NCBI GenBank assembly: GCA_028281025.1
Contig: JANQKR010000046.1
Span: forward strand, 62,001-126,000
Direction of reading: 5' to 3'
DNA length: 64,000 bases
DNA from: Croceivirga sp.
GTDB taxonomy: Bacteria > Bacteroidota > Bacteroidia > Flavobacteriales > Flavobacteriaceae
The notes beneath the pieces are model-generated. The model had not been told where the DNA came from. It ran no database searches and saw only the letters and a program-made list of their open reading frames with translations. The position numbers and the translations under genes are program-made. Within the stretch, counting starts at the first letter, position 1. Each line of letters begins with the position of its first letter. Positions 1 to 64,000 of the stretch are shown piece by piece.

Positions 1-2
1 TT

Positions 3-1040
3 GACAAGATGTACCTTATCCACCGCAGGTCTGGAGTGATAGCTGTGTTCCTCTTGTTGGCACATTTTTTTATTGTGCCACGGGACTTAGTAGAGTTCAA
101 TCCAGGAAAGCCCCTTGGATTTTATGCCTTTGTTCTAATTATTATTGGAGTAATCCTTTCAGCAGCACCGATTTTCAAAAAGAAGATACCTTACCACAAA
201 TGGGTAAACTTTCACAAATTAATGGGGGTGTTCTATGTGATGGGCGTGGTACACGGAATCATGGTGTCCAGCCTTATAAAGGAACTGCCCATTACAAGGG
301 TGTATGTTTTTGGTATGGCCTTTGTCGGTATAGGGGCATGGTTCTATCGTGCTTTTCTCTTTGGTCTTTTCAACAAGAAACTGGATTATTCGGTGAACAC
401 GGTGAAAGACCTGGGCAATGGTATTGCTGAAATAACTTTGCTGCCTAAAGGAGACCCACTTAGTTTCAAGGCAGGACAATTCGCTTTTTTGACCTTTCCA
501 AGCATCAGTAAACGAGAACAGCACCCCTTTACCATCAGCAGCCATCCCCACGATAGGGAACATCTGCAGATAACCATAAAAGGGCTGGGCGACTATACCA
601 ATGGATTGGTCAATAAGCTTAGCAAAGGGGATTGGGCCAAGGTAGAGGGCCCTTATGGAAAATTCACCACCTCACATTCCAAAGAAAGGGAACAGATTTG
701 GGTGGCAGGAGGTATAGGTATCACACCCTTTCTTTCGTTGTTAAAGGATTATTACACTAAACACATCACCCTGTTCTGGTGTGTTGCCAACGAGGACGAG
801 GCGCCATACAAAAGGCGGTTGGAGGAATTAGCAGCATCAAATCCCATGTTCGATTTCATCCTATGGCCATCCGACAAAAGGGGGCATATCGATTTGGACG
901 ATATGAGCATCCGGAATCCTGAAGAAAAGTCCTATTTCATTTGTGGACCCGAATCCTTGAAAAAAAGCCTGTTCAAACAACTCAAATTGGAGGGCGTAGC
1001 CCAAAAGAACATCCACGACGAAGAATTTGCATTCAGATAA
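3..1040 (+). CDS. Ferric-reductase-like membrane flavoprotein with FAD/NAD(P) reductase domain, 5' partial
   Basis: Likely moves electrons from NAD(P)H through FAD to a membrane haem domain. An in-frame ATG lies at 9, but the frame is open to base 3 and the protein begins inside a membrane region with an HRRSG motif, so the true N-terminus is probably outside the window. Three or more hydrophobic helices fill residues 8-120 (numbered from the ATG). They are followed by a ferredoxin-reductase-like barrel with the FAD motif HPFTISS, GPYG, the nucleotide loop GGIGITP and a C-terminal CGP motif. The gene ends 11 bp before the next one and appears to lead a five-gene run. The physiological acceptor is unknown; an NADPH-oxidase-like role is an alternative. 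Confidence 0.8.
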   Translation, partial: DKMYLIHRRSGVIAVFLLLAHFFIVPRDLVEFNPGKPLGFYAFVLIIIGVILSAAPIFKKKIPYHKWVNFHKLMGVFYVMGVVHGIMVSSLIKELPITRVYVFGMAFVGIGAWFYRAFLFGLFNKKLDYSVNTVKDLGNGIAEITLLPKGDPLSFKAGQFAFLTFPSISKREQHPFTISSHPHDREHLQITIKGLGDYTNGLVNKLSKGDWAKVEGPYGKFTTSHSKEREQIWVAGGIGITPFLSLLKDYYTKHITLFWCVANEDEAPYKRRLEELAASNPMFDFILWPSDKRGHIDLDDMSIRNPEEKSYFICGPESLKKSLFKQLKLEGVAQKNIHDEEFAFR

Positions 1041-1051
1041 CAACTTAACAT

Positions 1052-1786
1052 ATGGAACAAAAAGAATTCAACCCGGTTATTGAAGCCGTAGTGTCCATAC
1101 GGCAATACGCTTTATCAATTTCTGAAAATTGGACATCAATGAAATCCCTGGGAGCTGTCCTAAAAGAAGATATGGACAGGGCAACCGGAATGGTGAACAT
1201 GTACGGTTCGGATACCACAAAACAGCAATGGGCCAGTGAACTTATAGATTTCAATGCCTCAAAATCCCACTTGGAGGAAATCATGCAGTTTATTATTTCA
1301 AGGATAAAGGAAAAGTCCACTGAGGGTCTTTCAGAAAGATGGAACGATTACCCTGGGCATGTTGCCAAAATGGAAGCGTCCTATGAAAAAATGAAGAGTC
1401 TTGGTCAATCAAGCCTTCCAGAAAACAAAAAAGATGATTGGGACGAGCTATGGAACAGTATAATGCAATCCCACGGGTTTATTGGGAGAGAGGCAAAGGC
1501 CATAGGCATTCAATTGGGGCTTATGGAAAAATGTACCCCCAATGAAATAGACGAACTGAGCGACACCATACTCAAGCACATCCCCTCGGGCTATTCAACG
1601 GAGGAAGCCCATAAATACACCGATGAATACATGGTGGCCTATAAGCAGTTAAAGAAAGAAGCATCCCAAAAGAAAAACCTTTGGGACAGGTTCTTGGATG
1701 TCTTGGCAGGTGGAACTCAACAGACCCCCGCCCAACGTGTGATGATGCAACGATGGGTCGATGGGGAAAAGGGGGACGCCCATTAA
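1052..1786 (+). CDS. Conserved-looking hypothetical protein, 244 aa, helical
   Basis: I do not recognise this family. The protein appears soluble, with no signal peptide or membrane segment, and is rich in Glu, Lys, Met and Ser with long predicted helices throughout. The C-terminal part carries a short hydrophobic patch (FLDVLAGG) and ends in a charged tail. It sits 11 bp after the reductase and 27 bp before the HdeD-like gene on the same strand, so co-transcription is likely. Coding is supported by the clean long frame and tight spacing. No function is proposed. Confidence 0.75.
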   Translation: MEQKEFNPVIEAVVSIRQYALSISENWTSMKSLGAVLKEDMDRATGMVNMYGSDTTKQQWASELIDFNASKSHLEEIMQFIISRIKEKSTEGLSERWNDYPGHVAKMEASYEKMKSLGQSSLPENKKDDWDELWNSIMQSHGFIGREAKAIGIQLGLMEKCTPNEIDELSDTILKHIPSGYSTEEAHKYTDEYMVAYKQLKKEASQKKNLWDRFLDVLAGGTQQTPAQRVMMQRWVDGEKGDAH

Positions 1787-1813
1787 TTTGAACAATAACC
1801 AGAAAAGAAAATT

Positions 1814-2353
1814 ATGAACAAACCAATTTACCTTACCCTGAGCGGCGTTTCCATGCTCGCAGCAGGCATGACTTTATTACTATCAACCTCTATCGGGGTG
1901 GGAATCTCTAAGATCTTGGTGCCGCTTTTCTTTCTGATTTCCGGAATAATGGCATTTATCTTTTCCCAGGTTAACGGACAACATAAGGTTGCGAAAACGT
2001 TCCATTTTTTACAGGGAGCTGGACTGATAACCTTTGCGATATTGATAGCAATTTGGCCCGATACTTTGGATATGTTCCTGAAGATGATCACCTATTTCAT
2101 TATGGTCTATGGCCTTTTTGAGATCATGTTCGCCTTTTCCGTGTTGCGAAGCAGCTTTAAGGTAGACAAGTCCATATTGATGACAAGGCTAATGGTTGGC
2201 GCGATCAACTTTATAGGCTCATTCGTCCTTTTTATGTCGCTGCTGGAAAGTACAGCCTCCGGCCTTACCGTCGGGGGATTTCTTATAGTATTTGGCGGTC
2301 TGGGCTTTATCATTTTTGCCAATCGTATCAAGAAATTAGATCAGTCATACTAA
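1814..2353 (+). CDS. HdeD-like (DUF308) integral membrane protein
   Basis: The 179-residue protein consists of about six hydrophobic helices in three hairpins with short loops, the usual architecture and length of the HdeD/DUF308 family. HdeD in enterobacteria is linked to acid resistance, but most family members have no known role. The gene lies 27 bp after its neighbour and 8 bp before the lipoprotein gene, within the same run. Family assignment rests on topology, length and Gly-rich helix pattern rather than on a diagnostic residue. Confidence 0.65.
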   Translation: MNKPIYLTLSGVSMLAAGMTLLLSTSIGVGISKILVPLFFLISGIMAFIFSQVNGQHKVAKTFHFLQGAGLITFAILIAIWPDTLDMFLKMITYFIMVYGLFEIMFAFSVLRSSFKVDKSILMTRLMVGAINFIGSFVLFMSLLESTASGLTVGGFLIVFGGLGFIIFANRIKKLDQSY

Positions 2354-2361
2354 ACCAAACC

Positions 2362-3114
2362 ATGAAAAAAATCATCACACTATCACTGATGGCCCTTTTC
2401 CTTACCAATTGTACGTATCAGGGCAAAAAACAGGCAACAGAGGTGGAAGACAGAACTGTTGCCACTGAAAAAAAACAAGTGTCGCCCAAAATCACACAAA
2501 ACTATGCGGTGGTATTCAATTGGGCAACTGAGGATGAAAAACTTGTAATGGAAAACTCCATGCTCCAGTCCGACCAGTTACGGAAACTTTGGGAAGACGG
2601 TACTGTGGAGAACGTGTATTACGATGCAGAGGCCAAACGAGACAATTTTTCTTACTTCCCGAACATTACCTTTACCCTGAAAGCATCCGATGAAAACGAA
2701 GCAAAGACCATATTGGACGGCCTGGTGGTAGTGGAAAAGGGCATTGCCACCTATACCACGTATCCAGTGGGAACGCTTTGGCTGAAGAGGAACGAAGAGG
2801 CCATAAAGGAAAGGGGAGGCACAAGTTCTTTCGTCGCCGTGTGGAACACGGATTATAAACCCGAGCGCACAATGGTAATAGGCCAGAACGAAAAGCTGAT
2901 GGAGCTATGGAACTCAGGCCAGATAGAGAACGTTTATTTTGACATTGAGGGTACGCAAAAGGAAAACGATAAGACCGATTTTGTCTTCTTTGTTAACGCC
3001 AATACTGAAGAGGAGGCCAAGGCCATTATAGATCCGCTACCTTTTGTCAGAAATGCAGTCGCCTCCTATAAACTATACCCGGTGGGCATCTTCTGGATGG
3101 GAACCAAAGAATAG
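2362..3114 (+). CDS. Lipoprotein with two tandem YCII-like halves
   Basis: The N-terminus is a lipoprotein signal with lipobox LTNC (Cys17), followed by a charged linker. Residues about 47-143 and 155-250 are two versions of one unit. Both have a first strand with AVVFNW / VAVWNT, a segment around LRKLWEDG / LMELWNSG, then ENVYYD / ENVYFD, an alanine-rich E.EAK helix, and a closing Y.LYPVG or YTTYPVG followed by W. This resembles a dimeric alpha-beta barrel of the YCII/muconolactone-isomerase type, here probably an intramolecular dimer. The gene starts 8 bp after the HdeD-like gene. No enzymatic function can be deduced; the fold is inferred. Confidence 0.7.
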   Translation: MKKIITLSLMALFLTNCTYQGKKQATEVEDRTVATEKKQVSPKITQNYAVVFNWATEDEKLVMENSMLQSDQLRKLWEDGTVENVYYDAEAKRDNFSYFPNITFTLKASDENEAKTILDGLVVVEKGIATYTTYPVGTLWLKRNEEAIKERGGTSSFVAVWNTDYKPERTMVIGQNEKLMELWNSGQIENVYFDIEGTQKENDKTDFVFFVNANTEEEAKAIIDPLPFVRNAVASYKLYPVGIFWMGTKE

Positions 3115-3117
3115 GTT

Positions 3118-3609
3118 TTGAAGAACAATCACCTTCACAAAGTACTCGATTTTATTCAGGAGATAGGAACCATCATGTACGTTGGTGGTATCCTATCCCA
3201 TATCGTTATCGGGATCATATTCAGTGATGCGGATGCAGGAACCGTACATAACGTCTATGTTTATAAGGAAAAGAGTGCCTATATCCTGATATTGCCGGGC
3301 CTTGCCCTTAAAATTATTTCGGACCTGTCACTCTACTTTTCATTTAAGCGGAAACCTAATTGGCTGAAGTTGAAATTTGTTGCTGTTGCTTTTTTAACGA
3401 TCAATGCATTTTTCTTTTTGGTGCCCATGATGCCCGAGCTTGTGGCATTGGCCAAAGAATCCCTACCTAGCGGAAAATTGAGCCAAGAGTTTATCGATAC
3501 AGAGCATACGGAACAGTTCATTGGCCAATTGAACATCGTTCCATTATTGACTGAATTGGTTCTCGGCTCGTTTCGCCCAAAATTGGGAAAGGAAAGAAAA
3601 TTAGGTTAA
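3118..3609 (+). CDS. Small integral membrane protein (DUF2269-like topology)
   Basis: The 163-residue protein has about four hydrophobic helices, with a polar stretch between the third and fourth (ALAKESLPSGKLSQEF) and a basic tail. It resembles small bacterial membrane proteins of the DUF2269 kind, without a residue I would call diagnostic. The start is TTG at 3118, three bases after the preceding stop, so it is probably translationally coupled to the lipoprotein gene. A later start would remove the first helix. Function unknown. Confidence 0.65.
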   Translation: MKNNHLHKVLDFIQEIGTIMYVGGILSHIVIGIIFSDADAGTVHNVYVYKEKSAYILILPGLALKIISDLSLYFSFKRKPNWLKLKFVAVAFLTINAFFFLVPMMPELVALAKESLPSGKLSQEFIDTEHTEQFIGQLNIVPLLTELVLGSFRPKLGKERKLG

Positions 3610-3889
3610 TATGAGTATGGGTATAAATATGAATGTGCAGTTCTAAGAAACCGCCATATTAGGGGACCGTTAAATTCCTGTTGGGAATAGGGGGAATATC
3701 CAATGCGGTCTGCTGTAGTGTCATTGGTTCACCTTTTATGAAGCTCGAAAAGTTAGCTATTCGGTTATCCATCTTGCAATAACCCCTTACCCTGGATGCC
3801 TGAGGGAAATGCGGTCATCCCGACAACATTTGTATCAAATTGCAACAAAACACTGCAGATCGTATGATTTTCAATGTTTTTTGTACCAA
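3610..3889. other. Intergenic region between convergent genes
   Basis: 280 bases between the end of the first run and the end of the Anbu cluster. A short frame from TTG 3681 to the stop at 3782 has a membrane-protein-like flavour (GIGGISNAVCCS), but it is only 33 codons and could be chance or a decayed gene end. I see no convincing strong terminator hairpin. Confidence 0.3.
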
Positions 3890-4738
3890 CTATTCCTTGA
3901 GTAAATCAATATCCAGCTTGGTAAATAGTTTGGAAGTGGCCTTTCCCCTTATACTTCCGGTAACGGGCATGGTATTTTCATGATGGGCACTGGAACACAA
4001 CGGAATATACCTATTGGTGGTCCTGATGCCGTTGGAAGGATCGTATCCGATCCATCCGGCCCCGGGGAGAAAAACTTCCGTCCAGGCATGGAGTTCGTAA
4101 ATTGGGTTTTCCGTCCGGATAAAATAATACCCGCTTACAAACCTTGAGGCCATGCCAACGTGCCTGAGCAACTGTATCTGCATCCAGGCCAGATCCCTAC
4201 AGGATCCCTTTTTGGAATCAAAGGTTTCGTTCGGTGAATTAGGCTTTCCCACTTCGCGGGCCTCCACTGTGAAATCTGACTGAATCTGAGTGGTGAACGC
4301 ACTCAAAAAGGATAGGGTATCGGAATTTACGGTGTCCAGGATTTGATTGACGTACCGTTGAAGGGATCTGTGGATTTCCCCAACTTTCAAATAGGGTCTT
4401 AAATACCCCATCAAAGGCTGCGAATAGCGGAATGGAAGTCTTCCATATAGCGAAGGCCATAAAACAAAATTAAAAGGATTGTACTCCTTTATGGACAAAA
4501 CCGAAATTGCCTTTATGGTGAGCCTATCATGATTACCCTGATACCAGCTGAAATGAACCGTGTTGTTCTCCATATCGATTTGCTCAGAGATGCCGCTTGG
4601 TTCTGGAGATAGTATCAGCCTGAAACTTTTTAGTGTGGCATAGGGAACGTCCTGGGGCCTAAACCGAAAGTAATGGGGTTCAAAAAACACCTTTCCTTCA
4701 TACCGATATTCGGTTTCGTGTGCTATCCGAAATTCCAT
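3890..4738 (-). CDS. Transglutaminase-like cysteine protease-fold protein of the Anbu cluster
   Basis: Family members share the papain-like transglutaminase fold and are thought to hydrolyse or transfer amide bonds. The 282-residue protein has the N-terminal beta domain typical of bacterial transglutaminase-like proteins (start MEFRIAHETEYRYEG) and then the catalytic domain. The triad is visible as Cys180 in KKGSCRDLA, His217 in ELHAWTEV and Asp233 in GYDPSNG. There is no signal peptide, so it is probably cytoplasmic. It is the last gene of the four-gene minus-strand cluster, 5 bp after Anbu. The natural substrate is unknown. Confidence 0.9.
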   Translation of the reverse strand: MEFRIAHETEYRYEGKVFFEPHYFRFRPQDVPYATLKSFRLILSPEPSGISEQIDMENNTVHFSWYQGNHDRLTIKAISVLSIKEYNPFNFVLWPSLYGRLPFRYSQPLMGYLRPYLKVGEIHRSLQRYVNQILDTVNSDTLSFLSAFTTQIQSDFTVEAREVGKPNSPNETFDSKKGSCRDLAWMQIQLLRHVGMASRFVSGYYFIRTENPIYELHAWTEVFLPGAGWIGYDPSNGIRTTNRYIPLCSSAHHENTMPVTGSIRGKATSKLFTKLDIDLLKE

Positions 4739-4743
4739 AAATC

Positions 4744-5508
4744 CTATTGCTGGTTCGCAGCTTGGGCATTTCTTATGGTTTCCATCAATTCCGTATCCCT
4801 TAGTTTATTTATCCAATCATCGGGAAGGGTCCGTATGGAATCGCTCAGTATTCCGTTCCAAAGGGACGAAATGTTTTGAAGCTCTTCCTCCTCATACCGT
4901 TTTTCAACAATGTTGAAAGAGTCTTTTTTATAGTAAATGATGTCCAAAGGAAAATCAACATCATTTGCACTAATTCGGGTGGCATCAAAGGAAAGAAAAC
5001 CGGCCTTGAGCGCAAACTGCATTGACGAATCATAGTCTATGGCACGATCTAAAATGGGTTTTCCATAGCCATTGTTGCCTATGATTACAAAAGGAGATCC
5101 TTCGGACACCTCTATCCAATTGCCCTCGGGGTAGAGTAAATATATCTTGTGTTCCTCATCATCTTCCAATTGTCCGCCAATAATGGAGAATAGATCAAAG
5201 CTCAACCCTGCCTCCTTCAGGGATTTTTTATCTTCGTTTGCCGACCGTTTGACTTGGTCGGAAAATGCATTGACCGCCTTATAGAGTTTATTGAACGAAT
5301 CATCGTTCTCCTCAATGATTTCCTTGAAATATGTAATCGATTTATCGCGAACGGAGCGGAGGCCGGAGGTCATGATAAAGAAAGAATGCTTCTTTCGGTT
5401 GACCGTGAACACCTTTTTTGCCCGCGTGGTTTGGTTTCCGGATGTTATTCTGGTATCGGCGATTCCTACGATTCCCGATTTCAATTTAATGCCCAAACAA
5501 TAGGTCAT
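4744..5508 (-). CDS. Anbu, proteasome-like peptidase
   Basis: Anbu (ancestral beta subunit) is a self-assembling N-terminal-nucleophile protein related to HslV and the 20S proteasome. The N-terminus MTYCLG puts the catalytic Thr directly after Met1, without a propeptide, as in this family. Asp18 (GIADTR) and Lys31/32 (RAKKVF) occupy the positions of the other active residues. The length of 254 aa fits the family. It lies 5 bp after the alpha-E gene and 5 bp before the transglutaminase-like gene. Peptidase activity of Anbu is weak or absent in published work on homologues, and its substrate is unknown. Confidence 0.9.
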   Translation of the reverse strand: MTYCLGIKLKSGIVGIADTRITSGNQTTRAKKVFTVNRKKHSFFIMTSGLRSVRDKSITYFKEIIEENDDSFNKLYKAVNAFSDQVKRSANEDKKSLKEAGLSFDLFSIIGGQLEDDEEHKIYLLYPEGNWIEVSEGSPFVIIGNNGYGKPILDRAIDYDSSMQFALKAGFLSFDATRISANDVDFPLDIIYYKKDSFNIVEKRYEEEELQNISSLWNGILSDSIRTLPDDWINKLRDTELMETIRNAQAANQQ

Positions 5509-5513
5509 GGGAT

Positions 5514-6482
5514 TTAGGTTTTACTATTGGATTCAACATATTTGTTGGCAAAGAACGATTTGTAGATTGCCGTGGAGATGGTATTGAGCTTCTTTTGGAG
5601 ATCATCAATATATTCATGAAGTCCATCGGAGAAAATATCGTGAATATCCACAAATTGAAGTTGTGCTTTTAGCTTTCCCAATTGTTTTTCCGCCTCATTG
5701 GAATACCCGTCATCCAATCCTGTAATTGTATTCAATGATTTTCCTGCCTGAATAAGGCAAAAGTTAATGGAACGTGGAAATACCTTATCCAGGATCAAAA
5801 ATTCACAAATGTTCAATGTGGTGAGTTTACCATACTTTTTTCGATACATATCATAGGCAGAGACGGATTTAAGCAATCCCGCCCATTGCGCAAGATCTAA
5901 GGGGGAACCGACATCATTGGGCGTAGAGAGCAAGATGTGGTATTTGACATCGAGTACCCTCGAAGTTTTGTCTGCGCGTTCAATCAACTGCCCTATTTTT
6001 CCAAAATGCCACCCATCGTTTCGCGAAATGGTAGTGGTAAAAATACCGTACAATAATTGACATCCCTCTTTTACCTTAGTAAAAAAGATTCTGGGATCCT
6101 TGTTTTTCCAACTTTTCTTTTTACATCCGTCCTTCATCAAAAAATAGACATGGTTGATCTGTTCCCATACCTCTTTGGTCAATTCAGGTCGAATAGCACG
6201 GGCATTCTCCCTGGCCTTAATAATGGAGTTGTAGATCGAATTTGGATTTTGGGGATCAAAACCGAGGAAATAGATGACCTTTTCCTTCTGAACCGTTTCG
6301 TACAAGGATTCGTAGAGGGGCCAATCCCCGGTAATATCGACCAAGGGTTTCCATTGCTGCTTCGCATCCGGAGTAGATTCCAGGGAGAGATTGAAGTTTA
6401 CATCCATAAAGCGGGCATAGTTTTCAGCACGCTCAACGTATCTGTTCATCCAATACATACTATCCGCTATTCTACTCAGCAT
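5514..6482 (-). CDS. Alpha-E domain protein (DUF403)
   Basis: The start MLSRIADSMYWMNRYVERAE is the signature of the alpha-E/DUF403 family, an all-helical protein of about 310-320 residues that nearly always accompanies the circularly permuted ATP-grasp protein and a transglutaminase-like protein. The 322-residue length is normal. It lies 15 bp after the ATP-grasp gene and 5 bp before Anbu, so the four genes form one transcription unit. Its molecular role is unknown; a scaffold or substrate-presenting role for the ATP-grasp enzyme is only a guess. Confidence 0.9.
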   Translation of the reverse strand: MLSRIADSMYWMNRYVERAENYARFMDVNFNLSLESTPDAKQQWKPLVDITGDWPLYESLYETVQKEKVIYFLGFDPQNPNSIYNSIIKARENARAIRPELTKEVWEQINHVYFLMKDGCKKKSWKNKDPRIFFTKVKEGCQLLYGIFTTTISRNDGWHFGKIGQLIERADKTSRVLDVKYHILLSTPNDVGSPLDLAQWAGLLKSVSAYDMYRKKYGKLTTLNICEFLILDKVFPRSINFCLIQAGKSLNTITGLDDGYSNEAEKQLGKLKAQLQFVDIHDIFSDGLHEYIDDLQKKLNTISTAIYKSFFANKYVESNSKT

Positions 6483-6497
6483 ATAGGTCTTATCTTA

Positions 6498-7934
6498 TTA
6501 GTTGTCCAATACCCATGTGTCCTTGCTGCCCCCTCCCTGGGAGGAGTTCACGACCAAAGACCCTTTTTTAAGTGCTACACGTGTCAGGGCGCCAGGTATG
6601 ACCCTTACCTCTTTTCCATAGAGAATGTAAGGTCTTAAGTCTACATGTCTTCCCTGAATTTCGTTTTCACAGAGCGTGGGTACCCTTGATAGACTGATCA
6701 TGGGCTGTGCAATATAATTTCTGGGGTTGTTCTTGACCTTCTCCTTGAACTCCGCTATTTCGGCCCTAGTGGCATGGGGACCTATCAACATACCATACCC
6801 CCCTGAACCATCCGTTTGTTTAACGACCAGGTTTTCCAGGTTTTCGATAACATATTTGAAGTCCTTTTCTTCCGAACATATATAGGTTTTAATATTTGGA
6901 ATAATGGCTTCCTCATTCAAATAATATTTTATCAATCTTGGGATATAGGCGTAAACCGCTTTGTCATCCGCCACCCCGGCACCTGGCGCATTTACCAGCA
7001 CCACATTTCCCTTCAAATACGCTTCAAAAAGCCCAGGGGTGCCCAGTAAAGAGTTTTTATTGAAAACCAAGGGATCAATAAATGCATCATCTACCCTTCG
7101 GTAAATGACATCCACTTTTTGGAGCCCATTTGTTGTGATCATGTATACATAACCGTTCTGAACCACCAAATCCCGCCCTTCTACCAATTCAGCGCCCATT
7201 TGTTGTGCGAGATAGGCATGTTCAAAATAAGCTGAGTTATAAATTCCTGGTGTCAAGACCACTATCGATGCTCCTTCAAAATCGGTAAGGGACTCCAACA
7301 TATCCCTTAAGCAATGGGAATAATCGAGGACGGGCCTTACCTTTAACTGTTCAAACATTTCCGGAAAAGTCCGCTTGAGAATTTCTCTGTTTTCGAGCAT
7401 ATAGGATACACCGGAAGGGCACCTTAGGTTGTCCTCCAAGACATAAAAATTTCCATCAGCTCCCCTGATAAGGTCGGTTCCAGAGATATGGCTCCACACA
7501 TTTTTAGGGGGTTTTAGTCCAATACATTGTTTAAGATAGCTCGCACATGAGAGCACCAAGTCCTTCGGAATTATGTTATCCTTTATGACCTTTTGGTCAT
7601 TATAGATGTCATGAATAAACAAATTCAAGGCAACTATCCTTTGCTCCAGTCCCTTGGTCAAATGATCCCATTTTTCACCGCTGATTATCCTTGGTATGAT
7701 ATCCAGGTGAAGAATCCGCTCAACACCTTGGTTGTCACTGTACACATTAAAGGTCATACCCAGGGAGAGCTGAGCACGATCGGTGGAATGTTGGAGGGAT
7801 TTAAGTTTTTTCCAGCTTGTCTTTTCCAAAAAATCCTTGAACAACCGATAACTAGGTCTTACCGCTTCTGAACCACTGAACATTTCATCATAAAAACCTC
7901 TTACGTCATAGTCCCTAAAACTTACTTTTTGCAT
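6498..7934 (-). CDS. Circularly permuted type 2 ATP-grasp protein
   Basis: ATP-grasp enzymes of this family (COG2308) are predicted to form amide or peptide-like bonds using ATP. The 478-residue protein contains family motifs such as the GTDLIRGADGNFYVLEDN segment with the metal/ATP-binding Glu-Asp-Asn, GVSYMLENR, and the glycine-rich KQTDGSGGYGML loop in the permuted half. It is the first gene of the Anbu cluster; 293 bases of intergenic DNA lie upstream and should hold its promoter. No acceptor substrate is known. Chemistry is inferred from the family. Confidence 0.92.
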   Translation of the reverse strand: MQKVSFRDYDVRGFYDEMFSGSEAVRPSYRLFKDFLEKTSWKKLKSLQHSTDRAQLSLGMTFNVYSDNQGVERILHLDIIPRIISGEKWDHLTKGLEQRIVALNLFIHDIYNDQKVIKDNIIPKDLVLSCASYLKQCIGLKPPKNVWSHISGTDLIRGADGNFYVLEDNLRCPSGVSYMLENREILKRTFPEMFEQLKVRPVLDYSHCLRDMLESLTDFEGASIVVLTPGIYNSAYFEHAYLAQQMGAELVEGRDLVVQNGYVYMITTNGLQKVDVIYRRVDDAFIDPLVFNKNSLLGTPGLFEAYLKGNVVLVNAPGAGVADDKAVYAYIPRLIKYYLNEEAIIPNIKTYICSEEKDFKYVIENLENLVVKQTDGSGGYGMLIGPHATRAEIAEFKEKVKNNPRNYIAQPMISLSRVPTLCENEIQGRHVDLRPYILYGKEVRVIPGALTRVALKKGSLVVNSSQGGGSKDTWVLDN

Positions 7935-8227
7935 CTTTAATGGTTATGTTCCGCGGTACGAGCATTGCTTTTCAAATACCTTGTAACTAAATATAGTGTT
8001 AATCAATTGTTTAATCCAGGTTTGGGCCTGTCAAATTAAGATTCCTCATTTTTTGGCCTTTGAAAATACCAATCCTGCAAACCAAACCTGTATTTTTTGA
8101 ATAGATTAACGGTTTGATGTCATCCCATTAGGAATAAACAAATAGGTCAAACTGTAAATAGCTGCTCCTGTTGCTGTCAATAGTCATTGGTTTCATGGTG
8201 CAACACCTCTTCTTGGAACTCCAAGGG
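7935..8227. other. Intergenic region upstream of the Anbu cluster
   Basis: 293 AT-rich bases between the start of the ATP-grasp gene and the end of the DUF819 gene, both on the minus strand. The promoter of the Anbu cluster is expected here. I could not find a clear match to the Bacteroidota -33/-7 promoter elements, and I see no gene. Confidence 0.3.
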
Positions 8228-9379
8228 TTACAGCATTTTAAACAAAAAGATGGTCAACATACCCCAGGCGGTTCCCGTGACCATACTGAGAATGGCCAGT
8301 ACAATGGCGTGTGGCATCAATTCCTTTTTATAGGCCGAGGTTACCGCGGGGGCAGTGGAGATTCCACCCAGGTTTGCCATGCTTCCAATGGCTACCCAAG
8401 CGATGTTGGTCTTGAGCAGGCGTGCCGTGAGCAACATGGCCAAAAAATGGAGCATCAGCCAAAGCAGCACTAAAATAACCAGAATTGCGGGAAGGGAAAG
8501 GTTGCTGAAATTCAGTTTCAAACCTAAAATGGCCATGATGAGCACAATGGAAAACCCTGCCAGCTTTAACACCAGTTTATGGTTCCAAATGGGCATTACA
8601 TTGCCCATGAGCAGTCCCACTATCGACAAAACGACCACACTTCCCAAAAAGGAGAGTGGAAGGAAGGATGCCACCACCATTACCAACAAAATGGCACCTA
8701 CCGTCCAAGTATTTACCACCCACGGACGGGTGCTTCCAGAATATTGGGGTGCCGCTACAACGGGAAAATTTGGGTCTATTCCCCATGCCTCGTTAAGGTG
8801 GTTGCTCCTTTTGATGAATTGAAACATCAGTATGGTCCAGATATTGACCAGAATATTGTCGAGCACCAAGATGGACAAGAAGAGCGCTTCTGGGGTTTCC
8901 GCCAGTTCTTTCAGGACCAATTGACTGGTGCTGCCACCGATCCAGCCACCCACAATGGGAACCAGTCCCTTCCAATACGCCTCGCCAATGAAGAGTTTGG
9001 TATTCGCTTCGTTAAATAGGCCAAAAGCCATGACCAACAATACGGGTAAAGTGGCAATTACCAAGGAACCCACCCCAAAAACGATAATGGGTTTAACACC
9101 AACAATTTTAAGCTGTTTTATGGATAGGGCACTCATCACAGTAAGGATGGTAAAAGGGATGATCCATGATCTGCTCATGTCGTGCAGCGGGACTTTTGAA
9201 AGGTCCATGCCCGAAATATGGGTGAATGCCGCTGGGAGTACATAGGCGAACAAGATAGCGGGAAACCAATCGAGCATCAACTTTACCCACTTGTTCTTGA
9301 CCTTGCCGATCCATAGGACGAATATAACCGTAACAAGCACTACGACAGTGGCAATCCAAAACAGGTTTACATCAGTCAT
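8228..9379 (-). CDS. DUF819 family integral membrane protein (putative transporter)
   Basis: The 383-residue protein has about ten to eleven hydrophobic helices and the glycine-rich segment GGWIGGSTSQLV typical of DUF819 (YjcL-like, COG5505) proteins, plus a second GSMANLGGISTAPA segment in the other half, suggesting an inverted-repeat transporter fold. The start codon overlaps the end of the M20 peptidase gene by 8 bp, so the two are translationally coupled. The pairing suggests import or export of peptide-like products or substrates of the peptidase, but no DUF819 substrate is established. Confidence 0.85.
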   Translation of the reverse strand: MTDVNLFWIATVVVLVTVIFVLWIGKVKNKWVKLMLDWFPAILFAYVLPAAFTHISGMDLSKVPLHDMSRSWIIPFTILTVMSALSIKQLKIVGVKPIIVFGVGSLVIATLPVLLVMAFGLFNEANTKLFIGEAYWKGLVPIVGGWIGGSTSQLVLKELAETPEALFLSILVLDNILVNIWTILMFQFIKRSNHLNEAWGIDPNFPVVAAPQYSGSTRPWVVNTWTVGAILLVMVVASFLPLSFLGSVVVLSIVGLLMGNVMPIWNHKLVLKLAGFSIVLIMAILGLKLNFSNLSLPAILVILVLLWLMLHFLAMLLTARLLKTNIAWVAIGSMANLGGISTAPAVTSAYKKELMPHAIVLAILSMVTGTAWGMLTIFLFKML

Positions 9380-10889
9380 ATTGCTGCGTTAAAATGCCCA
9401 AGCACATTTTCAATCCTTCATGGAAATTCCCCAGACGAAGATTTTCATTGGGGGCATGGATACTGTTGTCGGGATTGGGAATACGCACCGAAATGGCTGG
9501 GATACCCAGTTCGGAAATAAAAGGTGCAATGGGCTGCGACCCCCCTGTGGACTGCATACGGATGTAGTTGCCATCGCCAAATACGTGGGCCATGGCCGCC
9601 CCCAGCCAAGTCCCGAGTGGGGAATCCAGAGGGGTTCTAAATGGGCGGGAGCCAATTCTTGATTCAATTTTTATCAATTTTGGATGCTTTTTGCGCTCTG
9701 CTTCGGTAGGTTCCCCCTCAAGAAGGTAAAATCCTTTGGATGCAACAAAATCGGTCACGAGTTGAATTTGCCGCTCCGCAGGGGTTTCGGGAACCAGTCG
9801 CATATCGATTTCAGCCAAAGCTTCGGAAGGAATGATGGTACGCACCTCATTTCCCACCCAGGCGGCACGCAAGCCCCGTATGTTCAATGATGGATATTGA
9901 AGGGCTTCTTGATAGGTTTCACCTACGGTCTCCGGTTCGGCAATGCCCAAGGTCATCAGTAATTCTTCTTTGTTTTCGGGCACCGAATTGATGAGTGCCT
10001 TTTGGTCCTCGGTCAGTTGTATGCCATCGTAATACCCAGGAATCAGCACCCGGCCTTGCTCGTCTTTCATGGAACCCAACAATCGTGAAAGATGAAAAAC
10101 GGGATTCGGGGCATAATTTCCGTATTGGCCCGAATGCAGGTTTTTATGGGCACCGTACACCGTAAGTTTTAGGGTGGCAATGCCACGGGCCCCGAAAGTC
10201 AATGTGGGGAGATTGGCTGGCGGACGGGTACCGTCCATAATCAACATAGCATCGGCACTGAATGTATTGCGATGGTTTCGCACCAAAGCGGGCAGGGTAG
10301 GGGAGCCCAATTCCTCTTGAAAATCCATGATGACCTTAAGATTGAACTTCTGTCGTAGGTTTTTTGCCTTTATAATACGAAGCGCCTGTAAAAAGGCCAC
10401 CGCAGGTCCCTTGGAATCGGAGGCCGAACGGGCAAATACTTTCCAATTGGGGTTGAAATTTTGGGTCAAGTTGTCCCATGGAACAATTTTACAGTCGTTT
10501 CCGTTACATTCTTTGAGCACAGGCTCGAACGGATTTTTCTGATGCCATTTGGTGGAATCAACCGGTTGCCCATCAATTTGAAGGTAAAACAGAATGGTCG
10601 GTGCTTTTTTCTTATGGATTTTTTGGGCGAACAGGTGTTTTGTTCCTTCGGAAACCAGTTGTTCCGTCTCAAAGTCCAAAGTTTGGAAAGCCTTTTCACA
10701 CCAAGCCAGGTTCAGGTCGATATTATCGGGATTTGAGCCAATGTTCGGAAGTTGCAAAAACTCCCTTAGGGTCAACATCCCTTCCACGAAATACCCATCT
10801 GCGAGTTGATGGATTTTTTCCCTTTTCAAACGTTGTCCAAAGCCCATTGCGAACACAAGACAGCTAAGGAATACGGTCGCTTTTTTCAT
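9372..10889 (-). CDS. Exported M20-family metallopeptidase (dipeptidase-like)
   Basis: A Zn-dependent exopeptidase fold of the M20/M25/M40 family. Residues 1-18 (MKKATVFLSCLVFAMGFG) form a signal peptide, so it acts in the periplasm or outside. The catalytic domain shows FARSASDSKGP (metal-binding Asp region), DFQEELGSP (catalytic Glu-Glu), MDGTRPP and a C-terminal NSIHAPNENL with a metal-ligand His. A dimerisation lid occupies the middle (GAHKNLHSGQYG). Length 505 aa is normal for the family. It overlaps the DUF819 gene by 8 bp. Peptide specificity cannot be read from sequence. Confidence 0.9.
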   Translation of the reverse strand: MKKATVFLSCLVFAMGFGQRLKREKIHQLADGYFVEGMLTLREFLQLPNIGSNPDNIDLNLAWCEKAFQTLDFETEQLVSEGTKHLFAQKIHKKKAPTILFYLQIDGQPVDSTKWHQKNPFEPVLKECNGNDCKIVPWDNLTQNFNPNWKVFARSASDSKGPAVAFLQALRIIKAKNLRQKFNLKVIMDFQEELGSPTLPALVRNHRNTFSADAMLIMDGTRPPANLPTLTFGARGIATLKLTVYGAHKNLHSGQYGNYAPNPVFHLSRLLGSMKDEQGRVLIPGYYDGIQLTEDQKALINSVPENKEELLMTLGIAEPETVGETYQEALQYPSLNIRGLRAAWVGNEVRTIIPSEALAEIDMRLVPETPAERQIQLVTDFVASKGFYLLEGEPTEAERKKHPKLIKIESRIGSRPFRTPLDSPLGTWLGAAMAHVFGDGNYIRMQSTGGSQPIAPFISELGIPAISVRIPNPDNSIHAPNENLRLGNFHEGLKMCLGILTQQYD

Positions 10890-11128
10890 CTACGGAATTT
10901 AGTAAATCTTTGAATTGAATGTTGCTTAAACGGGCAAAGAGGCAGGTATGTACAAAACTGCTTTGTAGTTTTCTGAAAAACAGAAGGTTACCTCTGAAGC
11001 AATAGTTCGGTCATCCTGACCATGCCCATAAAAGTTCGTAGGTTATCAGGAAATAGGAGGGGGTTTTTAGTTCTGGACAGCTGTCAACTTTTAAGACGAA
11101 AACCATTGAAGGGACTCACATAAAAGCA
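10890..11128. other. Intergenic region between rnfB and the M20 peptidase gene
   Basis: 239 bases that should hold both the end of the Rnf transcript and the promoter of the peptidase-DUF819 pair. Two small inverted repeats are present: AAAACT at 10954-10959 with AGTTTT at 10967-10972, and GGTCA-TCC-TGACC near 11010-11023. Neither is followed by a convincing T-run on the minus strand, so a terminator cannot be assigned with confidence. Confidence 0.3.
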
Positions 11129-11995
11129 CTACGAACTTCCCATAGACCGACTTCCCTTCCGAAGGATTTTTTTGCTTTCCCTTCCTCGAATACTTCCTCC
11201 TTCATCATCCAACCAAACAATTGCGCCGGTGGGGCATCGTTGGATAGGTACCTGGGTATTATGGTTTTCGGCGTAATTGATTACGGGTAGATTGTTTTTC
11301 ATGGTAATCAATGCTGCAGGGGCATCCATGGCACATTTACCGCAGGCTGTACAGGCCACTTGGCAGTCTTCGAGGATGGCATCGCCCTGTTCCAGATTTT
11401 TACAGGCCACCCAGAGTCGGTGACTTATGGGCTGTAGGGAAAACAGATCTTTGGGACAGGCTTCCACACAGTCCCCACAGGCCGTACATTTCTCCACATC
11501 CACAACGGGTAAGCCATGTTTGTTCATGGTGATGGCATCAAAATCACAGACCACTTCACAATCGCCATGGCCAAGGCATCCCCAAAAACAGCCTTTGCCC
11601 CCTCCGGATATCAGTGCGGCGGCCTGGCAACTTTGAATACCCACATACTGCGCCCGATTGATGGCCACATTCGTACCGCCGGCACAAGCGAGACGCGCGA
11701 CCTTTTTTTCTTCGGCACCCAGATCGACACCCAGAAACTCAGCTATGGATTGCCGGCCTTCGTCCGAACTAACGGTACACTTTCCGGGCAAGGCTTTTTG
11801 TTGGACCAAAGCCTCCGCAAAAGGTCGGCAACCAGGATACCCACAGGCCCCACAATTGGCATGGGGCAGCATATCCTCAACCGTATCTATGCGTGGATCT
11901 TCATAGACATAGAGCTTCCTGTTCGCAATAATCAATAGTACTGCAAGAAGTAAGGTTAAACCTCCAAGTGCGGCTATGGCAACCAGGATGGACAT
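11129..11995 (-). CDS. rnfB: Rnf complex subunit B, iron-sulfur protein
   Basis: RnfB receives electrons from reduced ferredoxin and feeds them into the membrane Rnf complex. The ATG at 11995 (MSILVAIAALGG) gives the expected N-terminal membrane anchor; a longer frame adds 27 basic residues and is unlikely. After the anchor comes the Fe-S motif ANCGACGYPGC, then further Cys groups: CFWGCLGHGDCEVVC, CTACGDCVEACP and CTACGKC. The last group lacks the usual fourth Cys-Pro and continues AMDAPAALI. Length 288 aa. It is the last gene of the operon, 59 bp after the NADP-reductase-like gene instead of directly after rnfA, an unusual arrangement. Confidence 0.92.
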   Translation of the reverse strand: MSILVAIAALGGLTLLLAVLLIIANRKLYVYEDPRIDTVEDMLPHANCGACGYPGCRPFAEALVQQKALPGKCTVSSDEGRQSIAEFLGVDLGAEEKKVARLACAGGTNVAINRAQYVGIQSCQAAALISGGGKGCFWGCLGHGDCEVVCDFDAITMNKHGLPVVDVEKCTACGDCVEACPKDLFSLQPISHRLWVACKNLEQGDAILEDCQVACTACGKCAMDAPAALITMKNNLPVINYAENHNTQVPIQRCPTGAIVWLDDEGGSIRGRESKKILRKGSRSMGSS

Positions 11996-12054
11996 GTTAT
12001 TTCTCGAATTTATTTGAAAGCATAAATCACTCCTTTTTAATTTCTTTTTTCGGG

Positions 12055-12912
12055 CTAATAAATAATTTCGGCCCATTTTCTTCCCGCAATCAATTCAGCC
12101 TTGCGGAGTCGCCATTTTTCCTCTGAACCCAAAATAGTTGAGAACGCCTTATTGAGTTTGTTATGGATGGTTTCATACCCGGCAACATAAATATGGGTGT
12201 TGGAACTTCCCAACAACTCCTTTAGTTCGGTGGTCTGTCCTTCTAGCGCCTTATCCAATGCAATGGGATCGGCCCAATGCGGCCTCGGGCTCAAAGCATG
12301 AAAAGCTTCGAACGTTGCTTCATCGTAATAGTTTGTGAGGTCGCCGTCCTTGTCATTTAAATACAACAATTCCAAACCGCTGCGCGCACCATAGAACAAA
12401 CGGATTTTGCCCTCCCAGTCCTTGACATTTTTATAAATGTGTTTGATAAAGGCCCGGAAAGGCGCTATACCGGTGCCCATGCCAATTAGGATTAAATTGG
12501 CGGTCTTGTCCTCTGGAACTTTAAAAGGCAAGGCAAAGGGGCCGGTAAGTGTGATTTCATCACCTTTTTTTCGATCGCATAGGTAATTGGAGGCGACTCC
12601 AGGGTATTTTTCTCCACTGAAATCATCCACATAAGAGCAGCGCTTTACCAACATGGTGAGTTGTGGATTTCCTTTGATGCGTTTTGGTAGATCGGCCACA
12701 CTATAGAGCCTATGGTGAAGTTCGTTTCCAAAATCCCCGGTCGCCTTGGTCAATACGCCGAAGCTTTGGTCTACCTCGCATTCAAATTCCGGATCTTTTA
12801 CTTCAAGTACAATCTCACGTACTTCCTCGGTGTCCGGTGGCGTTAGTCGCGATGTATTTTTAACGACAGCCTTGTACCGCTTTTCAATATCAAAATCTGA
12901 TAAATGTGCCAT
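12055..12912 (-). CDS. Ferredoxin-NADP(+) reductase-like flavoprotein inside the Rnf operon
   Basis: A plant-type ferredoxin-NADP reductase fold: FAD motif HRLYSVAD, then CSYVDD and ASNYLCDRKKGDEITLTGP in the flavin domain. The NADP domain has GMGTGIAPFRAF, FYGARSG, YVAGYE and a C-terminal aromatic residue (WAEIIY ends in Tyr), as in enzymes that stack an aromatic on FAD. It should exchange electrons between ferredoxin and NADP(H). It sits between the Cys-rich small gene and rnfB, so it is expressed with Rnf. It could also serve the ferredoxin-domain-bearing oxidoreductase at the head of the operon. The 285-aa length fits the domain without additions. Confidence 0.85.
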   Translation of the reverse strand: MAHLSDFDIEKRYKAVVKNTSRLTPPDTEEVREIVLEVKDPEFECEVDQSFGVLTKATGDFGNELHHRLYSVADLPKRIKGNPQLTMLVKRCSYVDDFSGEKYPGVASNYLCDRKKGDEITLTGPFALPFKVPEDKTANLILIGMGTGIAPFRAFIKHIYKNVKDWEGKIRLFYGARSGLELLYLNDKDGDLTNYYDEATFEAFHALSPRPHWADPIALDKALEGQTTELKELLGSSNTHIYVAGYETIHNKLNKAFSTILGSEEKWRLRKAELIAGRKWAEIIY

Positions 12913-12955
12913 GGTTACTATTTTATTCGTATTATCAATTTTTTATAATCAGTAC

Positions 12956-13177
12956 TCAATGATTATCCACATTCAAGACTTTTCCAATCTTGCTTTGTTC
13001 TTCCCTTTGCTTGCAAATGGTGGTACAACCACAATTTGAGCAACTTCTTCGGCCAGCCAATACATCCTCCTCCAAGTATTCCTCCCGAAACGCTTTTTTC
13101 CACAAGGTTTGCACCACTGTCCATAGCAGCACTAAACCCAGCATTAAACCAATTCCTATGACAAGTGATCGAATCAT
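12956..13177 (-). CDS. Small Cys-rich single-pass membrane protein (NqrM-like architecture)
   Basis: A 73-residue protein starting at ATG 13177: one N-terminal hydrophobic helix (residues 2-25), a charged linker, then four cysteines at 46, 49, 51 and 55 (RRSCSNCGCTTICK). NqrM, a maturation factor that supplies iron to the NqrD/NqrE pair of Na+-NQR, has the same size, single anchor and four-cysteine cluster. RnfA and RnfE are the homologues of those subunits, and this gene lies directly after rnfA, 10 bp beyond its stop. A related maturation job is inferred, not shown; the spacing of cysteines differs from NqrM. Confidence 0.7.
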   Translation of the reverse strand: MIRSLVIGIGLMLGLVLLWTVVQTLWKKAFREEYLEEDVLAGRRSCSNCGCTTICKQREEQSKIGKVLNVDNH

Positions 13178-13187
13178 ATTCTTTTCC

Positions 13188-13772
13188 TTATTGGGCCCCC
13201 AAACCTGCAAAGCCCATGAAACAGAGTGATAAAATACCCGCGATAAACAGGGTCAATGCCGTTCCCTTTGAAATTTTGGGTACATCGGCAAAGTCCAATT
13301 GTTCCCTTAGGCCGGCAATCAATAACAGCGCTATGGTAAAACCCGCACCTGCTCCCAGGGCATATACTACACTTTCCAAAAATCCATACCCTTTGTTCGT
13401 CTGAAATAATGCCACACCCAATATGGCACAATTCGTAGTGATCAATGGCAGAAAAATCCCCAAGGACCGAAATAATGTTGGGCTCATTTTCTTGATGAAC
13501 ATCTCGACCAACTGCACGGTAGAGGCAATCACAACAATATAACTGATCAATTGAAGGTAGGGGGCATTGATGGCCACCAAACCAGCGTGAATGCCATAGG
13601 CACACATGGAGCTGATCAACATCACAAACATAACGGCACCACCCATTCTGGAGGCGGTCCCTATCTTTCCCGACACGCCCAAAAAAGGACAGATTCCAAG
13701 GAAATAAGCCAAAACAAAGTTGTTGACCAGACAGGCATTGAGAAAAATGGTTCCTAACGACTCCGTATTCAT
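13188..13772 (-). CDS. rnfA: Rnf complex subunit A, integral membrane protein
   Basis: RnfA (homologue of NqrE) forms, with RnfE, the membrane core that carries an Fe-S cluster and links electron transfer to ion movement. The protein has six hydrophobic helices and the family motifs NACLVNNFVLAYFLGICPFLG near the N-terminus and TNCAILGVALF in the symmetric second half. The two cysteines that ligate the intramembrane cluster are in these motifs. Length 194 aa is standard. Its start overlaps the end of rnfE by 4 bp. Confidence 0.95.
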   Translation of the reverse strand: MNTESLGTIFLNACLVNNFVLAYFLGICPFLGVSGKIGTASRMGGAVMFVMLISSMCAYGIHAGLVAINAPYLQLISYIVVIASTVQLVEMFIKKMSPTLFRSLGIFLPLITTNCAILGVALFQTNKGYGFLESVVYALGAGAGFTIALLLIAGLREQLDFADVPKISKGTALTLFIAGILSLCFMGFAGLGAQ

Positions 13773-14401
13773 GTTTTTGCTTTTCGCGTTTGTATTTTAT
13801 TAATTATGAGTAGCCAGGCGGCAAGGGTAAAAAAACCACCGGCCGGCAATATCATTACAATCCAATTCTGAAAGCCTTCGGGAAAAATGACGAAATTGAA
13901 AATTGATCCATTCCCAAGAATTTCCCTTACGGCCCCCAGGCAAAAAAGGGCGAATGTAAATCCCACTCCCATCCCCAGCGCATCAAGAATGGATTTCCAG
14001 ACCGTATTTTTCGAGGCAAATGCCTCCGCCCGACTCAAGATCAAACAGTTTACCACAATGAGCGAGATGAAGGCGCCCAAACTTTTGTACAACTCCACAC
14101 TGATGGCCTGGATGGCATAATCGGTAACGGTAACAAAGGTGGCGATGATAAGAATGTAGGAGGCAATACGCACTTGTTTGGGAACAAAATTCCGAAGTAG
14201 GGATACCAGGATATTTGACATTAATAGGACAAAAGCCGTGGCTAAACCCATGGCAAGTGCATTTTCCGCTGTATTTGAAACGGCGAGTACGGGACACATG
14301 CCCAGTACCTGCACAAATACTGGATTGTCCCGCCACAATCCTTTGATGAATTCATCGGTGGTGGGGGCCTTTTGACCTGATATGGAATTCTCCTTACTCA
14401 T
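13769..14401 (-). CDS. rnfE: Rnf complex subunit E, integral membrane protein
   Basis: RnfE (homologue of NqrD) pairs with RnfA. I chose ATG 14401 (MSKENSISG), which gives 210 aa and an 8-bp overlap with rnfG; an upstream start would add 47 residues that lack similarity to the family. Motifs include NPVFVQVLGMCPVLAVSNT with the first cluster Cys and IVVNCLILSRAEAFA with the second, plus six hydrophobic helices. The C-terminal tail is short and basic. It overlaps rnfA by 4 bp. Confidence 0.95.
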   Translation of the reverse strand: MSKENSISGQKAPTTDEFIKGLWRDNPVFVQVLGMCPVLAVSNTAENALAMGLATAFVLLMSNILVSLLRNFVPKQVRIASYILIIATFVTVTDYAIQAISVELYKSLGAFISLIVVNCLILSRAEAFASKNTVWKSILDALGMGVGFTFALFCLGAVREILGNGSIFNFVIFPEGFQNWIVMILPAGGFFTLAAWLLIINKIQTRKAKT

Positions 14402-15107
14402 TGCTTTCCCTTGGTTTTTGATTGGGCACAGTCTGGTCCTTTTGACCGGAATTGTTATATAGAATGGGAACCACTTCCGTTGTACTGGCACCAATAATGG
14501 TCCCAATTGCCCTGGACGTAATCGTGGCTCCAGTAATTCCATCTATTTCCCAGGGGTTTTGTTTCTCCCCTTGCTTCACCGTGATTACCGTGTTCTTTAG
14601 GATTCCCTCGTTGGTCAAGCTTACATCCAGTGCCCTAAAATTGTCAAGAAATCGCTGCTCCTTTTCAATTTTATCCCCGAGTCCCGGGGTTTCCTTGCTT
14701 TCCAGAACTTGAAATCCGATCAGTACTTGCGCTTTTGGGTCGTAGCCATATAGTATTCTAATGATGTCCGCATAGCCCTGGCCCGCGGCTTCAACGGCAT
14801 ATCCCACCAGTTTTTCGTTTTCATCATATCCTGCATAACAGGTCATTTCAGGTTTTTCACCATTTTCTATTTTAAACAACGCCCCGTTTGTGCCAATACC
14901 GAAAGCTTCGGTATGAACAGTTCCCGGTAGCACTTTAAAAATGGCCTTTTCCAAAGCTTCAGCCTTTAATCGCTGTACGCGGGGCAGGGTCAATTCAAAA
15001 GCCATTACGATCAGCAGGGCGCTTATCATCCCAATAGCCAACATTGCCCGTAACATCTTTAGGCTACCTGAAGGTTTTTGCATTTTTATGTTGGCAGCGT
15101 TGCTCAT
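14394..15107 (-). CDS. rnfG: Rnf complex subunit G, covalent-FMN protein
   Basis: RnfG is a periplasm-facing subunit with covalently bound FMN. It has one N-terminal membrane anchor (residues about 18-40) and an FMN-binding domain ending in the flavinylation motif DGITGATITS, where the Thr of TGAT-I-T is the expected attachment site; the family more often has SGAT at this place. ESKETPGLGDKI is a further family motif. Length 237 aa. It overlaps rnfD by 4 bp and rnfE by 8 bp. The flavin transferase ApbE needed for modification is not encoded in this window. Confidence 0.93.
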   Translation of the reverse strand: MSNAANIKMQKPSGSLKMLRAMLAIGMISALLIVMAFELTLPRVQRLKAEALEKAIFKVLPGTVHTEAFGIGTNGALFKIENGEKPEMTCYAGYDENEKLVGYAVEAAGQGYADIIRILYGYDPKAQVLIGFQVLESKETPGLGDKIEKEQRFLDNFRALDVSLTNEGILKNTVITVKQGEKQNPWEIDGITGATITSRAIGTIIGASTTEVVPILYNNSGQKDQTVPNQKPRESNE

Positions 15108-16123
15108 GTGGCTTTCATTTTTTTGGTTGTTCCGTATACCCGATGTTTAACTAGGGTATCGATATGGGGCGAAATCGCATTGGCCAACAAAATAGAGTAC
15201 ATCACACCTTCCGGTAAACCACTCCAAATTCGGATGACAATGGTCAAAATACCGATAATGCCACCGTAGATCCACAAACCGACAGGCGTAATGGGGGAAG
15301 ACACCATATCCGTAGCCATAAAAACTGCTCCCAGCATCAGTCCGCCGGAAAACAACATAAATAAGGGTGAAGGATACAACGCACTATCCATGAGGTAAAG
15401 GGTGCCACTCAATACAAATGCGCTCAATAGGACGGCGACCGGAATTCTCCAACTCATCATATTTCGGGCAATTAAATACAGACCTCCCAAGGCAATGATG
15501 ACCGCGCAGGTTTCGCCTGTGGAGCCACTGATCTGGCCAAAAGCCAATTCTGTCGTAGATGCCGTGATTCCATCAAACTTAAAAGCCGATAGCGGCGTTG
15601 CCCCGGAAACGGCATCAAACTGGGGTTGCATAAAGGGCCAGGTAAAAATTGACCCGGAAGTGTTGGTAAAACGATCGGGTAGAAAAGCGGGATGCCAGGT
15701 AGTAATGGCAACCGGGAAGGCTGCCTGTAAAACCGCCCGGGCCACAAGCGCCGGGTTGAATACATTGTACCCCAATCCACCGAATATGTATTTGCCAAGG
15801 GCAATACCAATTACGCCACCTACAAAAGCCATCCATAATGGAAAACTGGGGGGTAAGGTCAGGCCCAGTAATAAACCGGTGATTACAGCGGAATAATCAT
15901 TGACAGTGGTTTCTTTTTTTGAAAGTTTACACAAAAAATGCTCCGTCAATACACAGGCAAGTGTAGCCGTAAAAATGACCAGTAGTGCGTTCAACCCAAA
16001 GGAATAGCTAGCGAAAAAAACTACGGGTAGCAACGCCCAAACCACATTTTTCATAATGTCATCCGTACTTCGCCCCTTATAGATGTGAGGCGATGAGCTG
16101 ATATCCAAGGTTTTTTTAAGCAT
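15104..16123 (-). CDS. rnfD: Rnf complex subunit D, membrane flavoprotein
   Basis: RnfD (homologue of NqrB) is a multi-helix membrane subunit with covalent FMN. ATG 16123 (MLKKTLDISSSPHIY) matches the normal N-terminus; the longer frame overlaps rnfC extensively and is rejected. About ten hydrophobic helices are visible. GYNVFNPALVARA and the flavinylation motif DAVSGATPLSAF mark the family. Length 339 aa. Its start overlaps the 3' end of rnfC by 8 bp, so translation is coupled. Confidence 0.95.
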   Translation of the reverse strand: MLKKTLDISSSPHIYKGRSTDDIMKNVVWALLPVVFFASYSFGLNALLVIFTATLACVLTEHFLCKLSKKETTVNDYSAVITGLLLGLTLPPSFPLWMAFVGGVIGIALGKYIFGGLGYNVFNPALVARAVLQAAFPVAITTWHPAFLPDRFTNTSGSIFTWPFMQPQFDAVSGATPLSAFKFDGITASTTELAFGQISGSTGETCAVIIALGGLYLIARNMMSWRIPVAVLLSAFVLSGTLYLMDSALYPSPLFMLFSGGLMLGAVFMATDMVSSPITPVGLWIYGGIIGILTIVIRIWSGLPEGVMYSILLANAISPHIDTLVKHRVYGTTKKMKAT

Positions 16124-17474
16124 GGCTTTCCTCTTTTTTTTCGGCTTCCCGCTTTCGGACCACTCTTTTTGCCAAACGGAAATACTGCACCAATGGAATA
16201 TGCGATGGGCATACATAGGTGCAGGATCCGCACTCAAAACAATCCATCAAATGATAATCCGAAGCCATTTCATCATAAGCCTCAAATTTTGCCAGGATAC
16301 CTAGCTTGGATGGATTCAATAAAATTGGACAGGCATCCACACAAGCCCCACATTTGATACAGGGATATGTTTTGGATGATCGGTTCACATCTTTCCTTGT
16401 AAACACCAAAATGCCCGAGGTACCCTTTACAATGGAAATATCAAGGTTGGAAACCGCAACGCCCATCATCGGTCCACCCATATACACCTCGCTAATTTCT
16501 TCCTCCACACCCACGTGTTCCAATACAAAACGCAGGGGTGTGCCCACCGGAATCAGGTAATTTCCTTTCTTTTTAACACCGGGCCCGGTAATGGTGATCA
16601 CACGTTCCTGGATTCCACGACCATGGGGCAGTAATCGTCCAATCTCTGCCGCAGTAGCAACATTCACTACAACCACACCTACTTCAATGGGAAAGCTTTT
16701 TGATGGAACTTCTTTTTGAAGGAGGGAGGTGATCAACATTTTCTCGGCCCCCTGCGGGTATTTTACGGGAAGGACCTTTATGGACACCGGTAATTCTTTT
16801 GGAAGATGCTTTGCCAAGTGATCGGCGGCGTCTTGTTTGTTCGCTTCTATACCGATGATTGCGTTTTGGGCTCCGGTAGCTTTCAATAAATAATGAATTC
16901 CTTTAAAAATGTCCTTTTCCTGTTCCAACATCACACGGTGGTCCGTGGTCAGATAGGGCTCGCATTCAATTCCATTTAGAATTAAGGTCTCACATTTTTT
17001 CCCTTCCGGGATTTTCAACTTTACATGGGTAGGAAACGCTGCTCCACCCAGCCCTACGATTCCGGCATCTTGAATTCCCTGCAGAATTTCTTCTGCGGTC
17101 GCCGTATCCGGATCGATTGGTTTTCCTTCGAGCACTTCTTGGGTCGAGGAGGGAAATGCCTCGAGGAAAATACCGGGGGACATTTTACCGGAGATGGTCG
17201 GAACATTTCCAATTTTTCGAATAATCCCGGAAACCGGAGCGTGCATGGGCACGGAAACATAACCGCCTGCCTTGGCCAACAGTTCCCCCCTGCGTACTTC
17301 CTGCCCTTCGCGAACAATAATTTCGGACGGCGCACCGATGTGTTGTGCCATAGGCAGGATAATGACAGGAGCAAAGGGAAATTGCCGGATGGGAAGGGCA
17401 TTGGTTTCATCCTTGCTTTCCGGGGGGTGAATACCGTGTTTGAACGTATCCTTATAAAAGTTGAAAAATCCCAT
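16116..17474 (-). CDS. rnfC: Rnf complex subunit C, NADH- and FMN-binding iron-sulfur protein
   Basis: RnfC is the soluble NADH-oxidising or NAD-reducing subunit. The 452-residue protein has the N-terminal barrel-sandwich (GIHPPESK start, VSVPMHAPVSG), the flavin/nucleotide region GGAAFPTHVK with ILNGIECEPYLTTDHR, and two [4Fe-4S] motifs, CIKCGACVDACP and CFECGSCTYVCP, near the C-terminus. It lacks the long repetitive tail of proteobacterial RnfC. It lies 15 bp after the 2-oxoacid oxidoreductase gene, which argues for one transcript carrying both the ferredoxin-reducing enzyme and Rnf. Confidence 0.95.
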   Translation of the reverse strand: MGFFNFYKDTFKHGIHPPESKDETNALPIRQFPFAPVIILPMAQHIGAPSEIIVREGQEVRRGELLAKAGGYVSVPMHAPVSGIIRKIGNVPTISGKMSPGIFLEAFPSSTQEVLEGKPIDPDTATAEEILQGIQDAGIVGLGGAAFPTHVKLKIPEGKKCETLILNGIECEPYLTTDHRVMLEQEKDIFKGIHYLLKATGAQNAIIGIEANKQDAADHLAKHLPKELPVSIKVLPVKYPQGAEKMLITSLLQKEVPSKSFPIEVGVVVVNVATAAEIGRLLPHGRGIQERVITITGPGVKKKGNYLIPVGTPLRFVLEHVGVEEEISEVYMGGPMMGVAVSNLDISIVKGTSGILVFTRKDVNRSSKTYPCIKCGACVDACPILLNPSKLGILAKFEAYDEMASDYHLMDCFECGSCTYVCPSHIPLVQYFRLAKRVVRKREAEKKEESHA

Positions 17475-17489
17475 AATGCCCTGTGTACA

Positions 17490-20400
17490 CTAATTGAACT
17501 TTTCAGCCCTACTTATCCATTTTTCAATGTCCTTTGCCGATCGTTCTGCGGGCAATCCCGGATGGATGACACCTGCGGTACATTTTTCGGCTGCTTTTAC
17601 CAGGTCTTCATAAGGTCCTGCTTTCGCATTTTTGATGTATGCCTTGTTGTTTTCGTTGTAAGCAAAAATATTCGGGTTGAGCTTTATGCACTCGTCACAT
17701 GAAGTACATTCCTCCGTTTCCAACCATGGGGCCAAATAGTCCCCACTTGGTGTCGCTTCCTCGACGGTCACATCCGTTGGGGCAGGTTGTCCCATGGCCA
17801 TTTGCACAATACTTTCTCCATTGCCACCGGCAAGTTGCATCAGACCTTGGGCAATATTTCCTACCACTTCGCTTCGTATTCTACCTTCCAGATCCTCTTC
17901 CTGGGGTTTTTCCATTTCCACTCCGGCAAGGTCGCGCAACATCAACCAAAAGTCCCGTCGTTCTTCACAAGACTCCACAATTGGTTTCGCTACCAATACC
18001 CGATTGAGTTTTTGATTTCTATCCACTGCCCAGATAAAAGGGAACTTACCTTCCCGCTCGCTTTCCTCCAATTCCAAAAAGTCTGCCAGCAGCACCATAT
18101 TCTCATTCCAGGCACTACGGGGAACTTTTCTAAAGTGTTTTCTAAATCGAGCTTCCGTGAGGGCAAAGTCCGCAAAGGTCATCGGTAATTCCATGGTACG
18201 TTCCTGTCCGTATTCAAGATACTTCAAGCCATAGGTTGGCCATAGCCGATCCATGGCCGGATTACCGGATAGATCAAAGGCTTCCTTCGCTTTTATTCCA
18301 TGATCCGGATTGTATTTGAATATGGGGTATGCCCTCGATTCTACGGCAAGCTTTGCCTGATGCACGCCCATATCGTCCCCCACACCGTGCTCTGGTTGGC
18401 AGGTAGTATAGAGATTAAAAAGAGCCGGCCGCTTGGTCATTAGGCCATCGATGAAACCTTCGATCATTTGGCTTGTATTGGCCAGAGTTGCTTGCAGGAC
18501 ATAGGTATTTCTATGTGCCATGGCAATAAGACCGATTTCCTTTCTCGGTTCACTTTTTCCCTTCCATACCTTTCCGTATTCTGCCATATCCGAAACCTGA
18601 CCAATAAATCCGGAGGTACAGGCCTGACCTCCTGTATTGGAGTATACCTGGGTATCCACAATAATCACCTTAATGGGTTTTCCCGAGGCCATTAAGCGGG
18701 AGAGGTTCTGGAAACCGATATCGTACATGGCACCGTCCCCACCAAGTGCTACCACTGGTGGACAAAGCAACCATTCTTCATCGGTAAACTGTTGCCAGGT
18801 GAAATAAGTGAAGAAATCGTCATGTTCGGTTGCATCGTATTTTCCCTCAAGCTCCAATTCCGCCATACGTATGGCCTTAAAGCCCTCGGCCATTTTGGAC
18901 ATATGCCCTTCAAAAACGCCCATGGCCATAGAAGGGGAATCCTGGAACAGATGGTTGGCCCATGGGAATGGATACGGGTTAAAAGGCCAGGTACTGCCCC
19001 AAACGGAGGTACATCCCGTTGAGTTGAGCATTCCCATATTGGAGCGACCTTTACCTGTAGTACCATTGGTGTACTTCCATTTCAATTTCTTCAATTTGGC
19101 CAGGAGTTGGGTCACATTGCGGAGCCATTCCTGATCAATGGGTTCCCCTCCATGTTCGGATTCCAACCTTCGGGTAATCTCCGCCATGGTTAGATCGGAG
19201 TTCTGCATTTCCGAAACAATTTTGGACATGGTATCCGAATCGGTCAAATCCACAGGGTTCATCAACTTCACCTGGATATGTTTTTCCAGTTTGTCCGTCA
19301 ATTCCTCTAGATATGCCATGTGTTTTTCAATACGTGGTTGCATGAGCGACTCCACTGTGGCAATGAACAAATGCACCACGGATTTCTCGGAGCAACCCAA
19401 ACAGGCTCCATCACCACTGGCAAAATTCAGATAAGCATCCTTATTCAATAAAATGGTTTCCAACGGTCCGATTTTTTCTTCAAGATCATCGACACGATTG
19501 AATTTTTGCGGTGTATTTGGTAGGTCCATCCACAAATCCCACTCTTTGTTGAGCTTGGCAATGGAACCTTCGGTCTGTGGTACCGTAATTAGGGCTTCAT
19601 CGTCGCAAACCGCAACACATTCCATACAACCTTTACAGGTATTCGGGTTAATGGTGATGCTGAATAAACCTCCACTGTTTTCCTGTTTTTTCTCATGCAA
19701 GTCAAAATAGGGCCTGGTCAAGGCGAAGTTAAACTCACCCAATTCCTCTTTGAACCAATCAAATTCCTTGGCCAGTTCTGTACCATTGTCGTATTCGTCA
19801 ATGGTCATATCAATGGCATGTTGAATAAAATCATTGACCGTTGCCCCATTTTTTGAGGTAGAAAACAGTTGTCTCACATGTCCTTCCATTTTACGGACGG
19901 CCCTGGGCAAATGCTCAAGTTTTCCGTGATTCCTTTTAACGCGTTTTACGATGGTATCGAAAACGTCGGACACTTCACTTACAAGTCCGGGTATGGCCGT
20001 GTCCGGACAAACCGTATAACAGTCCCCACAGGCCGTACAGTTGTTGGGAACCCATTCCGGGTGTTCAAAGCGTATTCCCGTCATATCTCGGAATACCGAA
20101 GAAACGGCTGGCATTACGCTCAGGCCTATGAAGGGGTCGGTAAGGTTATCATTTCCCATGCCCCTTAAATAGAAATTACCGGTTTGTTCCCAAAAACGAT
20201 GAATGTCACTTAGCTGTGATTCACTCTGTGGAATCCTTTTCATTATGCTTGGAATGGCTGGGACGGCCTGGCCATTACTGCCCGACTTGTCTTGGTGTCC
20301 AGCACCCAATACCTTATTGGTAATTTCATGCACTTCATCAAAGCCGCGTTTTACCACACGCATATTATCATCAACAACACGTTGCCCCTTGGAACCGAAT

Positions 20401-22457
20401 TTTTGCTGTAATTGGTCTTCAATGGCTTTTAACAATTTTTCGTCTGATAATCCGGATTTTTCCAGAAGTGGGGAAGCTGAGAAAAAGGCACCCTGGAAGG
20501 CAATTCCCTGCATGCGCAACTGCAATTCGGGATCGGTGGCTTCTTCCCTTGCAATTTTAAATCCATCGATATAAAATAGGGAGATTTCCTTATCGATAAT
20601 TACCTTTTGATAGCGTTCGGGAATCTCTGCCCACACCTCATCCGGTGTTTTCTTATCGCTTTGAATGATGAAACTGCCCCCTTTTTTCAATCCCGCCAGT
20701 GCGTTGGTATGTTTAAATACATTGGGGTCGGGAGATAAAACAACATCGACAAAGAAATATTCACAATTGACCCGAATGGGTTCGGGAGCTGCTGCGAGAT
20801 AGTATGTGGTCGGCTGTCCTTTTTTTTCCGAACCGTATTTTGGATTCGCTTTAATGTGATACCCCAGTAACTCGTACAAGGTCATCGCCATATTCTTACC
20901 TGTGGTTATGGCTCCCCAACCCCCAACGGAGTGGAAACGGACGGTAATGGCATCCTTTGGCATGAGGTTTGGGTTTTCCGAACCTCTAATGGCCAAATCC
21001 TTAACGTGCGGATAGGATTCCACTATGGTTTCCTGATAGGCCTTTTGTTTTGGGGAGTGTGGGGTCTCCCGGATAAAATCGATGGATAGATAGAACTTTT
21101 TTTTGTGTTTTCCATCCGGCAACATATTTTCCACGGCTCCGATGAGCCCTTCCGGTTGCAGGTCGCGACTTCCCAGACCAAATGAACCTGAATAAATTGC
21201 AGGCATATCGGATAGGGTATACGATGTCAATTCAGGATAGGGAAGCTGTTTTTTATTGATGCCATTTTCGACACATTTGTTCAAAACGGACCGGATTTCC
21301 CGAGTGATTGGGGAATCTACGGCCAATGGTTGATCCAGACGTTCCAATATGGTGACCGCTTTTTTGCCTTTTACTATTTTTCCGAGTAGATCTGCGGGGA
21401 AGGGACGGAACATCACCAGGTCCACCACCCCTACTTTTATTCCCCGTGTTTCCCTCAGGTAATCCACAACAACCTCCGCACTGGGCACTAAGCTTCCCTG
21501 ACCTAAAATCAGGTAGTCGGCGTCGTCCGCCCTATAGGTCATCACCCGTTGGTAACGCCTGCCCGTGAGTTCGTAATATTCTTCAAATGCCCGGTCTGTC
21601 AATTCTTGGATATGATCGAAGAAAAATGGGCGTTGTGCGGCCACGCTCTGCATGTAGGAATCCTGGTTCTGCACAATACCCGCCATTACGGGGTTATCGA
21701 CATCCCACAACTCCGGAATGCGACGACGTGTTTCGCCATAAATAATACGTTGCGCAGGTGTTGGCGTTTCGATGATATCATCAGGTCTTCCCAAATATTC
21801 CTTGATCAATTCGCGCTCTGGTAAAAGAAATGATTCGATTAAATGGGTTGTCAAAAAACCGTCCTGGGCAATAATACCGGGGGTAAGTGCCAATTCAGCA
21901 ATGCGATGCGCAATAATATTGAGGTCGGCAACATGCTGTGCTTTTTTTGCAAACATTTGGAAAAAACCGGTGTCGTCCACAGCATGGTAATCATCATGTC
22001 CTGCATGTACGTTCAAGGTCGATTTGGTCATGGCCCGTGAGCCAATATTCAAAACATAGGTCAGGCGTTTTCCTACGGCTGCATAGAGCGATTCGTGCAT
22101 ATAAGCGATGCCCTGACCGGATGAAAAGTTGGATGCACGTAAACCGGTCATCGACAAGCCTGCGGTTACTGCCGCCGCCGCATGCTCACCTTCCGGTTCA
22201 ATGAATATCAATGGTTTGTCCGAAATATTGAGATGTCCCTTGGCAGCGGCATCGGCCCAAAATTCCCCCATTTGGGTCGAAGGTGTGATAGGATAGGCCC
22301 CAGCGGCATCCGTGGATTCACGTTCACACATGATCGCGGCCGAATTTCCATCCATGGCAACGGGTTTACCGGGGTATTTGTGCTTGGAGGATTTGGTGCC
22401 TTTGGTTGTTGTTGATTTTTTGGGTTGGGCTATTTTCTGCAATACTGACTTGCTCAT
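17490..22457 (-). CDS. Pyruvate/2-oxoacid:ferredoxin oxidoreductase with fused C-terminal ferredoxin domain
   Basis: Catalyses reversible CoA-dependent decarboxylation of a 2-oxoacid, most likely pyruvate, reducing ferredoxin. Single-chain domain order: pyrimidine-binding domain (SSGQGIAYMHESLYA), CoA-side domain, gamma domain (VGGWGAITTGKNMA), two-cluster ferredoxin domain with CTACGDCYTVCP and CKGCMECVAVC, then the thiamine-pyrophosphate domain (GDGAMYDIGFQNLS, VYSNTGGQ). The proximal-cluster pair CLGC and Cys in NSTGCTSV are present. At 1655 aa it is about 450 longer than usual NifJ-type enzymes. Extra material includes a helical insert after CLGC and a C-terminal ferredoxin-like domain (Cys1584, 1587, 1590, 1626) that could be a built-in electron exit. 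Substrate specificity is not certain. Confidence 0.93.
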   Translation of the reverse strand: MSKSVLQKIAQPKKSTTTKGTKSSKHKYPGKPVAMDGNSAAIMCERESTDAAGAYPITPSTQMGEFWADAAAKGHLNISDKPLIFIEPEGEHAAAAVTAGLSMTGLRASNFSSGQGIAYMHESLYAAVGKRLTYVLNIGSRAMTKSTLNVHAGHDDYHAVDDTGFFQMFAKKAQHVADLNIIAHRIAELALTPGIIAQDGFLTTHLIESFLLPERELIKEYLGRPDDIIETPTPAQRIIYGETRRRIPELWDVDNPVMAGIVQNQDSYMQSVAAQRPFFFDHIQELTDRAFEEYYELTGRRYQRVMTYRADDADYLILGQGSLVPSAEVVVDYLRETRGIKVGVVDLVMFRPFPADLLGKIVKGKKAVTILERLDQPLAVDSPITREIRSVLNKCVENGINKKQLPYPELTSYTLSDMPAIYSGSFGLGSRDLQPEGLIGAVENMLPDGKHKKKFYLSIDFIRETPHSPKQKAYQETIVESYPHVKDLAIRGSENPNLMPKDAITVRFHSVGGWGAITTGKNMAMTLYELLGYHIKANPKYGSEKKGQPTTYYLAAAPEPIRVNCEYFFVDVVLSPDPNVFKHTNALAGLKKGGSFIIQSDKKTPDEVWAEIPERYQKVIIDKEISLFYIDGFKIAREEATDPELQLRMQGIAFQGAFFSASPLLEKSGLSDEKLLKAIEDQLQQKFGSKGQRVVDDNMRVVKRGFDEVHEITNKVLGAGHQDKSGSNGQAVPAIPSIMKRIPQSESQLSDIHRFWEQTGNFYLRGMGNDNLTDPFIGLSVMPAVSSVFRDMTGIRFEHPEWVPNNCTACGDCYTVCPDTAIPGLVSEVSDVFDTIVKRVKRNHGKLEHLPRAVRKMEGHVRQLFSTSKNGATVNDFIQHAIDMTIDEYDNGTELAKEFDWFKEELGEFNFALTRPYFDLHEKKQENSGGLFSITINPNTCKGCMECVAVCDDEALITVPQTEGSIAKLNKEWDLWMDLPNTPQKFNRVDDLEEKIGPLETILLNKDAYLNFASGDGACLGCSEKSVVHLFIATVESLMQPRIEKHMAYLEELTDKLEKHIQVKLMNPVDLTDSDTMSKIVSEMQNSDLTMAEITRRLESEHGGEPIDQEWLRNVTQLLAKLKKLKWKYTNGTTGKGRSNMGMLNSTGCTSVWGSTWPFNPYPFPWANHLFQDSPSMAMGVFEGHMSKMAEGFKAIRMAELELEGKYDATEHDDFFTYFTWQQFTDEEWLLCPPVVALGGDGAMYDIGFQNLSRLMASGKPIKVIIVDTQVYSNTGGQACTSGFIGQVSDMAEYGKVWKGKSEPRKEIGLIAMAHRNTYVLQATLANTSQMIEGFIDGLMTKRPALFNLYTTCQPEHGVGDDMGVHQAKLAVESRAYPIFKYNPDHGIKAKEAFDLSGNPAMDRLWPTYGLKYLEYGQERTMELPMTFADFALTEARFRKHFRKVPRSAWNENMVLLADFLELEESEREGKFPFIWAVDRNQKLNRVLVAKPIVESCEERRDFWLMLRDLAGVEMEKPQEEDLEGRIRSEVVGNIAQGLMQLAGGNGESIVQMAMGQPAPTDVTVEEATPSGDYLAPWLETEECTSCDECIKLNPNIFAYNENNKAYIKNAKAGPYEDLVKAAEKCTAGVIHPGLPAERSAKDIEKWISRAEKFN

Positions 22458-22478
22458 AACGCGGGAATTAACGGTGTA

Positions 22479-22868
22479 CTATTTCATGGATTTGTTTTCA
22501 CTGACAGGGCCTGTTTTACGAACCAATTGTTTCACAACGGTGGCTAATTCAATACAGTTTTTCATCTCGTGGAATTCTGCACTGTATTCATCATCCCTGT
22601 TAAATGTTATAGGACTTAAATCGAGACTATTGAACGTACTCTCAATTGTTCGGCATTTTTCCAGTAAGTTCTTTAAGGAGGCCCCTTCGGTGGATTCAAT
22701 GCCGTGTTTTAACAGATACCCCTGTAAATAATGGGATATGGCATGGCGAGCGCTTCTACATACCATATAAGGAACCACATCTTCAACGGGTCGGTACAAT
22801 TCGCTTTGGGCAGCTTCAAGGTATTGGTCGGCTTGCTCGAACTTGATTTTACTTTGATTTACGTGCAT
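22479..22868 (-). CDS. HEPN-domain protein heading the oxidoreductase-Rnf operon
   Basis: A 129-residue all-helical protein with the HEPN hallmark of paired helices: MVCRSARHAISHYLQGYLL followed by a second helix around LKNLLEKCRTIE. It contains Arg41-x4-His46, which matches the R-x4-6-H motif of catalytic HEPN ribonucleases, though the same pattern can occur by chance in non-catalytic members. It lies 21 bp upstream of the 2-oxoacid oxidoreductase on the same strand, so it is probably the first gene of the operon. No partner nucleotidyltransferase (MNT) gene is adjacent. Role unknown. Confidence 0.75.
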   Translation of the reverse strand: MHVNQSKIKFEQADQYLEAAQSELYRPVEDVVPYMVCRSARHAISHYLQGYLLKHGIESTEGASLKNLLEKCRTIESTFNSLDLSPITFNRDDEYSAEFHEMKNCIELATVVKQLVRKTGPVSENKSMK

Positions 22869-23086
22869 GGTAAAACTTTTAATTAACGACAGGTACCTGA
22901 GAGAAGACGTAGGGATGTCATTAAAATTATGGAAACCAATGTGTTCATTTTATGATATTTATCAGGAATAACAAATTGCCAAAAGTGATCAGGTATCGTA
23001 GATCCCTTTTTCTTAATGCCCTGGAAAGTTTACAATATTATAATATGGGGGTACTCAATTATTTATGTTATTTGTATGTAATTGAG
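22869..23086. promoter_or_regulatory. Divergent promoter region, HEPN-oxidoreductase-Rnf operon and ECF sigma gene
   Basis: 218 AT-rich bases separate the two divergent starts (minus strand from 22868, plus strand from 23087). Both promoters are expected here. I could not identify a clean -33/-7 pair by eye, so this entry marks location only. Confidence 0.4.
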
Positions 23087-23647
23087 ATGGAAGATAATGC
23101 TAAGGTTGCCGTAGGATTTTTGGCTGAGGGTATTAAAAACTCGGATGAGAAATCATTTAATGCCCTAATTGACCTATTATGGGGGCCAATGATGGGGTAT
23201 GCTGCATCAATGCTTATGGATGACCATATAGCCAAAGACTTGGTCCAGGATGTATGGGCAGATTATTGGCAACGAAAACAGGAATTGGATGTCCATGATA
23301 TTAAGGCCTATCTCTATAAAGCCATACGCTATCGTTGCTACAATTATTTTCGGGACAAAAAATTTAATGAAACCCAGCTTGAAGCGGCCCACTCGATTTT
23401 CGTTGTCCCGGACGTAGAGCAGCATGAAGATAGCATCGAGTTGTCCAGACGAATAAATGGCACCATCGAAAGCTTACCAAAAAGATGTCAAGAGGTATTT
23501 AAATTAAGCCGCATCAATAATTTCAGCAATGGCGAGATTGCCAAGAAACTCAATATTTCACAGCGCTCCGTTGAAAACCAAATATCCTTGGCACTTCGCA
23601 AGCTTCGAAAGGACTTGACCACGGTGAGGCTTTTTTCTTTTCTATAG
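23087..23647 (+). CDS. ECF RNA polymerase sigma factor (FecI/sigma-70 type)
   Basis: A two-domain ECF sigma factor. ATG 23087 (MEDNAKVAVG) gives 186 aa, the usual size; the frame upstream has no sigma-like sequence. Region 2 includes DHIAKDLVQDVWADYWQR, and region 4 has a helix-turn-helix in NGEIAKKLNISQRSVENQIS. It is followed by fecR and an STN-bearing SusC gene, the standard order of cell-surface signalling in Bacteroidota. The expected job is to switch on the SusC/SusD pair and phosphatase downstream when their substrate binds at the outer membrane. Confidence 0.92.
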   Translation: MEDNAKVAVGFLAEGIKNSDEKSFNALIDLLWGPMMGYAASMLMDDHIAKDLVQDVWADYWQRKQELDVHDIKAYLYKAIRYRCYNYFRDKKFNETQLEAAHSIFVVPDVEQHEDSIELSRRINGTIESLPKRCQEVFKLSRINNFSNGEIAKKLNISQRSVENQISLALRKLRKDLTTVRLFSFL

Positions 23648-23766
23648 CCACCCTTTTTTATGTTAAGGTTAACAAAAACCGCCAATCTTTAAGATACTAT
23701 TAAGCCTTCATTTTTCCGTGTGCGTTGCTGAGTGCTTTTGGTACTTGTTAATGTAAGACACGTACA

Positions 23767-24720
23767 ATGACGGAAAACGACATTAAAGGATTAATGGAGA
23801 AATACCTTAATGGAACAATAACAGAAGGGGAAGAGAAACTTCTGGAGCAATTTGATGGTATTCTTTTATCAAAAAACAAAAAAGTCAATTTCAATAGTGA
23901 GATCCACAAAGCCAGAGTAAAACAAAACCTTTCCCATATCATCCATAAAAGAGGTAAAACGAAATCCCTAAAATGGTTACGGATTGCCGCTTCATGGGCA
24001 TTGATCATAAGTCTTGGTTTTGTGGCCTACAATTGGTCGCATAGCTATGTCCAACAGGAACCCATGGCCGAAATTGTAGAGCACACCAAATGGGGCCAAA
24101 AATTGAACGTAACCTTGGCCGATGGGACCAAAGTTGTTCTGAATTCGGGAAGTACCTTGTGTTTTCCAGAACGTTTTGAGGGGAATTCCAGGGAAGTTGA
24201 ACTTATGGGCGAAGCTTTTTTCGATGTGGTCAAAAACAGGGACAAACCTTTTGTGATAAGATTGGGGGATATCACCACCACAGTGTTGGGAACCTCCTTT
24301 AACATCAATGCGTATCCCGATAAAGAGGAAGTGGCCGTTACCTTGGCCACGGGAAAAGTGAAGATTGCCTCTGCAGATAGTACCGTCTTTATTAGTCCAA
24401 ACCAACAGGCTGTTTTTAACCATTTGAATAAGACCCTGAGCACTTTTCAAGTGGAAATAAATCCCTATATCGATTGGAAAAATGGAATTATCCATATCAA
24501 CGATGCCACTTTGGCCGAGACCGCTGAGATTCTTGAAAGATGGTATGGTGTCAGCTTCGTTTTTGAAAATGAAAAACTAAAACACTGCCATATCACGGCG
24601 ACCTATGACAATCAAACCTTGGCCACGGTATTGGAAAGTATTAAACATGTTAAAAAGGGCATGGGATACGAATATATGGGGGACAATAAGATTCTGATCA
24701 AAGGAAGTTGTAACGATTAA
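23767..24720 (+). CDS. FecR-family anti-sigma factor
   Basis: The 317-residue protein has an N-terminal cytoplasmic part, one membrane helix at about residues 75-91 (LRIAASWALIISLGFVA), a periplasmic FecR domain (WGQKLNVTLADGTKVVLNSGS, GEAFFDVVK, VLGTSFNI) and a C-terminal DUF4974 domain (AETAEILERWYGV). It holds the ECF sigma factor in check and receives the signal from the STN domain of the SusC protein. It starts 119 bp after the sigma gene. Confidence 0.93.
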   Translation: MTENDIKGLMEKYLNGTITEGEEKLLEQFDGILLSKNKKVNFNSEIHKARVKQNLSHIIHKRGKTKSLKWLRIAASWALIISLGFVAYNWSHSYVQQEPMAEIVEHTKWGQKLNVTLADGTKVVLNSGSTLCFPERFEGNSREVELMGEAFFDVVKNRDKPFVIRLGDITTTVLGTSFNINAYPDKEEVAVTLATGKVKIASADSTVFISPNQQAVFNHLNKTLSTFQVEINPYIDWKNGIIHINDATLAETAEILERWYGVSFVFENEKLKHCHITATYDNQTLATVLESIKHVKKGMGYEYMGDNKILIKGSCND

Positions 24721-24775
24721 AGCATAACCCAAACCAAAAAAAAGCATATGAGATAAAGAGTAGTGTAAAAAAAAG

Positions 24776-24822
24776 AGGCAGTCCGTAACACTTTGGCGAG
24801 CGACAACAGACTGCCTACAGTC
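24776..24822 (+). promoter_or_regulatory. Leader with two mutually exclusive hairpins upstream of the first susC
   Basis: AGGCAGTC (24776-24783) is perfectly complementary to GACTGCCT (24809-24816), giving an 8-bp stem. The GACTG at 24809-24813 can instead pair with CAGTC at 24818-24822 in a short 5-bp hairpin. The element lies between fecR and susC, 45 bp before the susC start, so it would be in the 5' leader or between cistrons. A regulatory function is inferred from the competing pairing alone. Confidence 0.35.
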
Positions 24823-24866
24823 CAACGATTATAACTAATTACAACCATCAAACATTATGTGAAATT

Positions 24867-27800
24867 ATGAATTCGCTAACGATTAAACAATTCATTAAGT
24901 TGACATTCAACGTATTTTGCTTTCTAATACTCCTGGCGCTTTTGAACCCCGCACTTGCAGCCGACGCCAGAGGGCAAAAACTGGAAAATTTTAAAGTAGA
25001 CCTATCCGTAAAGGATGCTACGGTCATAGAAGTATTAAATGAGATCGAATCGCAGACCGACTTCACCTTTGTATATGACCGAAAAGTGAAAAAATTGGAA
25101 AACACCTATGATATTGCGTATCAAAATGTTTCGCTACGTTCCATTTTAGAGCTAATGGCAAAGGATGCCAATCTTATTTTTAGAAGAATCAATGAAACCA
25201 TATCAATAGATGTAAGACCAAAATCCCCCATAATTAGTGTTGTCGAAATAGCTTTTAAAACGGTAACGGGCAAAGTTACCGATTTGGATGGGGTACCATT
25301 GCCAGGTGCTTCGGTCCTTGAAAAAGGAACCCTGAACGGAACAACGACCGATTTTGATGGGAATTTTACCATTGATGTTGCCGATGATGCGATTCTTGAG
25401 ATTTCCTATATAGGATATACCACCCAGGATATTTCAGTACAAGGACTATCCACGCTGTCCGTGCAATTGGTTCAGGATGCCACCCAATTGGACGATGTGG
25501 TCGTTGTAGGGTATGGTGTGCAACGCAAATCGGATGTAACCGGGGCCATTGGTTCCGTAAAAAGTGAAAACTTCAACAAGGGCGTCGTAGCCAACCCTGG
25601 ACAATTGTTGCAGGGCAAAGTGGCCGGTGTCAACGTCACCAATGTAAGTGGTGAACCCGGAGCGGCTCAGAACATTATTATCCGGGGTGTGGGAAGTCTA
25701 CGTGCCGGTACTACCCCACTTTTTGTGGTAGACGGCTTTATCATTGATAACTCCGGAATAGGAGTGGCCGCCAATGCCAATCCCCTGAACTTTATTAATC
25801 CGCAGGATATTGAGTCCATAGATATTCTGAAAGATGCTTCGGCCACAGCAATTTATGGAGCAAGGGCCGCGAATGGTGTTGTAGTGATTACCACAAAAAA
25901 AGGGAAAGCAGGTAAAACGGAAATGAATTTGTCGGTATCCACTGCCTTTTCTACCATTGCCAACCCCATGGATGTTTTCAGTGCCAATGAATTTAGGGAG
26001 CAGGTGGTTGCCGTGGGCGGTTTATTGGAAGATTTTGGAGGCAATACCGATTGGCAGGACGAACTGACCAGGACAGGTATTTCCAATAACGTCAATTTCT
26101 CCATGAGTGGAGGTGTTGCCGAAAAGTCCTCTTATTTCGTATCCGTAGGGGTGGACGATCAGGAAGGTGTTTTTGACAATAGTTCATTAACACGATATTC
26201 AGGCCGTGTAAACTTGAACCAAAAGGCACTCAAGGGACGTTTTAATGTGGATTTGAACCTAACGGCCTCAAGAACGGTAAATGAACGGCCAGATGATCGG
26301 GCCATAGCAAGGGACATGCTCGAATTGAATCCTACCATACCGGTTTTTACCGATGGGGAACCCACCTTCTTGGAAGAACGTATAAATCCTGTCCAGCGCA
26401 GTCGAATTTTTATGGATGAGGCCAATACCAATCGTATTTTGGCCAATATTTCCCCTTCCATTGAAATCGTTAAGGGACTGGTCTACAAATTAAATCTGGG
26501 TGTGGATTATGCTTCAACCAATCGGGATGTACAACGACTTCCATTTGCGCGATTGGAAGATTTTGAAGACGGTTTTTTAAATACTACGGCGACCGTAAAC
26601 ACCAATACCCTTGTTGAAAATACATTGACCTATACCCTTAATAAGGACAAGCACAATATCACTGTACTGGCCGCACATTCCTATCAGGAAACGAGATTGG
26701 AGCAAAAAACCTTTGAACTGGATGGTTTTGCCGATAATGGGATCGAACCTCGGTTCCAAGACCAGATCAGTACGGAAGATTTGCCCACTAGATTGGATGC
26801 CCGGGCATTTGAAAATGAACTGCAGTCCTTTTTTGGAAGGGTCAACTATTCCTATGCCAACAAATACTTGTTTACGGCGACTATGCGGGCCGATGGTTCC
26901 TCCCGCTTTGGGGAAAACAACAAATATGGGTATTTCCCTTCCGTGGCACTGGGTTGGAACATCAGCAACGAAGATTTCATGGCCAATAGTACGTTGTTCA
27001 GCAATTTAAAGTTGCGGGCAAGCTGGGGTCAGGCGGGCAATCAGGATGGGATTCCGAGCAATGTAAGCTTGGCGAGCTTTGTGGACTCCAGGGACGATGA
27101 TGATACCTATCCCCTTGATGGTGACGAAGTCACCTTGGACGATTATCCTTTTGGCACCGTACCGGTACGTACCGCATTTCCGGATCTTCAATGGGAAGTG
27201 TCCACCCAAACCAACATTGGTTTGGACTTTGGCCTTTTTGGCAACAAGATCACAGGTGCGCTGGACTATTTCAACAAAGTGGTCACGGACGTCGTTTTAT
27301 TTGCCAACCGGACCGATCCCATACAACCTACGGAGCGAATCTGGACCAATGTCCCGGATTTGGAAATCATCAATAATGGGCTTGAGTTTTCCCTGGATTA
27401 CAGGGGAAGTTTTGGCGAGGACTTCATTTTTAATGTTGGGGGCAATATCGCCTATACCGATAATAAAATAGAAAACTCCCCATTTGCCGTCTTGACCACA
27501 GGTGGTGCCGTAGGAGCCGGTCAAACAGGTGCTACGATCAATGGGTATATCAACGGGGAACCCGCAGGAACCTTCTTTATGAAAGAATTCATAGGGATAG
27601 GGGACGATGGCTTAAATGAATTTAGGGATGTGAACGGGGATGGCCAATCCTTGGACAATGACCGGATTGCCGCTGGCAGCGCACTACCGGACATTATCTA
27701 TGCCTTTTACCTCAATTTCAATTATCGAAATTTTGATTTGGGCATCAATTTTAATGGGGTTGCCGGTAATAAGATTTATAACCATACGGCCATGACCATC

Positions 27801-28166
27801 TTTTCCAATAGTCAACTAAGTAGAAGCTTGAACACTACCGATTTTGCGATTCAATTTCCCAATGAGGATCTCAGCAATTCCAACGAGGTATCCACCCGTT
27901 ATCTGGAAGATGGCGACTTTTTACGATTGAACAATGCCACCTTGGGCTACACCTTGAACCCTCAATTAATAGGATTGGACGAATGGGTGAACAATATTCG
28001 TTTTACGTTGACGGGACAGAACCTATTCGTGATTACCGATTATTCCGGTTTTGATCCCGAAATCAATACCGGGAACAATGTGGATGGAATCCAGACGTTT
28101 GGAATCGATCGTTTTACCTATCCCGCGCCCAGAACCTTGCTGTTGGGCCTAAATGTATCGTTTTAA
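24867..28166 (+). CDS. SusC/RagA-type TonB-dependent outer-membrane receptor with STN signalling domain
   Basis: Outer-membrane active importer working with the SusD lipoprotein. After a signal peptide (residues about 1-32) comes an STN domain (about 45-105, SVKDATVIEVLNEIES), which contacts FecR. Then follow a carboxypeptidase-regulatory-like beta domain (VTGKVTDLDGVPLPGASV), the plug with LDDVVVVGYGVQRKSDVTGA, VAGVNVTN and IDILKDASATAIYGARAANG, and the barrel ending in Phe. Length 1099 aa is typical. The STN domain and the sigma/FecR genes upstream predict substrate-induced expression. The substrate is not readable from sequence; the phosphatase downstream suggests a phosphorylated compound. 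Confidence 0.95.
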   Translation: MNSLTIKQFIKLTFNVFCFLILLALLNPALAADARGQKLENFKVDLSVKDATVIEVLNEIESQTDFTFVYDRKVKKLENTYDIAYQNVSLRSILELMAKDANLIFRRINETISIDVRPKSPIISVVEIAFKTVTGKVTDLDGVPLPGASVLEKGTLNGTTTDFDGNFTIDVADDAILEISYIGYTTQDISVQGLSTLSVQLVQDATQLDDVVVVGYGVQRKSDVTGAIGSVKSENFNKGVVANPGQLLQGKVAGVNVTNVSGEPGAAQNIIIRGVGSLRAGTTPLFVVDGFIIDNSGIGVAANANPLNFINPQDIESIDILKDASATAIYGARAANGVVVITTKKGKAGKTEMNLSVSTAFSTIANPMDVFSANEFREQVVAVGGLLEDFGGNTDWQDELTRTGISNNVNFSMSGGVAEKSSYFVSVGVDDQEGVFDNSSLTRYSGRVNLNQKALKGRFNVDLNLTASRTVNERPDDRAIARDMLELNPTIPVFTDGEPTFLEERINPVQRSRIFMDEANTNRILANISPSIEIVKGLVYKLNLGVDYASTNRDVQRLPFARLEDFEDGFLNTTATVNTNTLVENTLTYTLNKDKHNITVLAAHSYQETRLEQKTFELDGFADNGIEPRFQDQISTEDLPTRLDARAFENELQSFFGRVNYSYANKYLFTATMRADGSSRFGENNKYGYFPSVALGWNISNEDFMANSTLFSNLKLRASWGQAGNQDGIPSNVSLASFVDSRDDDDTYPLDGDEVTLDDYPFGTVPVRTAFPDLQWEVSTQTNIGLDFGLFGNKITGALDYFNKVVTDVVLFANRTDPIQPTERIWTNVPDLEIINNGLEFSLDYRGSFGEDFIFNVGGNIAYTDNKIENSPFAVLTTGGAVGAGQTGATINGYINGEPAGTFFMKEFIGIGDDGLNEFRDVNGDGQSLDNDRIAAGSALPDIIYAFYLNFNYRNFDLGINFNGVAGNKIYNHTAMTIFSNSQLSRSLNTTDFAIQFPNEDLSNSNEVSTRYLEDGDFLRLNNATLGYTLNPQLIGLDEWVNNIRFTLTGQNLFVITDYSGFDPEINTGNNVDGIQTFGIDRFTYPAPRTLLLGLNVSF

Positions 28167-28182
28167 TAAAAATTGTATAAAA

Positions 28183-29940
28183 ATGAAAAATAGAATCTTA
28201 ATCGCAATCTTGGCTTTTTGCCCCCTGTTACATTGGAACTGTACGGATTTAGAGGAAGAACGTTTGGACGAATCCGAATTTGGGGGCCAAGCGGAACTTG
28301 TTAGCGGGTCCATTGCCCCTGCTTATGGATATGTTTCCCGGGTTTGGCTGCACACACGCTATTTTGGCTTGCAACTGCTGGCTGCAGATGAGGGTATCCT
28401 GCCCTTCCGTGGCGGAACCGACTGGTTTGATGGTGGAAAGTTTATCGCTACCCATGCCCATACCATGACACCTACCAATGACCTCATTGGCGATAGCTGG
28501 AACGAGGTGACCATAAATATATCCAGGACCTTGGCGGCCATTGAGGTCTTGGAACCACTGGCGGAAAACGGGGATAATGAAGCCCAAGGGGCATTGCACG
28601 AAATGAGGGCCTTGAGGGCTTACCTGAATATATTGTTGTTGGACAGTTGGGGAGTTGTACTTAGAAAAGAGTCCTCCGCAGAACTATCCGAAGTGTTACG
28701 GGGCCAGGACGCCGTGGACTATATTGAAAGTGAGCTATTGGCCGTTGTGGATGTCATCAATGCCACTAGGGGCCCCGGCAGAATGACCCAAGCGGCGGTT
28801 TGGGGGCTTTTGGCCAGGTTACATCTTAATGCGGCGGTATACCGTGATCCCTATGGAACACCAAATTTCTCCGCAGCGGATATGGACGAAGTCATTAGGT
28901 ACACCGATAATATCATCAATTCCGGAAACTTTGCCTTATCGCCCGAGTACTTTGACCTGTTCAACGATGACAACAACAGTAACCCAGAACTCATTTTTGC
29001 ATTGGACCAACGGGGTCAACTGGAAGATGAACACAGCAGATGGGCCTATTGGTCCATAGCGGGGGATATGTTTCCAAGACCGGAATCCCCAAGGGCCGAT
29101 GGTACGGACGGACCTGCCTTTACCTCGGATTTTGTACAGACCTGGTTCGATGCCTACGGCGCTACCGATCCTGCTGAGGCCGATGCACGATTCTACCAAC
29201 GGAATACCCTAATTCCCGATGCGCAATTGCAAGACTTTGAAAATCGTGAAAAACTGATTGCCACAGAAACTGAAAACAGCTTTTATTGCATCGATCCGGA
29301 TGATTTTGAAATGGATAGGGGTATTCTACGGGGAATTCAATGGGGCCCCCGAAAGGGTGACGATGGTGCCTTTTTGACCTGTGATGGGGGTCAGGTACGG
29401 ATTTATCCAGTCCAGCTGACCCGGGGAAGTGGTCCAGATCGCGATGTGGCTTATGTAAACCATACCTTTGATATTGATTTTACCAATGAAGGTTCCCTGC
29501 ACAACAAAGGCTACCGCTGTTCCAAATACCAATTTAGTCGGACCTCTCCTGACGGAAATGATTTTAGTAGTGTGGATTTGGTCTTGATGCGTTTGGCCGA
29601 GATTTATCTCATGCGTGCCGAAGCCAAACTGAGAAATGGGGATGCAGCCGGTGCTTTGGCCGATGTCAATGCCGTACGGACATCAAGGACTGCCCGTCCG
29701 GAGCAGACCCCAGAGGCGTTGACTTCCCTGGATTTGGACATCCTTTTCCGTGAACGTGGCTTTGAGTTGTATTGGGAAGGTTTTAGGCGTGGGGATCAAA
29801 TCCGTTTTGGAAAATACGAAGATTCCTGGACGGAGAAAACCAATACGGATGTCAACAAAAGGTTGTTCCCCATTCCACAAAGTGCTGTGGATGCCGCGTC
29901 GGGAATTGATGGCTTTTTAGAGCAGAATCCTGGATATTAA
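28183..29940 (+). CDS. SusD/RagB-type substrate-binding surface lipoprotein
   Basis: Partner lid of the preceding SusC. ATG 28183 (MKNRILIAIL) gives a lipoprotein signal with Cys at LLHWNCTD; an upstream ATG would overlap susC by 14 bp and spoil the signal. The protein is TPR-helix rich and has typical SusD features: ALHEMRALRAYLNILLLDSWG, MRLAEIYLMRAEAKLR, and ILFRERGFELYWEGFRRGDQIRFG near the C-terminus. Length 585 aa. A strong hairpin terminator lies about 40 bp downstream. Confidence 0.94.
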   Translation: MKNRILIAILAFCPLLHWNCTDLEEERLDESEFGGQAELVSGSIAPAYGYVSRVWLHTRYFGLQLLAADEGILPFRGGTDWFDGGKFIATHAHTMTPTNDLIGDSWNEVTINISRTLAAIEVLEPLAENGDNEAQGALHEMRALRAYLNILLLDSWGVVLRKESSAELSEVLRGQDAVDYIESELLAVVDVINATRGPGRMTQAAVWGLLARLHLNAAVYRDPYGTPNFSAADMDEVIRYTDNIINSGNFALSPEYFDLFNDDNNSNPELIFALDQRGQLEDEHSRWAYWSIAGDMFPRPESPRADGTDGPAFTSDFVQTWFDAYGATDPAEADARFYQRNTLIPDAQLQDFENREKLIATETENSFYCIDPDDFEMDRGILRGIQWGPRKGDDGAFLTCDGGQVRIYPVQLTRGSGPDRDVAYVNHTFDIDFTNEGSLHNKGYRCSKYQFSRTSPDGNDFSSVDLVLMRLAEIYLMRAEAKLRNGDAAGALADVNAVRTSRTARPEQTPEALTSLDLDILFRERGFELYWEGFRRGDQIRFGKYEDSWTEKTNTDVNKRLFPIPQSAVDAASGIDGFLEQNPGY

Positions 29941-29980
29941 TGCGTTTAACAGTTAGCAGTTAGTTTAAGTTAGTTTGTCT

Positions 29981-30020
29981 AAAAGGGTGGTGCCGTGATA
30001 AGGTTTGCCACCCTTTTATT
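29981..30020 (+). terminator. Intrinsic terminator after the first susC/susD pair
   Basis: A perfect 10-bp stem: AAAAGGGTGG at 29981-29990 pairs with CCACCCTTTT at 30008-30017, with a 17-base loop, followed by ATTTG. The A-rich 5' arm means the hairpin could also work on the opposite strand. It lies between the susD stop and the phosphatase gene, so the phosphatase may depend on read-through or its own promoter. Confidence 0.75.
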
Positions 30021-30180
30021 TGTTCCTTTCAATGGTGATTTATGCGATTTTCATTTTTACAATGGAATGGCGACCCCGCTATAAATTTTCATTTGGATTT
30101 GGCCAAAGATCGGCTAACACCAATGGACAAAAAAGACTTTAATGGGAAAAAAAAACGGACCAAATAGCAATACGGGTACA

Positions 30181-31962
30181 ATGAAACCATTCGCCATACT
30201 ATTTTTTGTACTGTCACTTTGTACCTATGCCCAGCATACGGTAAAACAGGAAAAAACTACCTACAAGGTACATTCCCATAACGACTACCAACAGCAATTT
30301 CCATTTTGGAAAGCCTATGTCAGTGGGGCCGCTTCCATTGAAGTGGATATTTTTTTAAAGGGGGCATCCCTTTACGTGGCACATGAAGAACACGAAATAG
30401 TTTCAACAAAAACCTTGGAGAAGCTTTATTTGGATAAACTGGAGGCCTTGGCGACATCCAATGACCTAAGGGAATTACAGTTGCTTGTGGACATAAAGTC
30501 CGAAGCGTATACGACCTTGGACAAATTGATCGAGGTCTTAGAAAAGTATCCCACTCTCCTGGACAGTGATAAAATTCGTTTTGTGGTTTCCGGTAATCGA
30601 CCCAAACCGGACGATTATGGAAAATACCCTGGTTTTATCCTGTTCGATCATCAGGATTTGAGTAACCTCGATGTAATACCCTTGGAAAAAGTAGCACTCA
30701 TCAGTCTTGACTTTAGAAGGTATTCGGTTTGGAATGGTTATGGACGTCTGGTGGAATCTGAATGGGAAGCAGTAAGGCGAATCGTTAAAAAAGTCCATAG
30801 TTTTAATAAGCCTTTTAGATTTTGGGCAACATCGGATACTAAAACGGCCTGGGCCCGCTTGGCCCAACTGGGGGTGGATTATATCAATACGGATAGACCG
30901 GAACGCGCTGTGCCCTTTCTAAACCAAATGGATGGTAATACGTACCGACAAAAAACACCAATAGCGACCTATTTGCCGGAGTATGGTATCCCAAAAAAAG
31001 CCAAACCCAAAAATGTGATACTAATGATAGGCGATGGGAACGGCCTCGCCCAAATAGCTGCATCCATGATTGCCAATCATGGCGAACTTACCGTGAAGGG
31101 GATTAAGGATATTGGCTTGGTGACAACTGCGGCTTATGACGATCTGATCACGGATTCAGCCGCAGGTGCAACGGCAATGGCCACAGGTTCAAAAACGGAC
31201 AATCGGGCAATTGGTGTTGACCCCAATGGCGGAAGACTGCAAAGTTTGGTTGAGCTTACCAGCGGGAAAGGTTTCAATACGGCCATTATAACGACCGATA
31301 AGATCTATGGGGCCACGCCAGCCGCTTTCTATGCGCATAGGACCGAACGGGACGATAAGCGGGGAATTTTAAGGGATTTGGGCAATAGCGAACTTGATTT
31401 TTTTATTGCTGGGGGACAATCCCAAGAAACCACGATCCAAAAGAAGTTTAAGACCCAGGTACTGGAACAACTTCACGATTTTGAACAGCCTACCGCCATA
31501 TATTTGGATGAACCTATAACGCCACCTTTGAAAGAAGGAAGAAAGGGTGATCTATTTAAAAATGTAAAAAAGGCCCTGGAGGTTTTGGATAAAAGGAAAG
31601 AACCCTTTTTTTTGATGATTGAAGGTGCTCAAATAGACAGCGGGGGCCATGAAAACAATATTGGAAAGATCATTCGGGAAATGCTGGATTTTGATCTTGC
31701 CATTGCGGAGGCCCTACGTTTCGCCGATGCTTCCAAAAACACATTGGTAATAGTAACCGCAGATCATGAAACTTCCGGCCTTGGCATTGTGGGTGGTGAT
31801 ATGGGGAGTGGTACCGTGCAAGTGGATTTTCTTACGGTCGATCATACAGGGATTCCAGTACCCCTTTTTGCGTATGGGCCTCAGTCAAATAGTTTTCGCG
31901 GTATGTACGGGAACACCGAAATATTTAATAAAATAGTAGGGGCATTGTTCCCAGAAAAGTAA
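30181..31962 (+). CDS. Exported phosphodiesterase (PI-PLC/GDPD-like)-alkaline phosphatase fusion
   Basis: Two hydrolases in one chain. ATG 30181 gives a signal peptide (residues 1-18, cleaved near TYAQ). Residues about 24-250 resemble the PI-PLC/glycerophosphodiester phosphodiesterase fold, with VHSHNDY (His31, His33), IEVDIF (Glu54, Asp56) and His68, where catalytic and metal residues occur in that family. Residues about 275-593 are an alkaline phosphatase with IGDGNG (Asp285), nucleophile Ser326 in TDSAAGATAMATG, and TADHETSG metal ligands. The order implies cleavage of a phosphodiester and then release of phosphate. The short phosphatase core lacks large insertions. Specificity is unknown. 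Confidence 0.85.
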   Translation: MKPFAILFFVLSLCTYAQHTVKQEKTTYKVHSHNDYQQQFPFWKAYVSGAASIEVDIFLKGASLYVAHEEHEIVSTKTLEKLYLDKLEALATSNDLRELQLLVDIKSEAYTTLDKLIEVLEKYPTLLDSDKIRFVVSGNRPKPDDYGKYPGFILFDHQDLSNLDVIPLEKVALISLDFRRYSVWNGYGRLVESEWEAVRRIVKKVHSFNKPFRFWATSDTKTAWARLAQLGVDYINTDRPERAVPFLNQMDGNTYRQKTPIATYLPEYGIPKKAKPKNVILMIGDGNGLAQIAASMIANHGELTVKGIKDIGLVTTAAYDDLITDSAAGATAMATGSKTDNRAIGVDPNGGRLQSLVELTSGKGFNTAIITTDKIYGATPAAFYAHRTERDDKRGILRDLGNSELDFFIAGGQSQETTIQKKFKTQVLEQLHDFEQPTAIYLDEPITPPLKEGRKGDLFKNVKKALEVLDKRKEPFFLMIEGAQIDSGGHENNIGKIIREMLDFDLAIAEALRFADASKNTLVIVTADHETSGLGIVGGDMGSGTVQVDFLTVDHTGIPVPLFAYGPQSNSFRGMYGNTEIFNKIVGALFPEK

Positions 31963-32260
31963 TTTAATGGCTTTGGGTCCAGAACCTTCAATGGTAAGCC
32001 GGTTTACCGGGCCCGCCGGCTGGTTTGTATGGCACATTGTTACCAACTGCGGTAATGCCTTTCCATCCCCCCGGTTCGCCCGTAGCTTTCGCTATGTCGT
32101 GCCTCGTTCTGCGCTAAAATGTCCTGTAACAATTCCAATCACAAATCCTTAAACAGGTCCTTAATGTTTCCTAACAATTAGATAACCTTTAAAAGTTTAT
32201 ATATATTCAAAAAAAGTATGTTTTTTGGATAGTATTTTTAATATTAGTAAAAAAATACAA
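31963..32260. repeat. GC-rich structured intergenic element, possible dispersed repeat
   Basis: 298 bases between the phosphatase and the DUF5690 gene. The first 150 are much richer in GC than the AT-rich second half. It contains hairpins AGCCGG/CCGGCT (31997-32002 and 32016-32021) and TTACC/GGTAA (32040-32044 and 32051-32055). AATCCTTAAACAGG at 32144-32157 closely resembles the inverted repeat arms found upstream of sdhC. A 61-codon frame at 31967-32152 does not look like a protein. A dispersed non-coding repeat is my preferred reading, without proof. Confidence 0.35.
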
Positions 32261-33553
32261 ATGACTTCTATTAAAAGACGTACCAACATCACTTTTGTTC
32301 TGCATGCATCCTTGGCAGCATTTGGAACTTATTTTTGCATGTACGCTTTTAGAAAGCCATTTACTGTAGGAACGTTTGAAGGCTTTGCTTTTTGGGGTAT
32401 CGATTATAAGATCCTATTGGTAATTTCCCAGGTTTTGGGATATGCGTTGTCAAAATTTATTGGGATTAAGTTTATTTCTGAGCTGCGATCTTCCAAAAGG
32501 CTATTTTACCTTTTTGTATTGATTTTGTCGGCAGAATTGGCATTGGTGCTTTTTGCCATCGTGCCTAAACCTTATAATATTCCGTTTCTATTTTTTAACG
32601 GATTGCCCTTAGGAATGATTTGGGGAATTGTCTTTTCCTTTTTGGAAGGAAGAAAGTTCACGGATATATTGGGAGTGGTCTTGTCCTCAAGTTTTATCAT
32701 TTCAAGCGGGGTGGTTAAATCCGTAGGTCTTTTTGTAATGGATCATTGGGGGGTTAATGAGTTTTTAATGCCCGCGGTTACCGGTTTGCTCTTTGTGGGG
32801 CCCCTATTGTTATTTGGTTGGTGGTTGGGCAAGGTTCCCCTTCCAAACGCAGAGGATAAAAACTTAAGGGTAGAACGAATTCCCATGACCAAAAACGATA
32901 GAAAAAACTTGGTGAAGCAATACTTTTTTGCCCTATTCATTTTGGTCTTTTTCTATACGCTGTTGACCGCTTTCCGGGATTTCAGGGACAATTTTGCCAG
33001 GGAACTATGGGATAGTGTTGGTTATAAAGGTGATGTTTCGGTGTATTCCACTTCTGAAATTATCATTGCCGCGGTCGTTTTAATGATCATTGGATTGGTT
33101 TTTTACATAAAAAACAATTTAAGGGCACTGTTCACCTATCACTTACTGCTGTTATTGGGAACGGTTGTCTTGGCATTTTCGACCCTATTTTTTCAACTAG
33201 GGCTTTTAAATCCTTTTATATGGATGGTAAGCACGGGTTTTGGATTGTATATCTGCTATGTTCCCTTCAATTGTCTCTTCTTTGACCGTTTCATTGCTGC
33301 GTTCAGGATTAAGGGCAATTCCGGTTTTTTGATTTATATCGCGGATGCATTCGGTTATGCGGGAAGTATTTTGGTCCTGCTCTATAAAAATTTTGGACAG
33401 GCATCACTCTCTTGGTTGAACTTTTTTGTCTATGGCACTTATGTTGTGGCCATTGTAGGAACCCTAATAACCATTGTTTCCTATATCCATTTAAAGAATA
33501 AGCACAGGATGATGCATTTGGAAAACAACTTGATTCATGGAACAAAAATTTGA
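32261..33553 (+). CDS. DUF5690 membrane protein, organophosphate-antiporter-like (MFS)
   Basis: About twelve hydrophobic helices in two halves with a polar central loop (residues 195-218). ATG 32261 (MTSIKRRTN) gives 430 aa; the upstream TTG is less likely. The first helix has YFCMYAFRKPF with Arg31-Lys32, and the second QVLGYALSKFIG followed by a charged loop. These match the pattern of the GlpT/UhpT organophosphate antiporters (Tyr-Tyr-x-x-Arg-Lys, then Tyr-Gly-x-Ser-Lys-Phe), where that Arg binds phosphate. Arg239/242 after helix 7 could be the second ligand. Inner-membrane import of a phosphonate or organophosphate is inferred. It overlaps the next gene by 17 bp. Confidence 0.8.
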   Translation: MTSIKRRTNITFVLHASLAAFGTYFCMYAFRKPFTVGTFEGFAFWGIDYKILLVISQVLGYALSKFIGIKFISELRSSKRLFYLFVLILSAELALVLFAIVPKPYNIPFLFFNGLPLGMIWGIVFSFLEGRKFTDILGVVLSSSFIISSGVVKSVGLFVMDHWGVNEFLMPAVTGLLFVGPLLLFGWWLGKVPLPNAEDKNLRVERIPMTKNDRKNLVKQYFFALFILVFFYTLLTAFRDFRDNFARELWDSVGYKGDVSVYSTSEIIIAAVVLMIIGLVFYIKNNLRALFTYHLLLLLGTVVLAFSTLFFQLGLLNPFIWMVSTGFGLYICYVPFNCLFFDRFIAAFRIKGNSGFLIYIADAFGYAGSILVLLYKNFGQASLSWLNFFVYGTYVVAIVGTLITIVSYIHLKNKHRMMHLENNLIHGTKI

Positions 33554-34691
33554 TGTCATTGTTATTGGAGGTGGAATTTTAGGTACTTTCCACGCCTACC
33601 ATGCCCTTTTAAAGGGATATAAGGTTTGTCTGTTGGAAAAGGATCGGATGCCCAGGGGGGCAACCACGCAAAATTTTGGTCAAGTTGTTCCGTCGGGAAT
33701 GAATTCCAAATGGCAAAAATTAGGAAGGGAAAGTCTTCGCATTTACAAGGAGATCCAATCGCAATTTGATATTTCGGTCCGTCAGGAGGGCACTGTTTAT
33801 TTGGCATCGGATGACGATGAAGAACAGTTGTTGATTGAATTGAGAAGTTTGAACAACACCAATGGATATACCTCAAAAATGCTTACCAAAAAGGAATGTC
33901 TTCAAAAGTATCCCGGCCTTAAAAGTAATTATGTGACCGCTGGGCTATTTTTTCCGGAAGAGGTTACCGTGGAGCCAAGGACAATGATCCATAGATTGCA
34001 ACAGTATATGGTCGAAGCTTTGGGCCTAACTTTTAAAACCAATTTTTTGGTGATCGATTGTGTCAAAAAAGATGATATGGTGGAAGTAAGTAACACCGCA
34101 AATGAACGGCTAAAAGCATCAAAAGTAATTATTTGCAATGGATCCGATTTTAAGAACCTTTATCCTGAACTGTTTTGGAAAAGCGATTTGGAGGTGTCCA
34201 AACTTCAGATGATGAAAACCAAGCCGCAACAGAATTTTGAACTTAAAGGCTCAATTTTAACAGGGTGGTCCATAAGAAGGTATGAGGCATTTAAGGAATG
34301 TCCTTCCTACGTACAAATAAAATCCAAGGAACCTGAAGATGCGCTGCACAAAAAATGGGGAGTGCATATCCTGTTCAAGCAAGCCTTTGATGGTTCCATT
34401 ATTATAGGGGATTCCCACGAATATGCCGATGCCAAAAACATAGATGAGCTGAGTTTCGATATTGATATGGATATCGATAACTTTATACTTGAAGAGGCTA
34501 AAAGGATTTTTAAATTACCTACGTACGAAATACAGAAAAAATGGTATGGCATGTATGCACAATGTAAAACCCAGGATATTTTCCAAAAAACCATTGATGC
34601 GGATATTCATATCATTACAGGGATAGGAGGAAAGGGGATGACGGGAAGTGCGGGCTTTTCAAAAAAAAATATTGCTACCATACTTAATTAA
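33537..34691 (+). CDS. FAD-dependent oxidoreductase, phosphonate-cluster type (TIGR03364-like)
   Basis: A DAO-fold amine oxidase of 384 aa: N-terminal FAD motif VIVIGGGILGTFHAYHALL, GATTQNFGQV, a substrate region with VEPRTMIHR, and a C-terminal ITGIGGKGMTGSAGFS flavin-binding loop. Members of the TIGR03364 family occur beside phosphonatase-like hydrolases and are proposed to oxidise 2-aminoethylphosphonate-type amines to the aldehyde. It overlaps the transporter gene by 17 bp and is followed directly by the HAD phosphonatase-like gene, which supports that role. Exact substrate unproven. Confidence 0.8.
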   Translation: MEQKFDVIVIGGGILGTFHAYHALLKGYKVCLLEKDRMPRGATTQNFGQVVPSGMNSKWQKLGRESLRIYKEIQSQFDISVRQEGTVYLASDDDEEQLLIELRSLNNTNGYTSKMLTKKECLQKYPGLKSNYVTAGLFFPEEVTVEPRTMIHRLQQYMVEALGLTFKTNFLVIDCVKKDDMVEVSNTANERLKASKVIICNGSDFKNLYPELFWKSDLEVSKLQMMKTKPQQNFELKGSILTGWSIRRYEAFKECPSYVQIKSKEPEDALHKKWGVHILFKQAFDGSIIIGDSHEYADAKNIDELSFDIDMDIDNFILEEAKRIFKLPTYEIQKKWYGMYAQCKTQDIFQKTIDADIHIITGIGGKGMTGSAGFSKKNIATILN

Positions 34692-34701
34692 TCAAGAAAT
34701 A

Positions 34702-35379
34702 ATGAATGGAATTAAATTGGCCGTTTTTGATATGGCCGGAACAACGGTCAATGAAAACAATGTTGTTTATAAGACAGTTCAGAAATCCTTGAAGGATGCT
34801 GGATACGATGTATCACTTGAGATGGTTTTGGAACACGGCGCTGGTAAGGAAAAAAGAAATGCAATTGCACATATCATTGACCTAATTAGCCTCAATAAAG
34901 TTGATTCGAAATTGATAGATGAAATATTTAAAAAATTCAGGGAAGATCTAAAATTGGCGTATGACAATATGGACGTTACCAGCTACGAGGGTGTGGAGGA
35001 ACTCTTTAAGCATCTTAGGGGCAAAGGGATAAAAGTGGTTTTAAACACGGGTTATGACCAAAGGACGGCGCAAAAACTACTTCAAAAACTGGAATGGCAA
35101 ATAGGGGAACATATAGATGATGTAATAACTGCAGATGATGTGAAAGTTGGAAGGCCATCCGCGGAGATGATTCAACTTGCCATGAAAAAGTTTGCAATAG
35201 AGGATGCTTCAAAAGTGCTCAAAGCCGGTGATTCTGTCGTAGACATCGAGGAAGGCAAAAATGCCAATTGTGGATTAACTGTCGGTGTATTGACTGGAGC
35301 ACAGACACGCGAGCAATTGCAGACCGCCGAACCCAGCTTAATTTTGGACAATTTGTCCGCGCTCAAAGAAGTACTTTGA
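34702..35379 (+). CDS. Phosphonatase-like HAD hydrolase (PhnX-like)
   Basis: A HAD-superfamily hydrolase of 225 aa. ATG 34702 (MNGIKLAVF) follows the oxidase stop by 10 bp. Motif I is DMAGTTV, the D-x-AGTT form found in phosphonoacetaldehyde hydrolase PhnX and its relatives; motif II is LNTGYD; motif III/IV is KVGRPSAE and KAGDSVVDIEEG. The cap has GAGKEKRN, whose Lys lies near where PhnX places its Schiff-base Lys, though alignment by eye cannot settle this. Likely cleaves a C-P bond or a phosphoester of a small metabolite in the cytoplasm. Its neighbours favour phosphonate. Confidence 0.8.
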   Translation: MNGIKLAVFDMAGTTVNENNVVYKTVQKSLKDAGYDVSLEMVLEHGAGKEKRNAIAHIIDLISLNKVDSKLIDEIFKKFREDLKLAYDNMDVTSYEGVEELFKHLRGKGIKVVLNTGYDQRTAQKLLQKLEWQIGEHIDDVITADDVKVGRPSAEMIQLAMKKFAIEDASKVLKAGDSVVDIEEGKNANCGLTVGVLTGAQTREQLQTAEPSLILDNLSALKEVL

Positions 35380-35946
35380 TCAAATAAAGAAATAGATGAC
35401 CAGCATTTTGGAGGTCACTTTTCCCTTATTTACGGGTACATGGGGGATTCTGCCATCAAAAAAGATGGAATCACCTTCATATAGTAGTACTTCTTGGTCA
35501 TCAATAATATAATGGCATTCGCCACTCAACACATATTTAAATTCAAAGGCATCGGTAGTAACCTTATCCCGTTTTGAGCCGGGTTGTACCTCTAACAGCA
35601 CGCTTTGGAAACCAACGGAGTTCAGGGACTTTCCAAAAAGGTAATTGTAGGTAAAGCCAATGGCTTCATCTTCTTTTTCAATTAAAGTGCTTTCATCTTT
35701 TCTTGCCACTAAAAAGTTTGCCCCATTGGTATGCGGCATGCCATCAAAGAAATCCCGTAACTCTATGTTCAATGCGTCAACAATCTTCAAAAAAACGGGT
35801 AGGGAGGGAATGGTCCTTCCATTTTCAATCCTGGAAATTAACCCAGAGGTGACCCCAGCTTTCATGGCAATATCACTTATGGTGTTTTGATTGTTCTTTC
35901 TGATCGCTTTTATTCGTTTTCCTATCCCAACAAGGTAGTCTTCCAT
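35380..35946 (-). CDS. XRE-family regulator with C-terminal cupin domain
   Basis: 188 aa: an N-terminal helix-turn-helix (IGKRIKAIRKNNQNTISDIA, then GLISRIENGRTIPSLPVFLK) and a C-terminal cupin (residues about 110-185, QPGSKRD, EFKYVLSGECHYIID, YEGDSIFFDGRIPHVP). Such regulators usually bind a small effector in the cupin. It is transcribed towards the hydrolase gene and away from the second SusC gene; its stop and the hydrolase stop are adjacent (35379/35380). It is the likely regulator of the second uptake operon and perhaps of itself. Confidence 0.92.
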   Translation of the reverse strand: MEDYLVGIGKRIKAIRKNNQNTISDIAMKAGVTSGLISRIENGRTIPSLPVFLKIVDALNIELRDFFDGMPHTNGANFLVARKDESTLIEKEDEAIGFTYNYLFGKSLNSVGFQSVLLEVQPGSKRDKVTTDAFEFKYVLSGECHYIIDDQEVLLYEGDSIFFDGRIPHVPVNKGKVTSKMLVIYFFI

Positions 35947-36230
35947 AATGGTTATGATTTTTTTGACACTTTACTTTTAGTAATATTCTTTTTGGTTCTT
36001 AAAATCGTTTAATGATTAGTAATTCATTGTTAAACAGTAAAATAATAACCTTTTCATTTTCTGCAAGATATCATAATTGTTGAATATTTGTAAATAATAT
36101 TAAGATAACTTTTGGTTCGATAGCTTAACCTAAAGCTACATTTTTTTTAATATCAATAGAAGCCTGCCTTGAATTTCTTGGATGATATTTGTTTATAAAT
36201 AATTAACCAAATTTTACAAATACTCAACAA
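35947..36230. promoter_or_regulatory. Divergent regulatory region between XRE-cupin gene and second susC
   Basis: 284 very AT-rich bases. Candidate operators: an inverted repeat TAGCTT-N6-AAGCTA at 36121-36138, 93 bp before susC; TTACT-TTT-AGTAA at 35971-35983, 25 bp before the regulator start; and a repeated TTTTGGTTC at about 35990-35998 and 36111-36118. These could be bound by the XRE-cupin protein. No promoter could be fixed with confidence. Confidence 0.4.
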
Positions 36231-39200
36231 ATGAAGAGAACATTAGTGCTCGCATTGTTTACGGGTTTGGTAGGCTTTGTCGGGTTGGCACAAAAAACTT
36301 TTACGGGAACGGTAGTTGACGAAAGCAACGTACCATTGCCCGGAGCTTCGGTTGTCATTAAAGGTAGCAGCACCGGTGTTGCCACGGATTTTGATGGCAA
36401 TTTTGAAATTGAACTTTCGGACGGTTCGGAAATTCTTTTGGTATCTTATGTGGGTTATCTCACAAAGGAATTTGATGTAGCAAATCAATCAAATGCAACC
36501 ATTCAACTTGTACCGGATGCCCAAAACCTTGATGAGGTTGTGGTTACGGCACTTGGGATTGAACGGGAAAAGAAAAGGTTGGGATATTCCGTTCAAGAAG
36601 TAAAGAACGAAAATCTTGTTACTGCCCGCGAGACCAACGTGACCAATTCATTGGCCGGTCGTGTTGCGGGTGTTCAAGTAACAGGTGGTGGATCGGGAGT
36701 TGGTTCAACTTCTAGAATAGTGATCCGGGGTGAAGGATCATTGATACCCGGGAACAATTCGCCCCTTTTTGTTGTTGACGGTATCCCTATTACCAATAGG
36801 ACCATCAGCAACAGGGCAGAAGGTAACCTGGAGACCGATTTTGGAAATGGAGCAGCGGACATTAATCCTGATGATATCGAATCAATCTCCATTCTTAAAG
36901 GTCCCAATGCAACCGCCCTGTATGGATCTCGGGGTTTGAATGGCGTGGTTTTGGTGACTACCAAATCGGGTTCAAGAACGCAAGGTTTGGGAATTAGCTT
37001 TACACAAAATATCACCTTTGAAGATGCCCTGAGAATCCCAAAATACCAGAACCAATACGGTCAAGGTGCAGGGGGTGAATTTGCATTTGGCGATGGTTTT
37101 GGTGGTGGTATCAATGATAATATTGATGAAAGTTGGGGCCCTGCTTTAAATGGCCAATTGATTGCCCAGCATGACAGCCCTACCACTAGCGGTTTTAGGG
37201 CGGGGGACTTTGCAGTAAGGCCCCGAAATCCCGATGGGACATTTGCCGATGAGATTGTTGCCACTCCATGGGTGGCAAACCCCGGCAATATTGAAGATGG
37301 ATTCTTTGAAACGGGAAGGACATTAACCACCAACCTTTCATTGACCGGAGGTAACGAACAAGGTAATTTTAGGTTGTCCCTCACCAATTTGGATAATGAA
37401 GGGATACTTCCAAACACGGATTTTAACAGGAAGACCTATGCGCTGAGTGGAGCTTACAACCTTGCGGATTGGTTAAGGGTCTCATCATCCATTAACTACG
37501 TCAACAGTAGTAGCAACAACAGACCGAACAACTCCTACGGTACAGAAAACATTATGTACCTATGGGTTTGGTTCGGGCGTCAGATCAATATGGACTCGCT
37601 TCGTGACTACTGGCAACCAGGATTGGAAGGTAGGCAACAGTTCAATTACAACTACAACTGGCATGATAACCCTTTCTTTACCATGTTTGAAAATACCAAT
37701 GGGTTTGACAAGCATCGAATTTTTGGTAATGCAAGGGCCGATATCAACCTTACCAAGGACCTATCCTTAATGGTCAGGACGGGGATTGATTATTTTAGTG
37801 AACTTAGAACCGGAAGACGGGCATACAGTACCCAACGTTTTGCGCGTGGCCAATATAGGGAAGATGATATTTTCTTTAAGGAACAGAACACTGATTTCCT
37901 GTTGACCTATAATAAAGAGATCGATGGGGATTTTACAATTGGGGCGTCCCTTGGGGGTAACATTAGGAAGGAGGAGAACAGGTACAAAAGGATAAGTGCC
38001 AATTCCTTATCGGTTCCGGGCATCTACAATTTCCAGAATGCTGCCGAACCATTGGCGAAGACCCAATTTAATGATGAACGAAAAATAAATTCCCTGTATG
38101 CCTTTGCCAATCTGTCCTACAAGAACATGTTGTTCCTGGATGTTACGGGGAGAAATGACTGGTCAAGTACACTCCCTGCTGATAATAACTCTTATTTCTA
38201 TCCTTCAGTAGGTCTGAGTGCCATTTTATCGGACATGTTTCAACTACCCCAAGCCTTCACTTTCTTAAAGCTGCGTGGCGGTTGGGCAAGAGTTGGTAAC
38301 GATACCGATCCCTATGCGCTCAGGAACACTTTTGGGTTTAACGAACCCTTTGGAAACTTTCAAAGGGTAAGTGCTTCGAGCGTGCTTAGAAACGAAAACT
38401 TAAAACCAGAAGAGGCCAATTCCATTGAGGTAGGGGCGGACATTCGATTTTTTGGCAATCGATTGGGGTTGGATATTACCTATTACAACTCAATCACCAG
38501 GAACCAAATCCTAACTTTACCCGTTGCCAATACTTCAGGATTCAATTCCAGAATTATAAATGCAGGTGAAATTCAAAATCAAGGTATTGAGATTGTTTTG
38601 AATGCCAATCCAATCCGAACGGATAATTTCAGTTGGGACACATCAATGAACTTTACCAGTGCGCGTGGGGAGGTAAAGGAATTGACCGATGGAATCAATA
38701 CCTACGAGATGTCCAATAACTACTTGAGCGTTCAAGCTAGGGTAGGTGGCAGAATGGGCGATGTTTATGGTACGGGTTTGGTAACCGTGGATGACCCTGA
38801 TAGTGAGTTCTTCGGTCAAGTGGTCCATGACGAAAACGGTTTTTCGTTACGGGATCCAAACCTCAAAAAACTGGGGAATTACAATCCAGATTTCACCTTG
38901 GGCTGGCAAAACAATTTTTCCTATAAAAACTTTAACCTTGGGTTTCTGTTTGATTGGAGACAAGGTGGGGTGATCATGTCACGGACCGTATTGATCGGTG
39001 GCACTTCAGGTTTAATGGATTTTACGGCAGTTGGCCGTGAAACCGGTATTGTTTCAGAAGGGGTCATTCAAAATGCCGATGGTTCCTATAGACCTAATGA
39101 TGTTACCTTGAGCGGTCGTGATTATTACTGGTGGAGATACAACCGCGGCAATGAGGAGATCGGTATGTTCGATGCCAGCTTCCTTAAATTGAGGGAAGTA

Positions 39201-39419
39201 AAGCTGGGATATAGCTTTCCGCAAAATTTGTTGAAGGACACTTTTATACGATCGTTGAACATTGCCCTTGTGGGCAGAAACCTTGCCCTTTGGACCGAGA
39301 ACCCCCATTTTGACCCCGAGACCATCTCGTTCAATGGAGGTACCGTTGTTCCCGGGGTGGAGGACATGGCCTTACCAAGCTCCAGAAGCTATGGATTTAA
39401 TATAAACGTAACTTTCTAA
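36231..39419 (+). CDS. Second SusC/RagA-type TonB-dependent outer-membrane receptor
   Basis: 1062 aa with a signal peptide (residues 1-20, cleaved near GLAQ), a carboxypeptidase-regulatory-like domain (FTGTVVDESNVPLPGASVVI), plug with LDEVVVTALGIEREKKRLGY, VAGVQVTG and ISILKGPNATALYGSRGLNG, and a C-terminal barrel ending in Phe. Unlike the first SusC it has no STN domain, so it should not signal through FecR; the divergent XRE-cupin regulator is the obvious alternative control. It heads an operon with susD, phosphodiesterase, oxidase, PbfA-like enzyme and metallophosphatase. Confidence 0.95.
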   Translation: MKRTLVLALFTGLVGFVGLAQKTFTGTVVDESNVPLPGASVVIKGSSTGVATDFDGNFEIELSDGSEILLVSYVGYLTKEFDVANQSNATIQLVPDAQNLDEVVVTALGIEREKKRLGYSVQEVKNENLVTARETNVTNSLAGRVAGVQVTGGGSGVGSTSRIVIRGEGSLIPGNNSPLFVVDGIPITNRTISNRAEGNLETDFGNGAADINPDDIESISILKGPNATALYGSRGLNGVVLVTTKSGSRTQGLGISFTQNITFEDALRIPKYQNQYGQGAGGEFAFGDGFGGGINDNIDESWGPALNGQLIAQHDSPTTSGFRAGDFAVRPRNPDGTFADEIVATPWVANPGNIEDGFFETGRTLTTNLSLTGGNEQGNFRLSLTNLDNEGILPNTDFNRKTYALSGAYNLADWLRVSSSINYVNSSSNNRPNNSYGTENIMYLWVWFGRQINMDSLRDYWQPGLEGRQQFNYNYNWHDNPFFTMFENTNGFDKHRIFGNARADINLTKDLSLMVRTGIDYFSELRTGRRAYSTQRFARGQYREDDIFFKEQNTDFLLTYNKEIDGDFTIGASLGGNIRKEENRYKRISANSLSVPGIYNFQNAAEPLAKTQFNDERKINSLYAFANLSYKNMLFLDVTGRNDWSSTLPADNNSYFYPSVGLSAILSDMFQLPQAFTFLKLRGGWARVGNDTDPYALRNTFGFNEPFGNFQRVSASSVLRNENLKPEEANSIEVGADIRFFGNRLGLDITYYNSITRNQILTLPVANTSGFNSRIINAGEIQNQGIEIVLNANPIRTDNFSWDTSMNFTSARGEVKELTDGINTYEMSNNYLSVQARVGGRMGDVYGTGLVTVDDPDSEFFGQVVHDENGFSLRDPNLKKLGNYNPDFTLGWQNNFSYKNFNLGFLFDWRQGGVIMSRTVLIGGTSGLMDFTAVGRETGIVSEGVIQNADGSYRPNDVTLSGRDYYWWRYNRGNEEIGMFDASFLKLREVKLGYSFPQNLLKDTFIRSLNIALVGRNLALWTENPHFDPETISFNGGTVVPGVEDMALPSSRSYGFNINVTF

Positions 39420-39438
39420 ATAGTATAGGATTAAGAAA

Positions 39439-40890
39439 ATGAAAAAGTATATAACAATTGGTGCAGTTGCCTTTCTGACCTTGTTTGGCTGTACGGAAGA
39501 TTTTGAGGAAATCAACACCAACCCGAACGAGCCAGAAGTGGTCAGTTCAGATTTGTTGTTGTCAACCGTCATTTCCACTTTGGCGACCACTGCAGCTGAT
39601 GCCAGCGGATGGGACAGGGGAAATATCGTGGCACAATTGACCGCTAAAATCAACTTTACCGGTTTTGATCGGTATAGTTGGGGATCGGAGTCAGGTCTTT
39701 GGAACACCTACTATGGCATACTTCCGGAAATAAATATCATCCTTGAAAATGCCAGGGCCGAAGAAAGTAGAAATACCAGTTACGAAGGTATCGCACTTAC
39801 GCTTAGGGCGTACGTATTTGCAAACCTTACCGATAATTATGGTGATGTGCCATTTTCTGAGGCAATTAGCGGTATTGAAGGGAATTTTACCCCGGCTTAT
39901 GATACACAGGAAGACATCTACGAAGGTATTTTGACCGATTTGGGTACGGCAGAGGCCCAATTGGCATTGGGTCAACCAATATTGGGAGGAGATGTTTTAT
40001 ATGGGGGTGATATTGAGAAATGGCGAAAATTTGCCAACTCACTTCGCTTGCGTTATTTGATGCGCGCATCGAATAGACTTGAAGGGGGATTTGTTTCCAT
40101 AGAGATGGCCTCAATTTTGGATTCCGGTATTTTTATCGCCACCAATGAGGACAATGCGGCTATGGTCTATCCAGCTTCCACCCAAATTGATTCATGGCCA
40201 ATTAGTACAGGACGAATTGGTGGTTTTGACGAACATCGCATGAGCGAGACCAGTGAGGCAACTTTAAAGCAGTTTAATGATGGCCGTCTTGAAGCATGGT
40301 TTCAACCTACCGATAACCCGGAGGACGATCCAACACTTTTTGTAGGTTTACCAAATGGGTTAAGTGAAGATGCAGCCTCCACTTTCAATGGTGGGGCAAG
40401 TAATGTTTCCCGTTTGAACCAAGCTTTCTTTTACGATAGTCCAAATTCCGTAAAAGCGGCAATAATTCAGGCTGCCGAGGTGCACTTTATCTTTGCCGAA
40501 GCCCTCCAAAGAGGGTTGCTGAGCGGTGGGGATGCGGAGGTTTTTTATAATGAAGGTGTTCGCCTGTCCTTTGAATATTGGGGTGTAGATCAAGATGTTC
40601 CGTCGTATTTGACCCAGCCAGGTGTGGCGTATGATGGGGAATTGGAGACTATAATTACACAGAAGTGGTTGGCCTCTTTTTTGGTTGGCCTGGAAGGTTG
40701 GTATGATTTCAGAAGGACTGGCTTTCCGTCCGCAATCGTTCCTGGTCCCAACAACACCAATGCAGATAGGGTTCCCGTAAGGTTTTTATACCCGGATTCC
40801 GAACAAACATTGAATGGGGACAATTATCAAGCGGCAGTTTCAAGATTTGGAGGTGATGACATTAATACTAAAGGATGGTGGGAAAATTAA
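39439..40890 (+). CDS. SusD-like substrate-binding surface lipoprotein, second pair
   Basis: 483 aa, starting 19 bp after its SusC partner. Lipobox LFGCTED is near residue 15. It shows SusD-like helical repeats (EGIALTLRAYVFANLTDNYGD, DIEKWRKFANSLRLRYLMR) and belongs to the shorter, SusD_2-like branch, clearly different from the 585-aa SusD of the first pair. It captures the ligand at the cell surface for the second SusC. Its last codons overlap the next gene by 16 bp. Confidence 0.92.
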   Translation: MKKYITIGAVAFLTLFGCTEDFEEINTNPNEPEVVSSDLLLSTVISTLATTAADASGWDRGNIVAQLTAKINFTGFDRYSWGSESGLWNTYYGILPEINIILENARAEESRNTSYEGIALTLRAYVFANLTDNYGDVPFSEAISGIEGNFTPAYDTQEDIYEGILTDLGTAEAQLALGQPILGGDVLYGGDIEKWRKFANSLRLRYLMRASNRLEGGFVSIEMASILDSGIFIATNEDNAAMVYPASTQIDSWPISTGRIGGFDEHRMSETSEATLKQFNDGRLEAWFQPTDNPEDDPTLFVGLPNGLSEDAASTFNGGASNVSRLNQAFFYDSPNSVKAAIIQAAEVHFIFAEALQRGLLSGGDAEVFYNEGVRLSFEYWGVDQDVPSYLTQPGVAYDGELETIITQKWLASFLVGLEGWYDFRRTGFPSAIVPGPNNTNADRVPVRFLYPDSEQTLNGDNYQAAVSRFGGDDINTKGWWEN

Positions 40891-42569
40891 AAAGAACAGT
40901 GTTTAAGCATTTTTTTCAAGTAGGTATGGCAACGACCATAGGAATTTTATTCCTATGGTCTTGTTCATCTAAGAACACCACCGAACTTCACAAAATTGAA
41001 CACATAATTGTTATCGGGGTAGATGGTATGAGTCCGGATGGGATCCAAAAAGCTGAGACCCCGATGCTGGATACCATGATTGTCAACGGCGCAGCTACAA
41101 TGTACGCCCGTTCGGTGTTCCCATCAAGTTCAAGTCCCAATTGGGCCAGTATGTTAATGGGGGCAGATACGGAGCATCATGGTATCACCTCCAATGCCTG
41201 GCAAAAGCATGACCACAAATTACCTCCGGTAGTTGTGACCGAAGAAGGAACTTTCCCAACAATTTTCACCCTGTACAAAGATCAGACGCCGGAAGCCCAT
41301 GTGGGCGCTATTTATGACTGGGACGACTTTGGCCGACTCTTTGAAAAGACCGATGTTGCTTTTGACATTAACGGCGACCACGAAGATGGCACTACCACCG
41401 ATGCCGTGGCCTACATTAAAGAACATCGTCCAAATTTCACCTTTGTACACTTAGATCATGTTGATCATGCCGGGCACAGCATGGGGCATGGCAGTTCTGG
41501 ATACTACACCTCGGTAGCAAAGGCAGATTCCTTGATATCGGAAATTGTGGACGCCACCAAGGAAGTCGGAATTTTTGAAAAGACCATGTTCATTGTGGCT
41601 TCTGACCATGGTGGATTGGGCTATGGTCATGGGGGCGAAAGCCCTGCGGAAATGACCGTCCCCTTTATACTTTATGGCGCAGGTATCAAAAAAGGCTATA
41701 CCATCGAGGAAACGGTCTACCAGTTTGATAATGCATCGACCGTAGCTTATGCTGCAGGTTTGGAACAACCGCAGTCATGGATCGGCAGACCGGTAAAAGG
41801 GGCTTTCATTGGAAATGAAAAGCCTGTAATAAGGTATAAAAAAAAGGAAATGATATCGGCTCCCCGGATTTTGCCCAGCACTGGTCATTTTACCCCTGCG
41901 GGGGGTGTGTTCAGGGCAGACTCCGCTAAGGTAGAAATGCAAAACCCCAATAATGATGGCACCATTCATTTTACTTTGGATGCCACTGAACCGACCGTTG
42001 AAAGCGAAGTGTATGGACTATCGTTTTATCTTGGTCGGACAACGGTTGTCAAGGCAGCTGTCTTTATGGAAAACGAAAGCCAAAGTACGGTCTCGGAAGG
42101 TAATTTCAGACTTATCCCTGAAACCAAACCTGCTCCTGTGATGTACGAGGTCTTTCATGGCGATAAAATGGAACGCTTGCCTGAATTCAAAGTGCTAAGT
42201 CCTGTTTTCAAAGGAAAAGTGGATGATTTCTCACATGTCGGAATTTTGGGAAACACGGCAAGGAAAGAACAGGTGGCCTTGGTGATGGAAAGTCACCTAG
42301 AAATAGATTACTCGGGCAAGTATACTTTCTTTATCAATAGTGATGATGGTAGTAAATTGTATGTCAATGGCTTACTTCTTGCTGATAACGATGGTAATCA
42401 CGGTGTGCTCGAACGAAGCGGAAGCCTGGACCTGGAAAAGGGGAAGCACCTCATAAGGGTGGAGTTCTACAATGGCGGGGGCGGTTACCATTTGGATGTG
42501 CGCTATAAGGGGCCAAACGTGCCCAAACAGATCATACCGTCCAATAAACTTTATACAAAAGCCAATTGA
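40875..42569 (+). CDS. Type I phosphodiesterase/alkaline-phosphatase-superfamily lipoprotein with CHB_HEX_C-like and PA14 domains
   Basis: 564 aa. Lipoprotein signal with Cys in LFLWSCSS. The catalytic domain (about 42-325) has VIGVDGMSPDG, nucleophile region FPSSSSPNWASMLMG and metal ligands HLDHVDHAGHSMGHG and ASDHGGLGYGHGG, as in nucleotide pyrophosphatase/phosphodiesterase or phosphonoacetate-hydrolase-like enzymes. Next comes a small beta domain with TIHFTLDATEPT, like the chitobiase C-terminal domain. Last is a PA14 domain (SGKYTFFINSDDGSKLYVNG). The accessory domains suggest a glycan-linked substrate. It overlaps susD by 16 bp. Whether it cleaves P-O or C-P bonds is open. Confidence 0.85.
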   Translation: MVGKLKRTVFKHFFQVGMATTIGILFLWSCSSKNTTELHKIEHIIVIGVDGMSPDGIQKAETPMLDTMIVNGAATMYARSVFPSSSSPNWASMLMGADTEHHGITSNAWQKHDHKLPPVVVTEEGTFPTIFTLYKDQTPEAHVGAIYDWDDFGRLFEKTDVAFDINGDHEDGTTTDAVAYIKEHRPNFTFVHLDHVDHAGHSMGHGSSGYYTSVAKADSLISEIVDATKEVGIFEKTMFIVASDHGGLGYGHGGESPAEMTVPFILYGAGIKKGYTIEETVYQFDNASTVAYAAGLEQPQSWIGRPVKGAFIGNEKPVIRYKKKEMISAPRILPSTGHFTPAGGVFRADSAKVEMQNPNNDGTIHFTLDATEPTVESEVYGLSFYLGRTTVVKAAVFMENESQSTVSEGNFRLIPETKPAPVMYEVFHGDKMERLPEFKVLSPVFKGKVDDFSHVGILGNTARKEQVALVMESHLEIDYSGKYTFFINSDDGSKLYVNGLLLADNDGNHGVLERSGSLDLEKGKHLIRVEFYNGGGGYHLDVRYKGPNVPKQIIPSNKLYTKAN

Positions 42570-42577
42570 ACAGTGCT

Positions 42578-43819
42578 ATGGATATTGAAACCAAAAAAGC
42601 AGGGGCGGTGGTCATAGGAGCCGGAACCATTGGGGCGGCTACGGCATGGCATTTGGCAAAAAGGGGTGTAAGGGACGTAATGTTGGTAGATCGGAATCAA
42701 GTAGGAACGGGTAATACGTCCAAAGCCGCTTCCCTAATGACCTCAATACGTCACAAAGAGGCTATGGTACCCCTGATAAAGGAAACTTATGACAATATTG
42801 ATGAGATAGAGAACCTTACAGGTGAGTCCGTAGGAAAACAGACCGTAGGAACCTTACATATAGCAGCCTCCCAAACCACATCACGAACTTTGGACCAGCT
42901 AAGGGAAATTGCCGATAGGCACCAAGTGCCCTATCAAGAACTGGATATCGAACAGCTTCAGGAAAAACTACCATGGTACAATGCTGAAAAAGCGGTTCGA
43001 ACCTTGTTTTTCGAGCACGATGCTTTTGTGGACGCCTATGTGTTGGCCAAAGTGTTTGCGGAAGCGGCAAAAAAAGAAGGAGCCTTGGTAATACAAAATA
43101 CCGAAGTGTTGGAACTTGTGCGACAAAACAAGACAATGACTGCTATAAAGACCAATAAGGGCACTATTGAGACGCCTATTGTTGTAGATGCTGCCGGTGC
43201 TTGGGCCAATCAGCTTTCGTTACAGGTCAATGTACCCATACCTATGGCCCCGGTACGAAGCATTTACTGGATTACGGAAAAGAACGAAAACCTATTTCCA
43301 AAAGACCAGCCCATGGTCTCGATGCCCGATGCCATGGCCTATTCACGACCAGAAGCTGGTGGACTGCTCTTCGGCCTAAGGGAAGAGAACAGTCCGCACT
43401 TTCATCCCGACGAGCTGGAAAAAGCGCCCAATTCCGAATTTTTGGGAAATCCTGAGGACCAATGGGATATTATTATGGAGCATGGTCAGGATTTTGCTTC
43501 TTTTTTTCCTGGGTTCGAAGAGCTGGGCATTGAAAACTGTATTACCGGTATTTCTACCTATACCCCGGATGGATATTACACCTTTGGTGAGTTGCCCAAT
43601 GTGGCCAAGGGTTTTTATGTGGCGGCGGGGTGTTCCGGCGCTGGCGTGGCCGGTTCGGGAGGTATTGGCAGAATGATTTCGGAAATGGTATTGGGGCAAG
43701 AACTTTATGCCGATCCAAGTGCATTCCTGGTGGATAGGATAACTGATTTTGATCCTATGTCAGAAGCATTTGGACAACGTTGTGCCGACGCCCGAAGCAA
43801 AAAGAAGGATGGAGGTTGA
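42578..43819 (+). CDS. FAD-dependent amine oxidoreductase (DAO family), phosphonate operon
   Basis: 413 aa from ATG 42578 (MDIETKKAG); a TTG at 42566 overlapping the previous stop is an alternative start. The N-terminal Rossmann motif is VVIGAGTIGAATAWHLAKRG, then NTSKAASLMTSIRH, and a C-terminal VAAGCSGAGVAGSGGIG flavin loop. Similar to sarcosine/dimethylglycine-oxidase-type enzymes. Between a phosphodiesterase and a PbfA-like lyase, it probably oxidises an aminophosphonate, perhaps an N-methylated one, as described for FAD enzymes of other phosphonate clusters. Substrate inferred only from context. Confidence 0.8.
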   Translation: MDIETKKAGAVVIGAGTIGAATAWHLAKRGVRDVMLVDRNQVGTGNTSKAASLMTSIRHKEAMVPLIKETYDNIDEIENLTGESVGKQTVGTLHIAASQTTSRTLDQLREIADRHQVPYQELDIEQLQEKLPWYNAEKAVRTLFFEHDAFVDAYVLAKVFAEAAKKEGALVIQNTEVLELVRQNKTMTAIKTNKGTIETPIVVDAAGAWANQLSLQVNVPIPMAPVRSIYWITEKNENLFPKDQPMVSMPDAMAYSRPEAGGLLFGLREENSPHFHPDELEKAPNSEFLGNPEDQWDIIMEHGQDFASFFPGFEELGIENCITGISTYTPDGYYTFGELPNVAKGFYVAAGCSGAGVAGSGGIGRMISEMVLGQELYADPSAFLVDRITDFDPMSEAFGQRCADARSKKKDGG

Positions 43820-43904
43820 ACATGGGGCGAACCACCCAAAAGCAGGGTTTCGGAAGGAAGGATGTGAAATCCATTAAATAAACGGGTATTTTCAAAATGG
43901 AACT

Positions 43905-45272
43905 ATGAATGGTGATAACCAAAAAAAAGAAGTGCAGCGGTTGGTGGAAGGCGATATCAACCTTTCTGAAGCCAGGAAAAAATGGTGGGAGGAACAACTG
44001 GCACCGGCAACCCGAGAATTGTTGCGTCGGGATGCCAATTGTTTTGTACACCAAGCATTATCCACTCCTTGTCTGGATGCCCTGGAGCATTGCCAAGGGG
44101 CTTATATTCACAATTTGGAGGGTAAAAAATACCTGGATTTTCACGGCAACAATGTGCACCAAATAGGGTTTTCACATCCAAAAATGGTGGGTCGTCTGGT
44201 AGATCAGCTCCAAAACCTGACTTTTTCCACCCGTAGGTACACCAATGAGGTGGTCGTCCAGTTTGCCGAAAAGCTATTGGCTACTTTGCCCAATGCGCTC
44301 AACAAGTTGTTATTGACCCCGAATGGCAGTTCGGCAATAGGCATTGCATTGAAATTGGCCAGGGCAGTAACCAATAAACACAAGGTGATATCGTTCTGGG
44401 ATTCGTTTCATGGGGCGTCGTTGGATGTGGCCAGTGTGGGCGGTGAAGCCATTTTTATGGACCATATGGGACCCATCGCCACATGGGCCGAACGTATTCC
44501 ACCCCCCATAACCTACCGGGGAATTTTTGAGGGCAATGAGTCCAAAGCATTGGAATATTTAGAGTATATATTGACCAAGGACAACCAAATAGGAGCGTTT
44601 TTGGCAGAGACCATTCGCAATACCGATGTACAGATACCCTCCAAAACCTTTTGGCAAGAGGCCCGAAAATTATGTGATAAACATGGGATACTATTGATTT
44701 TGGACGAAATTCCGATTGCTTTTGGTAGAACGGGTAAAATGTATGCATTTGAACATTTTGAAATTGAACCCGATATTTTATGTTTGGGTAAGGGACTTGG
44801 TGGTGGAATCTTTCCACAAGCGGCGGTTGTGACCCGTTCTGAATACAATAAATTTCAACACATCTCCCTTGGCCATTACACCCATGAGAAGAGTCCTTTG
44901 GGAGCTATGGCGGGGCTCACCATGCTCGAAATCATTGAAGGGGAAAACCTCCTGAAAAAAGTCGCGCAGGACGAAACCTTTATGTGCTTGGCCCTGAAGC
45001 GTTTTCAGAAGAAATATAAACTTATTGGTGATGTTCGTGGTATGGGTCTTCTTTGGGGAGTGGAACTGGTTACCGATAGGTCAACCAAAGAAAAAGCCGT
45101 CCAAGAAGCTGAGGAGATCATGTACCGTTGCCTCAAAAATGGGTTAAGTTTTAAAGTCTCTAAGGGAAATGTGTTGCAGTTGTCCCCAGCCTTGACCATT
45201 TCTCGGGAGCAACTGCAAACTGGACTTTCCATTTTAAATGAATCGTTTTTAAGAACAAATACCATTGCCTAA
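43905..45272 (+). CDS. pbfA: PLP enzyme of aminotransferase class III, PbfA-like (1-hydroxy-2-aminoethylphosphonate ammonia-lyase)
   Basis: 455 aa. The start region (NLSEARKKWWEEQLAPATRE, then HQALSTPCLDAL) and VISFWDSFHGASLDVASVGG resemble sequences annotated as (R)-1-hydroxy-2-aminoethylphosphonate ammonia-lyase, which makes phosphonoacetaldehyde and ammonia. PLP motifs: LLILDEIPIAFGRTG (Asp binding the pyridine nitrogen) and the Schiff-base Lys in CLGKGLGGG. Phosphonoacetaldehyde would be the substrate of a PhnX-type hydrolase such as the one at 34702. A general class III transaminase is the alternative. Its stop overlaps the next start by one base (TAATG). Confidence 0.75.
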   Translation: MNGDNQKKEVQRLVEGDINLSEARKKWWEEQLAPATRELLRRDANCFVHQALSTPCLDALEHCQGAYIHNLEGKKYLDFHGNNVHQIGFSHPKMVGRLVDQLQNLTFSTRRYTNEVVVQFAEKLLATLPNALNKLLLTPNGSSAIGIALKLARAVTNKHKVISFWDSFHGASLDVASVGGEAIFMDHMGPIATWAERIPPPITYRGIFEGNESKALEYLEYILTKDNQIGAFLAETIRNTDVQIPSKTFWQEARKLCDKHGILLILDEIPIAFGRTGKMYAFEHFEIEPDILCLGKGLGGGIFPQAAVVTRSEYNKFQHISLGHYTHEKSPLGAMAGLTMLEIIEGENLLKKVAQDETFMCLALKRFQKKYKLIGDVRGMGLLWGVELVTDRSTKEKAVQEAEEIMYRCLKNGLSFKVSKGNVLQLSPALTISREQLQTGLSILNESFLRTNTIA

Positions 45273-46855
45273 TGAAAAAAACAATCTTCCTTTTGACGTT
45301 TATGTCGCTAACAATACAGGCCCAACAAAAGACAGAATTTTTAATTCGCCCGTATCTACAGGATGCCGAACCAACCCATATCAAAGTTCTTTGGGAAACC
45401 AATCAGGGAGGGGAAAGTATAGTGGAGTGGGGACCAACCCCAAAATTGGGTAAAAAGACATCAGGGAAATCCTATGCGGTCAATTACGGTGCTTCAAGAA
45501 TCCATGAAGTACAGCTAACAGGTTTAAAGCGGTTTACGGAATACTACTATAGGGTACGAACGGCAAATGCCGTTTCGGAGGTTTTTCAATTTCAGACACC
45601 TCCTTTTGCCGAAGACAACGAATCATTCAATCTGTTGGCAATGAGTGATATGCAGTATGATCGGAACTATCCGGGGAAGTTCGGGGAGATTGTCAATGAG
45701 GGGATACTGCCATTTTTGAAATCACATTATGGTGGGGAAATTCAGGACAACCTGGCGTTGGTCATGATACCGGGGGACTTGGTTGAAAATGGAAGCAAAT
45801 ATCACCAATGGAAAGAACACTTTTTTAATCCGGCGGAAGGCCTCTTCGCCCAAGTTCCGGTGTATCCTGTTTTGGGCAATCACGAACGTAATTCATTGTA
45901 TTATTTTAAATATTTCAGCTTACCGGAAAATGGTGACCCTGCCTATGCCGAACATTGGTGGTACAAAGATTATGGCAATATTCGAATCATCGGATTAGAT
46001 TCCAATGAAGGTTATGACGATTTAAGGGAACAAAGGGAGTGGCTTACAGAAGTATTGGACAAAACCGCTAAAAATCAAAAAATTGATTTTGTTTTTGCCC
46101 AATTGCACCATCCCCATAAATCGGAACTTTGGTTGCCAGGGGAAAGCGAATCAACGGGAAAAGTGGTAAAAATGTTGGAGGAATTCACCACAAGGACCGG
46201 TAAGCCCAGCCTGCATTTCTTTGGTCATACCCATGCGTATTCCAGGGGACAGTCACGGGACCATAAACATCTTTGGGTCAACGTTGCCACAGCTGGGGGG
46301 GCCATTGACAACTGGGGCGAGTTTGAAGGTCGTGATTATGATGAATTTACCTTTAGTGATGATGATTATGGTTTTGTCATGGTTGAGGTTGACAATGCCG
46401 ATCCGCAAAACGCAAAAATGACCATAAAACGGGTAAGCAGGGGCAACGAAGCAATGTTCAGAAACAATCTGCCAACGGATAGCATCACAATTTTTAAAAA
46501 AGAAAAAAAACCAAATACCCCGGACGCCTTATCACCTGCCAATGGTAAAGTGGTTGAAATAACGGGGACTTTGCTTAAGGCGAAGCCATTCAAAAGTGAT
46601 TTTGAAGGCGCTTTTCATGCGGCTTCACATTGGCAGGTAAGTACGGATTCTTCTTTTGAAACATTGGTATTGGATAGTTGGAAACAATATGAAAACTGGT
46701 ATTACAAGGAGAATAGACAACAAGATGATGACCTCACGGATGAACCGACCAAAAGATTGGAGAAAAGTACCCAGTACTTTTGGAGGGTCCGTTATCGCGA
46801 TCAATACCTAAATTGGAGCGATTGGTCACCTACGGAAACCTTTAAAACAGAATGA
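45272..46855 (+). CDS. Exported purple-acid-phosphatase-like metallophosphoesterase
   Basis: 527 aa with a signal peptide (residues 1-16, cleaved near TIQA). A fibronectin-III-like N-terminal domain (IRPYLQDAEPTHIKVLWETN) is as in purple acid phosphatases. The calcineurin-like domain has AMSDMQYD, IPGDLVENG, LGNHERN, QLHHPHKSE and FFGHTHAYSRG supplying the di-metal ligands, and there is a C-terminal Trp-rich beta domain. Likely hydrolyses phosphomonoesters or diesters outside the cytoplasm. The one-base stop/start overlap couples it to the PbfA-like gene. Last intact gene of the operon. Confidence 0.88.
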   Translation: MKKTIFLLTFMSLTIQAQQKTEFLIRPYLQDAEPTHIKVLWETNQGGESIVEWGPTPKLGKKTSGKSYAVNYGASRIHEVQLTGLKRFTEYYYRVRTANAVSEVFQFQTPPFAEDNESFNLLAMSDMQYDRNYPGKFGEIVNEGILPFLKSHYGGEIQDNLALVMIPGDLVENGSKYHQWKEHFFNPAEGLFAQVPVYPVLGNHERNSLYYFKYFSLPENGDPAYAEHWWYKDYGNIRIIGLDSNEGYDDLREQREWLTEVLDKTAKNQKIDFVFAQLHHPHKSELWLPGESESTGKVVKMLEEFTTRTGKPSLHFFGHTHAYSRGQSRDHKHLWVNVATAGGAIDNWGEFEGRDYDEFTFSDDDYGFVMVEVDNADPQNAKMTIKRVSRGNEAMFRNNLPTDSITIFKKEKKPNTPDALSPANGKVVEITGTLLKAKPFKSDFEGAFHAASHWQVSTDSSFETLVLDSWKQYENWYYKENRQQDDDLTDEPTKRLEKSTQYFWRVRYRDQYLNWSDWSPTETFKTE

Positions 46856-46861
46856 AACATC

Positions 46862-47390
46862 AATTCCCATCAAAATCGTTATGCGGCATCCATGCATGAA
46901 CTTGCCTTTATTTTAAAAGGTGAACCTTTTGAGGAGGTAAAGCAGGATTTAAAGAGCATAGCCCCTATGGCAAAAGTCTGGGCGACCTCATTTGAAGAAG
47001 AGAGTAGGCCCGAGGCTGTTTGACGGCATAGAAGATATGGATAACAAACAAAAGGCGTTCGAATGGATTTCCAATGAAGGCAAAGGGGCCATGCTAAAAT
47101 TGGAGTGGGATGAAGAAAAAACAATGGACAGGATACGAATATATGACAGTCCTACCGGGGACAGATGGACCAAAGAAGGGTATTTTGTGTTCGGCGATGG
47201 TTCCATGGAATGGATGTATTCCACCCCCTCCAATAGTGCTCAAACCCCTACGGAGATTAGGTTCCCGGCAAAAAAGATAAAATGGGTGAAGTTTACCATA
47301 ACGGATGGAATAGCCGATATGTCCACGGCATGGATTCCAGGATAAAGATTGGGCGTTTCCGAAATTCAGGTGTTTGAGGCCAACCAATAA
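46862..47390 (+). pseudogene. Degraded discoidin (F5/8C)-like domain ORF
   Basis: The stretch reads as protein only if two lesions are ignored. One frame (from about 46892) gives ...KSIAPMAKVWATSFEEESRPEAV then a stop at 47021. The next frame continues FDGIEDMDNKQKAFEW, LEWDEEKTMDRIRIYDSP, KKIKWVKFTI to a stop at 47343-47345, and the same frame resumes GVSEIQVFEANQ until 47388-47390. The combined pattern is that of a discoidin-type carbohydrate-binding domain near a C-terminus. A frameshift and a nonsense codon thus inactivate it; the N-terminal part of the parent gene is missing. Confidence 0.6.
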
Positions 47391-47394
47391 ACAA

Positions 47395-47422
47395 AGCGTA
47401 CTCAAGGAAATTTGAGTACGCT
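47395..47422. terminator. Hairpin between the island and the PEP carboxylase gene, probably bidirectional
   Basis: A perfect 11-bp stem: AGCGTACTCAA (47395-47405) with TTGAGTACGCT (47412-47422), 6-base loop. It is followed on the minus strand by TTTGTTT, which suits termination of the PEP carboxylase transcript. It also lies at the end of the plus-strand operon and its decayed tail. Confidence 0.7.
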
Positions 47423-47490
47423 GCTTATGATAACCATTTACATTTGGGAAGAACCAATGGGTAACAATTCCCAAATAGCTACATCATGTA

Positions 47491-50208
47491 TCACCCTGTG
47501 TTTTTCAATCCGCCGGATAAGGTATTGACCAATAACAGAAGCATGAGCAATAGTTCATTGGCTTCCTGTGAGTCACTTTCCTTTAGCTTACGCCATTTTA
47601 TGAGCGATTCCATTTGTATTTCATGGAGTATACCCAGGGCCTCTTTCCTCAATCTGTTGTTTTCCAATCTCGAGATTCTTCGATCTTCAACAGATGAACC
47701 CATGAGATTTTCAATCTGTTTTAAGCAAGTATCATAATCGGTTAGGATAAGCTTCATGAGTTCCTTTCTCGTATTGGCATCAGCTACCTGATCGGCAAAA
47801 ATTTTCATGATTTCCGTATCCGAATTCAAAAGATTGGTCTCGATTTGAATTAAGCCGTATTTCAGGAATGGCCATTCCCGGGCCGCAGTTTTTAAGAATT
47901 CGAAATCCTCCGTATGCTGCTCTTTGAACTGGCCAAAAGCCTCACCGGTCCCAAACCATCCAGTAAGGTTAAATCGCGATTGGTTCCAACTGAACACCCA
48001 AGGTATGGAACGAAGGTCGTTGAGGGACCGCTGACCAGTTCTTCGTGCCGGTCTGGAACCAATCTTGCTTTGTTCCAATACATCTATAGGGGTGGCCTTG
48101 CTATAGAATTCAATAAACTTGGGATGGTCAAGCAATTCCCTGTACTTACTGCGTGCCATGGTTACAAGACGGTCCATGATGTCATACAATTTTTGTTCTT
48201 TTCGGTTGTCCGAAGAGAGCATTGCCTGCCGGGCAGTCCCTGAAATAAACATCTCCAAATTGTAACCGGCGTTCACACGATTCGCAAACTGATTTGCAAT
48301 GGTCTCGCCCTGTACGGTCATCTTTATATGCCCACTCATGGATCCTGGGGGCATACTTTCCAAAAAGCGATGGATTTTACCTCCGCCCCTGCTAATGGTT
48401 CCGCCCCTTCCGTGGAAAAAACGAAGCTTAACGTCATGACGGTCACCTACCTGTGTCAGTCTTTCTTCTGCCTTGTATATGTTCCATCGACTGGTCAATA
48501 TTCCACCGTCCTTATTACTGTCACTGTACCCCAACATCACTTCTTGCACAAACGACGTTTTACCTTCACGTTGCTCTTTCACAATGGGATGGGTCAAAAA
48601 AGCCTCCAGGATACTTGGGCCTTCCACCAAATCGTCAATGGTTTCCAGAAGTGGCACCACTGGAAGTCGGGCTTCTTTGAGGCCCACTTCGCGCAAGAAT
48701 AGAAAAACAACAAGCAGGTCGCTCAAACTACGGGTCATACTAACGATCACGGAACCAATACCATCTGCCCCATACCGATCAACATATTGTTTTACCTCCC
48801 TAAAATACCCAAGTACATTATCCGCCTCCAATCCGCAGGGGGTATCCGTTACCAAAAATGGCCGGTTATTCTGTAGTTCTTCGTTGATAAAGGACAACCT
48901 TTTTTCCTCATCCCAACTCGAATAGTTCGCATCTTCAAAGCCGGAGGCTTTTAGTATTTGTTCAATGGCCTTCTCATGATAAGCACTGTTCTGCCGTATA
49001 TCCAACTTTGCCAAATGGAAGCCAAAGCAGGCCAATGACCGTTCCAGGGGAAATAGGTGCTGTGTGGCTATACGATCGGCCTTTAAGTGTATTAAGAGGG
49101 CCCTTAATTCCTTTAAATCAGCAGCAAGGGCGTTGGGACGCCCATAATAGCTGTCCTCACCCAGCTCGAAGCGTTCTGCCATGGTATTGTCCAAACGAAC
49201 GATCATCAAATTCACAAACTGCCGAAGGGGTTCCGAAGGGTTGCGTTCCATGGCCTCTTCTCCGTCTTTGCCAAGGGCTTTTGCCTGTACCTTTAAATCA
49301 GAAAGGAACTTTGCTGGAATGTCATTTAAGAATTCCGAAAAACTGAGCTTTCGGGCCAATTGAACCAATTCGTTCCGCATTATCCTAAGTGCAGCTTGTC
49401 GATGAAGTTTTAGGGTATTGGCAGTGAAAGCCGGGGTAACGTAGGGATGCCCATCCCGATCACCACCTACCCAGCTTCCAAATTGCAGATTGGGAAACTG
49501 TTCCGGCCATTTAAGCAGTTCCGAAGAAAATCCAGTGTATTTCCAAGCATCGAGCAAACGCTGGTCCGTGAGGTGCAAGGCTTCGGGAAATACGTTGACG
49601 AAATAGTGCATTACATTGCTGCGTTCGTCTTCCAATCTGGGTTTTTGGAGATAAATTTCACCTGTGCGCCACCAACGTTCCAGTACACTTTTAATTTCTT
49701 GTTTAATGACTTCCCGTTCAGAAACCGACCAAACCGGGTTTTCGTTTTTTACCAGCAGTACATATAGTTCACGGTGAATATCCAATACGGTCAACCGCTT
49801 GGCTTCCGTGGGATGCGCAGTTAACACGGGCATTACATTTACTTTGGACAACAAATCCACTATTTCTTGCTCTTTGAGTCCCGATGTTTTCCAAAGTTTT
49901 AAGGTCTCCCCCCATGACCCACGGATGTTTTCCAATCCAAATTGGGTTTCCGTTTTTCGCCGGAATTGGGTGGCTGCATTTTCTTCCACCAAATTGAGCA
50001 ACTCAAAGGAAATTCCAATGGCTTGTGCAAGCTTTCCATTGGAGACCTTGGAATGATTTAAAGATGATGGGTTACTTTCGGAGGGGATCATTGCGGCTAT
50101 GTCGTCCTCTCCAAGCGAATACAGCATCTCTTTAAAGGTGGAAACGAGATAGTTAAAATCCGTCCTTATCTTTAGAAGCCCTTCCAGCTCAAGTGTTTTC
50201 TTTTCCAT
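47491..50208 (-). CDS. ppc: Phosphoenolpyruvate carboxylase
   Basis: Carboxylates PEP with bicarbonate to oxaloacetate, refilling the TCA cycle. The 905-aa length is normal. Catalytic motifs are intact: LTAHPTEAKR with His132, GYSDSNKDGG in the middle, FHGRGGTISRGGG, and the C-terminal NTG that closes the active site. RTGQRSLNDLRSIPWVFSWNQ is also present. No obvious operon partner: a hairpin lies 69 bp downstream and the sensor kinase gene ends 48 bp upstream, so co-transcription with the two-component pair is possible. Confidence 0.96.
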   Translation of the reverse strand: MEKKTLELEGLLKIRTDFNYLVSTFKEMLYSLGEDDIAAMIPSESNPSSLNHSKVSNGKLAQAIGISFELLNLVEENAATQFRRKTETQFGLENIRGSWGETLKLWKTSGLKEQEIVDLLSKVNVMPVLTAHPTEAKRLTVLDIHRELYVLLVKNENPVWSVSEREVIKQEIKSVLERWWRTGEIYLQKPRLEDERSNVMHYFVNVFPEALHLTDQRLLDAWKYTGFSSELLKWPEQFPNLQFGSWVGGDRDGHPYVTPAFTANTLKLHRQAALRIMRNELVQLARKLSFSEFLNDIPAKFLSDLKVQAKALGKDGEEAMERNPSEPLRQFVNLMIVRLDNTMAERFELGEDSYYGRPNALAADLKELRALLIHLKADRIATQHLFPLERSLACFGFHLAKLDIRQNSAYHEKAIEQILKASGFEDANYSSWDEEKRLSFINEELQNNRPFLVTDTPCGLEADNVLGYFREVKQYVDRYGADGIGSVIVSMTRSLSDLLVVFLFLREVGLKEARLPVVPLLETIDDLVEGPSILEAFLTHPIVKEQREGKTSFVQEVMLGYSDSNKDGGILTSRWNIYKAEERLTQVGDRHDVKLRFFHGRGGTISRGGGKIHRFLESMPPGSMSGHIKMTVQGETIANQFANRVNAGYNLEMFISGTARQAMLSSDNRKEQKLYDIMDRLVTMARSKYRELLDHPKFIEFYSKATPIDVLEQSKIGSRPARRTGQRSLNDLRSIPWVFSWNQSRFNLTGWFGTGEAFGQFKEQHTEDFEFLKTAAREWPFLKYGLIQIETNLLNSDTEIMKIFADQVADANTRKELMKLILTDYDTCLKQIENLMGSSVEDRRISRLENNRLRKEALGILHEIQMESLIKWRKLKESDSQEANELLLMLLLLVNTLSGGLKNTG

Positions 50209-50256
50209 ACGGTATTTGTGTGTATTAATTGATTTGCCTAATTGTTATTGTGTTTA

Positions 50257-51516
50257 TCACTCCTTGTTCCTTTTAAAGAACAAAGAAAACGTGTGTATTT
50301 TATCCTTGCGTTGATAATCCAGTTGAAATCCATAGATTTCACATATTTTTTGATTGATGGCCAAGCCCAGTCCCAGGGATTCTTTTACCGAGCTGCCTTT
50401 TTGAAACCGGTTGAACAGTTTTTCTGTGGCTATTTCGGAAATCTCGCCGGTATTGATAATTTCAAATTTCTCCTCGTTCAAAACCATTTTTATCACCCCA
50501 CCCTCCTTGTTGTGCTGCACGGCATTTTTGATAAGATTGGTGAGCAGGATATCGGCCAATATATGATCACATTCTATGGTCACGGGATTCAGCTCCGTGG
50601 ATACGGTAAGATGTTTAAAGTTGATGATCTCCTCCATATGACTGAGAATGTTCCCTATAATGGTATGGACATCCACGCTATCCAATCGTTTAAATTCCTG
50701 ATTTTCTATCCTCGAAATTAAGGTGAGTGATTTTCCTATTTTTGAGAGCTTATTGGTTTCTTGATAAATAGCTTGCATTCGTTGAAGTTCCTTTTCATCA
50801 AGATTTTTGCTTTCCAAAAGCAAGACCACCTTGTTTCGGATAATGGCCAAGGGAGTCTGCACTTCATGCGAAATGTTTTCGTTGAATTCCTTGAGGTTCT
50901 GAAAGTCTTTCTTTACTTGATGTATCAAGTCCGTAATCACATGGTTCAGCTCTTCGAACTCTATGATATTGGAGCTTTTAAGGTGGATGGGTTCCTTTTT
51001 GGTCACATCATACTGTTTGAGTTTTGCGAGGTTCTTGAAGAAAGGGTTCCATGCCCATTTATATATTTTACGATTGATGAAGTAAAACCCGAGGGCCAGC
51101 AATACGATAATAAAACTGGTGGTTACAAAAAGCGTCCATATAAGCTCATTGATTTCCAATAGAATGTGTTTGAGGGAGATTTTTACGGGCTGGGAATTTA
51201 TGGACGATTTGAACGTGTAGATGCGATAAGGGATATTTTTGTCGGCATAGGCTTCATACAATAAAGTATCCCTGAATACTTCATCGAACGTTGAACCTTC
51301 TTTTACAGGAACGGTTTGAAACAAATAATTGGAAGTGGGCAGTGCACCTTCTTCCTTAAGATGGAAATCGATACGTTCCCGCTCGTGTAAGAGGAGTTCC
51401 TCTACCTCACCGTTCACCAAATATTGAATAAGGTAATAATCCATGGAAAGCATGACTGGAAAAATAAGGGCCAGAAATAGGAGATAGTACGTATTGGTCT
51501 TTCTGACGAGGTTCAT
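50257..51516 (-). CDS. Sensor histidine kinase
   Basis: 419 aa: a first membrane helix (residues 10-30), an extracytoplasmic sensor segment (31-123), a second helix (124-148), a dimerisation domain with phospho-acceptor His217 in ENISHEVQTPLAII, and a HATPase domain (LTNLIKNAVQHNKEGG, GLGLAINQKI). The sensor has no recognisable domain. It starts inside the end of the response regulator gene (4-bp overlap), so the two form a pair. Signal unknown. Confidence 0.93.
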   Translation of the reverse strand: MNLVRKTNTYYLLFLALIFPVMLSMDYYLIQYLVNGEVEELLLHERERIDFHLKEEGALPTSNYLFQTVPVKEGSTFDEVFRDTLLYEAYADKNIPYRIYTFKSSINSQPVKISLKHILLEINELIWTLFVTTSFIIVLLALGFYFINRKIYKWAWNPFFKNLAKLKQYDVTKKEPIHLKSSNIIEFEELNHVITDLIHQVKKDFQNLKEFNENISHEVQTPLAIIRNKVVLLLESKNLDEKELQRMQAIYQETNKLSKIGKSLTLISRIENQEFKRLDSVDVHTIIGNILSHMEEIINFKHLTVSTELNPVTIECDHILADILLTNLIKNAVQHNKEGGVIKMVLNEEKFEIINTGEISEIATEKLFNRFQKGSSVKESLGLGLAINQKICEIYGFQLDYQRKDKIHTFSLFFKRNKE

Positions 51517-52193
51517 TCGCGATCCGTGAATTTGTATCCAACACTGTAGATGGATTGAATATAGTCGTTCCCGCCCAATTCGGCAATTTTTTTCCTAAGA
51601 TTGGCCAGATGGGTGTAGATGAATTTGTAAGAGTCCGCCATTTCAATGTCATCCCCCCAAAGGTGTTCTGCAATGGCCTCTTTGGTCAGGAGACGATGTC
51701 TATTGACCACAAAAAAGTGGATGATGTCAAATTCCTTTTTGGTAAGGTTCAAAATACGGTCATGGATAAAAACTTCATGGCTGTCCGGTTTAATTCTGAT
51801 TTCGTTGAAAAGGATTTCCGTACTGCCATTGTAGACTTTTCTTCGGTAAAGGGCTTTGATCCGTGCGTTGAGTTCCGCCAGATAAAAAGGTTTGGTCAAA
51901 TAATCGTCCGCACCAATTTCCAAGCCATGGATTCTATCCCCCACTGCGTTTTTCGCAGAAATTATAATAATACCGGCATCAATACTTTCTTTTTTTACCT
52001 CACTTATGATATCCAGACCATTGCCATCCGGAAGGGTAATGTCAACAACTAAAATATCATAGGGAAAGAACCCTATTTTATCATGGGCACTCTTATAGTT
52101 GGGCGCTATTTCACAGATGTTCCCTTCCTCCTCCAGAAAACCTTTGATGTCCCGTAGCAGTTCCACATTGTCTTCTATTACCAATATTTTCAT
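51513..52193 (-). CDS. OmpR-family response regulator
   Basis: 226 aa: receiver domain with acidic pocket (IEDN), phospho-acceptor Asp51 in VVDITLPDGNG, conserved Ser/Ala and Lys (ISAKNAVG, TKPFYLAEL), then a winged-helix DNA-binding domain (LTKKEFDIIHFFVVNRHRLL, FIYTHLANLRKKI). It precedes and overlaps its kinase. The nearest candidate target by position is the PEP carboxylase gene, but nothing in the sequence proves it. Confidence 0.94.
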   Translation of the reverse strand: MKILVIEDNVELLRDIKGFLEEEGNICEIAPNYKSAHDKIGFFPYDILVVDITLPDGNGLDIISEVKKESIDAGIIIISAKNAVGDRIHGLEIGADDYLTKPFYLAELNARIKALYRRKVYNGSTEILFNEIRIKPDSHEVFIHDRILNLTKKEFDIIHFFVVNRHRLLTKEAIAEHLWGDDIEMADSYKFIYTHLANLRKKIAELGGNDYIQSIYSVGYKFTDRE

Positions 52194-52319
52194 AGTAGAA
52201 GGGTTTCAACACATCCATTTTATGGTCCAAATGTAAAGGGTGTACACCAAATAAAACATGACATTTTACCGTCTGGACATCAGCGTTTGGATTTGTAAAG
52301 TGTGGCTGTTTGCAAGGAG

Positions 52320-52787
52320 TTATCCAGTCGGCAGTCCGGTCATTGTAAATATCATTACAAAAAGGGCAACCGTTTCCACAATACCAATGATCATAATGTA
52401 CTTGGCCGTATCGTTGGCACCGGAAGCAATGGCATCACAGGCTCGAGCTCCGGTCTTCCCTTGAAATATGGCAGAACCTGCCATAGCTGCCCCGGCCACA
52501 AGTCCAATGATAATTTGCCAAAGATAGGAGTCCGGTGCGAGGTTGGCATCTGCAATCGCATTTTTGAGGATCATACCATAAATGACCTGTGAAAGTGGGG
52601 CCCCTACAAAAATAAGCAGGGCCGTTGCCGCCTTTTGTCCGTTGGTAATCATTTTTTTCCAGGCTCCTATAGCGGCCATACCGGCTATTCCCGTCCCTAT
52701 TGCAGATCCAATTGAAGCAATGCTCAATGACATTCCCATATCACCAAGTCCTGTTACCGTTGTTGTCAAAATTGCCATACCTACCAT
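52320..52787 (-). CDS. V-type ATPase subunit K (rotor ring) with Na+-site residues
   Basis: 155 aa, two tandem helical hairpins making a 16-kDa-type proteolipid. Compared with the Na+-binding NtpK of Enterococcus hirae, the second helix has PLSQVIYG (Ser66, Gln67 where NtpK has Thr64, Gln65), Gln109 lies in SAIFQGKTG (NtpK Gln110) and Glu138 in GIVETVALF (NtpK Glu139). This suggests Na+ rather than H+ coupling. It is the last gene of the operon, 27 bp after subunit I. Confidence 0.9.
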   Translation of the reverse strand: MVGMAILTTTVTGLGDMGMSLSIASIGSAIGTGIAGMAAIGAWKKMITNGQKAATALLIFVGAPLSQVIYGMILKNAIADANLAPDSYLWQIIIGLVAGAAMAGSAIFQGKTGARACDAIASGANDTAKYIMIIGIVETVALFVMIFTMTGLPTG

Positions 52788-52814
52788 AATCTAGAATTTT
52801 ATTGATTTTGTTTT

Positions 52815-54662
52815 TTATCCTGTTTGAATGGACATTGTTGTTTTGTTCTTATAGCTGTTTTCCGGGGAAATGAGTTTAAAGGGTTTATAGGCCTCACCTG
52901 AGAATTGGACTCCCAGATGTCCCGCAAACTCCAACATGTTCAACCGGATACCATGAACCATGACGGCCATCAAAGCCAGGGCAATGTTCAACCCATGCCC
53001 CAACAGCAAGGCAATGGCCGCCATGATTAAGTTCACAATACCCATACCTGTCATTCCTTCCGGTAAAATCATATTGTTGAAACTGGCTGCAACCGCAGCA
53101 GTGGCCATTCCCACGGCAAAGAGCCTTACATAGGAAACAATGTCCGAAAATCCGCTGATCAAGCTCAAGGGCAGGTTGGCTATGGAAACTCCCATACTTT
53201 TGAAAAAGTTTTTGCTTTCCACCGAAAAAAGGGCTACCAATGCTGCTCCCCCAACAAATAACCATAATCCCCAATCGGGCATGGCCTTGCCAAGTACCAA
53301 TTGTTCAGTGATCAAAAAGAGGCCCCATACCAATGCAATCCAACCCACTTCGCTCAGTGCGCGAATGGAATTGATGAATTGGAACACTCGAATACCATGG
53401 GCAACCGTAAGATGAATGGCCCCTATCAAAAAGGATAGGTGCATCATAAAGGCAATATTGTCCACCCCAAAACTTGCAATTTCAGGGATGATCAAGTTGT
53501 TGAGAAAGGGGAGGGCCGCTATTTGTTCAGCTCCAAAATAGGTGCCGCTCAGCACACCCCAAATAATGGTGGTCCCACTGAGCACATAGATTAAAATGCG
53601 CATCTGGGCCGTCAATTTCTTTCTAAGGAAAAAAGTGATCAACAAAAAGATCAGTCCATAACCTGCATCCCCTACCAACATGGCGAAAAACAGGGCAAAA
53701 GCAACCAAAAAATAGATGGAAACGTCCACTTCCTTATACCCCGGCACAATATCAATGAACTTCATTACCGGATTGATAATGCTGATCCATTTAGGGTTTT
53801 TGATGTAAACGGGTACTTCCTCAGGTTTTTCGGGCTCTGCGATATGGTATCCCCAGTGGTTTGCTTCTGCGGCGGCAATAAAACTGTCCTCAGCAGTTCG
53901 GGGAATATAACCTTTGAGGTATTTTAACCTTCCCTCAATGTCCCCCATACCTTCCAATGCCCGTTGCGTGCTCAACCGATTTTGTAGGTGCAGGTGGTAC
54001 GCTTCAAGCCATGCGATATTTTCGGTTTGGTCCTCCAGGAAATTTTCCACCTCGGCCAATTGCCGCTTTTTTCTTTCGATTTGCTGACTAAGGTCCCCAA
54101 AGGATGCCCTGGGCAGGGATTCTTCCTTATGGTTCAGTTTCTCGGATTCATTTCGGGCAATCAATACCAGGGGAACCCTACCATCATGCTCTGGGAACCT
54201 CACTATAGTGTGTTTTTGATCCAAAGTGTCGGCAACCGATTTGTCCATAAGGTATAGCCGAAGGTGAAGGCCCTTCTTTTTTAGATAGGGAATGTCCTTT
54301 GTAATTACATTTTGGCCCCAGATGCCGTACCAGTTCAACTGTTGGCTGAGTTCATCAATTTTTTCCTGACATTTTTGCCTGATTTCCCCAGTCTGTAAGA
54401 CACGGTCCACGAGTTGTTTGGGATCCTTGGTAGTATATTTTACACGGTTGGCAAGGTGACGGTTCTTTGGCACATGGTCCCTTAAAAGGGAAATGGCACT
54501 TTCCGTGCGGTGTACCGCTTCCAAACGTCTTTCCACGGTTCCATTTCCAGGGCGGTTAATCTCCTTGATGTCCACAACGCCCAATTCACCCAATTGTAAA
54601 ATGGTATCATCCACGGAACGCGCGGTGGTAAAAAGCAATATTTCCTTCATCCTTACGATCAT
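52815..54662 (-). CDS. V-type ATPase subunit I (stator/ion channel subunit)
   Basis: 615 aa from ATG 54662 (MIVRMKEILLF), whose ATGA overlaps the subunit D stop; the longer frame lies inside subunit D and is rejected. The N-terminal half is charged and coiled-coil-like (stator arm; SFGDLSQQIERKKRQLAEVE). The C-terminal half has about seven membrane helices, including the ion-path helix FSDIVSYVRLFAVGMATAA with its essential Arg, and GHGLNIALALMAVMVHGIRLN. Length fits the family. Confidence 0.93.
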   Translation of the reverse strand: MIVRMKEILLFTTARSVDDTILQLGELGVVDIKEINRPGNGTVERRLEAVHRTESAISLLRDHVPKNRHLANRVKYTTKDPKQLVDRVLQTGEIRQKCQEKIDELSQQLNWYGIWGQNVITKDIPYLKKKGLHLRLYLMDKSVADTLDQKHTIVRFPEHDGRVPLVLIARNESEKLNHKEESLPRASFGDLSQQIERKKRQLAEVENFLEDQTENIAWLEAYHLHLQNRLSTQRALEGMGDIEGRLKYLKGYIPRTAEDSFIAAAEANHWGYHIAEPEKPEEVPVYIKNPKWISIINPVMKFIDIVPGYKEVDVSIYFLVAFALFFAMLVGDAGYGLIFLLITFFLRKKLTAQMRILIYVLSGTTIIWGVLSGTYFGAEQIAALPFLNNLIIPEIASFGVDNIAFMMHLSFLIGAIHLTVAHGIRVFQFINSIRALSEVGWIALVWGLFLITEQLVLGKAMPDWGLWLFVGGAALVALFSVESKNFFKSMGVSIANLPLSLISGFSDIVSYVRLFAVGMATAAVAASFNNMILPEGMTGMGIVNLIMAAIALLLGHGLNIALALMAVMVHGIRLNMLEFAGHLGVQFSGEAYKPFKLISPENSYKNKTTMSIQTG

Positions 54663-55270
54663 ACCACGACTTTTTTCTCTTCCTTTTTCTTCTTTACCAG
54701 TTTGGCGCATCCTATGGCCAGCCGTTCCACATCACCAAGATAAATCTCGATTTTTCGGATGTTATCCTTGGTCTCGGGAATAAATACCTCCTTAAGGGCA
54801 TTTTTCATCCTTCGGGCCTCGGCCAGTTCTTCCCAGAGCAGTTCCAGATTTCGTTCCTCGATCTCGACCAGTGTACGATTGGTTTTTTGTTCCTGGATTA
54901 CTTGTACGGCTACATCTACCCAAAGGGGAGTGTTGAAAAAGTCAATTTCGGCATCGTCAAAGACAAGGTCCTCAAATACCTCAATGGACACCCCTGCGAT
55001 TTCCCTTTTTTTGGTGATGACACGTTCCACCTTTACGATTTCGGCCAGATCAATTGTCTCTTCCGCCATGACCGCCACCCATTTTTTTGTTCCTTCATTT
55101 GTGGTAGCAATTGCCTGCTTTAGTCTGGCGATGGTATTTTCTATGGTCTGTACCACCTCTTTTAACTGCTGTTCTTTCATTTCAAAGACGGGCAGGGCCG
55201 TATTGTATTCCTTAAGCTCTGTTTTTAGGGCTGCCAGGGTATTTTTGTTCATCAAAATCTTATCGGCCAT
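54659..55270 (-). CDS. V-type ATPase subunit D (central stalk)
   Basis: 203 aa, two long coiled-coil helices at the ends (MNKNTLAALKTELKEYNTAL near the start; LLWEELAEARRMKNALKEV near the end) that form the rotor shaft in this family, with a short middle part (EDLVFDDAEIDFFNTPLW). It overlaps the DUF2764-like gene by 11 bp and subunit I by 4 bp. Confidence 0.9.
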   Translation of the reverse strand: MADKILMNKNTLAALKTELKEYNTALPVFEMKEQQLKEVVQTIENTIARLKQAIATTNEGTKKWVAVMAEETIDLAEIVKVERVITKKREIAGVSIEVFEDLVFDDAEIDFFNTPLWVDVAVQVIQEQKTNRTLVEIEERNLELLWEELAEARRMKNALKEVFIPETKDNIRKIEIYLGDVERLAIGCAKLVKKKKEEKKVVV

Positions 55271-55841
55271 CTTCAGTCTTTTTTGTGCTGTTCAAAAAAT
55301 TGGCATATCCCTGTTTTTCATCAAAGCTCCACCAACGGAGCAACAGTAATAGTTTTAGCTTGTAGATGCATAAGGCCGTAAAATCCGTATAGTGGCCCAT
55401 GGAAAGTTCTTCTAATTGATTCCATTGCAGTTTTAAGAGTTGAATTTCCTCTTCCAGTGGTGTTCCGGGCACCAGGGACAAGGGAAGTTTTTTTGTAATG
55501 GAGGGGTCGGCCCCATTTTTTCGGGCGATACGCAATTGTTGTATGCCCTTTTTAAGTGCAAACACATAGTTGGAAAATATGGCCAGGACGCTGTTTTTAC
55601 TTTTTTGAAAGGTTTCGGAGTGAATGGTCGCCAAATTGATCTGTTGAAATAGGCGATGACTACCGGAACTTAAAAACTTACCGGCTTCCCCATCCAAAAT
55701 GGCAATAATGCTTTTCCCGGTTTCAGAAGGACCTGCATATTTTTGAAAGATGGAACCTACCTTGGAACGTTCCTCATCCGTGTCTTTAAAAGATAGATGA
55801 GGTAAGCTGCTTATCACATATTCCAGGTTTCCCGCAATCAT
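55260..55841 (-). CDS. DUF2764-like V-ATPase operon protein
   Basis: 193 aa, helical and soluble, with start MIAGNLEYVISSLPHLSF as in DUF2764 proteins that accompany Bacteroidota V-ATPases. These have been suggested to replace subunit C, linking the peripheral stalk to subunit I, but without direct proof known to me. The C-terminus has KLKLLLLLRWWSFDEKQGYA. Four-base overlap with subunit E upstream and 11-bp overlap with D downstream. Confidence 0.8.
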   Translation of the reverse strand: MIAGNLEYVISSLPHLSFKDTDEERSKVGSIFQKYAGPSETGKSIIAILDGEAGKFLSSGSHRLFQQINLATIHSETFQKSKNSVLAIFSNYVFALKKGIQQLRIARKNGADPSITKKLPLSLVPGTPLEEEIQLLKLQWNQLEELSMGHYTDFTALCIYKLKLLLLLRWWSFDEKQGYANFLNSTKKTEDGR

Positions 55842-56437
55842 GTATCCAAATCGTTTTTAAGAATGTTCACCCACTTTGGGCTAAGATGGGCATTCAACAG
55901 TTCCGCTACGGCGTTTGGCGAAATTTGATAGCTCCATCCTTGATCGGTCTTGGTGATTGAAAACCCTTTGAGCAGACTGGGATCCGTGATGATGGAATCC
56001 AAATTGTCCATCGCCTGCAATTGCTTCCGGACTGTTTTGGCCAACTCCGTTTCCACATTTTCGGAGAGTGTTAGGGTGACCCCACTACCCACATTCGCTA
56101 TGGTATTGGTGATGGCCTGTTCCATTAGCTTAGGGGTAAATTGGGCCTCCACCTCCTTTTCCAATACCGTTTTAAGCAATTGCAGCAAATCGTTCCGCAC
56201 TGAAACCGTAAGATCCCGCGCGGCCTGCTTTAAGGCACCCTCACCTTTGATCAGGGTGGCCTGCGCTTCTTTTTCAGCACTGCCCAACAGTTCCTCCCGT
56301 TTGGCTTCCGCTTCCTTGATAATTTTTTTTGCCTGGGCATGTGCACTCTCCACAATGTTTACCGCTTCATTGTCAGCTGCTTCTATGGCTTCTGATTTAA
56401 GGGTGGCAATCAGTTTTTCCAACGTGTTCTCACTCAT
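55838..56437 (-). CDS. V-type ATPase subunit E (peripheral stalk)
   Basis: 199 aa. An alanine/glutamate-rich long coiled helix spans residues 1-105 (AVNIVESAHAQAKKIIKEAE), followed by a small globular C-terminal domain (SIITDPSLLKGFSITKTD). This is the normal architecture of peripheral stalk subunit E. It overlaps subunit B by 8 bp. In many Bacteroidota operons subunit E comes before A; here it follows B. Confidence 0.88.
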   Translation of the reverse strand: MSENTLEKLIATLKSEAIEAADNEAVNIVESAHAQAKKIIKEAEAKREELLGSAEKEAQATLIKGEGALKQAARDLTVSVRNDLLQLLKTVLEKEVEAQFTPKLMEQAITNTIANVGSGVTLTLSENVETELAKTVRKQLQAMDNLDSIITDPSLLKGFSITKTDQGWSYQISPNAVAELLNAHLSPKWVNILKNDLDT

Positions 56438-57761
56438 GGATCATTTCTTTTAAAATTTTGAATTTCCCTTTTTCAGGCCAATACGCCTCAATCAGCTTGG
56501 AGGACAGCCCTACTTCTTCCTTTTTAAAATGCTGGGCAAGGATGTCCCAACATAAATCCAGGGCATCTTCCAATTCCAAATAGCGGAAAGGGTCCATCAA
56601 TTCCCTTTGAAAGGTCTTTCGATATTCCAACAATCGTAGGGAGTAATCGTCCTTGACCGAGCCAAACTTTTGTGCCTTTACGCGCTCCTCGGCCTCTGAA
56701 AGTAATCGCGCCATGGCATTCATAATGCTTCTGTGGTCAGGACGCGTTCGATCATTCACCTGTTGTTTTAAACGGCTTAAAGAACCGAACAGTTCCAGGT
56801 AGCCATCCTTCATATAAAATTGTCCTTCGGTGATATATCCCGTATTGTCCGGAACGGGATGGGTAACGTCATCCATGGTGGTCACTCCCAAAATGGTCAA
56901 ACTTCCCGCACCATCAATGTCGGCAGCCTTTTCATATCGGCTTGCCAATTGGGAGTAAAGGTCACCGGGATATCCCTGATTTGCCGGAATCTGGTCCTGG
57001 GCATTGGCCACTTGCCGTAGATAATCGGACCACTGGGTCATATCCGACAACAATACAAATACATTTTTACCCTGTAGTGCAAATTGTTCCGCCACGGCCA
57101 GGGCCAAATCAGGTACCATCAGGCCTTCTACAATGGAATCCCTGTGGGTATGGATGAACATGATGGTTTTGTTCTTACTACCGGCCTCCTCAATACGTTG
57201 CCTGAAATAATGGAATTCATCATATTTGAGTCCAACCCCTCCAATGATGATAACATCGGCATCGGTTTGGGTAGCTATATTGGCCAACAAGCGGTTATAG
57301 GGTTCGCCCGCTTTGGCAAAAATGGGTATCTTTTGGGAACGTACCAGGGTGTTGAACACATCTATCATAGGCACCCCGGTACGAATCATATCTTTGGGAA
57401 TGAGTCTTTTTACCGGATTAATGGAAGGTCCGGCCACCCGGACCATATCTGACATCAGTTCAGGGCCTTTATCAATGGGCTGACCGTTGCCCGAATAGAC
57501 CCTTCCCAACATGTCATCGGAAAATCCGACTTGGATGGGTTTTCCCAGAAAGCGGACCTTGCAATCCGTTGAAACCCCAAATCCGCCCCCAAACAGTTGT
57601 AGGGTCACCTCATCACCATCCAAGGCAATCACCTGGGCAAAGGCCTTTTGACCATTGGGATAGATTACTTCTGCCAATTCCTTGTTGTGCACCCCTTGGG
57701 CCTTAATGCTTAGAATGGCACGGCCAATGCTATCTATGTTCTCATACGTTTTCTGCAACAT
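56430..57761 (-). CDS. V-type ATPase subunit B (regulatory, non-catalytic)
   Basis: 443 aa. Contains family segments GGFGVSTDCKVRF, MIRTGVPMIDVFNTLVRSQKIPIFAKAGEPYNRLLA, which replaces the P-loop of the catalytic subunit, FVLLSDMTQWSDYLRQ and DIDGAGSLTILGVTTMDDVTHPVPD. It forms the hexamer with subunit A. Overlaps the end of the A gene by 20 bp. Confidence 0.95.
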   Translation of the reverse strand: MLQKTYENIDSIGRAILSIKAQGVHNKELAEVIYPNGQKAFAQVIALDGDEVTLQLFGGGFGVSTDCKVRFLGKPIQVGFSDDMLGRVYSGNGQPIDKGPELMSDMVRVAGPSINPVKRLIPKDMIRTGVPMIDVFNTLVRSQKIPIFAKAGEPYNRLLANIATQTDADVIIIGGVGLKYDEFHYFRQRIEEAGSKNKTIMFIHTHRDSIVEGLMVPDLALAVAEQFALQGKNVFVLLSDMTQWSDYLRQVANAQDQIPANQGYPGDLYSQLASRYEKAADIDGAGSLTILGVTTMDDVTHPVPDNTGYITEGQFYMKDGYLELFGSLSRLKQQVNDRTRPDHRSIMNAMARLLSEAEERVKAQKFGSVKDDYSLRLLEYRKTFQRELMDPFRYLELEDALDLCWDILAQHFKKEEVGLSSKLIEAYWPEKGKFKILKEMIHE

Positions 57762-59487
57762 GCCCCATCTGTTTAAGCAAGTTCAATAGTTTTGTTTTTT
57801 GTTTGTCAAAGCCCTCCTCATCCGGTTTCATATAGTTCCAATCAAGAAAGGCCTGTCGGATAAAATTGAAATGCGAGCGTATTTCTTCTTTTCCTGTGAT
57901 GTCGACCGGTGTATCGATGATTTCTTGGATCATGTTGAACATTAGGCGCAATCTTTCGGGATGGGTCACCCCGTCCACTTCATGAAAACTGTTCTGTTGT
58001 AGGAATACGGCATCGAGTAATTCGGCCTTTTGATAACGAATGTAGGACTCATCGGTAATGCCCTTTTCCCCCATCAAAATGATGTTGGAGGCTATGGTTT
58101 TACCATCACGAAGCAATTCCAATAAATAGGTTACCTCTTCTTGTTCCAACTGCGAGGGATATTTGGAATTACTGTCTATACGATCTATAGCGGGGTATTT
58201 CCTTGCATCGGACAAAGCCCTGGACAATCCCCAAAAAGCACCAGTGCTCAAAAGGGTGGCCTGGGTAACGGGTTCGTCAAAGTTTCCGCCTGCCGGGGAA
58301 ACCGTACCGATAATGCTTAACGATCCCGTGTTGCCATCTCCCAGGATTTCAACCCCGGCGCGGTCATAAAAAGCGGAGATTAGGGTAGAAATATACATGG
58401 GGAAGGCCTCGGGTCCTGGAATTTCCTCCTTTCTACCTGAAGTCTCACGAAGTGCCTGCGCCCAGCGCGAGGTGGAATCGGCCAGAATTAAAACGTTCAA
58501 TCCTTGCTTTCGATAGTATTCCCCTACTGTGGTGGCCATGTAAACGGATGCTTCACGGGCCGCCACGGGCATGGAAGAGGTGTTCCCAACAATATAGGTG
58601 CGGTCCATTAATGATTTCCCGGTCCTGGGATCGATGAGTTCCGGAAAATCCTTAAAAACTTCCACAGCCTCCCCGGCACGTTCGCCGCAGGCGGCAATAA
58701 TGACCACATCTGCCTGGGAGTGACGGGCCAAACTGTGCTGCAATACCGTTTTTCCCGCTCCAAACGGCCCTGGATTGCAGGCCGTGCCACCATAGGCGAT
58801 GGGGAAGAGGGCATCCAAAATTCGGATTCCCGTGGGCATGGGTTTTATGGGTACCGAGCGCTCTGTGAAGGGCATGGGCTTTTTTACCGGCCATTCAAAG
58901 GCCATCGTAAGCTCCACGCTTTTACCCGTACTATCCTGGATCGTGGCTATGGGTTCGTCAACGGTATAGTCGCCCTCTTTTACGATATGGGTAACGGTAT
59001 GGTTGCCTTGTATGGAAAAGGGAACAAAGATTTTATGCTCAAATAATTTTTCGGGAACGGAACCCAAAACGGTGCTGCCGGTAACAATTGCACCTTTCTC
59101 TACCATTGGTGTAAAATGCCACTTTTGGGTGTTGTCAAGGGGATCGACCTCCAGGCCCCTTTCCAAAAACCATTCAATTTTGCCTAATTCGTATAAAGGA
59201 TTCTGTAGCCCATCCGTTACGGATCCCAATATGCCGGGACCTAATTTTACGGCCAATGGGAGACCTGTAAATTCCACCGGATCCCCCACCTTCATCCAAT
59301 TGGTGTCTTCAAAGACCTGCAGGTAGGCCCTATTGCCTTCTTTCACATCGATGACCTCGGATTTTAGTCTCTTGCCATCCTCAACAATGATGTAGGCCAC
59401 CTCGCCATTCATAATGGCCCCCTCGGTAGTCCTGACACCAACGAGCGACTCGTTGACGCTCACTACTTCCCCTTTTGCTTTGTGCAT
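57742..59487 (-). CDS. V-type ATPase subunit A (catalytic)
   Basis: 581 aa. The P-loop is GPFGAGKTVLQHSL (the family usually has Ser where Ala appears before Gly-Lys-Thr), with GERAGEAVEV holding the catalytic Glu, ADSTSRWAQALRETSGR, and the family-specific non-homologous insert at residues about 115-190 (VEKGAIVTGSTVLG). It hydrolyses or makes ATP in the V1 head. It follows the universal stress protein gene by 14 bp, so the operon promoter is probably upstream of that gene. Confidence 0.95.
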   Translation of the reverse strand: MHKAKGEVVSVNESLVGVRTTEGAIMNGEVAYIIVEDGKRLKSEVIDVKEGNRAYLQVFEDTNWMKVGDPVEFTGLPLAVKLGPGILGSVTDGLQNPLYELGKIEWFLERGLEVDPLDNTQKWHFTPMVEKGAIVTGSTVLGSVPEKLFEHKIFVPFSIQGNHTVTHIVKEGDYTVDEPIATIQDSTGKSVELTMAFEWPVKKPMPFTERSVPIKPMPTGIRILDALFPIAYGGTACNPGPFGAGKTVLQHSLARHSQADVVIIAACGERAGEAVEVFKDFPELIDPRTGKSLMDRTYIVGNTSSMPVAAREASVYMATTVGEYYRKQGLNVLILADSTSRWAQALRETSGRKEEIPGPEAFPMYISTLISAFYDRAGVEILGDGNTGSLSIIGTVSPAGGNFDEPVTQATLLSTGAFWGLSRALSDARKYPAIDRIDSNSKYPSQLEQEEVTYLLELLRDGKTIASNIILMGEKGITDESYIRYQKAELLDAVFLQQNSFHEVDGVTHPERLRLMFNMIQEIIDTPVDITGKEEIRSHFNFIRQAFLDWNYMKPDEEGFDKQKTKLLNLLKQMGHVAENV

Positions 59488-59501
59488 AGTATCGGATATT
59501 T

Positions 59502-60644
59502 TTAGCTACCGCGTAGTTTGCGGACTTCTTCCTCTATTTTTTGATACCAGATCTTGTCCATGATATCCTTTGCGTTGTTTCTGTATACTTTGGCCCTTTC
59601 CGGTTGGTCCAGCTTTTCATAAACCTTGGCCAAACCGGTGTAGGCAGGTACATGCATGCTATTGATGTTCAGGCAGGCTTTGAGTTGGCCAATGGCCTCC
59701 TCGTAAAAACCATCTTCCATTAATTTCATGGCGGTGCCGTGAAGTTGCTCGATGTTCCTAATGCTTGTTTCCAATTGTAGGGAAATGGCATCTTCGGATT
59801 TTAAGGTGAGGAAGGAACAGGGAACTTCCCGTATTACTTTTTCGGTAACACTTCCCATAAGCATTCGGTTCAACCCGGTTCTGCCCGAAGTCCCTATAAT
59901 AAGCAAATCGATCATTTTCTTTGAAATGGTACTGAGTATTTCCTCGGAAGGATTTCCTTTGGGGATTTCCTTTGTCCAATTGAGACCGGTTAGATTGAAT
60001 TCCTTCAAAAACGAATCAAATTCTTCCTTGTGCAAGCGATACCTGAGTTCGTTCTCCAATTCTTTGTCTTTTTCGGAAGTGAACCAAGTGGAACCCTGCA
60101 GTTCGCATACGGCCAGTATGGTCAATTCCGATTTGAATCTACGGGCCATCGTGATTGCATTTTTAAGCGCCCGTTTGGAAGGGTCGGAAAAATCCACGGG
60201 ACACAAAATGTGGTGTACATTGAGTAACACACCTTCCTTTATCACAAAAACAGGCTTCCCACTTTTTTGAATGATGCGCTCGGCCGTGGTTCCCAATCTA
60301 AAAGTATCCCCTTTTTTGGTTTCACCTGAACCCAACAGAATTAGATTGGCATTGACATCTACTGCCGCCCTTGTAATGGCCTCATGGGGTGAGCCGATCA
60401 TAAGCAAGGGCTTTTCAGCTGCCACTCCCTCATGCTTGATTTGGTCGGTGGTCTCCTTTAATTTGGTCAGTGCCGTTTCGTTCAGTAATGTCCTCACTTT
60501 TTCGTTCAAAACGTCATCCGGGAGTATATGGATGGGTATAATTGTGGATTGGAATATCTTGGCCAATTCTATGGCACTGGATACTACATTTTCGGAGGAC
60601 TGGCTAAAATCCTGTGCTACTAAAATCTTTTCCAAAAGTTTCAT
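59502..60644 (-). CDS. Tandem universal stress protein with C-terminal TPR-like tail
   Basis: 380 aa: two UspA domains (residues about 1-140 and 145-285) and a helical, TPR-like C-terminal part (AIGQLKACLNINSMHVPAYTGLAKVYEKLDQPERAK). The second domain has the ATP-binding pattern GTSGRTGLNRMLMGSVTEKV; the first has LGSGETKKGDTFRLGTTAER, a weaker version. It is 14 bp upstream of the V-ATPase A gene and probably its first co-transcribed gene. Role likely regulatory or sensing of ATP; unproven. Confidence 0.85.
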   Translation of the reverse strand: MKLLEKILVAQDFSQSSENVVSSAIELAKIFQSTIIPIHILPDDVLNEKVRTLLNETALTKLKETTDQIKHEGVAAEKPLLMIGSPHEAITRAAVDVNANLILLGSGETKKGDTFRLGTTAERIIQKSGKPVFVIKEGVLLNVHHILCPVDFSDPSKRALKNAITMARRFKSELTILAVCELQGSTWFTSEKDKELENELRYRLHKEEFDSFLKEFNLTGLNWTKEIPKGNPSEEILSTISKKMIDLLIIGTSGRTGLNRMLMGSVTEKVIREVPCSFLTLKSEDAISLQLETSIRNIEQLHGTAMKLMEDGFYEEAIGQLKACLNINSMHVPAYTGLAKVYEKLDQPERAKVYRNNAKDIMDKIWYQKIEEEVRKLRGS

Positions 60645-61062
60645 GATAACGTGCCTTTAACTAGGGTTAACAATACATACGGATAAGGTACCCCACTGCT
60701 GTTGCCGCAGTTTAAACGGCTTCTTCGTGTACCATTTCCAATCCCAATAAAGCTATTGAAGAATTCTTTAGAGAAACTTAAGAATTGGGCAGTATAATCA
60801 AATAATAATAGGCGCTCCACCGAAATTATAGGAAGGGACTTTCCAACCACCTAAGTAGCAAGAAGATGGGGGCAACGTAACCTTTTTACGGTTTTTTTAA
60901 GCGCCTTTTCCTTCTAAAGTTTTGCTAAAGAATCTGTTGTTAAATTTCAGAATATATTGAAATAATAAGCCGCTGTCATATCCTCTTGGGAATGGCTCTA
61001 AAGCTTTAATGGTTGCATAAATGATATCCAGTTAAATGGTCGTTCACCCTAAATGAATTAAA
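60645..61062. other. Divergent intergenic region between two universal stress protein genes
   Basis: 418 bases. The left part up to about 60850 has several short frames without protein-like character; the right part is AT-rich. Promoters for the V-ATPase operon (minus) and for the second stress protein (plus) should lie here. I found no clear promoter motif, operator palindrome or small RNA signature. Confidence 0.35.
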
Positions 61063-61857
61063 ATGAATAAGATTCTTGTCCCTGTTGATTTTTCCGATAC
61101 GTCTTCCAATGCATTGTCCTATGCCATTCAGCTTTTTGGGAGTACTTCCTTGGAAGTGACCATATTGCACATTTACGGTGCAAGGTCTACAGCACTTCTT
61201 ATGAAAAACATTGATGACGTTTTGGAAAAGGACGCCAAAAAACGAATGGATGGACTTTTGGAAAACGTTCAAAAAGACTATCCCGAAGTGGTTTTTAAAA
61301 CCAGGATCGTTAAAGACTACGCCGTTTCCGCAATTGCTTCATTGGGTGATAGCGGGCATTATGACTTTATTGTAATGGGAACCAAGGGGGCCAGCGGACT
61401 TAAAGAGGTGTTTATGGGCAGTGTGGCTGGAGGGGTCGTTTCCAAAACCTCCGCTCCCGTAATTGTGGTACCGGATGGGCATACGTACCGGCCCTTGGAG
61501 AAAATTGTGTTTGCCGTTAGTGATGACCCTTTTTCGGATCCCAAGGTCATTGGCCCACTTATTAAAATCGCCGGCATGCATCAAAGCAACATAAAAATAT
61601 TGCATATTGCCGATGAGAAAACCCCTCAAATTGAAAAGGTGCTGGATGCCATGAAGGATTTGAGTACTTCCGTTGACTATGCCTTTGGTACAGGCGATAC
61701 CAATAAGGATTTGAACGAGTATTTGATGAAGGACTTTTCCGGGTTGGTTTGCCTTATTCGGGCAAAGAAAGGATTTATGGACCGTCTGCTGAACGAAAGT
61801 GTTACATTAAAACAAACTTTCAATAGCCCCGTACCGTTACTTATTCTTCACGATTAA
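61063..61857 (+). CDS. Universal stress protein, tandem-domain type
   Basis: 264 aa: a complete N-terminal UspA domain starting ILVPVDFSDTSSNAL, with ATP-binding pattern MGTKGASGLKEVFMGSVAGGV, and a shorter, degenerate second half (residues about 145-264) with VFAVSDDPFSDPKVI. It is divergent from the larger stress protein gene. A relation to energy or oxygen stress is usual for the family but is not shown here. Confidence 0.9.
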   Translation: MNKILVPVDFSDTSSNALSYAIQLFGSTSLEVTILHIYGARSTALLMKNIDDVLEKDAKKRMDGLLENVQKDYPEVVFKTRIVKDYAVSAIASLGDSGHYDFIVMGTKGASGLKEVFMGSVAGGVVSKTSAPVIVVPDGHTYRPLEKIVFAVSDDPFSDPKVIGPLIKIAGMHQSNIKILHIADEKTPQIEKVLDAMKDLSTSVDYAFGTGDTNKDLNEYLMKDFSGLVCLIRAKKGFMDRLLNESVTLKQTFNSPVPLLILHD

Positions 61858-61865
61858 GCTAAGCA

Positions 61866-62012
61866 CCTGTTTAGGATTGTATTTTTGTAAAGACCGTTTT
61901 TGGTGCAGAATGAGGCAAAATTGAAGATAATAGTTGGGCTACTTCATGAAATTTTAACGAAATTATACCCAAAAAGTGGCATGAAAAAACAATTTATAAA
62001 ATCCTAAACAGG
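61866..62012. repeat. 13-bp perfect inverted repeat flanking the intergenic region before sdhC
   Basis: CCTGTTTAGGATT at 61866-61878 and its exact reverse complement AATCCTAAACAGG at 62000-62012 enclose the spacer between the stress protein gene and sdhC. The second arm ends 6 bases before the sdhC start codon, inside the expected ribosome-binding region. A near copy (AATCCTTAAACAGG) sits at 32144-32157. Confidence 0.6.
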
Positions 62013-62018
62013 CTCTGA

Positions 62019-62672
62019 ATGTTCTTTAGAAAATCCATTATTGCACTTACGGGCCTGTTCCTTTGCATTTTTTTGATTGTGCACCTTTCCGCCAATAGCA
62101 TTTTGGTATTGCCCGAGGAAACCGCCAGAAGTTTGTACAATTCGTACTCCACCACTTTACGGGAGAGTCCGTTGATAAAAATTGTGGCCTATATATTGTA
62201 CCTCTCCATTATCTTACATGTGGTCTATGCCATCTTGATTACGGTAAATAACCGAAAGGCCAAAGCCAAAGGTTACCTGGTAAACCAATATAAAAAGAAC
62301 AGTAGTTGGACTTCTCAAAATATGGGACTTTTGGGTATTTCCATCCTATTGTTCATAGTGGTACATCTTGCCAATTTTTGGGCCCGTATCAAACTGGGCA
62401 TGGGCGAGGGGGTAGGTCTGGATGCCAATGGCCATGTAGATGTCTATGAGGTAACCTATAGCCTCTTTCAAAATGGCTATTATGTTGTTTTCTATACGCT
62501 ATTGATGGTGCCCTTGGGGCTGCACCTTCACCATGGATTGAAAAGTGCTTTTATGACCCTGGGTTTTTACCACAAAAGGGGACTCAGGACCATAGCCAAG
62601 GTCTCTTTGGTGTATGCAATTATCATGGCTGTGGGTTTTGGTGTTATTCCATCAATTGTATTCCTTAAATAG
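62019..62672 (+). CDS. sdhC: Succinate dehydrogenase/fumarate reductase cytochrome b subunit
   Basis: 217 aa with five hydrophobic helices and several helix-embedded histidines ([45 protein letters not shown]) that should bind two haem b groups, the single-subunit dihaem anchor typical of Bacteroidota. It anchors the flavoprotein and Fe-S subunits and exchanges electrons with menaquinone. The flavoprotein gene starts 7 bp after its stop. Confidence 0.94.
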
Positions 62673-62679
62673 CTTGAAG

Positions 62680-64000
62680 ATGTTGGATTCAAAAATTCCC
62701 GAAGGACCCCTGGAAAACAAATGGCGCAACTATCAGATAAAGTCGCAACTGATCAATCCTGCCAATAAGAAAAAGCTGAACATTATTGTTGTAGGTTCGG
62801 GATTGGCAGGTGCAGGTGCAGCTGCAACGCTCGCTGAATTAGGGTATGATGTCAAATGCTTTTGTTATCAAGATTCCGCCCGAAGGGCCCATTCGGTGGC
62901 CGCGCAAGGCGGTATCAATGCCGCAAAGAACTATCAACATGACGGGGATAGTGTATGGCGAATGTTCTACGATACCTTAAAAGGGGGTGATTTTCGTTCA
63001 CGGGAGGCCAATGTATACCGCCTGGCCGAACTTTCCGCTCCCTTGATCGATCATTACGTACAGCAAGGGGTACCTTTTGCCCGGGAGTACGGTGGTGTAC
63101 TGGTCAACCGCAGTTTTGGTGGCGTTCAGGTACAGCGGACTTTTTATGCCCGCGGTCAAACGGGACAACAGCTTTTGTTGGCTGCCTATTCCCAGTTGTA
63201 CAAAATGAAACGTGCCAAAAAAGTGGAGATGTTTCCGCGCCACGAACTATTGGATCTAGTGGTCATTGAAGGAAGGGCCAAAGGGATTATCGTCCGGGAT
63301 TTGATCACAGGTAAGTTAAAGCGTTTTGCCGCGGACGCCGTGGTATTGGCCACAGGTGGCTACTCCCGGGTGTTTCGACTTTCAACCCTGGCCATTGGCT
63401 GTAATGGAAGTGCCATTTGGAAGGCCCATAAAAGGGGGGCTTACTTTGCTGCTCCCAGTTTTACCCAAATACACCCCACCGCATTGCCGCAGACCAGTGA
63501 GGCACAATCCAAACTGACATTGATGTCAGAATCCTTACGTAACGACGGGCGCATTTGGGTACCAAAAAAGAAAGGGGATGACCGAAAGGCCAATACAATC
63601 CCCGAAGGGGAACGTGATTACTATTTGGAACGGCGTTATCCAAGTTTTGGGAACCTCGCTCCCAGGGATATTGCCTCCAGAGCGGCCAAGGAGCGGATTG
63701 ATGCGGGGTACGGAGTGGGGCGACTTAAAAATGCCGTATATCTGGATTTTAAACATGCCATTGAGCGTTTTGGCATAGAAACGATAAAAGACCGGTACGG
63801 TAATCTTTTTAAAATGTACAAAAAGATAACTGGGGTTGATGCGTATAGCGAACCTATGCAGATTTCCCCGGCTGCCCATTTTTCCATGGGTGGACTTTGG
63901 GTAGATTATGAGCTGATGACTACCATACCTGGCCTATATGCCATTGGTGAATGCAATTTTTCGGATCATGGGGCCAATCGTTTGGGGGCAAATTCGTTGT
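62680..64000 (+). CDS. sdhA: Succinate dehydrogenase/fumarate reductase flavoprotein subunit, 3' partial
   Basis: Open from ATG 62680 to the window end (440 codons), so the 3' part is missing. FAD-binding motif [19 protein letters not shown]; the His that binds FAD covalently is His71 in [16 protein letters not shown]; active-site segments are [16 protein letters not shown] and [11 protein letters not shown]. The protein oxidises succinate to fumarate or the reverse. Together with sdhC it is the start of an sdhCAB operon; the Fe-S subunit is expected just beyond the window. Confidence 0.95.

Follow-up and report, generated by a model that had tools for sequence, protein, structure and literature searches.

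The island in the 64,000-nucleotide stretch analysed here (the window), from a marine flavobacterium, is probably a locus for scavenging aminophosphonates, built from two modules and belonging to the "phosphate utilisation system" (PUS) type. Most likely, HAEP, N-methyl-AEP and AEP would be converted to phosphonoacetaldehyde and then to phosphate, a reading based on sequence comparison. All genes named in the original prediction were located in the ORF list and by family profile searches. Its view of a phosphorus counterpart to the polysaccharide utilisation locus (PUL) held as well, and the accessible text of PMC8115612 has already described this type of locus as PUS/PusCD. The predicted gene content stood, but not the left edge at 23087: the true edge lies slightly further upstream because an ECF sigma factor (22952-23647, +; Sigma70_r2 and r4_2 above cut-off) and a FecR-type anti-sigma factor (23767-24720, +; FecR and FecR_C above cut-off) head the island.

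The sigma factor is the putative regulator of module 1. Its outer-membrane importer SusC1 (24867-28166, +; TIGR04056, 770.6 vs 368 bits), in which about 130 residues precede the carboxypeptidase-like domain (domain start 133), is paired with SusD1 (28153-29940, +; PF07980) and accompanied by a PhoA1-like fusion of GDPD_2 and alkaline phosphatase (30142-31962, +; PF13653 and PF00245 above cut-off). The second pair consists of SusC2 (36231-39419, +; Plug, barrel and CarbopepD_reg_2 above cut-off) and SusD2 (39439-40890, +; PF12771 type, 311.5 bits). Two SusC/SusD pairs are present in one island, as had been predicted, but they belong to two separable modules. Both pairs would carry material across the outer membrane.

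Downstream of SusD2 lies an exported type I phosphodiesterase (PDE) with CHB_HEX_C_1 and PA14 domains (40875-42569, +), assigned by family profiles and its NPP-type fold. The fold search returned NPPs at ranks 1-15 and sulfatases from rank 16, the two-metal site is present, and Ser86 and the presumed metal-ligand positions are invariant among 32 sequences. The nucleophile position is Ser; most NPPs presumably have Thr there. We rejected a role of the PDE as phosphonate monoester hydrolase because its site reads S-x-P-x-W and the formylglycine signature, which we take to be C/S-x-P-x-R, is missing. The PDE, the GDPD-alkaline phosphatase fusion and an exported purple-acid-phosphatase-like (PAP) metallophosphoesterase (45272-46855, +; PF16656 and PF00149 above cut-off) may cleave phosphate and phosphonate esters extracellularly or in the periplasm.

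Three enzymes that had been called PbfA-like, FAD amine oxidase and PhnX-like all exceed curated cut-offs. PbfA (43905-45272, +; NF049939, 690.3 vs 525 bits) scores 165 bits over the cut-off and 26 bits over the next model. FAD oxidase 1 (FAD1) belongs to the PbfD family (33537-34691, +; TIGR03364, 411.8 vs 285.1 bits), and the PhnX-like HAD hydrolase (34648-35379, +, likelier ATG 34702; TIGR03351, 230.1 vs 218.9 bits) is a candidate phosphonoacetaldehyde hydrolase. In the cytoplasm, PbfA would convert R-HAEP, and PbfD N-methyl-AEP and AEP, to phosphonoacetaldehyde, as family membership and published enzymology suggest; oxidation of M1AEP and AEP to PAA by PbfD members is described in the accessible text of PMC10590968. 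FAD oxidase 2 (42566-43819, +; DAO family, PF01266 204 bits, no equivalog) is probably a second oxidase of PbfD-like role, and in one related locus (L173) a 65% identical homologue of it occupies the place of FAD1.

The clustering of genes around pbfA is not chance. With PbfA as the sole query, we surveyed the best 80 of at least 592 confirmed matches (L044-L123), a sample to which a few genera contribute many loci and in which some genes escape notice beyond the 10 kb flanks or the end of a contig. The genes located near pbfA (up to about 10 kb away) in these best 80 loci were the PDE (63/80), the HAD (57/80), FAD1 (56/80), the HTH-cupin gene (52/80), SusC2 and SusD2 (48/80 each), DUF5690 (41/80) and PAP (40/80); SusC2/SusD2 lay within this distance in only 2 of 17 Dyadobacter loci. 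In 11 of the 80, pbfA stood by itself, all the other genes being missing, and PbfA alone is therefore no proof of the pathway. Residues and motifs were counted in a pool (68 HADs, 44 intergenic regions, 66 loci) made up of the 80 and 20 further loci, at least five of which duplicate a locus among the 80. Two genes absent from the window's island were seen among the same best 80 loci, one for a secreted metallo-beta-lactamase-like protein of about 423 aa (27/80) and one for a second phosphodiesterase of about 360 aa (38/80).

The predicted breakdown of aminophosphonates to phosphate drew good support from a genome comparison, in which family samples of 299, 298, 298 and 297 genomes were handled as one. 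Among the 21 PbfA-bearing Flavobacteriaceae genomes, 15 have the HAD, five have PhnA above cut-off, none has both and one (G121) has neither, which places PhnA in five of the six genomes lacking the HAD. Classical PhnX above cut-off was found in none of the 21, its best match being the locus HAD in 15. A PhnW-like protein occurs in 5 of the 21 and scores 346-352 bits, short of the 400.8 that TIGR02326 requires; matches to the PhnW model in G189, G217 and G018 (153-163 bits) were not scored as PhnW. A search of the window's own genome found neither PhnW nor classical PhnX above cut-off. The five PhnA genomes hold a phnA-phnY-phnW set with an AepP-like carrier, which adjoins pbfA in one genome (L025/L072), shares a contig with it at a distance of 13-43 kb in three (L180, L181, L183) and is on a separate contig from it in the fifth (L182). 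Locus L122 combines classical phnX, phnW, pbfA and SusCD.

All 23 family genomes with a TIGR03351 match exceed the cut-off of that model, and the locus HAD reaches 101.7 bits with the classical PhnX model TIGR01422, below the cut-off of 220. The DxAGT nucleophile motif and cap-lysine patterns occur in 68/68 locus HAD homologues, counted by pattern match rather than alignment; when the window HAD and 17 relatives were aligned to the classical PhnX of L122, both features matched. The histidine after the lysine in L122 PhnX, to which we presumptively ascribe a role in that enzyme, is alanine in the locus HAD by the alignment. That the HAD and PhnA replace each other without overlap, and that the catalytic lysine is conserved, suggests that the TIGR03351 HAD would hydrolyse phosphonoacetaldehyde to acetaldehyde and phosphate, in which case neither PhnW nor classical PhnX would be needed.

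The membrane protein predicted to be organophosphate-antiporter-like could be sharpened to DUF5690 (ORF 32225-33553, +, likelier ATG 32261; PF18943, 548 bits), a candidate inner-membrane aminophosphonate carrier whose model is nearest that antiporter family by a small margin. When its AlphaFold model (pLDDT 89.3) was searched against solved folds, ranks 1-5 were all SLC37A4/G6PT, followed by NorA (rank 6), SPNS2 (rank 7) and a galactonate symporter (rank 8) within a roughly tenfold spread of E-values. The major-facilitator fold is closest to organophosphate:phosphate antiporters, with other MFS proteins close behind. The sequence link to these antiporters is weak (hhalign E 8e-4, probability 24.5 over 80 columns), DUF5690 has no meaningful sequence match in the PDB, and the literature searched yielded no paper on it. 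An Arg-Lys pair in the first helix is invariant in DUF5690. The HAD is borne by 23 of 298 genomes, and DUF5690 is present in all 23; three genomes (G129, G162, G212) have DUF5690 without the HAD, all with PhnA. In G129 and G162 it lies distant from pbfA and adjoins a short PDE (L178, L179), and its substrates may therefore be wider. Fold, conserved residues and the exchange with AepP suggest that DUF5690 acts as a divergent carrier, like organophosphate:phosphate antiporters, moving aminophosphonates over the inner membrane.

An HTH-cupin regulator (35380-35946, -; HTH_3 and Cupin_2 above cut-off) is separated from SusC2 by a divergent intergenic region (35947-36230) that likely serves as operator. 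It holds two TATTTGTAAA motifs (36085-36094, + and 36213-36222, -), the only matches in the 64 kb (expected 0.38; at least two in 3 of 100 shuffles), and the motif occurs in 44/44 equivalent intergenic regions. In Dyadobacter loci the HTH-cupin gene has no such motif next to it. The HTH-cupin protein may govern the SusC2 operon via these sites. One operator for both island halves was rejected, the motif being absent upstream of DUF5690 and SusC1 in the window.

Chance adjacency of two independent neighbours, a PUSII-like glycerophosphodiester/phosphomonoester locus (ECF-FecR-SusC1-SusD1-GDPD/AP) and an aminophosphonate locus (DUF5690 to PAP), is a serious competitor that we rate a little under even. 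The halves are under different regulators, a 298 bp gap separates them, and the fusion and SusC1 are close to pbfA (about 10 kb or less) in 4/80 and 7/80 of the best 80 of at least 592 PbfA matches. The GDPD-phosphatase protein matched in 87 genomes, 32 of which were counted as full-length fusions by query span (one, G172, with an internal stop), the remainder being one half only or split; PbfA is missing from 16 of these 32. Of the 30 fusion loci listed, window included, 17 have SusC1 or SusD1 (at least 57% identity; the SusC1 match of L194, at 24%, was left out) no more than about 1.5 kb from the fusion. However, the full-length fusion occurs in 16 of the 21 PbfA genomes against 32 of 297 sampled genomes (hypergeometric p 8e-14, relatedness ignored), and the adjacency is seen again in other genera in a different order (L029, L076, L079, L204, L206). 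SusC1, SusD1 and the GDPD-phosphatase fusion together make up a separable module like the published PUSII, co-inherited with PbfA and seldom adjacent to it.

We consider it unlikely that the locus supplies nitrogen or carbon rather than phosphorus, with AEP, methyl-AEP and HAEP serving as phosphate-independent sources of ammonia or methylamine. The accessible texts report release of ammonia or methylamine by PbfD enzymes (PMC10590968), PbfA as an ammonia-lyase (PMC8154272) and phosphate-insensitive AepP-supported growth on 2AEP as nitrogen source (PMC8316502), and the cupin regulator may suggest control by substrate. Against this, the locus has many exported phosphodiesterases and phosphatases, and the PhoA1 and PusCD2 cluster of Flavobacterium johnsoniae is induced by Pi depletion (accessible text of PMC8115612). 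It is less probable still that the TIGR03351 HAD and FAD1 use another compound, such as hydroxy-phosphonoacetaldehyde or a non-phosphonate, and that PbfA is a mis-annotated aminotransferase. The partly accessible literature searched contained no tested TIGR03351 member, and the solitary PbfA relatives fit such a reading; but the margins of the PbfA score, and the presence of PhnA rather than unrelated enzymes in five of the six HAD-less genomes, argue against it.

Extending the preferred reading of aminophosphonate scavenging, marine Flavobacteriaceae may share a conserved PUL-like locus that imports phosphonate-bearing lipids or glycans and mineralises AEP, N-methyl-AEP and R-HAEP without PhnW or classical PhnX, with DUF5690 as a new transporter family and TIGR03351 as a new phosphonatase family, which we put forward tentatively.

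Marine surveys of phosphonate-use genes count phnW, phnX, phnY, phnA and phnZ among others (accessible text of PMC9381506). Given the absence of classical PhnX and the sub-cut-off PhnW-like proteins among the PbfA genomes, such standard-marker surveys would therefore probably undercount phosphonate use in Flavobacteriaceae. Our comparison also provides a testable role for the DUF5690 and TIGR03351 families. Moreover, Kriegella aquimaris (Bacteroidota; L072) carries a pbfA-phnY-phnA set, with the families assigned in L025, whose genes are identical, and thus contradicts the statement in the accessible text of PMC12366243 that this set is Proteobacteria-only.

Like PUSI-IV/PusCD of F. johnsoniae and relatives (accessible text of PMC8115612), the island has a SusCD-like pair co-localised with phosphomonoesterases and phosphodiesterases. 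As in PUSII, a PhoA with PF13653 adjoins PusCD in the window, and the fusion shares this extra domain (pf13653) with PUSII PhoA1; unlike PUS, the island has two SusCD pairs adjacent. The main text of PMC8115612, the neighbourhood map of its Figure 6 excluded, contains no mention of PbfA, PhnX, FAD-dependent, amine oxidase, transaminase or DUF5690. With polysaccharide utilisation loci the island shares SusCD pairs, exported hydrolases and ECF/FecR control, but a PUL for a glycan was rejected because family profile searches found no glycoside hydrolase, lyase or other carbohydrate-active enzyme in the island.

The island also resembles the hydrolytic PhnWX and PhnWYA routes of AEP breakdown, with PbfA, PbfC and PbfD as accessory enzymes: its PbfA and PbfD score as members with the respective models, phosphonoacetaldehyde would be the common product, and the phnA-phnY-phnW set is present in HAD-less sister genomes. 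It differs in having the TIGR03351 HAD in place of PhnW and classical PhnX, and in the coupling of its proposed route to SusCD importers. DUF5690 is like the GlpT-like AepP in its corresponding place in the gene set, its antiporter-like fold and its first-helix Arg-Lys, a comparison for which we assume the GlpT arginines, but it is a separate Pfam family. AepP itself is a proven 2AEP permease reported from Kriegella aquimaris (accessible text of PMC8316502). PUL-like phosphorus loci are already published; what appears new here is a SusCD-linked route that dispenses with PhnW, together with a candidate family of transporters and a likely operator.

All the genes named in the original prediction were recovered, as open reading frames and family-model matches, where it had placed them. 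The predicted extent of the island held for its genes but not for its left edge: genes for an ECF sigma factor and FecR open it a little further upstream. In the profile search, the PbfA, TIGR03364 (FAD1, the PbfD-family oxidase) and TIGR03351 (HAD, the PhnX-like hydrolase) models scored above curated cut-offs in the island. The genes from SusC2 to the purple-acid-phosphatase-like (PAP) gene are nearly contiguous (gaps of 19, -16, -4, 85 and -1 bases). The gene for the membrane protein DUF5690 overlaps FAD1 by 17 bases and lies 298 bases from the GDPD-phosphatase fusion. FAD1 overlaps the longest HAD frame by 44 bases; a HAD start at 34702, leaving a 10-base gap, is likelier. A small HEPN-domain protein is encoded immediately left of the island (22479-22868, minus strand).

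For conservation, we collected 80 loci from named genomes using PbfA alone as the query, the best 80 of 592 matches. Among these, the order DUF5690-FAD1-HAD / HTH-cupin (minus strand) / SusC2-SusD2-PDE-[metallo-beta-lactamase-like or second FAD oxidase, FAD2]-PbfA-PAP-[second PDE] was seen repeatedly, PDE being the exported type I phosphodiesterase. Flagellimonas, Maribacter, Zobellia, Mangrovimonas and others share it, whole or to the flank limits; Leeuwenhoekiella has the same genes in a different order, and Dyadobacter a recurrent set HAD-FAD1-PDE-PbfA-DUF5690, with SusC2/SusD2 in 2 of 17 loci. Within the best 80, PDE occurs in 63, HAD in 57, FAD1 in 56 (always with HAD), HTH-cupin in 52, SusC2 and SusD2 in 48 each, DUF5690 in 41, PAP in 40 and the metallo-beta-lactamase-like gene in 27; in 11, PbfA stands without other genes of the set (L092-L095, L098, L099, L112, L114, L116-L118; titles mostly Chitinophagaceae or Sphingobacteriales). 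One relative's locus encodes a secreted metallo-beta-lactamase-like protein of ~423 aa (L079:8734-10002; THxHDDH) without a Pfam match, and such frames occur in 38 of 100 loci, this one included. It also encodes a second alkaline-phosphatase-superfamily enzyme of ~360 aa (L079:12948-14030), a second PDE found downstream of the PAP gene in 38 of the best 80 loci. Neither was found in the window island.

Within the 64 kb window, the candidate operator sequence TATTTGTAAA has two copies, which share the interval separating the HTH-cupin gene from SusC2; it is also present in 44/44 equivalent intergenic regions. Of its 104 matches across 66 loci, 90 fall in the spacer adjoining the HTH-cupin gene, 9 are intragenic, 4 precede DUF5690 in differently ordered loci and 1 is elsewhere; in Dyadobacter it was not found near the HTH-cupin gene.

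By pattern matching, DxAGT and the cap lysine are present in 68/68 locus HADs and GRP in 67/68. The classical PhnX of L122 aligns with the window HAD and 17 relatives, and the solved relatives found are phosphonoacetaldehyde hydrolases (6/6 sequences). PbfD members convert N-methyl-AEP and AEP to phosphonoacetaldehyde (PMC10590968). The PDE fold is of the NPP type (NPPs at ranks 1-15, sulfatases from rank 16 on), and its presumed metal ligands and the serine at the nucleophile place are invariant in 32 sequences. The formylglycine signature, the mark of phosphonate monoester hydrolases, was not found in the PDE.

Consumption of phosphonoacetaldehyde by the HAD is best supported by the way whole pathway endings substitute for one another. 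In a sample spread evenly across Flavobacteriaceae, 21 of 299 genomes carry PbfA. Classical PhnX exceeded its cut-off in none of the 21, and in 15 the top PhnX-model match was the locus HAD. PhnA exceeded its cut-off in five (G018, G129, G162, G212, G240), all lacking HAD; only G121 has neither. The same five carry a PhnW-like protein (346-352 bits, below the TIGR02326 cut-off). In Kriegella aquimaris (L025, same contig as L072), PhnA (474.1 vs cut-off 407.6), PhnY (642.3 vs 635.7) and the PhnW-like protein, which passes TIGR03301 (406.8 vs 360.8), adjoin pbfA and a GlpT/PgtP-type MFS protein; AepP has been reported in this species (PMC8316502). Of the remaining four genomes, three (L180, L181, L183) have the set and pbfA on one contig, 13-43 kb apart, and one (L182) has them on separate contigs. 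L122 has a third ending, with classical PhnX (316.9 vs 220), PhnW and an MFS protein by PbfA and SusCD.

DUF5690 occurs in 26 of 298 sampled genomes, including 23/23 HAD genomes; the remaining three carry PhnA. Eight DUF5690 genomes lack PbfA, and all eight have HAD nearby, accompanied by FAD1 in seven and by a FAD2 homologue replacing it in L173. The AlphaFold model (pLDDT 89.3) best matches SLC37A4/G6PT, which takes ranks 1-5, and other MFS carriers follow closely. An Arg-Lys in the first helix and an Arg in a later helix are invariant, at positions resembling those of the phosphate-binding arginines of GlpT; the profile comparison, spanning 80 columns, was weak. A narrow role for DUF5690 is opposed by its location away from pbfA, adjoining a short PDE, in G129 and G162 (L178, L179), and by a match in the Caulobacter control genome. 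These two loci hold a second DUF5690 subfamily (L178:9383-11671, L179:7225-10815), both in genomes with PhnA.

Elsewhere in the window, Rnf/NQR-type electron transport domain genes (FeS, RnfC_N, NQR2_RnfD_RnfE, FMN_bind; 11129-22457, minus strand) adjoin a very long pyruvate:ferredoxin oxidoreductase (1655 aa), a combination unexpected for a marine flavobacterium presumed aerobic. V-type ATPase-like subunits (52320-54710, minus strand; ATP-synt_C above and V_ATPase_I under cut-off) lie downstream of a phosphoenolpyruvate carboxylase gene and, together with the Rnf genes, hint at sodium-based energetics.

The island is a real, conserved and functionally coherent aminophosphonate locus, and a putative lipid or glycan source for its aminophosphonates is a reasonable idea. 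Our literature search, with figures and subscription papers outside its reach, found no description of this locus; nor, subscription papers again aside, any paper on DUF5690. SusD together with aminoethylphosphonate was met only as a term in a reference, not as a described locus. The arrangement pbfA-phnY-phnA is said to be limited to Proteobacteria (PMC12366243); contrary to this, L072 shows it in Bacteroidota. Phosphate utilisation systems (PUS) have been published, in a paper that also comments in general terms on phosphonate genes close to PusCD (PMC8115612). Of 297 genomes, 32 carry the full-length GDPD-phosphatase fusion, as do 16 of the 21 with PbfA, but it is seldom near pbfA (4 of the best 80 of 592 loci); module 1, the ECF-to-fusion segment, and the aminophosphonate module are inherited together, yet separable. 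The SusC1-SusD1-GDPD/phosphatase genes of the window match PUSII, whose PhoA1 has the same extra domain (PMC8115612).
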